This document shows, in pieces, positions 1 through 46,425 of a stretch of 46,425 nt of DNA. Position numbers and translations under genes: made by a program. This DNA comes from Streptacidiphilus anmyonensis (lineage in GTDB: Bacteria; Actinomycetota; Actinomycetes; Streptomycetales; Streptomycetaceae), in NCBI RefSeq assembly GCF_000787855.1, contig NZ_BBPQ01000009.1, positions 1 to 46,425 on the forward strand, read 5' to 3'. The notes below the pieces were generated by a model. It saw only the letters and a program-made list of their open reading frames with translations. It was not told the DNA's origin and searched no databases. The first letter of the stretch is position 1, and the number at the start of each line of letters is the position of its first letter.

Positions 1-62
1 GGCGAGGCGAGGCGAGGCGAGGCGCCCTCGACAGGATCGTGCGGCCGGGCGAGGGTAACCGC

Positions 63-1058
63 ATGGACTACACCTCACTCGGCCGCACCGGCCTCTCGGT
101 CTCCAGACTCTGCCTCGGCACGATGAACTTCGGCCCGCGCACCGAGGAGGCGCCGGCCCACGCGATCATGGACACCGCCCTGGAGCGCGGCGTCAACTTC
201 TTCGACACCGCGAACGTCTACGGGCAGCAGGCGGGCAAGGGGCGCACCGAGGAGATCATCGGCAGCTGGTTCGCCCAGGGCGGCGGCCGCCGCGAACGGA
301 CAGTGCTGGCCACCAAGGTCTACGGGGCGATGCCGACGCCCGGGACGGACGGCAGCTGGCCCAACGACGGGCGGCTCTCCGCGCTGAACATCCGCCGCGC
401 CTGCGACGCGAGCCTCAAGCGGCTCGGCACCGACCACATCGACCTCTACCAGATGCACCACGTCGACCGGGCCGCGCCCTGGGACGAGATCTGGCAGGCG
501 ATGGAGGTCCTGGTCCAGCAGGGCAAGATCCTCTACGTCGGCAGCAGCAACTTCGCCGGCTGGCACATCGCCACCGCCCAGGGCGCGGCCGCCCGGCGCA
601 ACAGCCTCGGCCTGGTGGCCGAGCAGTCGTACTACAACCTGATGCAGCGGACGGTCGAGCTGGAGGTGCTGCCCGCCGCGCAGCACCACGGGCTCGGCGT
701 GATCGCGTGGTCCCCGCTCCAGGGCGGGCTGCTCGGCGGCGTGCTGCGCAAGGAGGCGACGAACGAGGGCGTCGGGCGCGGCGGCGAGCGGCTGAGGAAC
801 CTGGATCCCGACCAGGTCGCACGCCTGCAGCGGTGGGAGGAGCTGTGCGACAAGCTCGGCACCGAGCCGGGCACGGTCGCGCTCGCCTGGCTGCTGCACC
901 CGCCCGCCGTCACCGCGCCGATCATCGGCCCGCGCACGGCGGAGCAGCTGGACACGGCGCTCGCCGCGGTCGACCTGATCCTCGACGAGGACACGCTGGC
1001 CGAGATCGACCGGATCTTCCCCGGCCACAAGCCCGCCCCCGAGGACTACGCCTGGTAG
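63..1058 (+). CDS. Aldo/keto reductase (331 aa)
   Basis: NAD(P)H-dependent oxidoreductase of the aldo/keto reductase superfamily, expected to act in the cytosol on small carbonyl compounds. Seen: a (beta/alpha)8-type sequence beginning MDYTSLGRTGLSVSRLCLGT, with the family catalytic tetrad D48, Y53 (NVYG), K85 (ATKVYG) and H132 (YQMHHVD), and a cofactor-binding IIGPRT near the C-terminus. Length is normal for the AKR11/YajO-like group. I place the start at the ATG at 63 because the N-terminal strand begins there; the frame is open to 39 but adds no conserved sequence. It is 48 bp upstream of the DUF1697 gene on the same strand and could be co-transcribed with it. The true substrate cannot be read from sequence. 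Confidence 0.9.
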   Translation: MDYTSLGRTGLSVSRLCLGTMNFGPRTEEAPAHAIMDTALERGVNFFDTANVYGQQAGKGRTEEIIGSWFAQGGGRRERTVLATKVYGAMPTPGTDGSWPNDGRLSALNIRRACDASLKRLGTDHIDLYQMHHVDRAAPWDEIWQAMEVLVQQGKILYVGSSNFAGWHIATAQGAAARRNSLGLVAEQSYYNLMQRTVELEVLPAAQHHGLGVIAWSPLQGGLLGGVLRKEATNEGVGRGGERLRNLDPDQVARLQRWEELCDKLGTEPGTVALAWLLHPPAVTAPIIGPRTAEQLDTALAAVDLILDEDTLAEIDRIFPGHKPAPEDYAW

Positions 1059-1106
1059 ACGCGCGAGAGGGCCTCGCGACCGCGGTCCGCGGCCTACGAT
1101 CGGCGC

Positions 1107-1661
1107 ATGAGCGCTGAACAGATCCCGTACGTCGCCTTCCTGCGCGCGGTCAACGTCGGCGGACGGAAGGTGGAGATGGCCCGGCTCCGGGCCGAGCTCG
1201 ACGGGCTCGGCCTTGGGCCGGTGCGGACGTACATCGCCAGCGGCAACGTCTTCTTCCGCTCGCACCGCACGGACCGGGAGAAGCTGCGCGCCGAGATCGA
1301 GCAGCGTCTGGCCGCGACCTTCGGCTTCGACGTCCCCACCGCGCTCTACACCCTGGCCGAGGTCGAGGAGGCGTACGCGGCCGCGCCGTTCGGCGCCACG
1401 AAGCCCGAGGCGCACGAGCGGTTCAGCCTGCTGTTCACCACGGGCCGCCTCGCCGAGGACGTGCTGCCGCAGGCGGGGAAGCGCGGCGACTGGGAGGTGG
1501 TGGGCGTGCACGGCACCACCGCCTACCTGCACTACCGGGTCGTCGACGGCAAGGGACCGGCGAACCCCGTGCCGCTGCTGGAGAAGGCCTTCGGCGTGCA
1601 GGGCACGGGCCGGTTCCACCACACCGTCGAGAAGATCATCGCTGCGGCCCGGAAGGATTGA
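1107..1661 (+). CDS. DUF1697 family protein (184 aa)
   Basis: Small cytosolic protein of the DUF1697 family; its function is not established. Family hallmarks are the opening YVAFLRAVNVGGRKVEMARL, the YIASGNVFF segment around residues 43-51, and the C-terminal RFHHTVEKI followed by a short helix. Length is typical of the family. The ATG at 1107 directly precedes the conserved first strand. The last 26 bp overlap the 3' end of the convergent MarR regulator, so the two transcripts run into each other. Family assignment is firm; function is unknown. Confidence 0.88.
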   Translation: MSAEQIPYVAFLRAVNVGGRKVEMARLRAELDGLGLGPVRTYIASGNVFFRSHRTDREKLRAEIEQRLAATFGFDVPTALYTLAEVEEAYAAAPFGATKPEAHERFSLLFTTGRLAEDVLPQAGKRGDWEVVGVHGTTAYLHYRVVDGKGPANPVPLLEKAFGVQGTGRFHHTVEKIIAAARKD

Positions 1662-2106
1662 CCTCCTGGCTGACCGCCGCGCGCATCTTGGCGAGCAGCG
1701 CCCGCAGTTGCTCGCGCTCGGGCGCCGTCAGCGTGCCCGTGGCGACGGCCAGCGCCCGCGCGTCCTCCGCCTCCGCCTCGGTGTGGTGGCTGAAGCCCGC
1801 CTCGGTCAGGGTGAGCAGGAAGGCGCGCCGGTCCTCGGGGTGGCGCACGCGCCGCACCAGCCCGTCGCGTTCCAGTCCGTCCACGATCGCGGTCGTCGTG
1901 CGGGGGGCGACGCCGAGCATGTCGCTCAGGTCGCGCATGCGCAGCGGCACGCCCTCGCGCGCCAGGATCCGCAGCGCGCGCAGCCGCGCCACCGACGCAC
2001 CGAGCGGGCGCAGCCTGCCCTCCACGTAGGCGCGCAACTCCGTGGTGGTGTCGAAGAGTTCGTCCACCAGGACGTCACTGCTGCCATGCCGTCGCTGCTT
2101 GCCCAT
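1636..2106 (-). CDS. MarR family transcriptional regulator (156 aa)
   Basis: Winged-helix dimeric repressor of the MarR type. Seen: a helical N-terminal dimerisation part, then a wHTH at about residues 43-98 containing LRMRDLSDMLGVAPRTTTAI (recognition region) and the wing signature DGLVRRVRHPEDRRAFLLTL. The DxRR motif is typical of MarR proteins. It is divergent from the MFS exporter at 2182, with a 75-bp gap carrying near-perfect palindromes (2149-2169). The natural reading is a ligand-released repressor of itself and the pump. Convergent overlap of 26 bp with the DUF1697 gene. The inducer is unknown. Confidence 0.92.
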   Translation of the reverse strand: MGKQRRHGSSDVLVDELFDTTTELRAYVEGRLRPLGASVARLRALRILAREGVPLRMRDLSDMLGVAPRTTTAIVDGLERDGLVRRVRHPEDRRAFLLTLTEAGFSHHTEAEAEDARALAVATGTLTAPEREQLRALLAKMRAAVSQEVNPSGPQR

Positions 2107-2148
2107 TCGTGGCGCCCGTCCTCGTCGTCCGGCGGAAAACCGTATTGG

Positions 2149-2169
2149 TGAGTACTCACATAGTGAGTA
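2149..2169. promoter_or_regulatory. Overlapping palindromes between marR and the MFS gene (probable MarR operator)
   Basis: Two interlocked palindromes are visible: TGAGTACTCA (2149-2158) and TACTCAC-ATA-GTGAGTA (2153-2169; 7-bp arms, perfect). The right arm ends 12 bp before the GTG start of the exporter, so bound repressor would cover its translation or transcription start. Position and symmetry fit a MarR site; binding is inferred. Confidence 0.6.
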
Positions 2170-2181
2170 AGCTCAGTATCT

Positions 2182-3711
2182 GTGACTGCCTTGCGCGACC
2201 AGAGGGTCGCCGTACCCGTCATGTATCTCGCTTCGGTGTTCCTCGTCATTGTCGACGGTGTCATCACGACCGTGGCCCTCCCCTCCCTGGGCCGCCACTT
2301 CCACCTCTCCCCCACCTCCCTCGACAGCGTGGTCGTGGTCTATCCCGTCTGCCTGGGCATCATGGTCCCCGCCTCCGCGTGGCTGCTGGAGCGGTTCGGG
2401 GGCCGACGGATGCTGCTGCTCGGCCTGACCCTGTTCACCCTCGCCTCCGCGCTGTGCGGCCTGTCCCGGGACCTGCCGCAGCTCGTCGCCTTCCGCGCCC
2501 TCCAGGGAACGGCCGCGGGTCTGCTCACACCCGTCAGCCAGGGTCTGCTCTTCCGCACCTTCGACCAGCGCGAACAGGTGCGCCTCGCCCGCGTCCTGAT
2601 CATCCCCCAGCAGTTGGCCCCCGCCCTGGCGCCGGTGCTCGGCGGCGTGCTCGTCGACACGCTCGGCTGGCGCTGGGTCTTCCTGGTCAATCTGCCGCTC
2701 GGCGTCGCCGCCGTCGCCTTCGGAGTCGTCTTCCTCCACGAACACCGCCCGGAGGCGGCCAGGGCCCGGCGCCTCGACCTGACCGGCCTGCTGCTCAGCG
2801 GGGCCGGAGTGGGCGCACTGATGTTCGGCGTGTGCGCCGGCCCCGACCTCGGCTGGGGCACGCCGCCCGTCGTCGCCGCCTTGCTCGGCGGCGCGGCACT
2901 GCTGACCGCGGCCGTGCGCCACCAGTGGCGGGCGCGCCAACCGGCCCTGCGGGTCCGGCTGTTCGAGGACCGGATGTTCCGCCGGGCGAGCGTGCTCAAC
3001 GCGCTCGGGCTGGTGCCCTTCCTCGGCGCGATGTTCCTCGTCCCCCTCGTCGTCCAGCAGTTGCAAGGGCGCAGCGCGCTCGACTCCGGCACGGCCACCT
3101 GCACCGAGGCCGTCGGCATCCTGCTGACCGTCCAGGTCGTCGGCCGCGTCTACCACCGCGTCGGCCCCGGCCCGCTGGTCGGCGCGGGCCTGCTCGGCGT
3201 GGCCGCCGTCGAACTGTGCGCCACCGGAACCGGCGCGGACACCGGGCTCTGGACCCTCCGCCTCGTCATGTTCCTGCTCGGCCTGTCCATGGGCGCGGTC
3301 TACCTGCCGCTCACGGCGGCCTCCCTCACCACCCTCGACCGGGCGGACGCGGCCCACGCGGCCACGCTCAGCACGGTCATGCGGCAGACCTCCACCGCCC
3401 TCGCGCCCGCCGTCGTCACCGCGGCCGTCGTGCTGGGCACGGCGTCGGACCGTACCGGCTCCCCGCCCGCCGGGGCCTACCGGCTGGCCTTCCTCACGCT
3501 CGGCGTGATCGCCCTGCTGTGCGCGGGCTACGGCTTCAGACTGGGACGTCCGGGCCGTCCCAGTCCAACGTCGGCGGCAGGTGGCCCTCCAGCGTCAGCA
3601 GCCAGCGCTTCACCGACATCCCGGCCTCGCCTCCCCCGAAGCCGCCCAGGCCGTCCGAGGCGACCACGCGATGACAGGGCACCAGCAGGAAGAGCGGGTT
3701 CGACCCCATGA
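2182..3711 (+). CDS. MFS transporter, DHA2/EmrB-QacA type (509 aa)
   Basis: Proton-driven multidrug or metabolite exporter in the membrane. Seen: many hydrophobic helices, the loop 2-3 signature LLERFGGRRMLLLG near residue 70, the antiporter-type segment around ALAPVLGGVLVDTLGWRWVF (TM5), and about 14 predicted membrane spans, which is the DHA2 layout. A GTG at 2182 is used as start because the first helix follows at once. Divergent from the MarR regulator, its likely controller. Odd: the last ~56 codons are hydrophilic, Pro/Arg-rich and lie antisense over the conserved C-terminus of the ogt gene (176-bp overlap), so the natural C-terminus may have been extended by loss of an earlier stop. 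Confidence 0.9.
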   Translation: MTALRDQRVAVPVMYLASVFLVIVDGVITTVALPSLGRHFHLSPTSLDSVVVVYPVCLGIMVPASAWLLERFGGRRMLLLGLTLFTLASALCGLSRDLPQLVAFRALQGTAAGLLTPVSQGLLFRTFDQREQVRLARVLIIPQQLAPALAPVLGGVLVDTLGWRWVFLVNLPLGVAAVAFGVVFLHEHRPEAARARRLDLTGLLLSGAGVGALMFGVCAGPDLGWGTPPVVAALLGGAALLTAAVRHQWRARQPALRVRLFEDRMFRRASVLNALGLVPFLGAMFLVPLVVQQLQGRSALDSGTATCTEAVGILLTVQVVGRVYHRVGPGPLVGAGLLGVAAVELCATGTGADTGLWTLRLVMFLLGLSMGAVYLPLTAASLTTLDRADAAHAATLSTVMRQTSTALAPAVVTAAVVLGTASDRTGSPPAGAYRLAFLTLGVIALLCAGYGFRLGRPGRPSPTSAAGGPPASAASASPTSRPRLPRSRPGRPRRPRDDRAPAGRAGSTP

Positions 3712-4111
3712 TCTGGCCGACCGCGCGGGCGGCCAGATGCTGCTCCGCCTCCTCCTCGAACGCGCCGCTGCGCGCGGCGAGCTGCCCGTACGTGATGGTG
3801 TGCCCGTAGGCCACAGTGCGCTCGAGCGTCTGCAACACCTGCCGCTGGACCCCGTCCGTCCAGCGCCAGTCGAGCGGCAGCTCGAACGCGCGCCGACGGC
3901 CCGCGAAGTACTCCCCCACGTGGGCCGCGACCCGCGCCGCCCGCTCGTCCCCCTGCGGCGCGGGCTCCCCGACGACATCGCCCCGCGTCGCGTGCAGCAT
4001 GTCCCCTGGCCCGAAGGTGGCGCCTATGACGCCGTGCCCCGTCACGGCCACCCGCACAGGCCCGGTGGGCAGCGGTGTGGGCACGTCGACCCAGTGGAAC
4101 TTCGTCTCCAT
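3536..4111 (-). CDS. ogt: Methylated-DNA--[protein]-cysteine S-methyltransferase (191 aa)
   Basis: Suicide DNA repair protein that removes alkyl groups from O6-alkylguanine onto an active-site cysteine. Seen: an N-terminal ribonuclease-like part, then the conserved helix-turn-helix core with TITYGQLAAR (106-115), MGSNPLFLLVPCHRVVASDG carrying the PCHRV active site (C146) and a C-terminal GFGGG..KRWLLTLEG. Length is normal for Ogt/AdaB. The ATG at 4111 opens METKFHWVD; the longer open frame upstream is low-complexity. Convergent with, and overlapping by 176 bp, the 3' end of the MFS exporter gene. Confidence 0.93.
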   Translation of the reverse strand: METKFHWVDVPTPLPTGPVRVAVTGHGVIGATFGPGDMLHATRGDVVGEPAPQGDERAARVAAHVGEYFAGRRRAFELPLDWRWTDGVQRQVLQTLERTVAYGHTITYGQLAARSGAFEEEAEQHLAARAVGQIMGSNPLFLLVPCHRVVASDGLGGFGGGEAGMSVKRWLLTLEGHLPPTLDWDGPDVPV

Positions 4112-4355
4112 ACGCTCGACTCTAACCGTCGCCACTGACAGGCCCGGCTGCGATCGCGAACCGGTCGGATCCGGTGCGCGCCGCACGCCGTGAGCGGCCG
4201 CGGGCGCCCTGGGCGCCGTGGGCGCCCTGGGGCCCGGCCCAGCCCACGGGAACGATCGGGTGCGCCGAAACCCACGACCCAAGGTTGATCGTGGGGTCGC
4301 CCCAACCGCGTGGATACCGGCGGCCCTCGCCGGACGGGCCTTCAGCCGAGGGCTT

Positions 4356-4415
4356 TTCAGGCGCGGGCCGCTCCGGCGAGGTCTCTTCAGGCGCGGGCCG
4401 CCCCGGCGAAGGGAC
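4356..4415. repeat. 30-bp tandem repeat (2 copies) in the ogt/ROK-kinase spacer
   Basis: Two head-to-tail 30-bp units begin at 4356 and 4386; the first ~25 bases of each are nearly identical, starting TTCAGGCGCGGGCCGC. The rest of the 305-bp spacer (4112-4416) holds a run of GGGCGCC-type repeats near 4200-4235 and no gene I can support. Function unknown. Confidence 0.55.
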
Positions 4416-4416
4416 C

Positions 4417-5349
4417 TCAGTCGAGGGCCAGGGCCGCCGCTCCGATGAGCCCGGCGTCCGTGCCGAGCTCCGCCGCCCGCACGGTGAGGTGGCGGGTGAA
4501 CGGCAGGGTCGCGTAGGACTCCAGGTGGCGGCGGAGCGGCGCCAGCAGCAACTCGCCCGCGCGCAGCACGCCGCCGCCGAGGACGGCGACGTCCAGCTCG
4601 ACCAGCGTCGCCGTCGCCGCGATGCCCGCCGCGAGCGCACGGGCCGCCCGGTCGAAGGCCGCGAGCGCGATCGGGTCGCCCTCCCGCGCGGACGCGGCGA
4701 CGGCCGCCGCGTCCGGAGCGGGGCCGGTCACCGCGTCACCGGTCGGACGCCAGCCCTCGCGCAGCGCCCAGGTCGCGATGGCGGTGCCGCTGGCGACCCG
4801 TTCCAGGCAGCCGCGTGACCCGCACGGGCACGGCTCGCCGTCCAGGTCCACGGTGATGTGACCGAGGTGCCCGGCGTTGCCGGTGGGTCCGGGGTAGACG
4901 CGGCCGTCCAGCACCAGACCGGCGCCGACGCCTGTGGAGACCACCAGGCAGAGCGCGTTGGCGAAGCCGCGCGCCGCGCCGCGCCAGTGCTCGGCCGCGG
5001 TCATCGCCACCGCGTCCCCGCCGAGCGCCACCGGCGCGCCGGCCACCTGCGGCAGCGCGCGGATCTCACCGACGAGCGGGAAGCCGCGCCAGGCGGAGAT
5101 GTTGACCGGGCTGACCGTGCCCTTGACGATGTCCACCGGCCCCGCGCTGCCCACGCCGACGCGGTCGACCCGCGCCCAGCGCGGATCCTCGGCGAGCTCG
5201 GCGACGACCTCGGCGACGGTGAGGAACACCTCCGCGGGATCGGCGGCCCGCGCCCGGGTCGGGTGCTCCACGCGGTGGTGCAGCGTGCCGTCCGGGGCGA
5301 CCAGGCCGCCTGCGATCTTGGTGCCGCCGACGTCGATCGCCGCGATCAT
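4417..5349 (-). CDS. ROK family sugar kinase (glucokinase-like, 310 aa)
   Basis: Cytosolic ATP-dependent sugar kinase of the ROK group, probably glucokinase or N-acetylhexosamine kinase. Seen: the phosphate-1 motif IDVGGTKIAGGLV (5-17), STGVGAGLVLDG (138-149), and the ROK zinc signature CPCGSRGCLE (174-183) after GNAGHLGH. There is no N-terminal DNA-binding domain, which separates it from ROK repressors. I choose the ATG at 5349 because GGAG lies 8 nt upstream; an in-frame ATG at 5373 lacks a comparable site. It stands alone, downstream of the methyltransferase gene on the same strand. Exact sugar unknown. Confidence 0.88.
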   Translation of the reverse strand: MIAAIDVGGTKIAGGLVAPDGTLHHRVEHPTRARAADPAEVFLTVAEVVAELAEDPRWARVDRVGVGSAGPVDIVKGTVSPVNISAWRGFPLVGEIRALPQVAGAPVALGGDAVAMTAAEHWRGAARGFANALCLVVSTGVGAGLVLDGRVYPGPTGNAGHLGHITVDLDGEPCPCGSRGCLERVASGTAIATWALREGWRPTGDAVTGPAPDAAAVAASAREGDPIALAAFDRAARALAAGIAATATLVELDVAVLGGGVLRAGELLLAPLRRHLESYATLPFTRHLTVRAAELGTDAGLIGAAALALD

Positions 5350-5459
5350 GGCTGCGTCTCCGGATGCGCTCATGACCAGCGAGTCTGCTGCCCCGGCGGG
5401 GGCGCTGTCCAACGGGCGCGCAGCCTCGGCGCGCGCGACCCCCGCGCGGGTCGGGCGGG

Positions 5460-6311
5460 TCACTCGGCTCGGCGGCGGCCCACGTAGCGCAGGCCGTTGG
5501 CCCGGATCAGGCCGGCGTCGATCGCGGCGCGCTCCTCGTCCGCCGTGACGTCCGCCAGCGCCGTGTGGAAGTACGGGTCCCGCTCCAGCAGCACCGTCTC
5601 GAAGGCGGAGCGCTCCAGCGCGTCCAGCACGGCCGCGCCGCTGAGCAGGCCGTGCCCCTCCGCCCAGCCCTGGAAGTACTCCTCCCAACTGCCGCCGGAC
5701 TCCTGCCAGCCCTCCCGATGACCGGCCAGCCACCACGCCGGGGTCTGCGCCGCCTCGTCCCCGTCCGCCGCCTCGGTTCCTTCGCCGCTCTCGGCTGTCT
5801 CCTCCGGGAGACGGTCGAAGCACCAGCGCGCGGTCGCCTCGTCGAACTCCTCCCGCGCCCACTCGCGCAGCACCAGCAGCCCGCCGGGCCGCACCTGGGC
5901 GGCGACGGAGGCGAGCAGCGCGTCCAGGTCGTCGACGTGGTGCAGGGACAGGCACGCGACCACGGCGTCGTAGGGCAGCTCGTCGGCGTCGGGCTTGTGG
6001 TCCTCGTAGCGGCTGCGGACGAAGCCCGGCTCCTCGGGCGCCTCGGGGTCCACGCCCACCGCCCGGTGGCCCTCGGCGCGCAGCAGCGGCACGAAGCCGC
6101 CGAGCACCCCGCAGCCGATCTCCAGCACCGAACCGGGCCCCAGCCCCGCGAGCTGCTCCCGCACGAACGGCCAGACGAGCTCGATGCGCTTCGCGTCCCC
6201 GGGCCGGGGCGCGGCGAACGACAACTCCTCGTCCTCGCCGTGCGTGTGACCGTGGGCGCCGTGCCCATGCCCGTGGCCGTGCTCGCCGTGGCCGTGCTCG
6301 CCGTGTGCCAT
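5460..6311 (-). CDS. Class I SAM-dependent methyltransferase with His-rich N-terminus (283 aa)
   Basis: Small-molecule methyltransferase of the Methyltransf_11/25 type. Seen: motif I SVLEIGCGVLGG (61-72), motif II-like VGVDPE (85-90), and YDAVVACLSLHHVDDLDALL typical of the SAM-dependent fold. Odd: residues 1-24 form a Gly/His repeat with 10 histidines (HGHGHGHG core), a probable metal-binding tail not normally part of this fold. The middle has an acidic Glu-rich linker near residue 170. The ATG at 6311 begins the His tail and has no better alternative. Substrate unknown; the metal link is inference from composition only. Confidence 0.85.
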   Translation of the reverse strand: MAHGEHGHGEHGHGHGHGAHGHTHGEDEELSFAAPRPGDAKRIELVWPFVREQLAGLGPGSVLEIGCGVLGGFVPLLRAEGHRAVGVDPEAPEEPGFVRSRYEDHKPDADELPYDAVVACLSLHHVDDLDALLASVAAQVRPGGLLVLREWAREEFDEATARWCFDRLPEETAESGEGTEAADGDEAAQTPAWWLAGHREGWQESGGSWEEYFQGWAEGHGLLSGAAVLDALERSAFETVLLERDPYFHTALADVTADEERAAIDAGLIRANGLRYVGRRRAE

Positions 6312-6370
6312 CGCTGCTCCGTCCCTGTGGTGCGGCCGACGTGCTCAGCCTGCCACAGCGTCCCGCCGGT

Positions 6371-6898
6371 TCAGCGTGCCGAGCGCGCGATCCCGCGCAG
6401 GACCATGCCGCAACGGCGGGCGTAGAGGCGCTGCGCGATCGGGACCAGCCGGCCGAGCGCCCGCGTCGCCCGGCCGCCGGGGCGGCTGAACGCGACGACG
6501 TCGAGCCGGACGTCGCCGCCTCCGTCCCGGGTGAGCAGGAACGCCTCCTCCCCGCACTCCGGGTGGCCGGTGAGGGTGCCGTAGGCCCAGCCGTAGCGGT
6601 CCGGCTCGTCGACGACCCACACGATCCGGCAGGGCGCGCGCACCACACCGGCCAGCGTGACCGTCACCTCCGCGCCCGTCTCGGCGCGCGGCGCGGAGGC
6701 GGTGACGCCGACGGGGAGGCGGCGGTGCATCCGGAACGTGGCGAGCGCGTCGGCGGCCGCGCGGAACGCCGCCTCGCCGTGGCCGATCCGGACGCGGTGG
6801 CGCAGCTGGGAGTAGCCGGGCGGCAGGCCGCCGCCGAGGGGGCCGACGGTCTCGTCGAGGGTCGCGCCGACCTCGGAGTAGGTGAACCCGCCCGTCAT
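6371..6898 (-). CDS. DUF1990 family protein (175 aa)
   Basis: Protein of the DUF1990 family, of unknown function. Family-like features are the start TYSEVGATL, the pairing LPPGYSQLRHRVRIGHGEAAF, and the C-terminal AFSRPGGRATRALGRLVPIAQRLYARR. The start is set at 6898 because it overlaps the stop of the upstream padR-type gene as ATGA, a classic sign of translational coupling; the frame is open far upstream only because of GC bias. Likely co-transcribed with and controlled by the PadR regulator. Confidence 0.8.
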   Translation of the reverse strand: MTGGFTYSEVGATLDETVGPLGGGLPPGYSQLRHRVRIGHGEAAFRAAADALATFRMHRRLPVGVTASAPRAETGAEVTVTLAGVVRAPCRIVWVVDEPDRYGWAYGTLTGHPECGEEAFLLTRDGGGDVRLDVVAFSRPGGRATRALGRLVPIAQRLYARRCGMVLRGIARSAR

Positions 6899-7488
6899 TC
6901 CTCGCCGCCCGCGCTTCCGTCCTCCGCCGGCTCCGTCACCGCCTGCTCGGACACCGCGAGCTCCGACACCGCCGCGTCCACGCGCCGCAGCCACTGCGTC
7001 CAGAAGCGCTCCATCTCGATGCCCGCCTCCAGGACCAGGTGTTGCAGCCGCGCCTCCGCCGTCTCCCGCTTGCCCGGCGGGAACTGACGGGTCTCCATCG
7101 CGCGGTAGGCGTCGAGCTGCGCGGTGTGCAGGTCCAGGTGGCGACGCACCTCCGCGCCCACGTCCCCGAGCCCGACGACCGCGGCGGCGCGCAGGCGCAG
7201 CGCCAGCGGGTCGCGGAGCTGGCGCGGCGGGTCGCTGCGCGAGACCCACGCCGCGAGCTCGGCGCGACCCTCCGGCAGCACCTCGTACTCCTTGCGCCGC
7301 CCCTGGGCCGGCGGCCCGGGGATGGCCCGGATCAGCCCGGCCTGCTCCAGCTTGCCGAGCTCACGGTAGATCTGCTGGTGCGTCGCGGCCCAGAAGAAGC
7401 CGATGGACTTGTCGAACCGCCGCGTCAGCTCCAGCCCGGAGGACGGCTTCTCCAGCAGGGCGGTGAGGATGGCGTGGGGCAGCGACAT
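6895..7488 (-). CDS. PadR family transcriptional regulator (197 aa)
   Basis: Winged-helix regulator of the PadR type with a C-terminal helical domain (Vir_act_alpha_C). Seen: N-terminal MSLPHAILTALLEKPSSGLE, LTRRFDKSIGFFWAATHQQIYRELGKLEQAGLI (the wHTH, about 20-55), the wing RRKEYEVLPEGRAELAAWV, and a C-terminal helical half with LDAYRAMETRQFPPGKRETA. Overlaps the DUF1990 gene by ATGA. It follows the ABC transporter genes by 51 bp on the same strand. An 11-bp perfect inverted repeat covers its start codon, suggesting self-repression. Confidence 0.92.
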   Translation of the reverse strand: MSLPHAILTALLEKPSSGLELTRRFDKSIGFFWAATHQQIYRELGKLEQAGLIRAIPGPPAQGRRKEYEVLPEGRAELAAWVSRSDPPRQLRDPLALRLRAAAVVGLGDVGAEVRRHLDLHTAQLDAYRAMETRQFPPGKRETAEARLQHLVLEAGIEMERFWTQWLRRVDAAVSELAVSEQAVTEPAEDGSAGGEE

Positions 7489-7511
7489 GCCCCGATCCTA
7501 GGGGCATGTCG
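7483..7511. promoter_or_regulatory. Perfect 11-bp inverted repeat over the padR start codon
   Basis: CGACATGCCCC (7483-7493), a 7-nt spacer, then GGGGCATGTCG (7501-7511). The padR start codon (7486-7488) lies within the left arm. ATGC-type inverted repeats are common PadR operators, and the site also sits between the permease stop and padR. It could alternatively act as an RNA hairpin hiding the padR start. Confidence 0.6.
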
Positions 7512-7539
7512 CCACGGGGCTCGGGCGAGCCCGGGAGCC

Positions 7540-8412
7540 TCAGACGTCGCGGCGGCGGACGATCCACACCGCGAGCACGACCGCGACCAGTGGCCAGACC
7601 AGGTAGTCCAGCCAGGAGCCGGTGATGGTCGCCGGGTAGAAGCCGGGCTGCTTCGGCGCCGTCCAGACCTCGGTGAGGCGGCCGAACGCCGAGACCGGGA
7701 AAAGGTGCCGGATGTCGGCGGACCACTGCTTGGTCTGCGAGAAGAACTGCGGCAGCAGCAGCACCACGAAGGCCAGGATGCCGATCGTCCCGCCCGCGTG
7801 CCGGACCAGCGCGCCGATGCCGAGGCCGACCAGCGCGCAGACCGGCGCCACCATCGCCGCCGCGACCAGCGCGCGCGGCACACCCGAGTAGTCGAGCGCG
7901 ATCGTCGCGTGGCGTCCGCTGAGGATGCCCTGGGCGATCGCGTAGGAGCCGAGCGCGCACACCCAGCCGACGACCGTCCACACCCCCGCCTGCACCACGG
8001 CCTTCGCCAGCACCACCGAACCCCGCGCCGGAACCGCGACGGTGGTCGTGCGGATCAGCCCGCTGCCGTACTCCCCGGCCATGGCCAGCGCGCCGAGCGC
8101 CCCGGCCGCCAGCATGATGACGACGTAACCCTCCAACGGCCAGGAGTCGTGGACGGCGAAGAGGTGCGGGGCCGCCTTCTCCAGCGGGCCGTAGCTCGGC
8201 CAGTTGTCGTAGTCGGCCGTCGCCGCGGCGGCCGCCGCGCCCCAGGGCACGAGGATCGCGACCACCAGGGTCCACCACGTCGAACGCAGCGACCGGAACT
8301 TGATCCACTCCGCGCCGACCAGGTCCAGGAAGCGCGGGCGGACGTCGGCTGCGTCGTCGCCGGGGAGAGCCGACGCGGCCCCGACCCGCCCGGATGAGGT
8401 GACGGTGCTCAT
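7540..8412 (-). CDS. ABC transporter permease (290 aa)
   Basis: Membrane subunit of an ABC-2-type exporter. Seen: an N-terminal cytosolic stretch, FRSLRSTWWTLVVAILVPWG (first span), then five further hydrophobic spans, with the EYGSGLIRTTTVAVP segment typical of ABC-2 permeases of the lantibiotic/antibiotic resistance type. The start at 8412 overlaps the ATPase stop as ATGA. It pairs with the ATPase at 8409-9329. The divergent two-component system is the probable regulator. Substrate unknown. Confidence 0.88.
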   Translation of the reverse strand: MSTVTSSGRVGAASALPGDDAADVRPRFLDLVGAEWIKFRSLRSTWWTLVVAILVPWGAAAAAATADYDNWPSYGPLEKAAPHLFAVHDSWPLEGYVVIMLAAGALGALAMAGEYGSGLIRTTTVAVPARGSVVLAKAVVQAGVWTVVGWVCALGSYAIAQGILSGRHATIALDYSGVPRALVAAAMVAPVCALVGLGIGALVRHAGGTIGILAFVVLLLPQFFSQTKQWSADIRHLFPVSAFGRLTEVWTAPKQPGFYPATITGSWLDYLVWPLVAVVLAVWIVRRRDV

Positions 8413-9329
8413 CGGCTCTGCCCTGCCAGGTACTCGACGCGGTCGGCGGTCAGTTCCATGAAGGCCTCCTCCAACGAGGCTGAGCGGGTCGCCAGTTCGT
8501 GCAACATCACGCGGTTGTCGAAGGCCAGCGCGCCGATCCGTTCGGCCGGCAGGCCGACGACCCGCAGGCCCTCGGCGCCCGCGTGGCCCTCCGGTGCGAC
8601 CTCGGCCCCCGCCGCGACCAGCACAGCGGTCAGCTCGGCCGCCTGCGGCGTGCGCACCAGCACGCTGTGCCGCGTCGAGCGCGCCGCGAACTCCCGTACC
8701 GGCTCGGCGGCGACGAGTTGTCCCCGGCCGATGACGACGAGTTCGTCGGCGGTGTTCTCCATCTCCGTCATCAGATGGCTGGAGAGGAAGACCGTGCGCC
8801 CCTCCCCCGCGAGGCGGCGGAAGAGCCGCCGCACCCACAGCACGCCCTCGGGGTCCATGCCGTTGATCGGCTCGTCGAACATCAGCACCGGCGGGTCGCC
8901 GAGCAGGGCGGTGGCGATGCCGAGGCGCTGCTTCATGCCGAGCGAGAAGCCGCCGACGCGGCGTCGCGCGGCGTCCGTCAGGCCGACCTCCTCCAGCACC
9001 TCGCCGACCCGGCGGGCCGGGATGCCGTTGCTGCGGGCCAGCGCCCGCAGGTGGGCCTCGGCGCTGCGGCCCGGGTGCACGTGGTGGGCGTCGAGCAGCG
9101 CGCCGACATGGCGCAGGCCGCGCGGGTGGTCGGCGAAGCGCACCCCGTTCACCGTCGCGCCGCCGGAGGTGGGCGCGTCCAGGCCGAGGATCAGCCGCAG
9201 GGTCGTGGTCTTGCCGGCCCCGTTGGGCCCGAGGAAGCCGGTCACCTGCCCAGGACGGACGGTGAAGCTCAGTCGGTCGACGGCGTTCTTGTCCCCGTAG
9301 CGCTTGGTCAGCTCATGGACTTCGATCAT
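8409..9329 (-). CDS. ABC transporter ATP-binding protein (306 aa)
   Basis: ATPase subunit of a two-gene ABC exporter. Seen: Walker A GPNGAGKTTT (near residue 38), signature GGFSLGMKQRLGIATALLG, Walker B PPVLMFDEPINGMDP, then a C-terminal extension typical of the DrrA/CcmA group. The ATG at 9329 starts MIEVHELTKRYG; an in-frame GTG three codons upstream is an alternative. ATGA overlap with the permease downstream indicates one operon. The promoter should lie in the 133-bp gap shared with the sensor kinase. Confidence 0.92.
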   Translation of the reverse strand: MIEVHELTKRYGDKNAVDRLSFTVRPGQVTGFLGPNGAGKTTTLRLILGLDAPTSGGATVNGVRFADHPRGLRHVGALLDAHHVHPGRSAEAHLRALARSNGIPARRVGEVLEEVGLTDAARRRVGGFSLGMKQRLGIATALLGDPPVLMFDEPINGMDPEGVLWVRRLFRRLAGEGRTVFLSSHLMTEMENTADELVVIGRGQLVAAEPVREFAARSTRHSVLVRTPQAAELTAVLVAAGAEVAPEGHAGAEGLRVVGLPAERIGALAFDNRVMLHELATRSASLEEAFMELTADRVEYLAGQSR

Positions 9330-9402
9330 GCCGTCCACGGTGCCGGGCGGACGGCGTCATCCGCATCGGACCGGCGATGGCAACGCGGGGCGGGCGGGGT
9401 AG

Positions 9403-9424
9403 CCCGCAGGACTAATCCCGCAGG
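9403..9424. promoter_or_regulatory. CCCGCAGG direct repeats upstream of the sensor kinase
   Basis: CCCGCAGG occurs at 9403-9410 and again at 9417-9424 (period 14), separated by ACTAAT, in the gap between the divergent ABC and two-component operons. A tandem arrangement would suit a response-regulator dimer. This is a proposal from position only. Confidence 0.3.
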
Positions 9425-9462
9425 TCGATGCCGGGCCGTGGACCCGCGGATACGCTCGACGC

Positions 9463-10773
9463 ATGACCGCCGCGCCTCGTCCTCCGCTGCTCTCCCGCGT
9501 GCCCTCCGGCGTGTGGACGGGCCTCGCTCAGAGCATGGTGACGCTGCTGGTCATCCTCTTCGTGGTGGACCTGGCCCCCGATCCGATGAGCACCCGCGAC
9601 GGCGTGGTGCACCAGGGACCGCTGACGGTGGCTCTGTGGATCTCCCTCGGCTCCCTGCTGCTGCGGCGCTTCCCGCGCACGAGCATGGGGGTGCTGCTCG
9701 CGCTGATCCTGTACACCAGCACGAGGGCGGTCTACCCCGTCGAGGTGGTCGCCCTGCAGCAGACGCTGCCCGCGCAGTTGGCCCTCTGCTACATCTGCGC
9801 CACCCAGCCCCGGAAGGTGAGCACACCGGCGGCGGTCATGGCGTACACGACGCTGGTCGGTTACGAACTCGGCCGCGTCGCGGAGGGCCTGCCCTTCGTC
9901 CGGACCTACAACGTGCTGCCGATGCTGCTGATCCTGGCGCTGGCGCAACTGATCGGCGGGTCGATCCGCACCCGGCGCATCTTCGCCGCCGCGAGCCGGG
10001 CGCAGGCCACCGAGCAGGCCATCACCGAGGAGCGGCTGCGCATCGCGCGCGAACTGCACGACATGGTGGCGCACAGCATCGGCATCATCGCCATCCAGGC
10101 GGGCGTCGGCAGCCGGGTCCTGGACAGCCAGCCGGAGGAGGCCCGCGCCGCCCTCCAGGCCATCGAGGCGACCAGCCGGGAGACCCTCTCGGGGCTGCGC
10201 CGCACGCTGGTGGCGCTGCGTCAGGCGGACCCCGCGCCCGGCAGCCTGCTGGCTCCGCTCGCCCCCGCGCCCGGTCTTGACGACGTCGACAAGCTCGCAG
10301 CGACCACGACCGAGGCCGGCATCCGCGTCGACGTCGCCTGGCACGGCGAGCGCCGCCCGCTGCCGGGCGACATAGACCTGTCGGCGTTCCGCATCGTGCA
10401 GGAGGCGGTCACCAACGTGGTCCGCCACTCCGGCGCGCGTTCCTGCCGGGTGTCGATCGACTACGGCGCGGAGCAGTTGGCGCTGGAGATCGTGGACGAC
10501 GGACGTGTCGGCGGCCCGCTCGGCGGACCGCATTCCACCCACGGGTCCGGGGCCGGGTCCGGGTTCGGGATCACCGGCATGCGCGAGCGGGTCAGCCTGC
10601 TGCACGGGGAGTTCGGCGCGGGCCCGCGCCCGGAGGGCGGCTTCCGCGTCACCGCCCGCCTGCCGCTGCCGCGCGGCGGCAGGGAGGCGGAGAACAGCCC
10701 GGCCGAGGCGTCCACGTCGGCCGAGGTCGCCGAAGCGCCCGCGCCCGCCGAGGCGACGGCCGCCGCCGGATGA
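9463..10773 (+). CDS. Sensor histidine kinase, NarL-partner (HisKA_3) type (436 aa)
   Basis: Membrane sensor kinase of a two-component system. Seen: several hydrophobic spans in residues 20-170, then the dimerisation/phosphorylation motif EERLRIARELHDMVAHSIG with H199 as phosphorylated His, an ATPase domain with AFRIVQEAVTNVVRHSGA and GFGITGMRERV, and an Ala/Pro-rich C-terminal tail. The stop overlaps the next short ORF as ATGA. With the response regulator at 10895 and the divergent ABC transporter at 8409-9329 it makes a typical actinobacterial sense-and-export locus. Confidence 0.92.
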   Translation: MTAAPRPPLLSRVPSGVWTGLAQSMVTLLVILFVVDLAPDPMSTRDGVVHQGPLTVALWISLGSLLLRRFPRTSMGVLLALILYTSTRAVYPVEVVALQQTLPAQLALCYICATQPRKVSTPAAVMAYTTLVGYELGRVAEGLPFVRTYNVLPMLLILALAQLIGGSIRTRRIFAAASRAQATEQAITEERLRIARELHDMVAHSIGIIAIQAGVGSRVLDSQPEEARAALQAIEATSRETLSGLRRTLVALRQADPAPGSLLAPLAPAPGLDDVDKLAATTTEAGIRVDVAWHGERRPLPGDIDLSAFRIVQEAVTNVVRHSGARSCRVSIDYGAEQLALEIVDDGRVGGPLGGPHSTHGSGAGSGFGITGMRERVSLLHGEFGAGPRPEGGFRVTARLPLPRGGREAENSPAEASTSAEVAEAPAPAEATAAAG

Positions 10774-10898
10774 CCGGAGCTGAGATGATCAAGATCGCCG
10801 TCGCCGTCACCGTCGCCGACCCCGGCGACGACGGCAGCGACAGCGACAGCGACAACGCCACAGCAGCAGCAAAAGACGGACGAATGAGGACGGTATGA
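10770..10898 (+). CDS. Possible 42-aa ORF linking sensor kinase and response regulator
   Basis: A 43-codon frame starts at the ATG that overlaps the kinase stop (ATGA, 10770-10773) and stops at a TGA that overlaps the response-regulator start (ATGA, 10895-10898). The predicted peptide begins MTGAEMIKIAVAVTVADPGD, then a Gly/Ser/Asp run and a basic end. First half has high third-position GC; the second half (ACA GCA GCA GCA AAA) does not. It may be a coupling or leader peptide, or an accident of frames. No homologue is known to me. Confidence 0.35.
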   Translation: MTGAEMIKIAVAVTVADPGDDGSDSDSDNATAAAKDGRMRTV

Positions 10899-11578
10899 GC
10901 GACGCCCCCGCCGAGATCCGGATCCTGCTCGCCGACGACCAGCCCCTGGTCCGCTCGGGCCTGCGGGTACTGATCAACGACAACCCCGACCTTCAGGTCG
11001 TCGCCGAGGCCGGCAGCGGCGGCGAGGCGGTCACCCTCGCCGCCAGCGTGAAGCCCGACGTCGCCGTCCTGGACATCCGCATGCCCGGCATGGACGGCAT
11101 CGAGGCCGCCCGCCGCATCGTCGAGTCGCCGGACGCGCCCCGCGTCCTGATGCTCACCACCTTCGACGACGACGACTACGTCTACGGCGCGCTGCGCGCG
11201 GGCGCCTCGGGTTTCCTGGTCAAGGACATGGCCCTGGAGGAGATCCTCAGCGCGATCCGCGTCGTCGCGGCGGGCGACGCCCTCATCGCCCCGAGCGTCA
11301 CCCGCCGCCTCATCGCGGAGTTCGCCAGCCGCCCGGACCACTCCCGGTCGTCCGGCACCCCGGTGCGGAAGCTGGCAGGCATCACGGACCGGGAGGTCGA
11401 GGTCCTGACCCTGGTCGGCCGCGGCCTCAGCAACAGCGAGATCGCGGAGACACTGGTCATCAGCGTGGCGACGGCGAAGTCGCACGTGGCCCGGCTGCTG
11501 ACGAAGCTGGACGCGCGGGACCGGGTGCAGCTGGTGATCCTGGCGTACGAAGCGGGCCTGGTCTCCACCCGGGGATAG
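10895..11578 (+). CDS. LuxR/NarL family response regulator (227 aa)
   Basis: DNA-binding response regulator. Seen: receiver domain with the acidic pair DD (14-15), phospho-acceptor D60 in VAVLDIRMPGMDG, and conserved K near LVKDMALEEI; C-terminal LuxR HTH with GITDREVEVLTLVGRGLSNS and VATAKSHVARLLTKL. The ATG at 10895 has AGGA 5 nt upstream. Partner of the kinase at 9463. Probable targets are its own operon and the divergent ABC exporter. Confidence 0.94.
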   Translation: MSDAPAEIRILLADDQPLVRSGLRVLINDNPDLQVVAEAGSGGEAVTLAASVKPDVAVLDIRMPGMDGIEAARRIVESPDAPRVLMLTTFDDDDYVYGALRAGASGFLVKDMALEEILSAIRVVAAGDALIAPSVTRRLIAEFASRPDHSRSSGTPVRKLAGITDREVEVLTLVGRGLSNSEIAETLVISVATAKSHVARLLTKLDARDRVQLVILAYEAGLVSTRG

Positions 11579-11607
11579 CCGCCGCACGCGGCCGCGCCCG
11601 CGACCTG

Positions 11608-12579
11608 CTAACCCTGCGGCGTGACCTCGCGCAGTCCCTTCCACACGGGCGCCCGGAAGATCCCACCCGCCGTCAACTCCTGGTACTCGACCTCCGCCGC
11701 CAGCGCGGGCGAGGCCCAGTGCACGGTGGAGTCCGGCCTGCCCAGGTCTGCCGGCGTCCCGAGGAACGGCGAGACGTCGGTCTCCAGGTGCTGGAGCAGC
11801 ACCAGCAGGTCCTCCCCCTCGTGCACCCCGATGCCGGAGCCCACGGCCCCGAGATAGCGCAGGCCGTCCCGCTCCGGAAGCCCCGCCAGCACGCTGCGCA
11901 GCCGTCCCCGTTCGTCGGCCAGCCACCCGCCCAGCCGGACGTCCATGCTCTGGCGGTGCTTGTGCTTGATCCACGCGCGTGAGCGGCGGCCCGGCTCGTA
12001 GAGGGAGTCGAGCCGTTTGGCGACGATGCCCTCGATGCCGTAGGCCTCCGTCCACTCCACCGCCGAGCGGAGATCCCCGAGCCAGGCGGGCGGAGTCCGG
12101 ACGGGACCGTGCTCCTGGTCGAGCGGGAGCTCGACCAGTCGGGCGCGGCGGGCGGTGTACGGGAGCCGGGTGAGGTCGTGACCGTCGAGGTTGAGCAGGT
12201 CGAAGACCATCAGCGTCACGGGGGTCTGGTGCCGCGCGGCCTGGATCTGCGACGGGCGGCGCAGGCTCATCCGCTCCTGGAGCGCGCCGAAGCTCGGCGA
12301 CCCGTTCAGGCCGAGCGCCACCACCTCGCCGTCCAGGACCGCGGCACGATCGCCCAACGCCTCTGCCACCGCTTCGAGTTCGGGAAAGCGCTCAGTGGCC
12401 TCGCCGCCGGTGCGGGACCGGACGTGGACGCTGCCGTCGCCGGGGACGTAGACGAGCACGCGCATGCCGTCCCACTTCACCTCCGCCGCCCAGTGCGCCT
12501 CGTCGCGCGGCAGCGGCGCGGTCGTCGCCAGCATCGGCGCGTAGACGGGGAGCGCGATCGGGGCGCGGGCACGGGACAT
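11608..12579 (-). CDS. ATP-dependent DNA ligase, NHEJ-type (323 aa)
   Basis: Seals DNA ends in bacterial non-homologous end joining. Seen: nucleotidyltransferase motif I EVKWDGMR with the adenylated lysine K35, motif III-like VTLMVFDLLNLDG, motif IV GIEGIVAKR, motif V RAWIKHKH, and a C-terminal OB-fold part (GGWLADERGRLRSVLAG). It is the ligase part of LigD as a separate protein, as usual in streptomycetes. It follows ku by 13 bp on the same strand, so the two are co-transcribed. Confidence 0.93.
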   Translation of the reverse strand: MSRARAPIALPVYAPMLATTAPLPRDEAHWAAEVKWDGMRVLVYVPGDGSVHVRSRTGGEATERFPELEAVAEALGDRAAVLDGEVVALGLNGSPSFGALQERMSLRRPSQIQAARHQTPVTLMVFDLLNLDGHDLTRLPYTARRARLVELPLDQEHGPVRTPPAWLGDLRSAVEWTEAYGIEGIVAKRLDSLYEPGRRSRAWIKHKHRQSMDVRLGGWLADERGRLRSVLAGLPERDGLRYLGAVGSGIGVHEGEDLLVLLQHLETDVSPFLGTPADLGRPDSTVHWASPALAAEVEYQELTAGGIFRAPVWKGLREVTPQG

Positions 12580-12592
12580 GACGGACCGCCGC

Positions 12593-13678
12593 TCAGGAGG
12601 CGCGCCGCGGCGCGGTCTTACGGGCGGCGGCTGCGGTCTTCTTCGCCGCGGCCTTCTTGGCCGTGGTCTTGGCTGCCGTGGTGTTCGCGGCCGTCGTCTT
12701 CGCGGCTGCGGTCTTCGCCGTGGATCTCGTCGACGTGGACTTCTTCGCGGCCGGTTCCCTGCCGGACTCCTTCACCGCCGTCGCCTTCGCCTTCGCTGTC
12801 ACCTTCGCCGTCGCCGTCGCCTTCGTCGGCGCGGCACGTCTGGGCGCCTTCGCGTCTTCCTCTTCCGCTTCCTCCTCCTGGGGAACCTCCTCGCCGCGGC
12901 TCGCCTTCGCGGCGGCGACGCTGGAGCGGAGCGCGGCCATCAGATCGATGACCTCCGCGCCACCCTCGGCCGCCGGCGCCGGGGCCGGGGTCGCGCCGTG
13001 GGCCTTGGCGTCCAGCAACTCCTCCAGGGCGACCGCGTACTGGTCCTTCTCGGCGTCCAGGTCGAAGTCCTCCGAGAGGGTGTCCATGAGCGAGCGGGCC
13101 ATCGCCAGCTCCTGCGGGCGCAAAGTCGTGTCCCCCTCGGGGGCGAGGCCCTCGCGCGACCGGATCTCGTCGGGCCAGCGCATGGTCTGCAGCACCAGCA
13201 GGTCGTCCTGGACCCGCAGCACCGCGAGCGACTCGCGGGAGCGCATGGTGACCTTGGTGACGGCCACCAGGCCGGAGTCGCGCATCGCCTCGCGGAGCAA
13301 CACGTACGGCTTGGCGGGCGCCTTGTCGCCGAGGCCCACGTAGTAGGGGCTGTCCCAGCGCAGCGGATCGATCTGCTCGGCGGGCAGGAAGGCCACCACG
13401 TCGATGATCTTCTTGCTGGGCACGGGGAGGGTCGCCAGGTCGTCGTCGGTCAGCACCACGACGCCGCCGTCGGGCGCGTCCCAGCCCCGCGCGATCTCGC
13501 CGTACTCGACCTCGCGGTCCTCCGCCTCGCAGAAGCGCTTGAGCCGTACGCGTGAACCGTCCTCGCGGTGCACCTGGTGGAGCACCGGACCGGAGTGCGT
13601 CTCGGTGGCGGGATAGAGCTTGACCGGTACGGCGACCAGACCGAACGTGATGCTGCCCGTCCAGACGCTGCGGGGCAT
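12593..13678 (-). CDS. ku: Ku protein, NHEJ DNA-end binding (361 aa)
   Basis: Ring-shaped homodimer that binds double-strand breaks and recruits the ligase and polymerase. Seen: MPRSVWTGSITFGLVAVPVK at the start, the core ...LHQVHREDGSRVRLKRFCE, EIDPLRW-like strand QIDPLRWDSPYYVG and the ELAMARSLMDTL helix. After residue ~250 comes an acidic segment, then a long Lys/Ala/Thr-rich histone H1-like tail (~90 residues), known in actinobacterial Ku as a DNA-binding extension. The ATG at 13678 is chosen because the conserved strand begins there; upstream codons are noncoding. Confidence 0.94.
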   Translation of the reverse strand: MPRSVWTGSITFGLVAVPVKLYPATETHSGPVLHQVHREDGSRVRLKRFCEAEDREVEYGEIARGWDAPDGGVVVLTDDDLATLPVPSKKIIDVVAFLPAEQIDPLRWDSPYYVGLGDKAPAKPYVLLREAMRDSGLVAVTKVTMRSRESLAVLRVQDDLLVLQTMRWPDEIRSREGLAPEGDTTLRPQELAMARSLMDTLSEDFDLDAEKDQYAVALEELLDAKAHGATPAPAPAAEGGAEVIDLMAALRSSVAAAKASRGEEVPQEEEAEEEDAKAPRRAAPTKATATAKVTAKAKATAVKESGREPAAKKSTSTRSTAKTAAAKTTAANTTAAKTTAKKAAAKKTAAAARKTAPRRAS

Positions 13679-13730
13679 GGGCTGAACCTTTCCCGGGGTG
13701 CCGACCTTTCCTGGGGGGTATTGACACGTT
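13679..13730. promoter_or_regulatory. Divergent ku / ligD-polymerase promoter region with ACCTTTCC repeats
   Basis: This 52-bp gap must hold both divergent promoters or be preceded by them. It contains a direct repeat: ACCTTTCCCGGGG (from 13687) and ACCTTTCCTGGGG (from 13704), 17 bp apart. TTGACA at 13721-13726 is too close to the ATG at 13731 to serve that gene as a -35 box. No regulator is recognised. Confidence 0.35.
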
Positions 13731-14627
13731 ATGCCCCAAAAGGTGCGCGTGCAGGTCGACGGTCGGCCCCTCCTGCTGTCCCACTTGGACAAGGTGCTGT
13801 GGCCCGCGTGGACCAAGGCCGAGATGCTCGACTACTACGCCCGGGTCGCCGAGGCGATGGTCCCGCACCTGCGCGACCGCCCGGCGTCGTTCCTGCGCGG
13901 ACCGGAGGGCATGACCGGCCCCCTCTTCGTCGCCAAGAACCCGCCCCCGCAGACGCCGGACTGGGTCAGGATCGAGGTGATCGAGGCCAAGGAGGGCCCG
14001 CGCCCGCACCTCGTCCTCGACGACGCCCCGAGCCTGATCGCCGCCGCCAACCTCTACTGCCTGGAGATCCACGTCCCCCAGTGGACCCTCGCCACCGGCC
14101 GCGACGGCCACGACCGCCTCGTGGTCGACCTCGACCCCGGCGAGGGCACGACCGTCGTCGAGTGCTGCGCGGCGGCCCTCCTGGTCCGCGAGGCCCTCGC
14201 GGCCGACGGCCTGCCCTGCTGGCCCGTCACCTCCGGCAGCAAGGGCCTCCACCTCTACGCCCCGCTCCGGCCGAGCCCGGAGGACGCGGTCGTCGGCTAC
14301 GCCCGCTCCGTGGCGGAACGGCTGGCCGCCGCGCATCCGCGGCTGCTGGTGGCCCGGATGTCCAAGTCCCTGCGCACCGGTCGAGTCTTCCTCGACTGGT
14401 CGCAGAACTCGACATCGAAGACGACCTCCGCCCCGTACACGCTGCGCGCGACCCGCACGCCCGTCCCGGGCGTCTCCGCACCGCTCACCTGGTCGGAGGT
14501 CGAGTCCTGCACCTCCCCCGCCGACCTCGCCTTCTCCCCTACGGACGTCGCGACCCGCGTCGCCGACCGGGGCGACCTGGCGGCGCGCCTGTGCGACCCG
14601 GCCGAGGCGCGGGCGCTCCCGGCGTAG
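13731..14627 (+). CDS. ligD: LigD-type NHEJ polymerase/primase (298 aa)
   Basis: Polymerase domain of LigD as a stand-alone protein; fills gaps at broken DNA ends with a preference for ribonucleotides (family knowledge). Seen: LSHLDKVLWPAWTKAEMLDY at 16-35, VAKNPP, the catalytic LVVDLDPGEG (D133, D135), TSGSKGLHLYAPL (167-179) and a C-terminal FLDWSQNSTSKTTSAPYTLR. Divergent from ku with a 52-bp gap, completing the end-joining set next to the ligase. Confidence 0.93.
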   Translation: MPQKVRVQVDGRPLLLSHLDKVLWPAWTKAEMLDYYARVAEAMVPHLRDRPASFLRGPEGMTGPLFVAKNPPPQTPDWVRIEVIEAKEGPRPHLVLDDAPSLIAAANLYCLEIHVPQWTLATGRDGHDRLVVDLDPGEGTTVVECCAAALLVREALAADGLPCWPVTSGSKGLHLYAPLRPSPEDAVVGYARSVAERLAAAHPRLLVARMSKSLRTGRVFLDWSQNSTSKTTSAPYTLRATRTPVPGVSAPLTWSEVESCTSPADLAFSPTDVATRVADRGDLAARLCDPAEARALPA

Positions 14628-14701
14628 CCGAGCTCGCGGCGACGGCGACGGCGGGAGCGACGGCTGTCGGTCGCAGTCAGGTCGCGGCGGTCGCATTCGA
14701 A

Positions 14702-15322
14702 TCAGGAGCAACCAGCAACGGTCTTACCGTTGTTGCTCAGGGCCACCAGCGCGCACAGCGTGGTGTCGGAGACCTTCCAGGTTCCGTTCTCCAGCACGGC
14801 CGTGCCCTTCGCGTTGGGCAGGGCCACGGTGCCGCTCTGGCACAGGTTGTAGGTGACCTGGGCCATGGTCGGACTGGTGAAATCGACGGCCGTGACGGTC
14901 ACGCTCGCCTTCGACGCCAACGGGTTCCCGGCGAACCCCTGCAGCACCGTCGTCAGGTGCGTGCCGTTCTGCAGCAGCGCGACCTTCTCGGTGCTCGGCG
15001 TCGAGGGGCTGAAGAACTTGGAGAAGTTCTCGGCGACGCTCTGTCCCGCCGCCGCGGTGTCACTCGGACCGGAACCGCTGACCGTGGGCGCCACCCCTGT
15101 CGCGCACGCCTGCGCGGAGGCCCCGCTGCCGCTCGCCGGCGCACTCGCCCCCGTGGTGGCGGTGGCCGTGGCGGCCGGGCTGGAGACGGCCGGGCTCGTA
15201 CTCGAGCCGGAGCCGGAGCTCGAGCCCGAACTGCCGCAGGCAGCCGCGACAAGCATCAGCCCGGCCACGACCCCGGTGAGGAGCACGGGATGCCGCCGCT
15301 CAGTGGATTGGTTCGGGAGCAT
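14702..15322 (-). CDS. Mtb12-like secreted lipoprotein (206 aa)
   Basis: Predicted lipoprotein. Seen: n-region with RRHP, hydrophobic VLLTGVVAGLMLVAAAC with a lipobox cysteine (C29 from this start), then a Ser/Gly/Thr-rich linker to about residue 85. The C-terminal domain reads ENFSKFFSPSTPSTEKVALL, later ENGTWKVSDTTLCALVAL and ends GCS; this resembles the low-molecular-weight antigen MTB12-like domain. Two Cys in the domain (TTLC, GCS) could pair. Start set at ATG 15322 with GGAG just upstream; a GTG at 15334 is possible. Role unknown. Confidence 0.72.
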   Translation of the reverse strand: MLPNQSTERRHPVLLTGVVAGLMLVAAACGSSGSSSGSGSSTSPAVSSPAATATATTGASAPASGSGASAQACATGVAPTVSGSGPSDTAAAGQSVAENFSKFFSPSTPSTEKVALLQNGTHLTTVLQGFAGNPLASKASVTVTAVDFTSPTMAQVTYNLCQSGTVALPNAKGTAVLENGTWKVSDTTLCALVALSNNGKTVAGCS

Positions 15323-15414
15323 GGTCTCCACCACCTGATGGCTTCGTGCCGATCGACGTACATCCCCATCGTCACCCCGTCGTCGGCTTCAAGCACGCCC
15401 GAAATAAAGATTTT

Positions 15415-15822
15415 CTAAGGACGGCCCGTCAAGGTCACGATCTTCGAGTCCCAGTCCATGCCGTGAGGCACCAGCGCGGTCAGCACCACCTCGCTGTGAT
15501 GAGTCCAGGCGTCGACGCCCGCCTGGACGTCGTCCCCGCAGACCTTGCCGACCGAGTCACCTCCGAGGTACGTGCCGAAGTGCATGTTGACGGCCTTGAG
15601 CTCGGAGCAGCCCTTCACCGACTCCACGTAGCCGCGGAGCCGGTAGCCTCCGCTCTCCCGGGTGACGGTCAGGTCGGACACCCCGTCCGCACTCCCGTCG
15701 CCGGACGTGGCGTGCAGGTAGACGCTCTGCTGCGGCAGCATGCCCCGCTGCACCCCGGGCGCCGCCACTGCACCCCCGGCCAGGGTGAGGGCGGCGACGA
15801 GGGCGTAGGCGAGATGGCGCAC
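15415..15822 (-). CDS. Small secreted protein of unknown function (135 aa)
   Basis: Not recognised. It has a clear Sec signal peptide: MRHLAYALVAALTLAGGAVA with a probable AVA-A cleavage near residue 20-21. The mature part is about 115 residues, with two cysteines (KGCSEL and GKVCGDD) that may form a disulfide, and a repeated beta-rich pattern. It lies 93 bp downstream... in transcription order upstream... of the lipoprotein gene on the same strand, so the two exported proteins may be expressed together. No transmembrane segment besides the signal. Confidence 0.7.
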   Translation of the reverse strand: MRHLAYALVAALTLAGGAVAAPGVQRGMLPQQSVYLHATSGDGSADGVSDLTVTRESGGYRLRGYVESVKGCSELKAVNMHFGTYLGGDSVGKVCGDDVQAGVDAWTHHSEVVLTALVPHGMDWDSKIVTLTGRP

Positions 15823-15989
15823 GACGGACTCCTGGACTCGGGCTGCTGGGGACGGCGACCAGCAGTCCTAACGCCCCCACCTGCGGGAACGGCCACCGCC
15901 CGGACGGGTGATCTTGATTCCCCGGCGCACCTCTCCACCTGCCGCCCACCGCCCGCACGGTCACCGTCCACCCGGCGGAAAGACGCAAC

Positions 15990-16023
15990 AGGGGCGCGCG
16001 GCACTCTCGAGCCGCACGCCCCT
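15990..16023. terminator. Strong stem-loop between the secreted-protein gene and tRNA-Val
   Basis: Two 13-base arms (15990-16002 and 16011-16023) pair with one mismatch around an 8-nt loop. It sits in a 498-bp stretch (15823-16320) with no gene I can support; the rest is C-rich noncoding DNA, with a 7-bp inverted repeat GTCCCGG/CCGGGAC at 16284-16303 just before the tRNA. Likely a terminator. Confidence 0.5.
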
Positions 16024-16320
16024 GACCTGCTTTCCGTCCTCCGCCGAACCCGGACCCCGCCAAAGGCCCGCGCCCGGCAAGACGGTGCATCCGGCCCCTC
16101 AGCTCCCCACAGAACCCCGGGCCGGCCCCCTGCGACGATCAAGCTACCCCGCCCCCGCATCCCTCCCCGACCACCCTGACGCGCCCTTGCCGCCCGCCCC
16201 GACAACCCTGACGCCTCCTTGACGCCAACCCGCCCCCCGCCACCGCAGCGAGCCCCCGCCCGGACCAGGTACTCTTAGCCCTTGTCCCGGACCCCACCGG
16301 GACCCCCGGGCACGCCCCGA

Positions 16321-16395
16321 GGGCGCATAGCTCAGCGGTAGAGCGCTGCTCTTACAAAGCAGATGTCGGCGGTTCGAATCCGTCTGTGCCCACCA
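16321..16395 (+). tRNA. tRNA-Val (anticodon UAC)
   Basis: Full cloverleaf: acceptor GGGCGCA pairs with TGTGCCC (one G-U), D arm GCTC/GAGC, anticodon stem CTGCT/AGCAG with loop CTTACAA giving anticodon TAC, T arm GGCGG/CCGTC with TTCGAAT loop, discriminator A and an encoded CCA. It is the integration site of the element that follows: its 3' part from the anticodon loop on is duplicated at 31576 and, shorter, at 34386. Insertion keeps the gene intact. Confidence 0.97.
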
Positions 16396-16451
16396 GCTCT
16401 GAACAGCAACGGAGCCCCACACCATGATCGGCGTGAGGCTCCGCGTGCCAC
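16351..16451. repeat. attL: 101-bp direct repeat, copy 1
   Basis: Identical to 31576-31676. Starts with CTTACAAAGCAG in the tRNA anticodon loop, runs through the tRNA 3' end and across the hairpin at 16410-16443. Beyond it the homology to copy 2 continues with mismatches into the integrase gene, as expected because copy 2 also lies next to an integrase. Confidence 0.9.
16410..16443. terminator. Hairpin between tRNA-Val and int 3' end
   Basis: CGGAGCC (16410-16416) plus CAC pairs with GTG plus GGCTCCG (16437-16443), around a 12-nt loop. It lies between the tRNA and the convergent integrase gene and is duplicated with the att repeat at 31635-31668. Likely a two-way terminator. Confidence 0.5.
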
Positions 16452-16461
16452 TTACGTGCCA
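16445..16461. promoter_or_regulatory. Integrase arm-type sites: GTGCCA pair, left end of element 1
   Basis: GTGCCA at 16445-16450 and 16456-16461, 11 bp start to start. The same pair with the same spacing occurs at 31455, 34291 and, with one base changed in the second half, at 31670, always beside an att copy. Confidence 0.6.
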
Positions 16462-17603
16462 GATGGGTCCACATCCGGTGGACTGCCTTCCCTGGCTTCT
16501 TTGATCATCTGCCCGAGCTTGTCCGCGATGACGCGATCCCGGCCGGCGGTCATGTGCTGGTAGATCAACGCAGCGCGGGTGCTGCTGTGGCCCATCCGGG
16601 TCATGAGCTCCCGAGTGCTGGCGCCGGCGTTAGCTGCCAGGGTGTTTCCCGTGTGGCGCAGATCGTGGAAATGCACCTCATCGCTGATCTTCGCCTTCTT
16701 CCGAGCCCTCTCCCACACCTCGTGGAAGTTGCTGCGTCGGAGCTGGCCGCCCAGGGCGCCCGTGAACACGTGGGACGTGGGGCCAGGAGCCACGAAGTGC
16801 TCCAGGTGCACCGTCACGGCGGGCAGCAGCTCGACCGGGAAGGCGATCACCCGGACGCCGGCGCGCGTCTTGGGCGCCTTGTCGAGAAGCTGCCCGGTCG
16901 ACAGCTCAGCCTGCGAGCGCCGAACCGACACCGTGAGCGCGGTTGTGTCAACGTCCGAGCGGCGGAGTGCTGCGAGCTCCCCGAAGCGGAGCGTGGTGAA
17001 GGCACCCAAGAGGACCATGAGCCTGTAGCGCGCCGGGATGGCTTCCACGACGGCGAGCACCTGTTCCACGGTCAGCACGGGACGTTCCGGTACCTCGTAC
17101 TGCCCAGCGCCCTTGATCCGGCAGGGGTTCCGCTGGATCAGCTCGTCATCCAGCGCGGTGTTCATGATGGCCCGAAGTACCTGGTACGCCTTGACCACGG
17201 CTGGCTCACCAACGCCGGAGGCGAGCAGCTTCGAGCGCCAGGCCCGGACCTTCCCAGTCGTGATCTCCCCTACAGTGCTGTGTCGGAAGGTCGGTTGGAT
17301 GTGGAGCCGCAGCGAGATCGCGTAGCGCTGGCGGGAGGTCTCGGCGAGCTTCCGGTCTCGGAGCCAGGCGTCGGCGTAGTCGCCGAAGTTCACCTTGCCA
17401 TCGTCCGGGTCCGTCCAGCGACCGCGCGTGATGTCGGCCTCGATCAGCGTCAGTGCGATCTCGGCTTCCTTCTTGGTGGCGTAAGTCTCCTCGCCGGTCC
17501 GCATCAACCCAGTGATCGGGTCGGGGTAGCGGATCTGCCAACGTCCGGAGGGGAGCTGGCGCACGGAACCGAAGCGGCGGCGCTTGCCCTTGTGGTTGGC
17601 CAT
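16452..17603 (-). CDS. int: Tyrosine site-specific integrase (383 aa)
   Basis: Catalyses integration and, with Xis, excision at tRNA-Val. Seen: N-terminal AP2-like arm-binding part (FGSVRQLPSGRWQIRYPDP), SAM-like core-binding domain (FGDYADAWLRDRK...), catalytic domain with R206 (TTLRFGELAALR), H313xxR316 (HDLRHTGNT), H339 (RMGHSS) and nucleophile Y349 (LIYQHM). The start at 17603 (MANHKGKRRRFG) overlaps the xis stop by one base (TGATG). The 3' end abuts attL. All catalytic residues are present, so it should be active. Confidence 0.95.
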   Translation of the reverse strand: MANHKGKRRRFGSVRQLPSGRWQIRYPDPITGLMRTGEETYATKKEAEIALTLIEADITRGRWTDPDDGKVNFGDYADAWLRDRKLAETSRQRYAISLRLHIQPTFRHSTVGEITTGKVRAWRSKLLASGVGEPAVVKAYQVLRAIMNTALDDELIQRNPCRIKGAGQYEVPERPVLTVEQVLAVVEAIPARYRLMVLLGAFTTLRFGELAALRRSDVDTTALTVSVRRSQAELSTGQLLDKAPKTRAGVRVIAFPVELLPAVTVHLEHFVAPGPTSHVFTGALGGQLRRSNFHEVWERARKKAKISDEVHFHDLRHTGNTLAANAGASTRELMTRMGHSSTRAALIYQHMTAGRDRVIADKLGQMIKEAREGSPPDVDPSGT

Positions 17604-17824
17604 CAGGCAGCCACCCCCAGACGGCGCGAGCCCCGGGCGATGGCAGGCACGGTGTTGGCGTCGATGTACGCCTGAACCACGCTCTCCTTGATGCGCACGT
17701 TGCGGCCGACGTGGACGAACTCGATGCGACGTTCCTCGATCAGCCGGCGCGGGAAGCGCTCCTTGCTCGTGTTCCAAGTGCCGAGCATCTCGGCGACCTC
17801 ACGCACGGTCAGCAGGCGGTCCAC
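17603..17824 (-). CDS. xis: Excisionase, helix-turn-helix (73 aa)
   Basis: Small DNA-bending recombination directionality factor. Seen: a MerR/Xis-type HTH beginning LLTVREVAEMLGTWNTSKER and a wing FVHVGRNVRIKESVVQAYID. Upstream it overlaps the 3' end of repSA by 16 bp; downstream it overlaps int by one base. The tight int-xis-rep layout is that of pSAM2-type elements, where these genes are co-transcribed when transfer is switched on. Confidence 0.9.
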   Translation of the reverse strand: MDRLLTVREVAEMLGTWNTSKERFPRRLIEERRIEFVHVGRNVRIKESVVQAYIDANTVPAIARGSRRLGVAA

Positions 17825-19272
17825 GCCTGTTCCTCCTCTCGATCCTGGAGCAGCGATAGGCGCTCCTCTCTGGCGGCGGTGCGGTTGTGCTGGATCTGTT
17901 CGGCGATGGTGGCGGCGAGCACCGATTCGCCGGGGGTGTGGCCTTGTCCGGCGAAGACCCAGTGGGCGAGGACGAGGGTTTCCCCGTCGTGCTCCAAGTC
18001 GTCCAGGTCCGGGAGGCCGGCGGCGAGGAGCCGTTCGCGCAGTTCCTCGTGGGCCTGTTGGGCGCGGTAGTCCACGCGGGCCTGACGCAGGGCGCCGAGG
18101 GTGGTGGAGTAGCGGGGCGACTTGGACGAGAAGTGGCCGCGGAAGCCGAGCATGTGGGACCAGTGCGCGAGCAGCCGTTCCGGGTAGGCGTCGTCGAGTT
18201 CCCAGCAGGTCTCGATCAGTCGGCGGGTGTGGTCGGGCAGGTCGTAGTCCGCGAGAGCGCCGAGGGAGTGCAGCCGCCGATCCACGCTGTCGGTGACCTC
18301 GGCCGCCTTGGTGGCGTACTTGGCGACGTAGGACGCAACCGCCTGCTCAGTGATCTCGGAGCCGTCGCCAAAGGCCCGGACGGGGCGCACGTCGACCTGC
18401 TCACCCCAGCGCAGGACTCGGGCGGGGTGCGGGCCGGCAGCGTCGAGCGGCACCGTGACGGCCCGTGCGGCGGAGCGGATGGCACGGTCGAGCAGGGAGA
18501 CCGTGGCCCAGGCGGGTGGGGTGGTGCCGGGGGCGTCGGCGCCGTCGAGGCGGATGACGGCGTGGAAGTGCACGGCGCCGCGGCGCTGGTACTCGGCGAC
18601 CTTGCCGAACGCGAGCTTCACCGTGGCGTCGAAGTCCCGGCGGGTGAGGCCGGATGCCTTGGCCAGTTCGCGGCGCAGGTAGATCGTGAAGCGGCGCCAC
18701 AGCTCGGAGGCCCAGTTGTTCCAGAGAACGGCGTGCGCGTAGTCGTACCGCTCCGGGTCGAGCGGCGAGCCGAGCGCGGGGGCTCCCTTCGGGTGCTGCT
18801 TGCCGCAGCGGCAGCAGCCGGTGTCGGGGCGGTTGTGGACCGGGCCGAACGAGGGCGCGGTGAGGGTGGCGAAGACGCGGGGGCAGTCCCGCACGGTGGC
18901 GGGCACGTCCTTGGTCTGGTCGCCGACGAGGCCGGCGCGGATCAGGTGGTAGGTGTCGGCGGCGTACGTCTGGGAGCAGGTGGGGCAGCGGGTGGCGCGG
19001 CGGTTGCCGCAGGCGACCTTGAGGCGTCCGCCGGGTTCGTCGGCGGTGCTGTACTCGCTGAGGACGAGGCCGGTGGGCAGGTGGCGGATGGTCTTGGAGC
19101 CCCACAGGTTGACGGGGTTGGCGCATCCTCCGGTGCGGCGGATCTGCTCGACGAGCCGGGGCAGGTCGCCGCGGGCAGCGAGGCGGGCGAGGTCTTCGAC
19201 GGGTTCGAGGTCCCGCCCAAGGACCGCGCCGGTGAGGGGGGGGTCCGTGGGTCGGGTCAGTGTGGTGGTCAT
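17809..19272 (-). CDS. repSA: Replication initiator RepSA-type, HUH family (487 aa)
   Basis: Rolling-circle replication initiator of pSAM2-like elements. Seen: zinc-binding pairs CGNRRATRCPTC (88-99) and CCRCGKQH (153-160), the metal-binding HUH motif in GAVHFHAVIRLDG (H235-F-H237), and ASYVAKYATKAAE with candidate nicking tyrosines Y315/Y319. Length fits the family. The ATG at 19272 overlaps the methyltransferase stop by one base (TGATG); the open frame beyond it is antisense GC bias. It allows a transient circular form to replicate during transfer. Confidence 0.92.
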   Translation of the reverse strand: MTTTLTRPTDPPLTGAVLGRDLEPVEDLARLAARGDLPRLVEQIRRTGGCANPVNLWGSKTIRHLPTGLVLSEYSTADEPGGRLKVACGNRRATRCPTCSQTYAADTYHLIRAGLVGDQTKDVPATVRDCPRVFATLTAPSFGPVHNRPDTGCCRCGKQHPKGAPALGSPLDPERYDYAHAVLWNNWASELWRRFTIYLRRELAKASGLTRRDFDATVKLAFGKVAEYQRRGAVHFHAVIRLDGADAPGTTPPAWATVSLLDRAIRSAARAVTVPLDAAGPHPARVLRWGEQVDVRPVRAFGDGSEITEQAVASYVAKYATKAAEVTDSVDRRLHSLGALADYDLPDHTRRLIETCWELDDAYPERLLAHWSHMLGFRGHFSSKSPRYSTTLGALRQARVDYRAQQAHEELRERLLAAGLPDLDDLEHDGETLVLAHWVFAGQGHTPGESVLAATIAEQIQHNRTAAREERLSLLQDREEEQAWTAC

Positions 19273-20336
19273 CAGGCGGCGACTCCCGCAGACAGGCGCG
19301 CGGGCACGACCGTGGCCAGCACGGCGGCGGCGAGGCGTGGGGGGACGGCGTTGCCGATCTGCTCGAACTGCTTCGTCCTGGAGCCGCACCACGGGTAGTC
19401 GGTGGGGAACGTCTGGAGGACGGCGGCTTCCGCGACGGTGAGTTGCCGCATCTTCGTGCCGTCGCTGTCGAGCCAGGACACGTCCGCGGTGGCGTGCGCG
19501 AACAGCAGCGTGGGCGCAGGATCGTCCAGCCGGCGACGGGTGGCCGCGGACCGTTTGCCGACGCGCAGGGTCCAGGAGCGTGCGCGGCCGGTCAGGGCCC
19601 AGGCGGGCAGGTCGGCGGTGAACTTGTTGCCGCCCGTGGTGTGTTCGCCGCGGGTGGTGACCTCGCCGGAGGCGAGGCCGAGGGCGGTGGCCATGCTGAT
19701 CCAGCCAGCGCGGCCGGGGCCGAAAAGGGTGTCCGGTTCCGGGTCGCGGGCGTGGGTCGGGGCCGGGGGTGCGACCGGCTGTGTGCGGGAGGCGAGGAGG
19801 AAGGCGCGGCGGCGGGTCTGCGGGACGCCGTAGTCGGCGGCGTTGAGCAGGCCGGTCCAGGTCGCGTATCCGGCAGCTTCGAGCAGGTGGGCGGTGTGAT
19901 CGAAGAGCGGGAGCACGGCGGGGACCTGTTCCAGGGCGATCCACTCGGGGCGCAGGTCGAGGGCGTAGCGCAGCGGCTCCACGACGAGCAGGGAGCGGGG
20001 GTCCTTAAGGCCGGGGCGGATCGCGTCGCGGGTGTCGCGTCCGTGGGCGAGGTCGTGCAGGACCTGGTGGCACAGGTCGGCGTCGTCCAGGCCCTTGCGG
20101 CGACCGCCGGCGCTGAACGGCTGGCACGGCGCGGACCCGATCAGCCCGGTCACCTTTCCGGCTAGGGACGTGGTCGGGTAGCTGGCCACGTCGGTGCAGA
20201 CGGTTGCGTGTCCGGCGGCGTTGCGGGTCTGGCAGGCGGCGGCGTCGAGTTCCATGCCGAAGTCCCGGTGTCCGAGGGCGCGAAGTCCCTGGGACCAGCC
20301 GCCGGGGCCGGCGAACAGGTCGAGAATCGCGTTCAC
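19272..20336 (-). CDS. DNA (cytosine-5) methyltransferase (354 aa)
   Basis: Methylates cytosine in DNA. Seen in order: motif I LDLFAGPGGWSQGL (5-18), catalytic PCQPFS (C71), motif VI as EQV instead of ENV (E136), motif VIII QTRRRAF (173-179), and motif IX/X QIGNAVPP near the end. A GTG at 20336 starts NAILDLFAG; the upstream open frame has no conserved sequence. It sits inside the replication operon, joined to repSA by a TGATG overlap, and no matching restriction gene is adjacent. Probably protects the element or host DNA from restriction; target sequence unknown. Confidence 0.93.
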   Translation of the reverse strand: MNAILDLFAGPGGWSQGLRALGHRDFGMELDAAACQTRNAAGHATVCTDVASYPTTSLAGKVTGLIGSAPCQPFSAGGRRKGLDDADLCHQVLHDLAHGRDTRDAIRPGLKDPRSLLVVEPLRYALDLRPEWIALEQVPAVLPLFDHTAHLLEAAGYATWTGLLNAADYGVPQTRRRAFLLASRTQPVAPPAPTHARDPEPDTLFGPGRAGWISMATALGLASGEVTTRGEHTTGGNKFTADLPAWALTGRARSWTLRVGKRSAATRRRLDDPAPTLLFAHATADVSWLDSDGTKMRQLTVAEAAVLQTFPTDYPWCGSRTKQFEQIGNAVPPRLAAAVLATVVPARLSAGVAA

Positions 20337-20340
20337 GGGG

Positions 20341-20532
20341 TCACCGGTCCTTGTGCGTGGTCTGGTGGGCGAGGTACTCGCTGACCAGGGCCTTGACCTC
20401 GGTCGGGCCGGTGGCCTCGCCGGATGCACCGCAGTGGCACAGGTAGTCGCCGGTGGGCTCGGGGGCTCCGGGCCAGCCCGGGGCGTAGACGTGGATGCCG
20501 GGGTTGTCGGGGGTGACCCAGGTATCGGCCAT
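20341..20532 (-). CDS. Small AICE protein with CHC motif (63 aa)
   Basis: Not recognised. Begins MADTWVTPDNPGIHVYAPGW, has DYLCHCGASG (a Cys-His-Cys cluster) and ends in a charged, helical HQTTHKDR. It stops 5 bp before the methyltransferase start, so it belongs to the same transcript. Small proteins of this kind are common between rep and transfer genes of such elements. The ATG at 20532 is preferred over the one at 20535; either is possible. Confidence 0.55.
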   Translation of the reverse strand: MADTWVTPDNPGIHVYAPGWPGAPEPTGDYLCHCGASGEATGPTEVKALVSEYLAHQTTHKDR

Positions 20533-20536
20533 CACG

Positions 20537-20728
20537 TCACCGGCCAGCCGGGGCGAGCATGGGGGTCTTGTCGTTGGCGGGGACGTTGCCGGTGCCGGAG
20601 CAGTGGAGGCAGATCACGGGGAGCGTCGGCAGGGAGCCGTCCAGGGCGCGGGGGCCGATCGAGATGGCGACGACGGGGAAGCCGTCGCAGGTCGGGCAGA
20701 TGCGCACGGAGGAGGTGTTCGCGGGCAT
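20537..20728 (-). CDS. Small zinc-finger-like AICE protein (63 aa)
   Basis: Not recognised by family name. Two CxxC pairs are visible, ICPTCDGFP and ICLHCSGTG, spaced about 30 residues apart like one DnaJ-type zinc finger. It lies one base before the next gene, in the same operon. Possibly binds nucleic acid or another element protein; that is inference from the Cys pairs. Confidence 0.55.
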   Translation of the reverse strand: MPANTSSVRICPTCDGFPVVAISIGPRALDGSLPTLPVICLHCSGTGNVPANDKTPMLAPAGR

Positions 20729-20772
20729 GATGGTGGGACTCCTGTCCTGTCGGTTGATGGCGGTTCGGGAGG

Positions 20773-20816
20773 CTCGGGGCGACCGTGATTCCTTGGCCGG
20801 GATCGGTCGCCCCGAG
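20773..20816. terminator. Perfect 13-bp inverted repeat between transfer and replication gene sets
   Basis: CTCGGGGCGACCG (20773-20785) pairs perfectly with 20804-20816 around an 18-nt loop. It lies in the 94-bp gap downstream of the 20823-21173 gene and upstream of the dcm/rep genes. It may terminate or attenuate transcription from the transfer genes into replication, or bind a regulator. Confidence 0.5.
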
Positions 20817-20822
20817 GTGGAG

Positions 20823-21173
20823 CTATCGGCGGGTGCGGTGGTCCTGGGTGCTGTTCAGGAGGCTCTTGAGGACGGCGGCGACGACCGCGAGGGCGAGGGC
20901 GCTGACGGCGAAGGCGAGCAGGAGCCCGATGGCGATGGCGCCGACGGTGACGATCGCGACGACGGCTCCGATGCCGCCGGCGACGTACGGGGCGACCGAC
21001 GGGCGCGGGGCCTGGACGACGATCGGCGCGGGCGGGGCGTAGTACGGCTGGGCCTGCTGGTAGTTGGTGGGCAGCGGCGCTGGCGGGTGGACCGGCACGG
21101 GGGCCGGGGGCGGGGTCTGGGCGATGGTGTAGATGCGGTTGGAGCCGGGGGCGAAGGTCGGGCGGATACCCAT
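20823..21173 (-). CDS. Small membrane protein of the transfer module (Spd-like, 116 aa)
   Basis: Proline-rich N-terminal half (TPPPAPVPVHPPAPLPTNY, residues 20-38) followed by a long hydrophobic stretch from about residue 62 to 105 (VAGGIGAVVAIVTVGAIAIG and following), then a short basic tail. Position between dcm and spdB-type genes matches the spread (spd) membrane proteins of Streptomyces elements, thought to help DNA move between mycelial compartments. Exact family not certain. Confidence 0.6.
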   Translation of the reverse strand: MGIRPTFAPGSNRIYTIAQTPPPAPVPVHPPAPLPTNYQQAQPYYAPPAPIVVQAPRPSVAPYVAGGIGAVVAIVTVGAIAIGLLLAFAVSALALAVVAAVLKSLLNSTQDHRTRR

Positions 21174-21195
21174 GGCGGATCAGTCCTTTCGCAGG

Positions 21196-21387
21196 TCAGT
21201 GGTGCTGGTTGACGACGTCGACGCCGGTCTTGGTGGTGGAGTTGATCGCGGGGGCGAACATGGTGTGGGCGAGGTAGAAGCCGAAGAGGAGGACCACGGC
21301 GACGATCCACAGCCGCAGGCGAATGAACTTGATGAGCAGCCAGACGATCAGGCCGAGGACGACGACGAGCGGGAGCTGGACGGTCAT
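21196..21387 (-). CDS. Small membrane protein of the transfer module (63 aa)
   Basis: Nearly all hydrophobic: VQLPLVVVLGLIVWLLIKFI then RLRLWIVAVVLLFGFYLAHT, i.e. two closely spaced membrane spans with a short polar tail. The start overlaps the stop of the DUF2637 gene as ATGA, so it is translationally coupled. Likely a spread/transfer accessory protein; no firm family. Confidence 0.6.
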   Translation of the reverse strand: MTVQLPLVVVLGLIVWLLIKFIRLRLWIVAVVLLFGFYLAHTMFAPAINSTTKTGVDVVNQHH

Positions 21388-22079
21388 GCCGGGACTCCTT
21401 CGAGCTGGGCGTGGATCGCGGTGGCAACGTCGGCCGGGAGGTTGAGGCGGGAGCGCAGGGTGTCCGGGTCGATGGGGGTACCGGTGCGGGTCTGGTGGGC
21501 GTCGGCGAGCTTGCGGGCGTGGTCGAGCAGCGCGGCCGGGACGCTCACCGGCGGGACGGCGGCCGGGACTGGGGGCAGGGCCGGGGCCGGTTCCGGCTCT
21601 GGCAGCACGGGCGCGGTGTCCTCGACCGGGGCGGGCGGGGTGTCGCGTTCCACGTCGAGCACCGGGGCCGGTGCGGGCGCGACCCCCGGGGCGTCGCTAT
21701 CGGAGGGGCGCGGGGTGCGGTCGTGGGCGAGGAGGGTGCCGCCGAGGAACGCGGCGGCGGGCCAGCCGGCGACGAGCATGCGCAGCCAGGCGGGGGCGTT
21801 GTGCATGTCGAGGAATCCGGCGGTGGCGACGTTCGCGCCGAGCGACGCGGTGAGGGCGATGGTGAACCAGGCCCAGGCGAGGCGGGCGGATCGGTCGGTT
21901 CGGAGGCGGCGCCAGGCGGCGACCAACAGCAGGTCGACGCTGATCGGGTAGGCCCACGCCTTCCAGCCGGTCTGCCCGGCGGAGCCGGCGACGTCGTGGA
22001 GGTGGGCGAAGGACAGGGCGGCGGCGATGACGGCCTGGACGAGGACCGCGTCCACGCGGGGCAGGAGACGGCGGTTCAT
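21384..22079 (-). CDS. DUF2637 / SpdB-type membrane protein (231 aa)
   Basis: Four membrane spans in the first 125 residues (VDAVLVQAVIAAALSFAHL, AWAYPISVDLLLVAAW, ARLAWAWFTIALTASLGANV, WPAAAFLGGTLLAH) followed by a Pro/Ala-rich linker and a short C-terminal helical domain (DPDTLRSRLNLPADVATAI) that looks like a winged-helix fragment. DUF2637 proteins are the SpdB component of Streptomyces conjugation. The ATG at 22079 has GGAG upstream. A chromosomal relative lies at 43843-44850. Confidence 0.82.
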   Translation of the reverse strand: MNRRLLPRVDAVLVQAVIAAALSFAHLHDVAGSAGQTGWKAWAYPISVDLLLVAAWRRLRTDRSARLAWAWFTIALTASLGANVATAGFLDMHNAPAWLRMLVAGWPAAAFLGGTLLAHDRTPRPSDSDAPGVAPAPAPVLDVERDTPPAPVEDTAPVLPEPEPAPALPPVPAAVPPVSVPAALLDHARKLADAHQTRTGTPIDPDTLRSRLNLPADVATAIHAQLEGVPA

Positions 22080-22102
22080 CGGGGGTCTCCGTTCGGAGGG
22101 TT

Positions 22103-22207
22103 GAGACCGGAGGCGGGCGGGGCGCTCGGCCGACCGCCCGTCTCGGTATTGGGCATGGCTCGGTAGGGACTTGGCGCGTGGGTGCACCGACCAGGGGCTT
22201 TCGGTGC
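22103..22207. terminator. Two hairpins between traB and the DUF2637 gene
   Basis: A 7-bp perfect stem GCACCGA/TCGGTGC (22184-22207) follows the traB stop by 3 bp. Further on, GGGCGG/CCGCCC (22115-22139), extended by GAGAC/GTCTC with a bulge, precedes the DUF2637 gene. They could reduce read-through from traB. Confidence 0.4.
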
Positions 22208-22209
22208 CG

Positions 22210-23595
22210 CTACGGGGCGGCTGGCGCCGGGATGTAGACCGAGTCCTCAGGGATCGCGTCGACCGGGACCGGTCGGAAGCCGTTCAGGGCTGGGACGTTG
22301 GGCACGAGGTGCGCGGTCTGGGCGCACAGGACGGCGGTCTCGTTGAGCGAGCGGTACGGGGTTCGGATGCGCTGCCAGTGCCCGGAGGTGTCGCCCGCTA
22401 TGGCGACGCCGGCCAGGTCGGGGCTGATGTTGACGGCGGCGTGGACGGCAGACTCGGCGACGTCCCCGAGGCCCATCTTGGCGGTGTCGGTGTCGTTGAC
22501 GCGGTGGACGACGCGGTTGGAGAGCTGGGAGCGCAGCAAGGTGGCGCCCTTGCCGAGTTCGGAGCCGAAGCGCTGGCCGTTGACTTCGAGGTACATGCCG
22601 GCGGATCGGGCGAGCTGGGCGAAGCGGACCATGAGCGTGACGGTCTCCTGGATGCGCTTCTTGTCCCGGTCGGAGGAGCCGAGGAACAGTTCCGCGATCT
22701 CGTCCACGATCACCACGATCGGGACCGGGCGAATGCGCTCGGGCAGGCCCCAGATGTCGGCGGTGATGTCGCCGTTCGTCACGCTGCCTGGAATGCCGAG
22801 GTAGTCGCGGATCAGGTCGTAGCGCTCGACCATGACGGTCTTGACCAGGACCCGGAACAGGTCCAGTGCCGCATCCGGATCGGGTGCGAGGGCGGAAAGG
22901 CGGGGGGCGAAGGGCATCTGCTCGACGCCCATCTTGCAGTCGACCCCGCAGATGGCGACGTGCCGCGGGGCGAGGCCGTGGATCAGGTTGCGGGTGAGCA
23001 TGGACTTGCCGGACCCGGTGGCCCCGAGGTTCAGCGCGTGGGGCTTGGCCTGGTAGTCGCGCTCGTAGACGGTGCCGTCCTCGGCGAGCGCCACCGGAAC
23101 CCGTAGCGGACTGCCGGGCTTGGCGTTGAGCTTGCCAGGCATGACCACGTTGCGCAGCACGTCGAAGCCGGTGATCCGGATGTCCACGATGCCGGGGCGG
23201 ACCTCGACCACGTGGACCGAGTGGACCTGCCATGCGTGCCGTAAGGCTTCCGCCGCATCCGCCACGGTGGCGGTGGTCATGCCCTTCGCGAGCCGGACCC
23301 GCAGCCGGACACCCCGGGTGGAGGGGCGGACCCCGCGCACCTTCGGCGGGACCGGGCGGGCGAGCTGCTGACCCTCGCGGCGAGTCAGGAAGACCTTCCA
23401 CAGCGGCGGCTCGGTCGACAGACCGCACACCTCCATCGTGGAAGCCCAGTCCCGACCGATCCGGAACAGCGCGGCCGGCAGACCGACCGTGGACCAGTAG
23501 CCGCGCGGGGCGTGCTCACGGGCGTAGAGCGCACCGGCTGTGCCGGACAGGGCTATCGGTCCGCCCGCCTCGATGAGCGCCAACAGGTCGTTCAC
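22210..23595 (-). CDS. traB: TraB/TraSA conjugative DNA translocase, FtsK-like (461 aa)
   Basis: Hexameric ATPase that pumps double-stranded DNA to the recipient mycelium, the sole essential transfer protein in this plasmid class. Seen: Walker A NLGATGSGKSMLTR (GATGSGKS at 191-198), Walker B IVVIVDEIAELF (293-304), an arginine-finger region around VRFAQLARSAGMY, and RSQLSNRVVHRVND typical of FtsK/SpoIIIE domains. No strong membrane span is visible at the N-terminus, which is common for this group. Followed by spd-type genes in an operon. Confidence 0.93.
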   Translation of the reverse strand: MNDLLALIEAGGPIALSGTAGALYAREHAPRGYWSTVGLPAALFRIGRDWASTMEVCGLSTEPPLWKVFLTRREGQQLARPVPPKVRGVRPSTRGVRLRVRLAKGMTTATVADAAEALRHAWQVHSVHVVEVRPGIVDIRITGFDVLRNVVMPGKLNAKPGSPLRVPVALAEDGTVYERDYQAKPHALNLGATGSGKSMLTRNLIHGLAPRHVAICGVDCKMGVEQMPFAPRLSALAPDPDAALDLFRVLVKTVMVERYDLIRDYLGIPGSVTNGDITADIWGLPERIRPVPIVVIVDEIAELFLGSSDRDKKRIQETVTLMVRFAQLARSAGMYLEVNGQRFGSELGKGATLLRSQLSNRVVHRVNDTDTAKMGLGDVAESAVHAAVNISPDLAGVAIAGDTSGHWQRIRTPYRSLNETAVLCAQTAHLVPNVPALNGFRPVPVDAIPEDSVYIPAPAAP

Positions 23596-23600
23596 GACGC

Positions 23601-23945
23601 TCAGCCCTTCACCGGCGCGAGCGGGGTGACGGCCACGGCGCGGAACGCGATCCCGTGCTTCATCTTGCCGTTGATCTCGTTCTCCCAGTCGCGGGCCTTG
23701 AGGCCGGTCACGGCCACCTGGGTACCCACGGCGATGCCCTCCGTTGGCAGGCCCGGCTCAGGCACGCTCACGGTCAGCAGGTTCCCGTCACCCTCGTCCG
23801 AGACGATCAGGCCCACCGTGTACAGGGGCTTGTCGGTGGCCGCGTCGATCGCGAGCTCACCCGTCTTCAGGTTCTTGAGCTTGGGCGCCGGCGCGACGGC
23901 GACGAAAACGACGGCGGTCGAAAGGTCGATCTTGAAGGCAGGCAT
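23601..23945 (-). CDS. Pra-like element protein (114 aa)
   Basis: Small beta-rich protein: ATDKPLYTVGLIVSDEGDGN and GTQVAVTGLKARDWENEI suggest an OB-like fold. Position just before traB, and the pattern of a declared ratio or reporter strand followed by TVGLIV, resemble Pra-type activators of replication/integration/excision in pSAM2-like elements. The similarity is by pattern only. First gene of the leftward transfer operon, so it lies next to the control region 23946-24097. Confidence 0.5.
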   Translation of the reverse strand: MPAFKIDLSTAVVFVAVAPAPKLKNLKTGELAIDAATDKPLYTVGLIVSDEGDGNLLTVSVPEPGLPTEGIAVGTQVAVTGLKARDWENEINGKMKHGIAFRAVAVTPLAPVKG

Positions 23946-23983
23946 GAGCCAACTCCCACAGTCGGTACCCGGCTTCTGACGCC

Positions 23984-24048
23984 GAGTAGCAGCTTCACTA
24001 CGAAGCTACTCACAGAAAAACTGTGAGTCAAGCAATTCTGCGAGTAGC
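23984..24048. promoter_or_regulatory. Divergent control region with nested palindromes
   Basis: GAGTAGC occurs at 23984 and 24042, and inverted (GCTACTC) at 24005-24011. An 8-bp perfect palindrome ACTCACAG-AAAAA-CTGTGAGT spans 24008-24028. AGCTTC/GAAGCT forms a further inverted repeat inside. It lies in the 152-bp gap between the leftward transfer operon and the rightward ABM/XRE/Nudix operon, the place for the element's main switch. The XRE-TPR protein is the obvious candidate binder. Confidence 0.6.
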
Positions 24049-24097
24049 AGGCCGGCTGTGGATCTGAGAGTCTGTCTGTGACTGAGAGGGAGGCTCC

Positions 24098-24418
24098 ATG
24101 AGCAGCGGCTTTGGCCTGGTGGTCCGGTTCGAACTGCGCGACGCCGAGGCAGCAGCAGAGTTCGACGCGCTGGTTGCACAGACCGCCGAAGGCATCAAGA
24201 AGCACGAGCCCGGCACCCTGGCATATGTGGTGCACACCGTTCCCGACGAGCCGAACGTCCGGGTCTTCTACGAGCTGTACGCCGACCGGACCGCTTTCGA
24301 GGCCCATGAGGAGCAGCCGCACACCCGGTACTTCCTCACCGAGCGGGAGCAGTACCTCACTGGCCTTGACGTGACCTTCCTCGAAGCGCAGGCAGGCAAG
24401 GGGCCGATGCCAGCATGA
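24098..24418 (+). CDS. ABM-domain protein (antibiotic biosynthesis monooxygenase fold, 106 aa)
   Basis: Small dimeric ferredoxin-like alpha/beta protein. Seen: LVVRFELRDAEAAAEFDALV, LAYVVHTVPDEPNVRVFYEL and FEAHEEQPHTRYFL, the standard ABM/YgiN pattern with EPGTLAY. Good GGGAGG ribosome site before the ATG at 24098. Overlaps the XRE-TPR gene by ATGA, so its product is made in step with the regulator. Role in a mobile element is unclear: quinone-type oxidation is the family guess, but a ligand-sensing or regulatory role is possible. Confidence 0.8.
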   Translation: MSSGFGLVVRFELRDAEAAAEFDALVAQTAEGIKKHEPGTLAYVVHTVPDEPNVRVFYELYADRTAFEAHEEQPHTRYFLTEREQYLTGLDVTFLEAQAGKGPMPA

Positions 24419-25653
24419 GCGCAGAAGACCGCGCGTTCGGCGCCAGAGTTGCAGGGTTCCGCAAGGAACGCGGCATGAGCCAGGCTGAGTTGGCAGCCGC
24501 AATCGGACGCACGGCGAGCTGGCTCTCCCAAGTGGAACGCGGCATCCAGCCGGTGAACCGGCTCCCCGTGCTGCGGATGCTGGCGGATGCTCTTGGCGTA
24601 TCGCAGGCTTCACTGCGCCCCGACCTGCCAGAGCTTGAAGCGATCGCCCCCGCAGACGCGGAGGAGAGCAAGCCCAACGACCTTGACCAGGCCCGGTTGC
24701 TGCTGTCGGGCCACCCGGTCCCCGAGGTGCTGCTTGCTGATGAGAGCTCTGCGAACCGTGCGGGTCTGCCAGAGTTGCGTGCCGCCGTCGATCGCATCTG
24801 GGAACTCACGCACGCGGACAAGTTCGCCGAGCTGAGCACCAACCTTGGCCCGCTGATCCCCAGGCTGGAGCGTGCCGTCCGGACCGCCCCAGCCAAGGAC
24901 CGTCCCGAGCTCTGGCAGTTGCTCGGTCGGACCTACCAGGCTCTTGCCGCCGCCTTCGTCCGCCAGGACGAGCCAGATGCCGCATGGGTCGCCGCGGACC
25001 GGTCTATCCGGGCCGCCGAGCAGTCTGGCCAACCACTCCAGGTCTGCGCTGGCATCTACCGACTGGCGCAGGCATTCGTCCGACTCAAGAGGCTCGACCA
25101 GGCGGAGCACGCTGCAACGACTGCAGCCAACGCCCTTGCTCAGTACGCCGCGACGCACGAGGAGCCCGAGGCCCTTTCCGTCCTCGGAGCACTTCACCTA
25201 CAGCTCGCGACCGTCCATGCCAAGGCCGGCGACCGCACACGGGCTCGGGAAGAGATCCAGCAAGCGCGCGAGGTAGCGCGACGCATGGGCGAAGACCGGA
25301 ACGACTTCAACCTGGAGTTCGGGCCGACGAACGTCGAGATCCAGGCCGTCTCCAGTGCCGTGGAGCTCGGAGACGCCGGCGAGGCCATCGACCTCGGCGA
25401 GGGAATCAACGCCGCCAATCTCTCGGTAGAGCGCCAGGCCCGGTTGCTGATGGACCTCGGACGCGCCTACGCGCAGCGCAGGCAGCCTGGGGAAGCGCTG
25501 GACTTCCTCCTCAGAGCAGAGGAGTTGGCTCCCGAGATGATCAGCACCCACGTGGCAGCCCGTGACACGATCCGCGAACTCATGCTCGTTGCAGGACGAT
25601 CAGCCTCCCCAGAGCTTCGAGGACTCGCGGAGCGCGCCGACGCGAAGCCATGA
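24415..25653 (+). CDS. XRE-family regulator with TPR domain (412 aa)
   Basis: DNA-binding regulator. Seen: N-terminal Cro/C1-type HTH in residues 8-65 (FRKERGMSQAELAAAIGRTA, then SWLSQVERGIQPVNRLPVLR), followed by about 320 residues of paired helices with TPR character (AWVAADRSIRAAEQSGQPLQ; LDQAEHAATTAANAL; LLMDLGRAYAQRRQPGEALD). This HTH-plus-TPR layout is that of RRNPP-type regulators, which often sense a small ligand or peptide. Overlaps both neighbours by ATGA. It is the only transcription factor in the core of the element and probably replaces the GntR-type KorSA repressor of pSAM2. Confidence 0.88.
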   Translation: MSAEDRAFGARVAGFRKERGMSQAELAAAIGRTASWLSQVERGIQPVNRLPVLRMLADALGVSQASLRPDLPELEAIAPADAEESKPNDLDQARLLLSGHPVPEVLLADESSANRAGLPELRAAVDRIWELTHADKFAELSTNLGPLIPRLERAVRTAPAKDRPELWQLLGRTYQALAAAFVRQDEPDAAWVAADRSIRAAEQSGQPLQVCAGIYRLAQAFVRLKRLDQAEHAATTAANALAQYAATHEEPEALSVLGALHLQLATVHAKAGDRTRAREEIQQAREVARRMGEDRNDFNLEFGPTNVEIQAVSSAVELGDAGEAIDLGEGINAANLSVERQARLLMDLGRAYAQRRQPGEALDFLLRAEELAPEMISTHVAARDTIRELMLVAGRSASPELRGLAERADAKP

Positions 25654-26078
25654 GCAACCCTCTCCACTCCGTTTCCGTGGCCGGCGTAGTCGTCCGAGAC
25701 GACGGCCGTGTCCTGGCGGTCCAGCGCGCTGACAACGGGGCGTGGGAGCCTCCAGGCGGCGTGCTCGAACTCTCGGAGACCGTGGAAGAGGGCGCCAAGC
25801 GCGAGGTCTACGAGGAGACCGGCGTCAGGGTGACCGTCGACCGGCTCACCGGCATCTACAAGAACGTTCCGCGAGGGATCGTGGCCCTCGTGTTCCTCTG
25901 CCGCCCGGAGCACGGGCAAGCGCGCCCCTCAGACGAGACCACAGCCGTCGATTGGCTCACGCCAGCGGAGGTCTCAGTGCGGATGAGCGAGGTCTTTGCT
26001 GTGCGGGTCTTGGATGCGTTGGGCGGAGGCGAGCGCGCCGCGATTCGGGCGCATGACGGGCGTGTGATTCTCGATTGA
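25650..26078 (+). CDS. Nudix hydrolase, Pif-like (142 aa)
   Basis: Hydrolase for nucleoside diphosphate-linked compounds. A perfect Nudix box is present at residues 37-59: G-x5-E-x7-REV-x-EE-x-GV, all catalytic Glu in place. Start overlaps the XRE-TPR stop (ATGA). In pSAM2 the transfer-immunity gene pif encodes a Nudix protein that blocks redundant conjugation between carriers; position in the regulatory operon of this element makes the same role plausible, but that is inference. Substrate unknown. Confidence 0.87.
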   Translation: MSNPLHSVSVAGVVVRDDGRVLAVQRADNGAWEPPGGVLELSETVEEGAKREVYEETGVRVTVDRLTGIYKNVPRGIVALVFLCRPEHGQARPSDETTAVDWLTPAEVSVRMSEVFAVRVLDALGGGERAAIRAHDGRVILD

Positions 26079-26141
26079 GCAGGTGGGAGGAGGTAGGGAG
26101 AGGTGTGGTGATGACTTTCTCTACTGAATCAAGGGACCACG

Positions 26142-26259
26142 CCGCTTACGCGGCGCGGCCCGCCCGCCCGCTCCGGCCGGCGCTCGTCTTGAGCTCGCGC
26201 CTGGCCGGGCGGCCGGCGGGCCCGCGTGGGCGGAGGAGGTAACCGGACTGACCGTCCGG
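26142..26259. other. Nested GC-rich inverted repeats downstream of the Nudix gene
   Basis: Within the 609-bp non-genic stretch 26079-26687: CCGC-ttac-GCGG (26142-26153), then GGCCCGCC/GGCGGGCC (26157/26215), CCGGCC/GGCCGG (26173/26203) and GCTC-gtctt-GAGC (26182-26194) nested as one long hairpin, then CCGGAC-tgacc-GTCCGG (26243-26259). It could be a structured RNA, a single-strand origin or a replication/transfer site. No ORF in the stretch looks real. Confidence 0.45.
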
Positions 26260-26378
26260 ACAAGCGGGGGATCAGCCGGCACCGGGATGACCGGGGCTGT
26301 GCCGAATGTGCAGGTCGTGGAGGGCTGATGTGGGGACTGCCATTCCGCCCACCATCGACCCAGGCAAAGCCGAGCAGA

Positions 26379-26442
26379 CTTGCCCCCTGGGGTCCAGGTC
26401 GTTCGGACAGTAGGGCGCTCCACCTGGACCCCAGGGGGCAAG
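26379..26442. repeat. Perfect 21-bp inverted repeat with 22-nt loop
   Basis: Arms 26379-26399 and 26422-26442 are exact reverse complements; the left arm begins CTTGCCCCCTGGGG. No T-run follows, so it is not an ordinary terminator. It lies in the otherwise empty stretch between the core and the cargo of the element. Candidate roles are a replication or transfer origin, or a two-way terminator insulating the cargo. Confidence 0.7.
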
Positions 26443-26687
26443 CCCGCTCCACGTACGTGTGGGTCGACGGCAGACGGGATGGCAGCGGCACCGTCGTTTA
26501 CTGAGGCCCGTGCCCCCTCAGCCGGGCGGTGTCGAAGATCCCGAGCCGCGAGCTGGGCAGATCTCCGGTGGCGACTCTCCGGAGGGTGGTTGACGATGAA
26601 GACGCGGGCTTCGAGCTAGCAACGCCCTGAGTGACGAAGGTCACAATCGATCCTGGGCCTGGTCGATTGGGACAGGGAGGTGTAACG

Positions 26688-27068
26688 ATGGCCGGACAGA
26701 GGCGCTTGCTTGCGCAGCTGAAGTCCCCAAACCCGCAAAAGGCGCCATCTATGCACTCCCGCCCAACATCTCGCCAGTCCGACACTCAGATTATTCTGGG
26801 AACGTGGACCGACGAAGAAATCGAGCGGTACGAGGCGGCTCGTGGCGCGCTGGAAGCGCTGATAATCCAATGTGACGCTCGCGCAAATAATGCAGCCGGC
26901 GACGCAGAGCATGCACAGTGGAGCGCAAAGCACGCGGCCTACGTTGACCTCTTGCAGAATTTTGAAACGCTGAGCGAGCCGCAGCTCCAAGAGATCATGG
27001 ATGAAGCGCAAATTTTGCGGGGCGATGGCCATGGACAAGCCGGAGAGAATAGCAGCTTCACAGCCTGA
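26688..27068 (+). CDS. Small protein upstream of the zeta toxin, candidate antitoxin (126 aa)
   Basis: Not recognised by family. The ATG at 26688 has AGGGAGGT 8 nt upstream. The N-terminus is basic; residues 42-115 are acidic and helical (WTDEEIERYEAARGALEALI; ANNAAGDAEHAQWSAKHAAY). It overlaps the zeta-type gene by 38 bp in another frame, the arrangement of many antitoxin-toxin pairs. Codon use is more AT-rich than the neighbours (AATAAT, ATTTTG), a sign of separate acquisition. Antitoxin function is inferred from position. Confidence 0.6.
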   Translation: MAGQRRLLAQLKSPNPQKAPSMHSRPTSRQSDTQIILGTWTDEEIERYEAARGALEALIIQCDARANNAAGDAEHAQWSAKHAAYVDLLQNFETLSEPQLQEIMDEAQILRGDGHGQAGENSSFTA

Positions 27069-27930
27069 GGAAGACATCGATAGCATCTTCGATGAAAAGG
27101 TGAAGCCCAGCCTTCAGGGCCGGAAACCCACAGGCAGGAAACCCCGTGTAATTTTTCTCGCAGGGCAGCCCGCTTCCCTTAAAAGCACCACCGAGCGAGA
27201 CCTAAAGCGCAGCGCGGAATACCAAGACGCTGTAATTATCGACGGCGACAAGTGGCGTGTTCATCACCCCAGCCACACGCCTTGGAATATCACCGACGAC
27301 ACCTCTGCTGCTTCGAAGGAGCAGCCGGTGATCGGGGCGTGGGTAGACCGGGCGGTAAGGTACGTGGCCGAATGCGGCTTCGATGCGATTGTCAGCGCAA
27401 CGCTGAAGGACCCCGCGCAGGCAGCGAAGAAAATTAAGCCATTCGCCGCGCACAACTACGAGATCGTCGTTGCATTCACGGCAGTCCATGGTGCATACAG
27501 CAAGCTCTCGGTGATTCTCCGCTATATCAATGATAAGGCTCAAACCGGCTTTGGCCGCTATGTCCCAGCAACGGTCCATGATCAGGCCTATAGTGGCGTC
27601 CTGGATACCGCCCGCACACTGGATGACGGCATCGACGTTGATTTGGAGGTCCGCGTCTACCGCCGAGAGCGCGGGCTTACCAAACTCGTATACGACGACA
27701 CTATTCGAGATTCCCACTGGAGAAAGGGCGGGCATCATGTCGCCGTCTGGAGGGCAATCCAAGAGCAGCAAGAGATTCATTGGAACGATAGTCTTGGTGA
27801 TTTCAGATCCTGCGCAACACGCGTAATGCAAGCCCAAGGGACCCTGAGCGAGGACCTCCAGAAACATACGAAGGAGTCCTTTGCTGACCTCGCCACCAAG
27901 TATCAAAGCATTTGCCTCGGTCTCCATTGA
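27031..27930 (+). CDS. Zeta toxin-like P-loop kinase (299 aa)
   Basis: Zeta toxins phosphorylate UDP-N-acetylglucosamine and block wall synthesis (family knowledge). Seen: VIFLAGQPASLKSTTERDLK with the P-loop at 45-53, and the family motif VIIDGDKWRVHHPSH (68-82), then VDRAVRYVAECGFDAIVSAT and DPAQAAKKIKPFAAHNYEIV. Odd: the P-loop reads GQPASLKST, with Leu in place of the second Gly of GxxxxGK[ST]. Start is ATG 27031 or 27025. Low third-position GC for this genome. It forms a module with the overlapping upstream gene. Confidence 0.8.
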   Translation: MDKPERIAASQPEEDIDSIFDEKVKPSLQGRKPTGRKPRVIFLAGQPASLKSTTERDLKRSAEYQDAVIIDGDKWRVHHPSHTPWNITDDTSAASKEQPVIGAWVDRAVRYVAECGFDAIVSATLKDPAQAAKKIKPFAAHNYEIVVAFTAVHGAYSKLSVILRYINDKAQTGFGRYVPATVHDQAYSGVLDTARTLDDGIDVDLEVRVYRRERGLTKLVYDDTIRDSHWRKGGHHVAVWRAIQEQQEIHWNDSLGDFRSCATRVMQAQGTLSEDLQKHTKESFADLATKYQSICLGLH

Positions 27931-28050
27931 TGCGCGGCACGTAGCAAATTGCATGGATGGTCTCCAGTCTTCGCCAGGGGTCAAGAGCCCCGTGACTATC
28001 AGGTCCGGCGCCCTACATTGGGCGAGGGTCCCCCGAGGACTCGTAGGGGC

Positions 28051-28186
28051 AGCGCCGATCGAGGTGGACGCCTGACCTGGGGACCACACAGCCTGCACGC
28101 CTCCGAACAACACAAGCTCATCGAGACCTCGCGACACGTCCCTCGTGCCCGTTGAGCTGTGGGAACCCTTAACTCGCCGAACTGGG
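28051..28186. repeat. Interspersed cargo repeat R1
   Basis: Related to R3 (30221-30362) over about 135 bp and partly to R2. Shared landmarks: GCGCC.ATCGAG, TGGGGACCACA, ACAAGCTCA, CGTGCC.G.TGAGCTG.GG and AACTCG. It lies downstream of the zeta gene in the 655-bp gap 27931-28585, which otherwise holds no gene I can support. Confidence 0.6.
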
Positions 28187-28585
28187 GGTCCAGTGATCTG
28201 AGTGGCGCTCCCCATCTGGCCCGACGGTGATGACCTGCCGCCCCGGCTGCTGTGAGTGCGTCGACTTGGACTTGAATCACGTCGGCGCACATCCGAGTGG
28301 TCAGGTTCCAGACCTACACGGAGAAGTCGTCGCCGGCCGTGACGACGACAGGACGCCCATTCATCGCCGTACCCGCCACTGCCCTGACCCGGTGCGGTGT
28401 GGCCGGTCAGCGGCTCGCCCGCCGAGGCGCCGGCGGTCAAGTCCCTGCGCATGTGTTCGCACCGCGGGCCAGTCCCCCCGCCAAGCTGCCGTAGCAAGGC
28501 CACCGCCAGCGCACGAGGCAGCACCTCAACGGCAGAAGACTCGATTAGGCAGAAATGTCCCAGGCGTAGCTTCGGCAATGCCATC

Positions 28586-29908
28586 ATGTCTCGCATGCTT
28601 CGGTCTTCTAGCCCTTCTGCAACGAGTCCCGTTCCGAAAGACGCCCATCGGACACTGGGGCTCTGGTCGATTCGTCGTGCGCTCTCCATCTCCGTCTTGG
28701 CTTCCGTCGCCCTGCTGGCTGGTAGCTGGTTCGCAATTTCGTGGCTCCTCGGCACTCCACTTCGAATACATGCCAAGGCCACAACCGCGTCAGATGAGCT
28801 TGACATCCTAAAACTCGTCCTGGCTATCGTTGCGGGAGCTGGCGCCTTGGTCGCACTTGTGACCGCATATCGCCGACAGAGACTAGAGGAAATTGCCAGC
28901 GAGCGCGCCGAGCGCATTCAGGCACACGCCCAGCTCATCGCCCAGGAAAATATTCACGACGCGACCGAACGAAGGATCACAGAGCTCTACAGCAAAGCCG
29001 TTGAACAACTTGGGCACAGCAAAGCAGCCGTGCGACTCGGAGGCCTGTATTCGCTCGAGCGACTGGGGCAGCAGAATGAAACGCATCGGCAAGTAATCGT
29101 CGAGGTAATATGCGCATACTTGCGCATGCCCTACACGCCGCCGAAGAGTTTTCTGGATCCAGATTCACCCGACCAAGAGAATTCACTTGAGTCGGAGGCA
29201 TCTCAGGAGCGAGAGGTTCGCCGAGCAGCCCAGGATATCCTGGCGAAGCACTTGCGCAAGTACACCCTTGGCTACAGGATCCGGCGGAGTAGCGACGAGC
29301 CGCCGGCATCGGAACAGTACTGGCCTGGAGTCGAATTGAACCTCCAATCAGCCGTTCTCATTGATGCAGATTTCACCGAATGCCATTTCGGCGATTCTTC
29401 CTTTGATGGCTGCAAATTCCTTGGCCAGACAAGGTTCTCCGGAGCGACGTTCAATGGAGCTACGACATTTGGTGGCGCAAAATTCAGTGGCTGGGCAGGG
29501 TTCGACGGAACAGAGTTCTATGACTACGTCGCCCTGCATGATCTAACGTTCGCAAGCGTAGCCGACTTCAGGAATTCTGCCTTTCATCGTCAATTCAGCC
29601 TAGTGCGAGCACGATTCCAGGGGAACACTTGGTTCTCCAATGCACTATTCTACGCAGACATCAGGTTCATTGACCGCAGATTCCCGCAAAGCAATTCTGA
29701 ATTCTCGCATTCCATAGACCTCAGCGGGGCTCAAATGCTGGACGCATCGGAAGACTGCATGCTGCCCAGCGCTTGGCGAATGCAACCCAATGGCACTGGA
29801 GGGGAAATGGTTACTGACATGAAAACGTCCAGGTATGCGCCCGCAAAAAACGTTCGTCCGCCCTATCCAAGGGAAGGCTGTACTCCAGATCCCCAATGGG
29901 TCAGATGA
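28586..29908 (+). CDS. Two-span membrane protein with pentapeptide repeats (440 aa)
   Basis: Layout: two membrane helices (about 33-55 and 74-95), a charged coiled-coil RRQRLEEIASERAERIQAHA (97-116 and on), a conserved helical part EQLGHSKAAVRLGGLYSLER (144-163), and from about residue 265 a run of A(D/N)F/L-type pentapeptides (DADFTECHFGDSSFDGCKFL, FSGATFNGATTFGGAKFSG) forming a right-handed beta-helix. The type is widespread in actinobacteria; function is unknown. I prefer the ATG at 28586, since the longer frame upstream is not conserved-looking. Codon use is AT-rich, like the zeta module. Confidence 0.75.
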   Translation: MSRMLRSSSPSATSPVPKDAHRTLGLWSIRRALSISVLASVALLAGSWFAISWLLGTPLRIHAKATTASDELDILKLVLAIVAGAGALVALVTAYRRQRLEEIASERAERIQAHAQLIAQENIHDATERRITELYSKAVEQLGHSKAAVRLGGLYSLERLGQQNETHRQVIVEVICAYLRMPYTPPKSFLDPDSPDQENSLESEASQEREVRRAAQDILAKHLRKYTLGYRIRRSSDEPPASEQYWPGVELNLQSAVLIDADFTECHFGDSSFDGCKFLGQTRFSGATFNGATTFGGAKFSGWAGFDGTEFYDYVALHDLTFASVADFRNSAFHRQFSLVRARFQGNTWFSNALFYADIRFIDRRFPQSNSEFSHSIDLSGAQMLDASEDCMLPSAWRMQPNGTGGEMVTDMKTSRYAPAKNVRPPYPREGCTPDPQWVR

Positions 29909-29965
29909 GACATCGATTCGAAGGCGTTGTCAGCGGTGCCTGCCGACAACGCTGAGGGGTTAGTC

Positions 29966-30016
29966 GACTGGGACCACACGCGGTGCACGCGACCACACAC
30001 AAGGCGGCTCACCGAT
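29966..30016. repeat. Interspersed cargo repeat R2 (partial)
   Basis: Short relative of R1 and R3: CTGGGACCACAC, a GCACGC spacer, then GACCACACACAAGGCGGCTCA. It lies just after the pentapeptide gene in the 548-bp gene-free gap 29909-30456. Confidence 0.4.
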
Positions 30017-30220
30017 CGCAGCGCTCCGAGAGCTCGTGGGCGGACGCGCCTTCGGCGGGGCGAATCAGACACCGCCGGTGCGTCTGGCGGAGACGCCAGC
30101 GATGAAGTGACCTCCAGGTGGGTCGGTCCCCTGTGCCAGGCGAGCGCCGTGATTGAGGTGTGCGCCTGGTGGCACTGGCGACCGGGGCGGACCCCATTGC
30201 CGGTCGACTGATCTACGGGC

Positions 30221-30362
30221 CGGCGCCTATCGAGAGGCGCACCCCAGGGACCACTTGGGGACCACATCTCCGACACGCGGCCGAACGTAACAAGCTCACC
30301 GGACTCCGTGATACTCCATCGTGCCTGCTGAGCTGCGGAAACCTTCAACTCGGCAAAGTGGG
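30221..30362. repeat. Interspersed cargo repeat R3
   Basis: Relative of R1 over its whole length. It carries two copies of GGGACCAC 10 bp apart (from 30247 and 30258), like paired protein-binding sites. It lies in the same gap as R2, before the HNH nuclease gene. Confidence 0.6.
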
Positions 30363-30456
30363 AGGCAAGTCGGGCGCAGTCACACACGGACCGAGGAACC
30401 GCCGGCACGGCGCCATGCCCAAGCCGAGCGTCAGTCATCGCTCGTAAGATCCCAGC

Positions 30457-31443
30457 ATGAATGGGGTGGGCATAGAGACTCTGACCGCTGGGACGAGCGG
30501 CCAAGCCTGGTCGTTTCTCGTCACAGGCGAGGAACGGCAGTTCATGGGGAACGCTGGCTACGACGACGTGGTGGAGAAGTCCTACAGCTACGACTCCACC
30601 GTCGCGAATCACCGTCGAGTCGCGCAGGGCGATCTGATCGTTGTTCGCAACGGCCGGGAAGCCCTGGGGGCGGGCCACATCGAGGAGTTGGAGGTACTGC
30701 CCAACCAGTCCAAGATCCGTAGCCGCTGTCCGCACTGTGGCAGCACGAGCTTCAAGGAGCGGACGACCGAGCTGCCTCGGTACAAGTGCAGCCCCTGCAA
30801 GACCGCGTTTGACGTGGCCAATGTTGAGACCATCGAAGTCACCGGTTACCGAGCGCACTACGGCGGAAGTTGGCAGGCTCTGGAAGGCTGCCTGGACAAG
30901 GTACAGCTGGCTGAATTGAGCCTCAGCAAGTCCGACCAGCACTCGATCAAGGCCATGGACCACGAGGAGCTGATGGCTGCTCTGGCCATTCGCGGCGTCC
31001 GCCTTCCTGACGATGGGCGAGAGACACCGCGCGAGCGGCGGCACCCCAGAGAGCTACCCGGCGGCCGGCGGCGATCCATGGCCGCGGCGCGGAGGGGCCA
31101 GGACGCGTTTCGGCGCGCGCTCGTGGGTCAGTACGGAATGGTCTGTGCCGTCACAGGTCCAGCCCCGGCCGAGGTGCTTGAAGCCGCCCACCTCCGTCCA
31201 TTCGCTGTGACCGAGCAGCACCGGGTCGAGGAAGGCCTCATGCTGCGGGCGGACATTCACCGGCTCCTGGACAACGGCCTGCTGACCATCAGCCCCGAAC
31301 TTGTGGTCAGCGTCGCCCCCAGCCTCCGCGGATATGCCGAGTACATTGCGCTCCACGGTACGAGGCTGCTCATTCCCGAGGAGGCCGTCGTGGACCGCTC
31401 GGCGCTCCGGGAGCACTTCGAGGCGACCACAGCCACTTGGTAG
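30457..31443 (+). CDS. HNH endonuclease with N-terminal reader-like domain and zinc ribbon (328 aa)
   Basis: Three parts are visible. Residues 1-85 (SFLVTGEERQFMGNAGYDDV; RRVAQGDLIVVRNGREALGA) look like a PUA-superfamily/EVE-like fold that in other enzymes reads modified bases. Residues 91-114 are a zinc ribbon (CPHC...CSPC). The C-terminal part has an HNH_2 nuclease: GQDAFRRALVGQYGMVCAVTG, EAAHLRPF (H245) and MLRADIHRLLDNGLL (D266, H268). This suggests a modification-dependent (type IV-like) restriction enzyme. Last gene before the right end of element 1. The reader domain is a pattern judgement. Confidence 0.78.
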   Translation: MNGVGIETLTAGTSGQAWSFLVTGEERQFMGNAGYDDVVEKSYSYDSTVANHRRVAQGDLIVVRNGREALGAGHIEELEVLPNQSKIRSRCPHCGSTSFKERTTELPRYKCSPCKTAFDVANVETIEVTGYRAHYGGSWQALEGCLDKVQLAELSLSKSDQHSIKAMDHEELMAALAIRGVRLPDDGRETPRERRHPRELPGGRRRSMAAARRGQDAFRRALVGQYGMVCAVTGPAPAEVLEAAHLRPFAVTEQHRVEEGLMLRADIHRLLDNGLLTISPELVVSVAPSLRGYAEYIALHGTRLLIPEEAVVDRSALREHFEATTATW

Positions 31444-31454
31444 CCGTCCACCGC

Positions 31455-31471
31455 GTGCCATTAGCGTGCCA
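31455..31471. promoter_or_regulatory. Integrase arm-type sites: GTGCCA pair, right end of element 1
   Basis: GTGCCA at 31455-31460 and 31466-31471 (11 bp apart), 105 bp before the middle att copy. The following bases (AGGACGGCGGGCG...) are shared with the right end of element 2 at 34291, so both right arms have a common origin. Confidence 0.6.
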
Positions 31472-31575
31472 GGACGGCGGGCGTCCAGCAGGGACCGGCG
31501 GGTAGTCACGGGGACACGGGCGGCTTCCGTGCAGGTCAGAGATTCGCAGGTCAGCCCAGATCCGACCCGGGAAGG

Positions 31576-31676
31576 CTTACAAAGCAGATGTCGGCGGTTC
31601 GAATCCGTCTGTGCCCACCAGCTCTGAACAGCAACGGAGCCCCACACCATGATCGGCGTGAGGCTCCGCGTGCCAC
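31576..31676. repeat. Middle att site: 101-bp direct repeat, copy 2
   Basis: Exact copy of 16351-16451, including the tRNA 3' half with CCA and the hairpin. It is at once the right end of element 1 and the left end of element 2. No 5' half of the tRNA is present. Confidence 0.9.
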
Positions 31677-31686
31677 CTACGTGCTA
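31670..31686. promoter_or_regulatory. Integrase arm-type sites: left end of element 2
   Basis: GTGCCA at 31670-31675 and GTGCTA at 31681-31686, again 11 bp apart. The second site has one base changed compared with the left arm of element 1. Confidence 0.5.
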
Positions 31687-32053
31687 CTTGGGGGCGGCTG
31701 ACCGGCCTCCGTGGCTTCTTTGATCATCTGCCCCAGCTTGTCCGCGATGACGCGATCCCGGCCGGCGGTCATGTGCTGATAGATCAACAGCCCGGGTGCT
31801 GCTGTGACCCATCCGGGTCATGAGCTCCCGAGTGCTGGCGCCGGCGTTCGACGCGGGGGTGTTCCCCGTCTGGCGGAGATCGTGGAAGTGCACCTCTTCG
31901 CTGATCTTCGCCTTCTTCCGATCCCGTTCCCACACCTCGTGGAAGTTGCTCCGCCGAAACTGCCCGCCCAGGGCGCCCGTGAAAACGTGGGACACGGGGC
32001 CGGGAGCCACGAAGTGCTCCAGGCGCGCGGTCATGCTCGGCAGCAGTTCCACC
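31677..32053 (-). pseudogene. Truncated, frameshifted tyrosine integrase
   Basis: Matches the last ~120 residues of the intact int (VELLP, LEHFVAPGPVSHVFTGALGG, FRRSNFHEVWERDRKKAKIS, HFHDLRQTGNT, RELMTRMGHSSTRA) and then breaks: two bases are missing near 31790 (intact GATCAACGCAGCGCGGG versus GATCAACAGCCCGGG), so the codons around the catalytic tyrosine are out of frame. The 5' three quarters of the gene are gone; homology stops near 32053. A His-to-Gln change follows HDLR. Confidence 0.85.
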
Positions 32054-32153
32054 GTCTCCGCCGCCGTGCGCCCGGCGGCAGGCGGCAGGTGGCCCGCCGC
32101 AACGACGAGCCACCCAAGTACGAACCCCCGCAAGGGGGCGGTCGCTGACGCGA

Positions 32154-32294
32154 TCAACAGCCCTTCTGCTCCGGTTGGCCACAGACCGGGCAGTCGTATT
32201 CGTCGACTGAGTCCACGCCGACCTGGTGACCGCAGTAATCGCATGGCCGTACGCACTGCTCGTCAGACGTGCCGACGACTGGCTCATCGTTCAT
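32154..32294 (-). CDS. Small zinc-ribbon protein (46 aa)
   Basis: Begins MNDEPVVGTSDEQCVRPCDY and contains CDYCGH and CPVCGQ, two knuckles of a compact zinc ribbon. The frame is open to 32384 but the earlier part lies in the D1 repeat. Function unknown; short, so confidence is moderate. Confidence 0.5.
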   Translation of the reverse strand: MNDEPVVGTSDEQCVRPCDYCGHQVGVDSVDEYDCPVCGQPEQKGC

Positions 32295-32318
32295 GCTGGC
32301 CAGAGCGAGGCGCTGGCC

Positions 32319-32447
32319 GATGTACAGCACAGAAGAACAGCAACTGTGTCGACCGCAGCCGACCGGCCCTGACCCTGACTGCATGGATGACCTGGACGGG
32401 AGACCTCAGCGACCGAACTGCCGGTAGTCCTCAGCGAGGGGGGTCAG
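32319..32447. repeat. Direct repeat D1 of element 2
   Basis: About 129 bp, imperfectly repeated at 33744-33871. Two blocks are identical: 20 bp at 32346-32365 and 33 bp at 32394-32426. The 310-bp gap 32385-32695 contains most of it and no convincing gene. Confidence 0.75.
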
Positions 32448-32695
32448 AGTGCGCGGCCGGCACAGACAGGCTGCACTCTTGGCCATCGACGAAGCCTGGT
32501 CGTCGGTTAGGTCCCGAGCATGACTATCGGGCCGCCCCCGGACAGAACCAGGGATGCAGCTGCACTACAGAGCTGGATGCCTCGTTGCCGACCGCGCACC
32601 TGGACGGTATCGAGTACGACTGACACCCAGGAGCCGCAGGCATGCCCCTGTGCGCCCGTAGGGGCTGGGAACGCGGACAGCAGGCGATGGGCTGG

Positions 32696-33181
32696 CTAAA
32701 GCTCCTCTACCGACAGCGGGAACTCCCACTCGGGCAGCCACTGGACGTTCTGCTCCGGCGATAGCGCGTGGGAGATCCACGCCGGCAGGCTGAGCTCCGT
32801 CTCGTACCACTCGACCCATTGCCGGCACCACGCAGCCACGCGCCACCCTCCCGAGCGCTGCACCAGGAAAAGCTGGTCCGCATCCACGGTGTTCCCCCAG
32901 ATCAGCATGCCTCCTGGGGAGGGCAGCAGGGGGTCCGGGATTCGCCTGTTGCGTATGATCTGCGGCCCGAAGTCTTGGTGCACATCCAGGAGTGCCCCGG
33001 GGTGGTGGATGGCCAAGAAGCCCTCGATCATGAGCCCGCCGTAAGCGTTCAGGAAGTCTCGGGCATCGTCCGGAACGGTGGCTGACAGGTCGGCTTCGAT
33101 CTCGCTCCAGATGGAGTCCGAGTCCGGGTCGAGTGCAAGCGGATCTCCCAGGATCGAACGAAGGTCGTCGAGCGATGACAT
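32696..33181 (-). CDS. SMI1/KNR4 (SUKH)-type protein (161 aa)
   Basis: Resembles SUKH immunity proteins. Seen: VPDDARDFLNAYGGLMIEGF (39-58), the fold's typical 'Y-G-x' opening strand, then LLPSPGGMLIWGNTVDADQL and a Trp-rich C-terminus (WVEWYETELSLPAWI). Start at 33181 with GGAGGG just upstream; the upstream open frame is noncoding-like. In other bacteria such proteins neutralise polymorphic toxins or occur alone as 'orphan' immunity genes. No toxin partner is nearby. Confidence 0.75.
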   Translation of the reverse strand: MSSLDDLRSILGDPLALDPDSDSIWSEIEADLSATVPDDARDFLNAYGGLMIEGFLAIHHPGALLDVHQDFGPQIIRNRRIPDPLLPSPGGMLIWGNTVDADQLFLVQRSGGWRVAAWCRQWVEWYETELSLPAWISHALSPEQNVQWLPEWEFPLSVEEL

Positions 33182-33371
33182 GAAGCCCTCCGAAGCATCT
33201 GCGCGTCGCCGAGCGTACAGCGCCAGAACCGCGCCAGACGGGGCGGGACGGGAGGGAGAGCCCGGGGGAGCCACCGGGACCCAGGTTGCCGGCCTGCGCT
33301 GACTCGGGCCGAGTTGGGGGGGCGTTCCTGGTGTCTCATTCGCTGAGGCTGTGCTGCCGTGGGGCTCGGGA

Positions 33372-33683
33372 ATGAACGCCAATGAGATGGCGTGGCTCAT
33401 GACGGATGAGGATCCGGACATGTGGCCTGTCGTCGCGTGCAGACGGCACGTGAGCTACGGCGAATCACACTGGGCTATGTTCGACTGCGGCATGGTCCAG
33501 TTCATCACTCGCATGATGCTCGGCCAGTTCGACGATTGCCCCCTCGGGAATGCCTCGCTGTGGAAGCGAACGGCACCGTTCGTCAGCTGGCGCGAACAGC
33601 GGCGACGCATGGTCGCGGGACTGGATCCGATGACAGGCGAGCCGGACCCTTACGCAGACATGTTCCCCATCACCGACGATTGA
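33372..33683 (+). CDS. Conserved-looking small protein (103 aa)
   Basis: Not recognised by family. Begins MNANEMAWLMTDEDPDMWPV; the middle HWAMFDCGMVQFITRMMLGQ is followed by SLWKRTAPFVSWREQRRRMV and ends PYADMFPITDD. Rich in Trp/Met/Phe, as small immunity-type proteins often are. Its place beside a SUKH-type gene and before repeat D2 suggests an immunity or defence role, by context only. The frame could start at 33351. Confidence 0.55.
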   Translation: MNANEMAWLMTDEDPDMWPVVACRRHVSYGESHWAMFDCGMVQFITRMMLGQFDDCPLGNASLWKRTAPFVSWREQRRRMVAGLDPMTGEPDPYADMFPITDD

Positions 33684-33743
33684 TCGCAGGCCCGTCCAAA
33701 CAGTCATGACATGCAGCCGGTTCAGTGTGAGCAGCGCACGGCA

Positions 33744-33871
33744 GATGTACCGCACGGAGGTACAGCAACCGTGTCGACCGCAGCCGACCGATCCCAACCC
33801 CGGAAACGTCATTGACCAGGACGGGAGACCTCAGCGACCGAACTGCCGGTACTTCGCATCGAGGGGGTCAG
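33744..33871. repeat. Direct repeat D2 of element 2
   Basis: Second copy of D1 (identical blocks 33771-33790 and 33819-33851). D1 and D2 bracket the SUKH-type gene and the 33372 gene, and D2 precedes the 33949 gene. Confidence 0.75.
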
Positions 33872-33948
33872 CGTTGCTGCTCCCCAACCGGAGCGGTCCT
33901 GCGGATATCCCGTGGACGCTCACTCAGGGGCCTGTCTAACTTCGCAGC

Positions 33949-34275
33949 ATGGAGCAGGAGCACCCCCTAGTACGCGACGTCTTCCCGGAACTCATCAGTG
34001 AGCTGATGGCACTCTTGGAGGACGAAGGGGAACGCGAACTGTCAATCTGCGCATGGGATCTGCGCTTGTTCGGCGAGTGCGGCTGCCGTGACGACTTCTG
34101 TCAGAGCATCCGGACTTCGGACCATCCACAGGGACAGCCGTACGGAGCTGGCCACCGGTGTGTTCCCCTGTCCCCCTCCACGGGCATGCTGATCCTGGAT
34201 GTCGTGGATCATCGCATCGTGTACGTGGAGGTTCTCCAGCGGCCCACCATGTGTCGGCAAGACCTCAAGTCCTGA
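33949..34275 (+). CDS. Small conserved-type protein (108 aa)
   Basis: Family name unknown to me, but the pattern LISELMALLEDEGERELSIC, CGCRDDFCQSI, GHRCVPLSPSTGMLILDVVD and RIVYVEVL is that of a recurrent small bacterial protein with a CxCxDDFC cysteine cluster. Possible metal site. Last gene of element 2, 16 bp before the right arm sites. Function unknown. Confidence 0.65.
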   Translation: MEQEHPLVRDVFPELISELMALLEDEGERELSICAWDLRLFGECGCRDDFCQSIRTSDHPQGQPYGAGHRCVPLSPSTGMLILDVVDHRIVYVEVLQRPTMCRQDLKS

Positions 34276-34290
34276 GGTTGCCCCGGGCGC

Positions 34291-34307
34291 GTGCCAGAAC
34301 CGTGCCA
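34291..34307. promoter_or_regulatory. Integrase arm-type sites: right end of element 2
   Basis: GTGCCA at 34291-34296 and 34302-34307, 11 bp apart, followed by the AGGACGGCGGGCG stretch seen also at 31472. It is 79 bp before the third att copy. Confidence 0.6.
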
Positions 34308-34385
34308 GGACGGCGGGCGCCCAGCGGGTAATCGCGGGAACCCGCACTGTGAGAGCGCAGCTCAGAGGGTCGCAGGTCAGACGGG

Positions 34386-34424
34386 AAGCAGATGTCGGCG
34401 GTTCAAATCCGTCTGTGCCCACCA
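34386..34424. repeat. attR: third att copy (39 bp, one mismatch)
   Basis: AAGCAGATGTCGGCGGTTCA... through CCA matches the tRNA 3' end with one change: TTCGAAT has become TTCAAAT in the T loop. The 3' flank after CCA differs from the other two copies, marking the return to chromosomal sequence. Confidence 0.8.
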
Positions 34425-34491
34425 TCCCTTGAGTACGGCGGAGCGTGAGGCGCCGAGTCCCACTCGCGTGCCGGAGGGACCTGTCCGGAGC

Positions 34492-35349
34492 TCAGCCCTG
34501 GTCCGCGGGCGCGGCGTGGCGTTCGTGGAGTTGACGGCCGAACAGGGCGCCTGCGTAGAAGACGAATCCGACGCCGATGAGCCAGGTTTCCACGACCAGG
34601 ACGATGCCGACGCCGCCGTAGGACTCGGCGTTGCTGACGATCATCGGGTCGAAGACGTAGGCCGAGAAGATCCGCAGGCCGCCCAGCCCCACGAGGGTGG
34701 CCAGGGCGCCGGGGAGGAGGGCGCGCCAGGTGATGCGGCCGCCGAGGAGGAAGCGTTGGCCCCACCAGAAGAACAGCGTGCCTGAGGCTCCGAGCAGGGC
34801 GATCCGTTCGAGGGCTTCCAGGTAGCCGTGGCGGAGCCACACGCCGCTCTCCACCTCGGCGGAGAGGTAGAGGGTGAGGACGACCAGCCAGATGGCCTGG
34901 CGCCAGATCCGGCGCCAAGTGGATGGTCGGAGCTGCCAGACGTTCTCGTAGACCGCCTGGACCTCGGCCGCGAAGGCGATGCCGAAGAGGGCGAGGAGGG
35001 CCAGGCCCAGGGCGCCCGTGGTGGTCGCCACCTGGTGTTGACCCGCGAACAGTTGCTCGAGAGGCGTGGCGCTGTGGGCGCTCAGGTCCATGCCGTCGGC
35101 GAGCCAGTCGGAGAAGCCGCGCTCCCGGAAGGGGTCGATGGCGGCGACCACGAGCAGCAGCGGGAGGAGGGTGACCAATCCCTGGGCTGCGAAGATCATG
35201 GACCGCCGCATCAGGTCCAGTTCGCTGACCGCTCGCAGGAAGCGGCCCAGCATGCCGCCGCGGAGGCGGGTGAGCCGCCTGCGTGTCCAGCTCTGCCCGC
35301 CAGGCGGCTCGTCACCGGAGTTCTGGGGCACGTCAGAGTCATCAGCCAT
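34492..35349 (-). CDS. YihY/BrkB family membrane protein (285 aa)
   Basis: Integral membrane protein of the YihY/virulence-factor-BrkB family, function not settled. Seen: about six spans, among them GLVTLLPLLLVVAAI, ALGLALLALFGIAFAAEVQA with the family AVYENVW, AIWLVVLTLYLSAEVESGVW, and TWRALLPGALATLVGLGGLR. N- and C-terminal tails are charged. The ATG at 35349 (MADDSDVPQNSG) is preferred to upstream codons in the frame. First chromosomal gene to the right of the insert. Confidence 0.87.
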   Translation of the reverse strand: MADDSDVPQNSGDEPPGGQSWTRRRLTRLRGGMLGRFLRAVSELDLMRRSMIFAAQGLVTLLPLLLVVAAIDPFRERGFSDWLADGMDLSAHSATPLEQLFAGQHQVATTTGALGLALLALFGIAFAAEVQAVYENVWQLRPSTWRRIWRQAIWLVVLTLYLSAEVESGVWLRHGYLEALERIALLGASGTLFFWWGQRFLLGGRITWRALLPGALATLVGLGGLRIFSAYVFDPMIVSNAESYGGVGIVLVVETWLIGVGFVFYAGALFGRQLHERHAAPADQG

Positions 35350-35451
35350 GCGGCACGCCTCCGGGGACTGTCCTGCTGCCCCGGCAACCCTTTCAGTTGA
35401 GCGCCCGGCAGCGGGGAATGCCACGCCGGTGTCTGCCCCGGACCGCGCCCG

Positions 35452-36663
35452 TCAGCGGCGGGAGCGGAAGGGTTCGCCGCGGGCGAGGCGGCGGAGGCGG
35501 GCGAGGGCGGTGGCGCGGCGGTGGCGCAGGGTGCTGCCGCGGTCCAGTTCCTCCATCAGGCGGGTGGTGCGGTGTTCCAGGTCGAGCTCGTCGAGGATGC
35601 GGTCGACCTCGGCCAGGAGCGCGCCGTGGAGCTGCCAGGCGAGGGGGTGGTCCTGGACCTGCCGCAGCAGGAGTGCGGCCACGTGGTCGCGGCTGGCCCA
35701 AGCGGCGTGCAGTTCGGCGGCGAGGCGTTCCTCCGCGCCCTCCGCGTCGCGGCTGACCTGCGTGGTCACCAGGACGCCGAAGCTGACGAGCGCGCCGCCG
35801 AGGTGTCCCAGCACGTCGCGCAGGCCCGCGGCGATCTCGGTGTCGAAGAGGGGTTCGTCGTGGCTGCGCCGCTTGGCGAGGTCCGTCAGCGAACGGGCGA
35901 TGACCCGCACGACCACGACGCAGATCTCCAGCGTGTCGAGCCCGGTGCGGAGCACTACGCGGGAGAGCAGCGGTTCGCTGATGCGCGGGTTCAGACGGAG
36001 GCTGTCCTCCGCCTGGCGGAGGGCGGCGTCGACCTCGGCGATGTACTGGTCCAGGCGTCGCGCCTCGTGCAGCCGCTCCGCCGCGCGGGCGACGGGGATC
36101 GGGCTGTCCAGCTCCTCCCCCAGCCGCAGCAGCAGCTGACGGACCCGGCGTGCGAGGTCCTCGAGCGACTCCCCCGCGCTCTCCACCCACACCGGCGGGG
36201 CGAGGAACAGGTTGAAGGCCAGCCCGACGCCGGCTCCGATCAGGGTCTCCAGCACACGGTCCCACGCCTGGGAGGTGAGCTGGGTGACCCCGAGTACGAG
36301 CATCGCGCTGATCGCGACTTCCTGGACGAACTCGCCCACCCGGATGAACTGGCCCAACGTCAGCGCGGCCAGGATGATCAGGCCGAGGCTCCACCAGGAG
36401 AGCCCCACGACGGAGCTGAAGCCGATGGCGAGGACCACCCCGGCGACCACGGAGACGACCCGTCGGACGCTCGTCGTCAGCGTCGAGTAGAGGGTCACCT
36501 GGACGACGAGGAGCGTCGTGAGCGGGGCGGTGAGCGGCGCCGGCTGATTGCTCAGCTGCTCCGCGACCGCGTAGGACAGCGTCGCCGCGACGGTGGCCCG
36601 CAGCGTCTGGACTACGACGGGGTCACGACGGGCTCGGCTCAGCGCACTCGGGATGCCGGACAC
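35452..36663 (-). CDS. FUSC/aromatic acid exporter family membrane protein (403 aa)
   Basis: Inner-membrane exporter-like protein. The first 170 residues hold about six membrane spans (VQTLRATVAATLSYAVAEQL, VVSVVAGVVLAIGFSSVVGL, VAISAMLVLGVTQLTSQAWD, TLIGAGVGLAFNLFLAPPVW), the FUSC/ArAE pattern. The C-terminal half is long, helical and soluble (SLEDLARRVRQLLLRLGEEL...), as in this family. GTG start. Gene order with YihY/BrkB on the same strand could mean joint transcription. Substrate unknown. Confidence 0.85.
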   Translation of the reverse strand: MSGIPSALSRARRDPVVVQTLRATVAATLSYAVAEQLSNQPAPLTAPLTTLLVVQVTLYSTLTTSVRRVVSVVAGVVLAIGFSSVVGLSWWSLGLIILAALTLGQFIRVGEFVQEVAISAMLVLGVTQLTSQAWDRVLETLIGAGVGLAFNLFLAPPVWVESAGESLEDLARRVRQLLLRLGEELDSPIPVARAAERLHEARRLDQYIAEVDAALRQAEDSLRLNPRISEPLLSRVVLRTGLDTLEICVVVVRVIARSLTDLAKRRSHDEPLFDTEIAAGLRDVLGHLGGALVSFGVLVTTQVSRDAEGAEERLAAELHAAWASRDHVAALLLRQVQDHPLAWQLHGALLAEVDRILDELDLEHRTTRLMEELDRGSTLRHRRATALARLRRLARGEPFRSRR

Positions 36664-37121
36664 CCCCTACGTATGCCCCGGACGTGCGGACCGATCCCGC
36701 CGACGACCCGTCCGGAGGCGTGGGCGGCCCCGGGCAGGATGAGGGAGAGCAGGGAACGGGAAGGGACGGGCCCCGCCGGGAAGAGGCGAGTCGAACCGGC
36801 GGGGCCCCACGGAAGCCCGCGCGGACATCCCTGGAGCGCGGACCTCGGAATGACATCGTGCCCGCACGGCCGGGCGGATACGACGCGACGCGGCACGGTT
36901 CACGCGTCCGCCACAACATCCACTCCACTCCCTGAGGGACGGCTGGGACTGGGGTGTGTCGAGCGCGTGTCGAGCGCGAGAGGGGGCAGGCGCGGCTCGA
37001 AGTGCCCGAGAAGTCGAGGACCGAGTGCCGAGTGCCGAGGCCCGGGGCCCGGAGCGCGAGCAACCGCGAGCGTGCGGGCCGTGCGGGCGACCGCGGTCTC
37101 GCGAAGCGAAGGGAGCGCGCC
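36664..37121. other. Gene-free stretch with CCGAGTG repeats
   Basis: No gene I can support in 458 bp. It contains tandem CCGAGTG (37022-37040) followed by GC-rich palindromic runs (GGCCCGGGGCCCGG). The same 7-mer tandem occurs in opposite orientation at 39261-39287. Confidence 0.5.
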
Positions 37122-37361
37122 ATGACGTGCGCCATGACCTCCGTCCCCACCCTTGCCGAGCCCGGCGAAGCGCCGCTGCCACCACGGCCGAACGAGCCCG
37201 TTCCGCCGCCCGCTCCCGAGGAGCCGACGACGCCGGACCCGCCCAGGCCGCCAGGCTCCCCGGACTCGCCCGTGCCTGATCAGCCCCCTGGCCGGTCCGA
37301 GCCGTCCGCACCCCGGCCCCGCGAGCCCGGCGTGCCGAACCCGGAGGAACCACCCGACTGA
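37122..37361 (+). CDS. Proline-rich small protein (79 aa)
   Basis: ATG at 37122 has AGGGAG 6 nt upstream. The product is mostly Pro, Glu, Ser and Arg (PLPPRPNEPVPPPAPEEPTT and similar), with no hydrophobic segment and no cysteine after the start. Low complexity of this sort can arise by chance in GC-rich DNA, but the good ribosome site and position 130 bp before the WhiB gene argue for a real, disordered protein. Function unknown. Confidence 0.45.
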   Translation: MTCAMTSVPTLAEPGEAPLPPRPNEPVPPPAPEEPTTPDPPRPPGSPDSPVPDQPPGRSEPSAPRPREPGVPNPEEPPD

Positions 37362-37491
37362 GGCTGACTCGCCCGCGGGCGGGACGGTTTGCGGTCGGGG
37401 GTCGCCGGTTAGACGCGCCGACATCCGATGCCGAGCGGCGGCACCGGCAGGCGGGTCGCAGCCCCGGAACGCGGCCGCCTTGGAGGGAGGG

Positions 37492-37800
37492 ATGGTGTCG
37501 ATGGGACACCAGAAGCCGAAACTTCCCGGCTCAGTGAGCTGGGCCTGGTCGTGGCAGGACCGTGCGGCGTGCGCCCGCTTCGATCCGCGCTTGTTCTTCC
37601 ACCCGACCGGCGAACGAGGCGAGGGCTCCCGGGCGAGGGAGCAGGCCGCGAAGCAGGTCTGCTCCACGTGCCCGGTGCTCGAAGCATGCCGGGCGTACGC
37701 GCTGGCCGTTCGGGAGCCCTACGGGGTCTGGGGCGGTCTCACCGAGGAAGAACGCGCCGATCTGCTGCGCCACCGCAGGCGCGCGGCGCGGGCGGCCTGA
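37492..37800 (+). CDS. WhiB family iron-sulfur transcriptional regulator (102 aa)
   Basis: Actinobacterial redox/NO-sensing regulator with a 4Fe-4S cluster. Seen: four cysteines (C27, C57, C60, C66) in DRAACARFDP and QVCSTCPVLEACRAYALAV, the turn EPYGVWGGLTEEER, and a basic C-terminal helix LLRHRRRAARAA for DNA contact. GGAGG lies 5 nt before the ATG at 37492; an in-frame ATG at 37501 is possible. Which Whi class it belongs to cannot be fixed. Confidence 0.93.
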   Translation: MVSMGHQKPKLPGSVSWAWSWQDRAACARFDPRLFFHPTGERGEGSRAREQAAKQVCSTCPVLEACRAYALAVREPYGVWGGLTEEERADLLRHRRRAARAA

Positions 37801-37850
37801 GGAAGGGCAGGCCAGGGATTGGCGAGGGGTTGGCGAAGGGCCGACCGACT

Positions 37851-37901
37851 GAACCGACTGAGAGGCTGAACCGACTGACAGGCTGAACGGACGGAGAGGC
37901 C
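37851..37901. repeat. 17-bp tandem repeat, three copies
   Basis: Units at 37851, 37868 and 37885; the first reads GAACCGACTGAGAGGCT, the second differs by one base, the third by four. Located downstream of whiB, before the convergent membrane-protein gene. Function unknown. Confidence 0.65.
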
Positions 37902-37954
37902 GGGTCGACAGGGCTGTAAGTCGACAACGCAAGGCGGTCGGCCACCAGGGCTCG

Positions 37955-38305
37955 TCACGGCTCGCGCCCCCAGCGGCGTTGTTCGTTCATCCTTCGCCGG
38001 ATGACCGTCAGATCCACCAGCGCCACCAGCGCGAACACCGCGCAGACAGCGGCCGTGGCGATGTCGAACCCCACGTCGGCGGCGGGATTCACCACGGCGA
38101 GGAAGCCGAAGAGGCCCGCGCCAGCGACGAAGAGGACCGCGAACACCCGGGCGAGGAGGCGGCGTGCGCGGAGGTCGCTGCGCGCCCAGCGAGCCTCCTC
38201 GCCGGTGTGCCGCCAGCGACGCGCCGCCGCCTGCGAGCGGCGGTCGGCCATGCGCAGCCGCCACGCCCGCACGGGGTGGGGGTGGTGGACGACGGCGGGC
38301 GGCAT
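37955..38305 (-). CDS. Small two-span membrane protein (116 aa)
   Basis: N-terminal ~48 residues are basic and Arg/Trp-rich (RRWRHTGEEARWARSDLRAR), then two membrane spans (VFAVLFVAGAGLFGFLAVVN and FDIATAAVCAVFALVALVDL) and a short basic end. GGAGG precedes the ATG at 38305. No family recognised. Convergent with whiB. Confidence 0.6.
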   Translation of the reverse strand: MPPAVVHHPHPVRAWRLRMADRRSQAAARRWRHTGEEARWARSDLRARRLLARVFAVLFVAGAGLFGFLAVVNPAADVGFDIATAAVCAVFALVALVDLTVIRRRMNEQRRWGREP

Positions 38306-38452
38306 GAGCGGGGCCTCCGAGCGGGGGACGAGTGCGGGGGACGCGTGCGGGGCGAGGACGAGTGACCCGTGAGGGAGGGTCGTTCGGGGCAGGTTCGGCG
38401 GGTGTGTGCGTTATTCCCCCGCTTCGCCCGTTTCCACCACCGGGACCCCGCG

Positions 38453-39241
38453 TCAACCGTCGATGTGGCGGTCCGGCTGAAGGTCGAGGTAGCGGGCCCA
38501 GCAGGCTTGGCAGACCTCCTCCGGCGGCACCTCGTCCAGGTCCGCGAGGGAGAGCGCCTGGCCGTCTTCCGGCCCGAGCGCCCGACCGCACAGCGCGCTG
38601 CGCGGATCCCGGTCCCGCCACACCACGTGCCAGGGGTCCACGCCGCTGCGCGGTTCGCCGACGGCGCTGTGCGGTCCGGCGCCGGGCGTCGAGCGGAGGT
38701 CCGGGCGGGCATTCACGTGTGCATCCGTGCTGGCGTCGAGGCGCACACCCGAACGGGCATCCGCCCGGGTGTCGCGGTGGCGGCGTACGAAGAGGGGCAG
38801 CGCCACCCAGCACAGCCCGAACCACGTCAGTACCAGGCCGGCGACGAGCCACGCGCCCCAGCCGAGTCCGGCGACCCGCATGAGCAGCAGCAGGGCGCAG
38901 CCGATCGCCAGCGCGAGCAGAGTCACGCCCAGGCCGACGAGGCGGCTGACGGCGCGCACCATCCGGGGCTTGACGTGCTGCCCGGCGAGGATGCGGTGGT
39001 AGGTGACCGGGGCGATCAGCGTGCCGGTGGCGACCGCGCCGAGGACGACGACCGTCTCGTAGAGGGACCGGTCGAAGCCGTGGAGCCGGGCGAAGCGGTC
39101 CGTGAAGGCGACGGACAGCAGGAACCCGAACATGATCTGGGCGCCGGTCTGGGCGATGCGGACCTCCTGGACGAGGTCCGTCCAGCGGCGGTCCGCCGAC
39201 TCCTCGACGCTCTCGTGTCGGCCTCCTGGCCGCCTGGTCAT
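38453..39241 (-). CDS. DUF6328 membrane protein with Cys-rich C-terminal tail (262 aa)
   Basis: First 150 residues match the DUF6328 pattern: WTDLVQEVRIAQTGAQIMFG, FLLSVAFTDRFARLHGFDRS, VVVLGAVATGTLIAPVTYHR and a further two spans; about four helices in all. A long polar Asp/Arg/Ala linker follows, and the last 60 residues (DPWHVVWRDRDPRSALCGRA, EEVCQACWARYLDL) form a likely zinc-binding module with three Cys. This tail is not part of the usual domain, so the protein looks like a fusion. Start at 39241 with GGAG 7 nt upstream. Confidence 0.75.
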   Translation of the reverse strand: MTRRPGGRHESVEESADRRWTDLVQEVRIAQTGAQIMFGFLLSVAFTDRFARLHGFDRSLYETVVVLGAVATGTLIAPVTYHRILAGQHVKPRMVRAVSRLVGLGVTLLALAIGCALLLLMRVAGLGWGAWLVAGLVLTWFGLCWVALPLFVRRHRDTRADARSGVRLDASTDAHVNARPDLRSTPGAGPHSAVGEPRSGVDPWHVVWRDRDPRSALCGRALGPEDGQALSLADLDEVPPEEVCQACWARYLDLQPDRHIDG

Positions 39242-39260
39242 CGCCGCTCTCCGCTCTCTG

Positions 39261-39287
39261 CACTCGGCACTCGGCACTCGGCACTCC
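39261..39287. repeat. CACTCGG tandem repeat
   Basis: CACTCGG is repeated head to tail three times and followed by CACTCCG, just upstream of the DUF6328 start; inverted relative to the CCGAGTG run at 37022. Confidence 0.5.
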
Positions 39288-39470
39288 GCTCGGCCCCTGC
39301 TCGCGCATAACCGGCCGGGGTGCCTGCAAACCCGTGGCCCACCCGAGTGGCAGCCCCGACTGGCAGCCCGGTGGATTCGGATGATTCGGTTTCATCGGAC
39401 TTGGATGATTTCTGCTGCTTCCTATGCGTTCGCGTCGGTTTCGCCAGGTTGCTGCGGGTAGACGACGGTT

Positions 39471-40559
39471 ATGGTGACCATCGGTGTCGAGGAGGAGTAC
39501 CTGCTGCTCGACTCCGTGACCGGCCTGCCGACGGCGGAGTGCCCGCGCGTGCGGCCCGTCGCCTCGGCGCTGCCCGGCGTGGCCGCCGGGGAGGTCGGTC
39601 CGGAGCTGCTGAAGGCTCAGATCGAGATCTCCACGCCCGTGTGCGACACCGTCGACGAGGTCGGCTCGCAGCTGTGCCGGCTGCGGGCGGCGGTACGGAC
39701 CGCGGCGCGGAAGGTGGGGTGCGATGTCGCGGCGACCGGTGCCGCGCCCACGCGCGGCGACGCCGTCGTACCGGTGTCGGACGGCGCCCGCTACGCCGCG
39801 ATGCGTTCCCGGGCGCGGGTGCTCGTCGACGAGCAGCTGATCACCGGCATGCACGTGCACGTCGGGGTGCCCGACCGCGAGTGCGCGGTGGCCGTCGTGA
39901 CGCGGCTGCGGCCCTGGCTGCCGGTGCTGGCGGCGATGGGTGCCAACTCCCCGCTGTGGGACGGCCGGGACACCGGGTACGCGAGCTGGCGCACGCTGCA
40001 TTTCGGCCGGTGGCCGGTGAGCGGGCCTCCGCCCGCCTTCGCGGACGCCGCGGCGTACGAACGGCGGGTCCGGAGCCTCCTGCGCGCGGGCGTCATCGCC
40101 GACCGGCGGCAGCTCTACTGGCACGCACGGCCGTCGGAGCGCTATCCGACCGTCGAGGTCCGGGTCCTCGACGTGCAGCCGAGTCCGTGCGACGCGGTGC
40201 TGTACGTGGGCTTGATCCGCGCGCTCGTCGTCCGGGCCCTGCACGACGCACGCGACGGCGTGCCGCCGCCCGTGGACGCCCCCGAGCTGCTGGCCGCCAA
40301 CACCTGGTGGGCGGCCCGGTACGGGCTCACCGGGACGCTGTACGACCCGCGCGGCGGGCGGCAGCGCGAGGCCGGGGCCGTGGTGGGCGAGCTCGTGGAG
40401 CGCGTCGCCCCCGCCCTCGCCGAAGCCGGCGACCGCGCGACGGTCGAGCGGGGTGTCGAACGGCTGCTGCGCATCGGCACCCCTGCCGAACGGCAGCGCG
40501 CCGTCTTCGAGGACCACGGCATGCCCGGCGTCCTCAAGATGATCACGTGTGACTGGTGA
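39471..40559 (+). CDS. ybdK: YbdK-type carboxylate-amine ligase / glutamate--cysteine ligase 2 (362 aa)
   Basis: ATP-grasp-like GCS2 family enzyme that joins a carboxylate to an amine; some members make gamma-glutamylcysteine. Seen: IGVEEEYLLLDSVTGLPT at the start, GPELLKAQIEISTPV, the GMHVHVGVPD metal/substrate motif, AANSPLW-like ANSPLWDGRDTGYASWRTL, VEVRVLDVQPSP and the C-terminal NTWWAARYGL. Length is typical. The stop overlaps a GTG of the next frame (GTGA). Actinomycetes make mycothiol, so the product here need not be glutathione-related. Confidence 0.88.
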   Translation: MVTIGVEEEYLLLDSVTGLPTAECPRVRPVASALPGVAAGEVGPELLKAQIEISTPVCDTVDEVGSQLCRLRAAVRTAARKVGCDVAATGAAPTRGDAVVPVSDGARYAAMRSRARVLVDEQLITGMHVHVGVPDRECAVAVVTRLRPWLPVLAAMGANSPLWDGRDTGYASWRTLHFGRWPVSGPPPAFADAAAYERRVRSLLRAGVIADRRQLYWHARPSERYPTVEVRVLDVQPSPCDAVLYVGLIRALVVRALHDARDGVPPPVDAPELLAANTWWAARYGLTGTLYDPRGGRQREAGAVVGELVERVAPALAEAGDRATVERGVERLLRIGTPAERQRAVFEDHGMPGVLKMITCDW

Positions 40560-40666
40560 GCGGGCCGACCGGAACCCACCCGGACCGGAACTCCACCCGA
40601 ACCCGAAGCACCCCACCAGCCGAGGGACCAGCCGAACCGAAGCACCAGCCGAGGGCGAGAGCCCCG

Positions 40667-40882
40667 GGCGTGGTCGACACCATGCCGGAGGCGACGCTGG
40701 AGGCGGTCGACGACCACGGGAGCGTGCCGGTGTCCGACCTGCGCCAGGGCTACGACGAGGCGCACAGGGTCCTGCGCGACCTGGCCGCCGTCGGAGTGTC
40801 GTACGACGACGTCGTCCGGGTGCTCGAGGAGGAGGGCGTCGCGAAGTTCGAAGCCGGCCGGGACGAACTGAGCCGTGCGCTC
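40667..40882 (+). pseudogene. tal: Transaldolase C-terminal fragment
   Basis: About 72 codons match the end of transaldolase: VVDTMPEATLEAVDDHGSVP, then YDEAHRVLRDLAAVGVSYDD and VVRVLEEEGVAKFEAGRDEL. The catalytic lysine and whole (beta/alpha) barrel are absent. The surrounding open frame (40556-41059) begins at a GTG overlapping the ybdK stop and has a low-complexity Pro-rich 5' part made of short repeats, and an unrelated 3' part. It is most likely a relic of a deleted tal gene, though a small expressed protein is possible. Confidence 0.75.
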
Positions 40883-41002
40883 GCCCTGCGCTCGCCGTGC
40901 GCCCCGACGCCCCGGGGCTGGAGGGGGTGGAGGGGGTCCGGCGCGACCGCGCCGCCTGATCCCCGTTCGTTCCCTCATCCGCTCGGCACCGAGGAGATGG
41001 AC

Positions 41003-41036
41003 GAGGCCCCGGCCGTCCCCCCACGGTCGGGGCCTC
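41003..41036. terminator. 14-bp stem-loop downstream of the tal relic
   Basis: GAGGCCCCGGCCGT (41003-41016) pairs with 41023-41036 with one mismatch, around a CCCCCC loop. Strong terminator-like hairpin that may end the ybdK transcript. Confidence 0.6.
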
Positions 41037-41197
41037 CATCGCTCGCTCATGTCGAGTGATCGGCTCATCCTGCCGAGTCGGGCGCGCGACGGAGTACCGC
41101 TGTCTGGAGGGAGTCCCCCCGCCAACCAGGGGCTTCGCTGCCGCCCGGGCCGGTCGCGCGCTACCGGTGGTCGGGGTCGGGTGAGAGGATGTGCGAC

Positions 41198-41419
41198 ATG
41201 CCTCGCTATGACTACCGCTGCCGCACCTGCGGCGCCACGTTCGAGCTGAACCGGCCGATGTCGCAGGCCAACGCGCCCACGGTGTGCCCGACCGGCCACG
41301 ACGACGTCGTGAAGCTGATGTCGATGGTCGCGGTGACCGGCACCGCGGGCGCGGGCGGCGGCGCGCCGCAGGCCGCCGGTGGCGGCGGCGGTTGCTGCGG
41401 AGGCGGTTGCTGCGGCTGA
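41198..41419 (+). CDS. FmdB family zinc-ribbon protein (73 aa)
   Basis: Small protein of the FmdB regulatory type. Seen: MPRYDYRCRTCGATFELNRP with CxxC, then VCPTGHDDVVKLMSMVAVTG with the second metal pair, and a Gly/Cys-rich tail (GGGGGCCGGGCCG) typical of actinobacterial members. Start at 41198 preferred to an ATG nine bases upstream. Role unknown; family is implicated in regulation of amidase genes in other bacteria. Confidence 0.9.
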   Translation: MPRYDYRCRTCGATFELNRPMSQANAPTVCPTGHDDVVKLMSMVAVTGTAGAGGGAPQAAGGGGGCCGGGCCG

Positions 41420-41558
41420 CCGGGGGTAGCCGCCGCGTGGAACGAGCCCGACGGGCGGGTTTCCACGCGGCCTCCCGGGTGTTGCACGGGGTCGGGACGG
41501 GTCGGACGATGGAAGCCGGAACGCCGTCACCGCCCACGCGCACCCCAGGGAGGCGGCC

Positions 41559-42065
41559 ATGAAACTCCAGGATCACTTGCCGGTGGACCACCGGCTGGGC
41601 CAGGTCTACCGGTACAGCGCCGGGGCCATCGGCCTGTTCCTGATCGTCTTCGGCATCCTCGGCTTCACCAACAACGTCGGGTTCTTCTCCACGACCGGCG
41701 ACCACGTCGCGGGTATGACCAGCAACGGCGCGCTGAGTCTGCTCTCGGTGCTGTTCGGCGCCCTGCTGGTGGGCGGCGCGGCGGTCGGCGGGAACTTCGC
41801 GTCGACGCTCAACATCGCCGTGGGCATCCTCTTCATCATCAGCGGCTGGGTGAACCTCGGGCTGATCGACGGTCCGAACAACATCCTGAACTTCCGCATG
41901 CGGAACATCATCTTCAGCTTCGCGGTCGGGTTGGCCCTACTGCTCTTCGGCATGTACGGGCGGGTGACGCTGCACCTGCCGAGCGACAACCCCTACTGGC
42001 GCAACCGGCACCCCGAGGCCGCCAAGGCGAACCCGCTCCCGCCGCGTGCGCTGCCGCACGGCTGA
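41559..42065 (+). CDS. DUF4383 membrane protein (168 aa)
   Basis: Four membrane spans (AGAIGLFLIVFGILGFTNNV, LSLLSVLFGALLVGGAAVGG, LNIAVGILFIISGWVNLGLI, IIFSFAVGLALLLFGMYGRV) with the DUF4383 pattern NILNFRMRNIIFSFAVGLAL and a C-terminal VTLHLPSDNPYWRNRHPE. GGGAGG lies upstream of the ATG at 41559. Function unknown; common in actinobacteria. Confidence 0.87.
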   Translation: MKLQDHLPVDHRLGQVYRYSAGAIGLFLIVFGILGFTNNVGFFSTTGDHVAGMTSNGALSLLSVLFGALLVGGAAVGGNFASTLNIAVGILFIISGWVNLGLIDGPNNILNFRMRNIIFSFAVGLALLLFGMYGRVTLHLPSDNPYWRNRHPEAAKANPLPPRALPHG

Positions 42066-42128
42066 CGGGTCGCCCGAAGGTCGACGGCCGGTTCCGCCGC
42101 CGCGCGTGGGTACGGCAGGATGAGGGGC

Positions 42129-42860
42129 ATGACCGAGGTCATGCCCAAGGGCTCCAACGCGCAGCTCCCCGCCGAAGCGGCGGCGGTTCGGGTGGTGCTG
42201 CGCTGGCAGCTGCTGCCCGGCACGCCGGACGTGGACGTGTCGGCCCTGCTGCTGACCGCTTCGGGCCGCGTCCGCGAGGACGCCGACTTCGTCTTCTACA
42301 ACCAGCCGCGGCACCCCAGCGGGCTGGTCCGCCACCGGGCCAAGGCGCGACGGCCCGGCGAGGCCAGCGACACCCTCGACGTGGACCTGGACCGGCTGCC
42401 GGGCTGGGTGGACCGCGTCGTGCTCGGCGCCAGCGTCGGCGACGGCCAGGACTTCGCCGCCGTCGGCGGCCTGCAACTGCTGCTCTTCGACATCGCGGGC
42501 GGCCCCGGAGCGGCCGCGCTGACCCGGTTCGACCTCTTCGAGGTGCGCGGATGCGCCGCGCTGCTCTGCGGCGAGCTCTACCGGCGCTCGGGCGGGTGGA
42601 AGTTCCGCGCCATCGGCCACGGCTACCCGTCGGGTCTGGGCGGTCTGGCGCAGGACTTCGGCGTCACCGTCGAGGAGGAGGACGAGGAGCCGGAGGCTCC
42701 CGTCGAGCAACCGGTCCCGCCGACGCCTCCGGCGTTGCCGCCGGTAGCCTCGGTGCCGCCGGTGCCGCCGGTGCAGCAGGAGCCCTCGCTGGAGCAGCTG
42801 CTGCCGGAGCCGGACGGGTTCCAGTTGCCCCCGCAGGGTCCGCAGTTCCTGCACCCGTGA
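42129..42860 (+). CDS. terD: TerD family protein (243 aa)
   Basis: Calcium-binding stress/tellurite-resistance protein. Seen: [20 protein letters not shown] at the start, [31 protein letters not shown], and [20 protein letters not shown] with [20 protein letters not shown] and [11 protein letters not shown], the TerD core. The last ~60 residues are an acidic then Pro-rich tail ([20 protein letters not shown]). ATG at 42129 has GAGG upstream. Convergent with terA across a hairpin. Confidence 0.92.
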
Positions 42861-42908
42861 CGCGCGGGTGCCACGTCAGGCCACGGCGGCGCCACGCGGC
42901 GCGGCGAC

Positions 42909-42939
42909 AAGCCGGCGCGCCTCACGCTCCCGCCGGCTT
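42909..42939. terminator. 9-bp perfect stem-loop between terD and terA
   Basis: AAGCCGGCG (42909-42917) pairs with CGCCGGCTT (42931-42939). The terA stop codon (42922-42924) lies in the loop. Likely a two-way terminator for the convergent genes. Confidence 0.6.
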
Positions 42940-43656
42940 GAATCCGCGCTGCCACTGCAGGCCCCACCCGTAGAGCCGGTCCAGCTCCGCCTGGAAGCCG
43001 TAGACGTAGCGGACCTCACGGGTGATCAGGAACTCTCCCCCGCCCTTGTTCTCCATCAGCATCACCGCGCACGAGCGGGCCTGCGCCGCCCGCTCGTCCA
43101 GGCGGACCTCGATGCGCGGGCCGGACGTCGGGAAGAGCGTCACGACGGCGTGGGTGCGGTCGAAGGCGGGGGTGTCGTCGTAGATGTAGACGAAGATGAG
43201 CAGCCGCTTGAACTGCTCGCGCTTGTCCATATCGATGTACATCATCTCGCCGGTCGGCGCGCCCGAGCGGTCGTCGCGGCTGAGCCGGATGAACGGGGCG
43301 TGCTGCAGGTCGCCCATGTACGGGCCGAGCGGCTGGATCACACCCTTGCTGCCGTCCGTCATCTCGTACAGGCAGCCCAGGTCGAGGTCGACGGCCAGTG
43401 GTTCGGTCCCGGACTGACCGAGAGTCACCGGTCGGAACGGGTTCGGGTTCAGCAGGGCCCGCACCTGCTCCCGGGCGCTCTTGCGGGGGGCCTCGAACTC
43501 GCGGGCGGTCCAGTGCAGATTGACCTGCATCGTGCCGGAAAGCGCACCTTGTTCGGTGAGGGAGTAGGTGCGGCGCTTGCGGTCCAGAGTGATCCGCTCG
43601 ATGCCGGCATCCAGACCACGGTCGGCCCTGCGCAGCAGGTCCAACAGTCCGGCCAT
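42922..43656 (-). CDS. terA: TerA-type tellurium-resistance protein (244 aa)
   Basis: Ter-family protein. Seen: TMQVNLHWTAREFEAPRKSA, AVDLDLGCLYEMTDGSKGVI with QPLGPYMGDLQHAPFIRLSR, then FKRLLIFVYIYDDTPAFDRT, HAVVTLFPTSGPRIEVRLDE and REVRYVYGFQAELDRLYGWG: an exact fit to the TerA pattern. Convergent with terD. Ter proteins act together in stress and phage-related membrane complexes. The ATG at 43656 starts a helical N-terminus. Confidence 0.88.
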   Translation of the reverse strand: MAGLLDLLRRADRGLDAGIERITLDRKRRTYSLTEQGALSGTMQVNLHWTAREFEAPRKSAREQVRALLNPNPFRPVTLGQSGTEPLAVDLDLGCLYEMTDGSKGVIQPLGPYMGDLQHAPFIRLSRDDRSGAPTGEMMYIDMDKREQFKRLLIFVYIYDDTPAFDRTHAVVTLFPTSGPRIEVRLDERAAQARSCAVMLMENKGGGEFLITREVRYVYGFQAELDRLYGWGLQWQRGFKPAGA

Positions 43657-43842
43657 TCCAACCGCCCCCTCAATCCACCCGGTTCACCTGCGGGTATACC
43701 CGCAGGACCGCACCGCATGCGGGGCAGGGTAGGCGGTCGGCGGGTAATTGACGGGTCTTGACACGACCCGGTCGATAACACAGCTTGCTCACGCGTACGA
43801 TACGGAGTCTCCTGCCACACACCCAAGCCGAGGCGTCCCCGT

Positions 43843-44850
43843 ATGAACCTCTCCTCCATACAACTGGTCTGGCTGGTCGTCGGATGCGCTCTAGCGCTCG
43901 TCGTCCTCGTCGTCATGAGCCTGCTGCGCACGAAGAAGCCCAAGCACGCCGCCACCGAGGACTCCTGGGAGCGCAGCGAGGAGCGTCGCCGCCGCAAGGA
44001 GGCCGTCTACGGGGCCGCGTCCTATGTACTGCTGTTCGTCTGCGCCGCCGTGGCCGCCGCGCTCTCCTTCCACGGCCTGGTCGGCTTCGGCCGCCAGAAC
44101 CTGGGCCTGAGCGGCGGTTGGGAGTACCTGGTTCCGTTCGGCCTGGACGGCGCGGCCATGTTCTGTTCCGTCCTCGCGGTGCGCGAGGCCAGCCACGGTG
44201 ACGCCGCGACCGGTTCGCGTCTGCTGGTGTGGCTCTTCGCCGGCGCGTCCGCCTGGTTCAACTTCGTGCACGCGCCGCGCGGCGGCGACCACAACGGCGC
44301 GCCGCAGTTCTTCGCGGGCATGTCCCTCTCCGCCGCCGTCCTCTTCGACCGCGCCCTGAAGCAGACGCGTCGCGCCGCGCTGCGCGAGCAGGGCCTGGTC
44401 CCGCGTCCGCTGCCGCAGATCCGCATGGTCCGCTGGCTGCGCGCGCCCGTCGAGACCTACAAGGCGTGGTCGCTGATGCTGCTGGAGAACGTGCGCAGCC
44501 TGGACGAGGCGGTCGACGAGGTCCGTGAGGACAAGCGCCAGCGCGAGGCGGCAGCCGCCGCCCAGCGCAGCGCGGACCGGCGCGAGCGGGCGGAGCTGAA
44601 GGCGATAGCGCGTTCGGCGCCGATCAAGGAGCTGACGACGCTGGACGCCTCGGCCACCGCCGAGGGCTCGGCGGCCTCCGCGTTGGAGCCGGCCGCGCCG
44701 CGCGGCGTCCTGCCGCGCCGCCGCAGCGCGAGCGCCCTGACGGGTGCCGCGCAGGCGTCGGGCGGCCGCGAGGAGGACGAGGACTCGACGATGTCGCGGC
44801 TCGACTCGCTGGACCGCAAGCTGAAGGACCTCGAGCAGCAGTTCGGCTGA
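43843..44850 (+). CDS. DUF2637 membrane protein, chromosomal (335 aa)
   Basis: N-terminal span (IQLVWLVVGCALALVVLVVM), a basic loop, then the DUF2637 four-helix part (AVYGAASYVLLFVCAAVAAA, LSFHGLVGFGRQNLGLSGGW, YLVPFGLDGAAMFCSVLAVR, LLVWLFAGASAWFNFVHAPR), followed by a long charged helical C-terminal half ending in a coiled coil DSLDRKLKDLEQQFG. It is a chromosomal relative of the SpdB-type protein in the AICE (21384-22079), but has an extra N-terminal span and a different tail. Function outside conjugation is unknown. Confidence 0.85.
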   Translation: MNLSSIQLVWLVVGCALALVVLVVMSLLRTKKPKHAATEDSWERSEERRRRKEAVYGAASYVLLFVCAAVAAALSFHGLVGFGRQNLGLSGGWEYLVPFGLDGAAMFCSVLAVREASHGDAATGSRLLVWLFAGASAWFNFVHAPRGGDHNGAPQFFAGMSLSAAVLFDRALKQTRRAALREQGLVPRPLPQIRMVRWLRAPVETYKAWSLMLLENVRSLDEAVDEVREDKRQREAAAAAQRSADRRERAELKAIARSAPIKELTTLDASATAEGSAASALEPAAPRGVLPRRRSASALTGAAQASGGREEDEDSTMSRLDSLDRKLKDLEQQFG

Positions 44851-44880
44851 GCCTTCGGGCGGCCACCTCGACGGGATCCG

Positions 44881-44938
44881 GGGCCGGGTCCGCGGTCGGA
44901 CTGGGACGATTGCGCCCGGTTCGCCCCGGACCCGGCCC
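44881..44938. terminator. 12-bp perfect inverted repeat between the DUF2637 and ROK genes
   Basis: GGGCCGGGTCCG (44881-44892) and its exact reverse complement (44927-44938) with a 34-nt loop. Could terminate the DUF2637 transcript or serve as a binding site for the ROK repressor whose gene starts 66 bp further. Confidence 0.45.
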
Positions 44939-45004
44939 TGAGCCGTCTGTGCAGGTCCCGGGCTCCCCGGCTGACGTGCCTGGCCAGACCGTACAGTGTT
45001 GACC

Positions 45005-46222
45005 ATGCTCGCCACCCCGTCCGGCCCCTCGGGGCCCGCCGTGCCGTCCGGCCCGTCCAAGCCGGCGACCTCCGCAACACTGCGCGAGATCAATCTCCGC
45101 ACGGTCTTCGACATGATCCGCGCGCAGGCGCCCATCTCCCGCGCCGAGGTGGCCCGGCAGACCGGGATCTCCAAACCCACGGTCTCCGCGCTGCTCCAGG
45201 ACCTGCTGGACCTGGGCCTGGTCACCGAGACGGAACGCGACGAGCAGAACTCCGGCCCCACCTACGGCGCGCTCTTCTTCGCCCCGCGCCCCCAGGCGGC
45301 GCACGTGCTGGCGCTCGACGTCGGCGCGCGCCGCCTGCGCGGCGCGGTCGCCGATCTGGAGGGCCGCCAACTCGCCCGCGAGGACGCCGACGTGGCCGGG
45401 CTGGACGCTCCGCGCATCGTCGAGGCCGCGGCGACACTGGCCCGGCGGCTCCGCGAGAGCGCCGGAATCCGGCCCGACCTGATCCAGCACGCCGCGATCG
45501 GCGTGCCCGGCGTGGTGGACCTGCGCGAGGGCCGCATCTGGCAGGCGCTCAACATCCCCGCGCTGGACGGCTTCCCGGCCCGCGAGCGGTTCGGCGAGGC
45601 GCTCGGCTGCCCGGTCACGCTCGAGAACGACATCCACCTGGCCGCCCTGGGCGAGCAGCGGTCCGGACGGGGCCGGGACGCGGCGAGCTTCTGCTTCCTC
45701 TCCGTCGGCACCGGCGTGGGCGCGGGACTGGTCCTGCGCGGCGAACTGCACCGCGGCTTCGCGGGGGCGGCCGGGGAGTTGGACAACGTCTTCGCCGAGG
45801 ACGAGATCGAGCGCAAGGACCCCTGCGCGGGGGCGCTGCTGCGGTGCGCGGCACGGCTCTTCCCGTCCGGCTCGGCGCCGGCCTCCACGGAGGAGCTGTT
45901 CGCGCTGGCACGCTCGGGCGACGAGGCCGCGGTCGCCGCGGTCGACGAGGAGGCCCGGCGCATCGCCGGCTACCTCGCCCCGGTGGCGGCGGTGGTCGAC
46001 GTCGAACTCGCCATCCTGGGCGGCGGCATCGGCCTCAACGCGGACCTGCTGCTGGACCGTGTCACGGAGCGCCTCGCCTCCCGGGTCCCCTACCCGCCGC
46101 GGGTCGAGGTCTCCACGCTGGGCGAGGCGGCGGTCCTCACGGGCGCGATCGCGGTGGCGACGCGCGAGGCGCTGGAGCAGATCCTCGCGCCCCGCTTCAC
46201 CGCAGGCCACCGCCGCCCCTGA
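45005..46222 (+). CDS. ROK family transcriptional repressor (405 aa)
   Basis: Repressor with a sugar-kinase-like sensor domain. Seen: N-terminal wHTH (LREINLRTVFDMIRAQAPIS, RAEVARQTGISKPTVSALLQ, about 27-75), then the ROK core with ALDVGARRLRGAVADLEG, GVPGVVDLREGRIW, LENDIHLAALGEQ and SVGTGVGAGLVLRG. The ROK zinc motif CxCGxxGC is not kept; instead there is KDPCAGALLR. It therefore may have lost kinase-type zinc binding. Start at 45005 preferred to a GTG nine bases earlier. It probably senses a sugar or sugar phosphate. Confidence 0.9.
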   Translation: MLATPSGPSGPAVPSGPSKPATSATLREINLRTVFDMIRAQAPISRAEVARQTGISKPTVSALLQDLLDLGLVTETERDEQNSGPTYGALFFAPRPQAAHVLALDVGARRLRGAVADLEGRQLAREDADVAGLDAPRIVEAAATLARRLRESAGIRPDLIQHAAIGVPGVVDLREGRIWQALNIPALDGFPARERFGEALGCPVTLENDIHLAALGEQRSGRGRDAASFCFLSVGTGVGAGLVLRGELHRGFAGAAGELDNVFAEDEIERKDPCAGALLRCAARLFPSGSAPASTEELFALARSGDEAAVAAVDEEARRIAGYLAPVAAVVDVELAILGGGIGLNADLLLDRVTERLASRVPYPPRVEVSTLGEAAVLTGAIAVATREALEQILAPRFTAGHRRP

Positions 46223-46425
46223 GGCTGCCGCCTCAGGAGTGCTCACCCCGGGCGAGCCCTGCCCGCTGCTCGGTTCTCGGCCCGCGCCCAAGGGACGGCC
46301 CCGCGGGGCGCCCCGGCCTGGCGCGGCTTCGCGGACACCCGGCAGGCACTCCGACCGCCCCGGGCGGTCGTTGCTCCCCCGCAGGAAGCGGCGGTGCCTG
46401 AGACGCGGCAACGCCCGACCTCGGG
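46221..46425. other. Gene-free end of the window
   Basis: After the ROK stop there is a short hairpin TGAGGC-tgcc-GCCTCA (46221-46236), a possible weak terminator, then about 190 bp of GC-rich DNA in which I see no gene. Confidence 0.4.

Follow-up and report, generated by a model that had tools for sequence, protein, structure and literature searches.

Three co-oriented copies of the 3' part of one tRNA gene in the soil bacterium Streptacidiphilus anmyonensis raise the question of how many mobile elements have entered this site, and which of them can still leave it. The window analysed here (46,425 nucleotides) contains an intact tRNA-Val(UAC) gene on the plus strand (16321-16395; ARAGORN; Rfam tRNA, 72.6 bits); core copy 1 is its 3' part, starting at 16351. 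Sequence comparison places core copy 2 at 31576-31620 and core copy 3 at 34386-34424, both on the plus strand. Copies 1 and 2 are part of a longer identity (16351-16451 and 31576-31676, 101/101 bp) that includes 56 bp beyond the tRNA, while copy 3 is a 39-bp match with one mismatch and is without the anticodon-loop part CTTACA. The sole other matches in the 9.39-Mb genome are four tRNA-like sequences with 78-80% identity. A previous, sequence-only reading of this DNA had located the three copies in the same way, and had described a complete 15.2-kb element, with an intact integrase beside copy 1, followed by a 2.8-kb relic with a broken relative of that integrase beside copy 2. These claims are borne out: both elements are bounded by core copies, the first integrase is an open frame (16452-17606), the second is a C-terminal remnant (31684-32256), and the gene content fits. 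The array is genuine and of a type already known, and its sequence makes it likely that elements of one specificity entered this tRNA-Val gene at least three times, accounting for an AICE (element 1), a locked element 2 and the vestige of a third arm.

Element 1 (16351-31575; 15,225 bp, delimited by core copies 1 and 2 and by gene content) has the gene set of a pSAM2-like AICE. Reading from the tRNA, the minus strand encodes a tyrosine integrase (16452-17606; Pfam PF00589, E 2.4e-21), an excisionase-like HTH protein (17603-17824; Pfam HTH_17; TIGR01764), a RepSA replication initiator (17821-19293; Pfam RepSA, E 8.1e-146; NCBIfam NF041486 above cut-off), a C5-cytosine DNA methyltransferase (19272-20336; Pfam PF00145), small proteins, a DUF2637 protein (21384-22085; Pfam) and an FtsK/SpoIIIE-type, TraB-like ATPase (22210-23595; Pfam FtsK_SpoIIIE above cut-off, NCBIfam plasmid_TraB weak and below cut-off). 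The plus strand encodes, in order, an ABM protein, an HTH-TPR regulator and a NUDIX hydrolase (24098-26078; Pfam), and then a cargo of a zeta-toxin-like protein (27001-27930; Pfam PF06414), a pentapeptide-repeat protein (28397-29908; Pfam) and an HNH nuclease (30457-31443; Pfam HNH_2; PADLOC HNH). All of these named frames are open. As expected of an AICE, the element is integrated site-specifically in the 3' end of a tRNA gene, has Int and Xis next to its attachment site, and carries an AICE-type replication initiator and an FtsK/TraB-type translocase. The arm scan found a GTGCCA pair on the integrase side (16445-16461, plus strand) and another at the right end (31455-31471, plus strand), and the element, apparently complete and probably active, should be able to excise on its own. 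The cargo is separated from the NUDIX gene by a strong inverted repeat (26383-26443), possibly a two-way terminator, and a direct repeat (28075-28194 and 30253-30370, 74% alike) lies on either side of the pentapeptide gene. The element also pairs the C5 methyltransferase with an HNH nuclease that weakly matches restriction enzymes.

Element 2 (31576-34385; 2,810 bp) is a relic between core copies 2 and 3, recognized as such by its truncated integrase. GTGCCA arm pairs are retained on its integrase side (31670-31686, plus strand, one base changed) and at its right end (34291-34307, plus strand). Comparison shows that the frame of the integrase remnant (31684-32256, minus strand; Pfam E 5.4e-9) shifts by 2 bp ahead of the region that holds the catalytic tyrosine. 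Pfam detected no Xis, Rep or transfer families in the five frames scanned, and the element is on this evidence without integration or transfer genes of its own. Its right end is homologous to that of element 1 (31452-31620 versus 34288-34424, 68%), a similarity absent from the sequence-only reading. Apart from the window itself, the genome that best matches its interior among the 61 searched is G008 (90%, window 33736-34266), at a contig end facing the contig with the G008 flank. The interior is a mosaic, since 195 bp of it (32439-32633) match a sequence at 6.34 Mb in G012 with 97% identity. Beyond copy 3, the segment 34443-34481 resembles a decayed integrase-side arm (local score 38, against a maximum of 32 in 2918 other window segments); a decayed GTGCCA pair with two changes (34457-34473, plus strand) is found here, and the arm, which the sequence-only reading does not mention either, resembles the vestige of a third element.

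Two copies (32315-32450 and 33740-33874, 81% alike) of a dispersed 125-bp sequence, present in 14 of 41 genomes searched, also lie within element 2. Most copies carry a GTACAGCA pair with a period of 13, and in three relatives (L113, L123 and L126) a tRNA 3' end was seen by eye to follow the repeat; in L113 and L123, ARAGORN detected no complete tRNA at that place. The idea that the two copies encode a structured RNA was dropped without folding, as the GTACAGCA pair and the tRNA 3' end look like element ends, and the repeats may be element ends of a further arm word that became buried in element 2.

The sequence from 34518 onward is the old right side of the site, because it is kept after tRNA-Val in G006 and after the last core copy in G008. 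The gene preceding the tRNA and the right flank (34518-36921 by comparison) are both conserved in these two genomes, mostly at 82-88% identity. In G006 (L038) the tRNA is followed by 435 bp and then the flank. In G008 the gene and the tRNA are on L040 and the last core copy, followed by the flank, is on L039, an array split over two contigs whose order is partly assumed. The expectation that the DNA beyond the array follows tRNA-Val in relatives is borne out in G006 and, on a contig other than that of the tRNA, for the last core copy of G008. Only these two of the 61 genomes have strong flank matches beside tRNA-Val, and both hold remnants (an integrase-side arm after the tRNA in G006, the array in G008); among the 61, which include 14 Streptacidiphilus, the search for a strictly empty tRNA-Val site next to this flank gave none. 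Serial elements between co-oriented att repeats, one target and a flank common to relatives, all present here, are what tandem accretion leaves. The distal side of the G008 array keeps a 90% relative of the right part of element 2, which suggests that element 2 is older at the site than element 1.

At up to three mismatches, the pattern of the tRNA 3' part is found in at least 143 of 394 genomes drawn from the family, and two or three copies are present in half of the Streptacidiphilus genomes (7/14: G000, G002, G003, G004, G008, G009 and G012). In G009 (S. jiangxiensis), a relic of the same integrase type lies beside tRNA-Val (L047, 5937-7860); it retains a piece of the integrase and a right end whose core has decayed. 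A polarity rule, with intact elements near the tRNA and relics far from it, was not retained after comparison of multi-copy arrays, which are a selection and not all of them. No integrase match lies within 2.3 kb of the tRNA copy in G175, where a full one accompanies the second copy. In G069 each of the first two copies adjoins a full-length match, so that two complete integrases stand in series, and G285 has a first match that extends as far as the stretch goes and a full-length second one.

We propose that element 1 is the newest arrival in the 3' half of tRNA-Val(UAC), an order of arrival that we infer from the comparisons above. Its Int and Xis would recombine core copies 1 and 2 by way of the GTGCCA arm pairs on both sides, which probably bind Int, and the product would be a 15.2-kb circle capable of replication through RepSA and transfer through the FtsK-type ATPase. 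Element 2 would be an older, internally deleted relative that has retained arm pairs at both ends and been locked by the loss of its integrase and of the crossover part of its right core. The third element would survive only as the decayed arm after copy 3.

The locked state of element 2 is read from core copy 3. In pSAM2 the crossover position is a 7-bp overlap at the anticodon loop, and the crossover at tRNA-Val is likewise expected in the anticodon loop. Identity to the tRNA begins at CTTACA, in this loop, in most element-left tRNA fragments. Among the 34 fragments fetched without requiring CTTACA, the hexamer is exact in 27, has one or two changes in six and is absent in copy 3 only; this count leaves out L044 7, where the copy is cut by the contig start, and L080 2025, a chance match, and the other 63 of the 97 parsed fragments came from a pattern that requires CTTACA and carry no evidence on its retention. 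The copy 3 side is 22 bp shorter than the right end in G008 and the right arm of element 2 stands at -95 instead of -127, a shortened right end known from one assembly only. If no overlap is shared, copy 3 should be unable to exchange strands with copy 1 or 2. The sequence-only reading had element 1 mobilising element 2 in trans, or both leaving as one 18-kb circle; the missing CTTACA argues against either route, and a locked relic would correct this part of a reading that otherwise stands in its tandem accretion of a complete AICE and a relic. Persisting mobility, in which copy 3 still serves as a substrate for the Int of element 1 and element 2 or the 18-kb circle is moved, would be in keeping with the single arm word at all ends, with the 39 bp of core retained and with the composite circles detected by PCR for tandem AICEs of Frankia (PMC3218068). 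Set against the lost anticodon-loop segment and the displaced arm at -95, these points leave it improbable in our judgement. Homologous recombination between the 39-bp repeats could occur at a low rate.

The identity of copies 1 and 2 over 101/101 bp, 56 bp of them past the tRNA, could also suggest that element 2 arose from an end of element 1 by duplication or recombination and never arrived separately. We give this very little credence, as the integrase parts differ by about 10%, the level seen between species: the integrase DNA of the two elements is 88.7% identical over 487 bp, and their int parts are 89.5% alike, compared with 85.9-90.1% for elements in different species. This divergence points to separate arrivals. 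The identical stretch evolves slowly in relatives as well (96-98% against G004 and G009, both Streptacidiphilus, and G006), and the right end of element 2 is closest to that of G008.

The paired direct repeats found in the flanks of elements at this tRNA are GTGCCA (period 11), TGACGGC and TGACATC (both period 13); their distance is 38-106 bp from the core that precedes them and 95-140 bp from the one that follows. These words were picked by eye on part of the data; away from the att regions, none of 1952 segments of the window comes within one mismatch of them. Thirty-two segments lie between successive copies, and in all 21 that were callable both ends of the element share a word. Among 16 integrase sequences, the GTGCCA and TGAC types are 20-27% identical to each other by segment, compared with 62-72% among the GTGCCA type; the single TGACGGC integrase shares 66-70% identity with those of the TGACATC type, indicating that both TGAC words go with a single integrase subfamily. 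In G410 (L070-L072), four core copies carry three words in series, TGACGGC, TGACATC and then a decayed GTGCCA element.

From 97 fragments parsed in 85 genomes, 26 junctions were callable, with a word before and after the core at no more than one mismatch each. Abutting elements differ in their words at 24 of these and agree at 2, where 8.9 agreements are expected by shuffling (P 0.0015), a statistic limited by the relatedness of the species and by tandem collapse in short-read assemblies. The result is similar on 25 distinct combinations (P 0.0016) and is P 0.06 with one junction per downstream cluster (2/16 agree). In a post hoc split, junctions outside Streptacidiphilus agree in 0/24 cases (8.0 expected, P 7e-5) and, clustered, in 0/14 (4.5 expected, P 0.004). 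With the TGAC words pooled, 8/26 agree against 13 expected (P 0.048), or 6/24 against 12.4 in the 24-junction set (P 0.005). Allowing two mismatches gives 4/33 agreements, namely window copy 2, G003, window copy 3 and a decayed arm in G547. The two same-word junctions at one mismatch, window copy 2 and G003, are both without a recognisable distal end, since copy 3 is broken in the window and G003 has no further core within 4.3 kb (two copies genome-wide at three mismatches). A full-length, one-frame integrase match follows the core in 4 of the 24 mixed junctions (L068, L071, L095 and L162), and in the others it is partial, split or absent, in some because the stretch is short. The loss of the distal end at same-word junctions is therefore no clean contrast, as most mixed junctions also show no full-length, one-frame integrase match.

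The exclusion of like arm words between neighbouring elements is the new point here, and is suggestive. Arm-type sites might serve as an identity code for elements on one tRNA, such that different codes stack stably and same-code pairs are purged unless an att site breaks. Each Int would recombine its own ends only, a same-code pair would be lost by cross-recombination unless one attachment site breaks, and the window would show such a pair caught by a break. We put this forward tentatively and think it rather doubtful, given the lack of a clean contrast, the relatedness of the species and tandem collapse. The relatives do hint that elements stacked at tRNA-Val usually differ in their integrase-site 'codes'. 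tRNA genes gather mobile elements, and the arm-word survey makes the sharing of a site a countable prediction. It is also apparent that flanking direct repeats alone do not make a relic mobilizable, and that the crossover part of the core needs checking.

The pSAM2 element of Streptomyces ambofaciens resides in tRNA-Pro, with a 3' target starting at the anticodon loop. Element 1 resembles it in RepSA, Xis, tyrosine Int and a tRNA 3' target from the anticodon loop, and differs in its target tRNA, arm sites and cargo. In Streptococcus thermophilus, CIMEs are found beside ICESt1-type ICEs. Like a CIME, element 2 lies between att-like repeats, without integration genes, beside a complete relative; however, a CIME requires usable attL- and attR-like sites on both sides, and element 2 appears to be without one, copy 3 having no anticodon-loop segment.

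AICE accretion, tandem AICEs, remnants and composite circles are already known (PMC9513070, PMC3218068). The principle behind a code of arm sites is not new either, since arrays of elements with the same integrase are described as unstable (PMC3218068); that source, from 2011, considered it not clear whether such barriers constrain AICEs. No count of arm sites was found in the parts of PMC9513070 and PMC3218068 consulted or in a limited literature search. In a Streptomyces population, AICEs and defective AICEs have accreted at tRNA-Arg (PMC9513070), and, as in the window, several elements and an old remnant are lined up between direct repeats of a single tRNA gene. It was proposed there that a defective neighbour is mobilized in cis, and one AICE family in that study occupies a tRNA-Val gene. 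The array differs from the window in tRNA and genus, and arm sites and crossover loss are absent from the text examined. In Frankia (PMC3218068), the AICEs Fean5518 and Fean5534 lie in tandem in tRNA-Lys and Fean6303 has three repeats, matching the window in a tandem with closely related integrases and in a tRNA with three direct repeats. Circles of both kinds, separate and composite, were detected for the Frankia elements, whereas in the window the distal core, as read from its sequence, looks broken.
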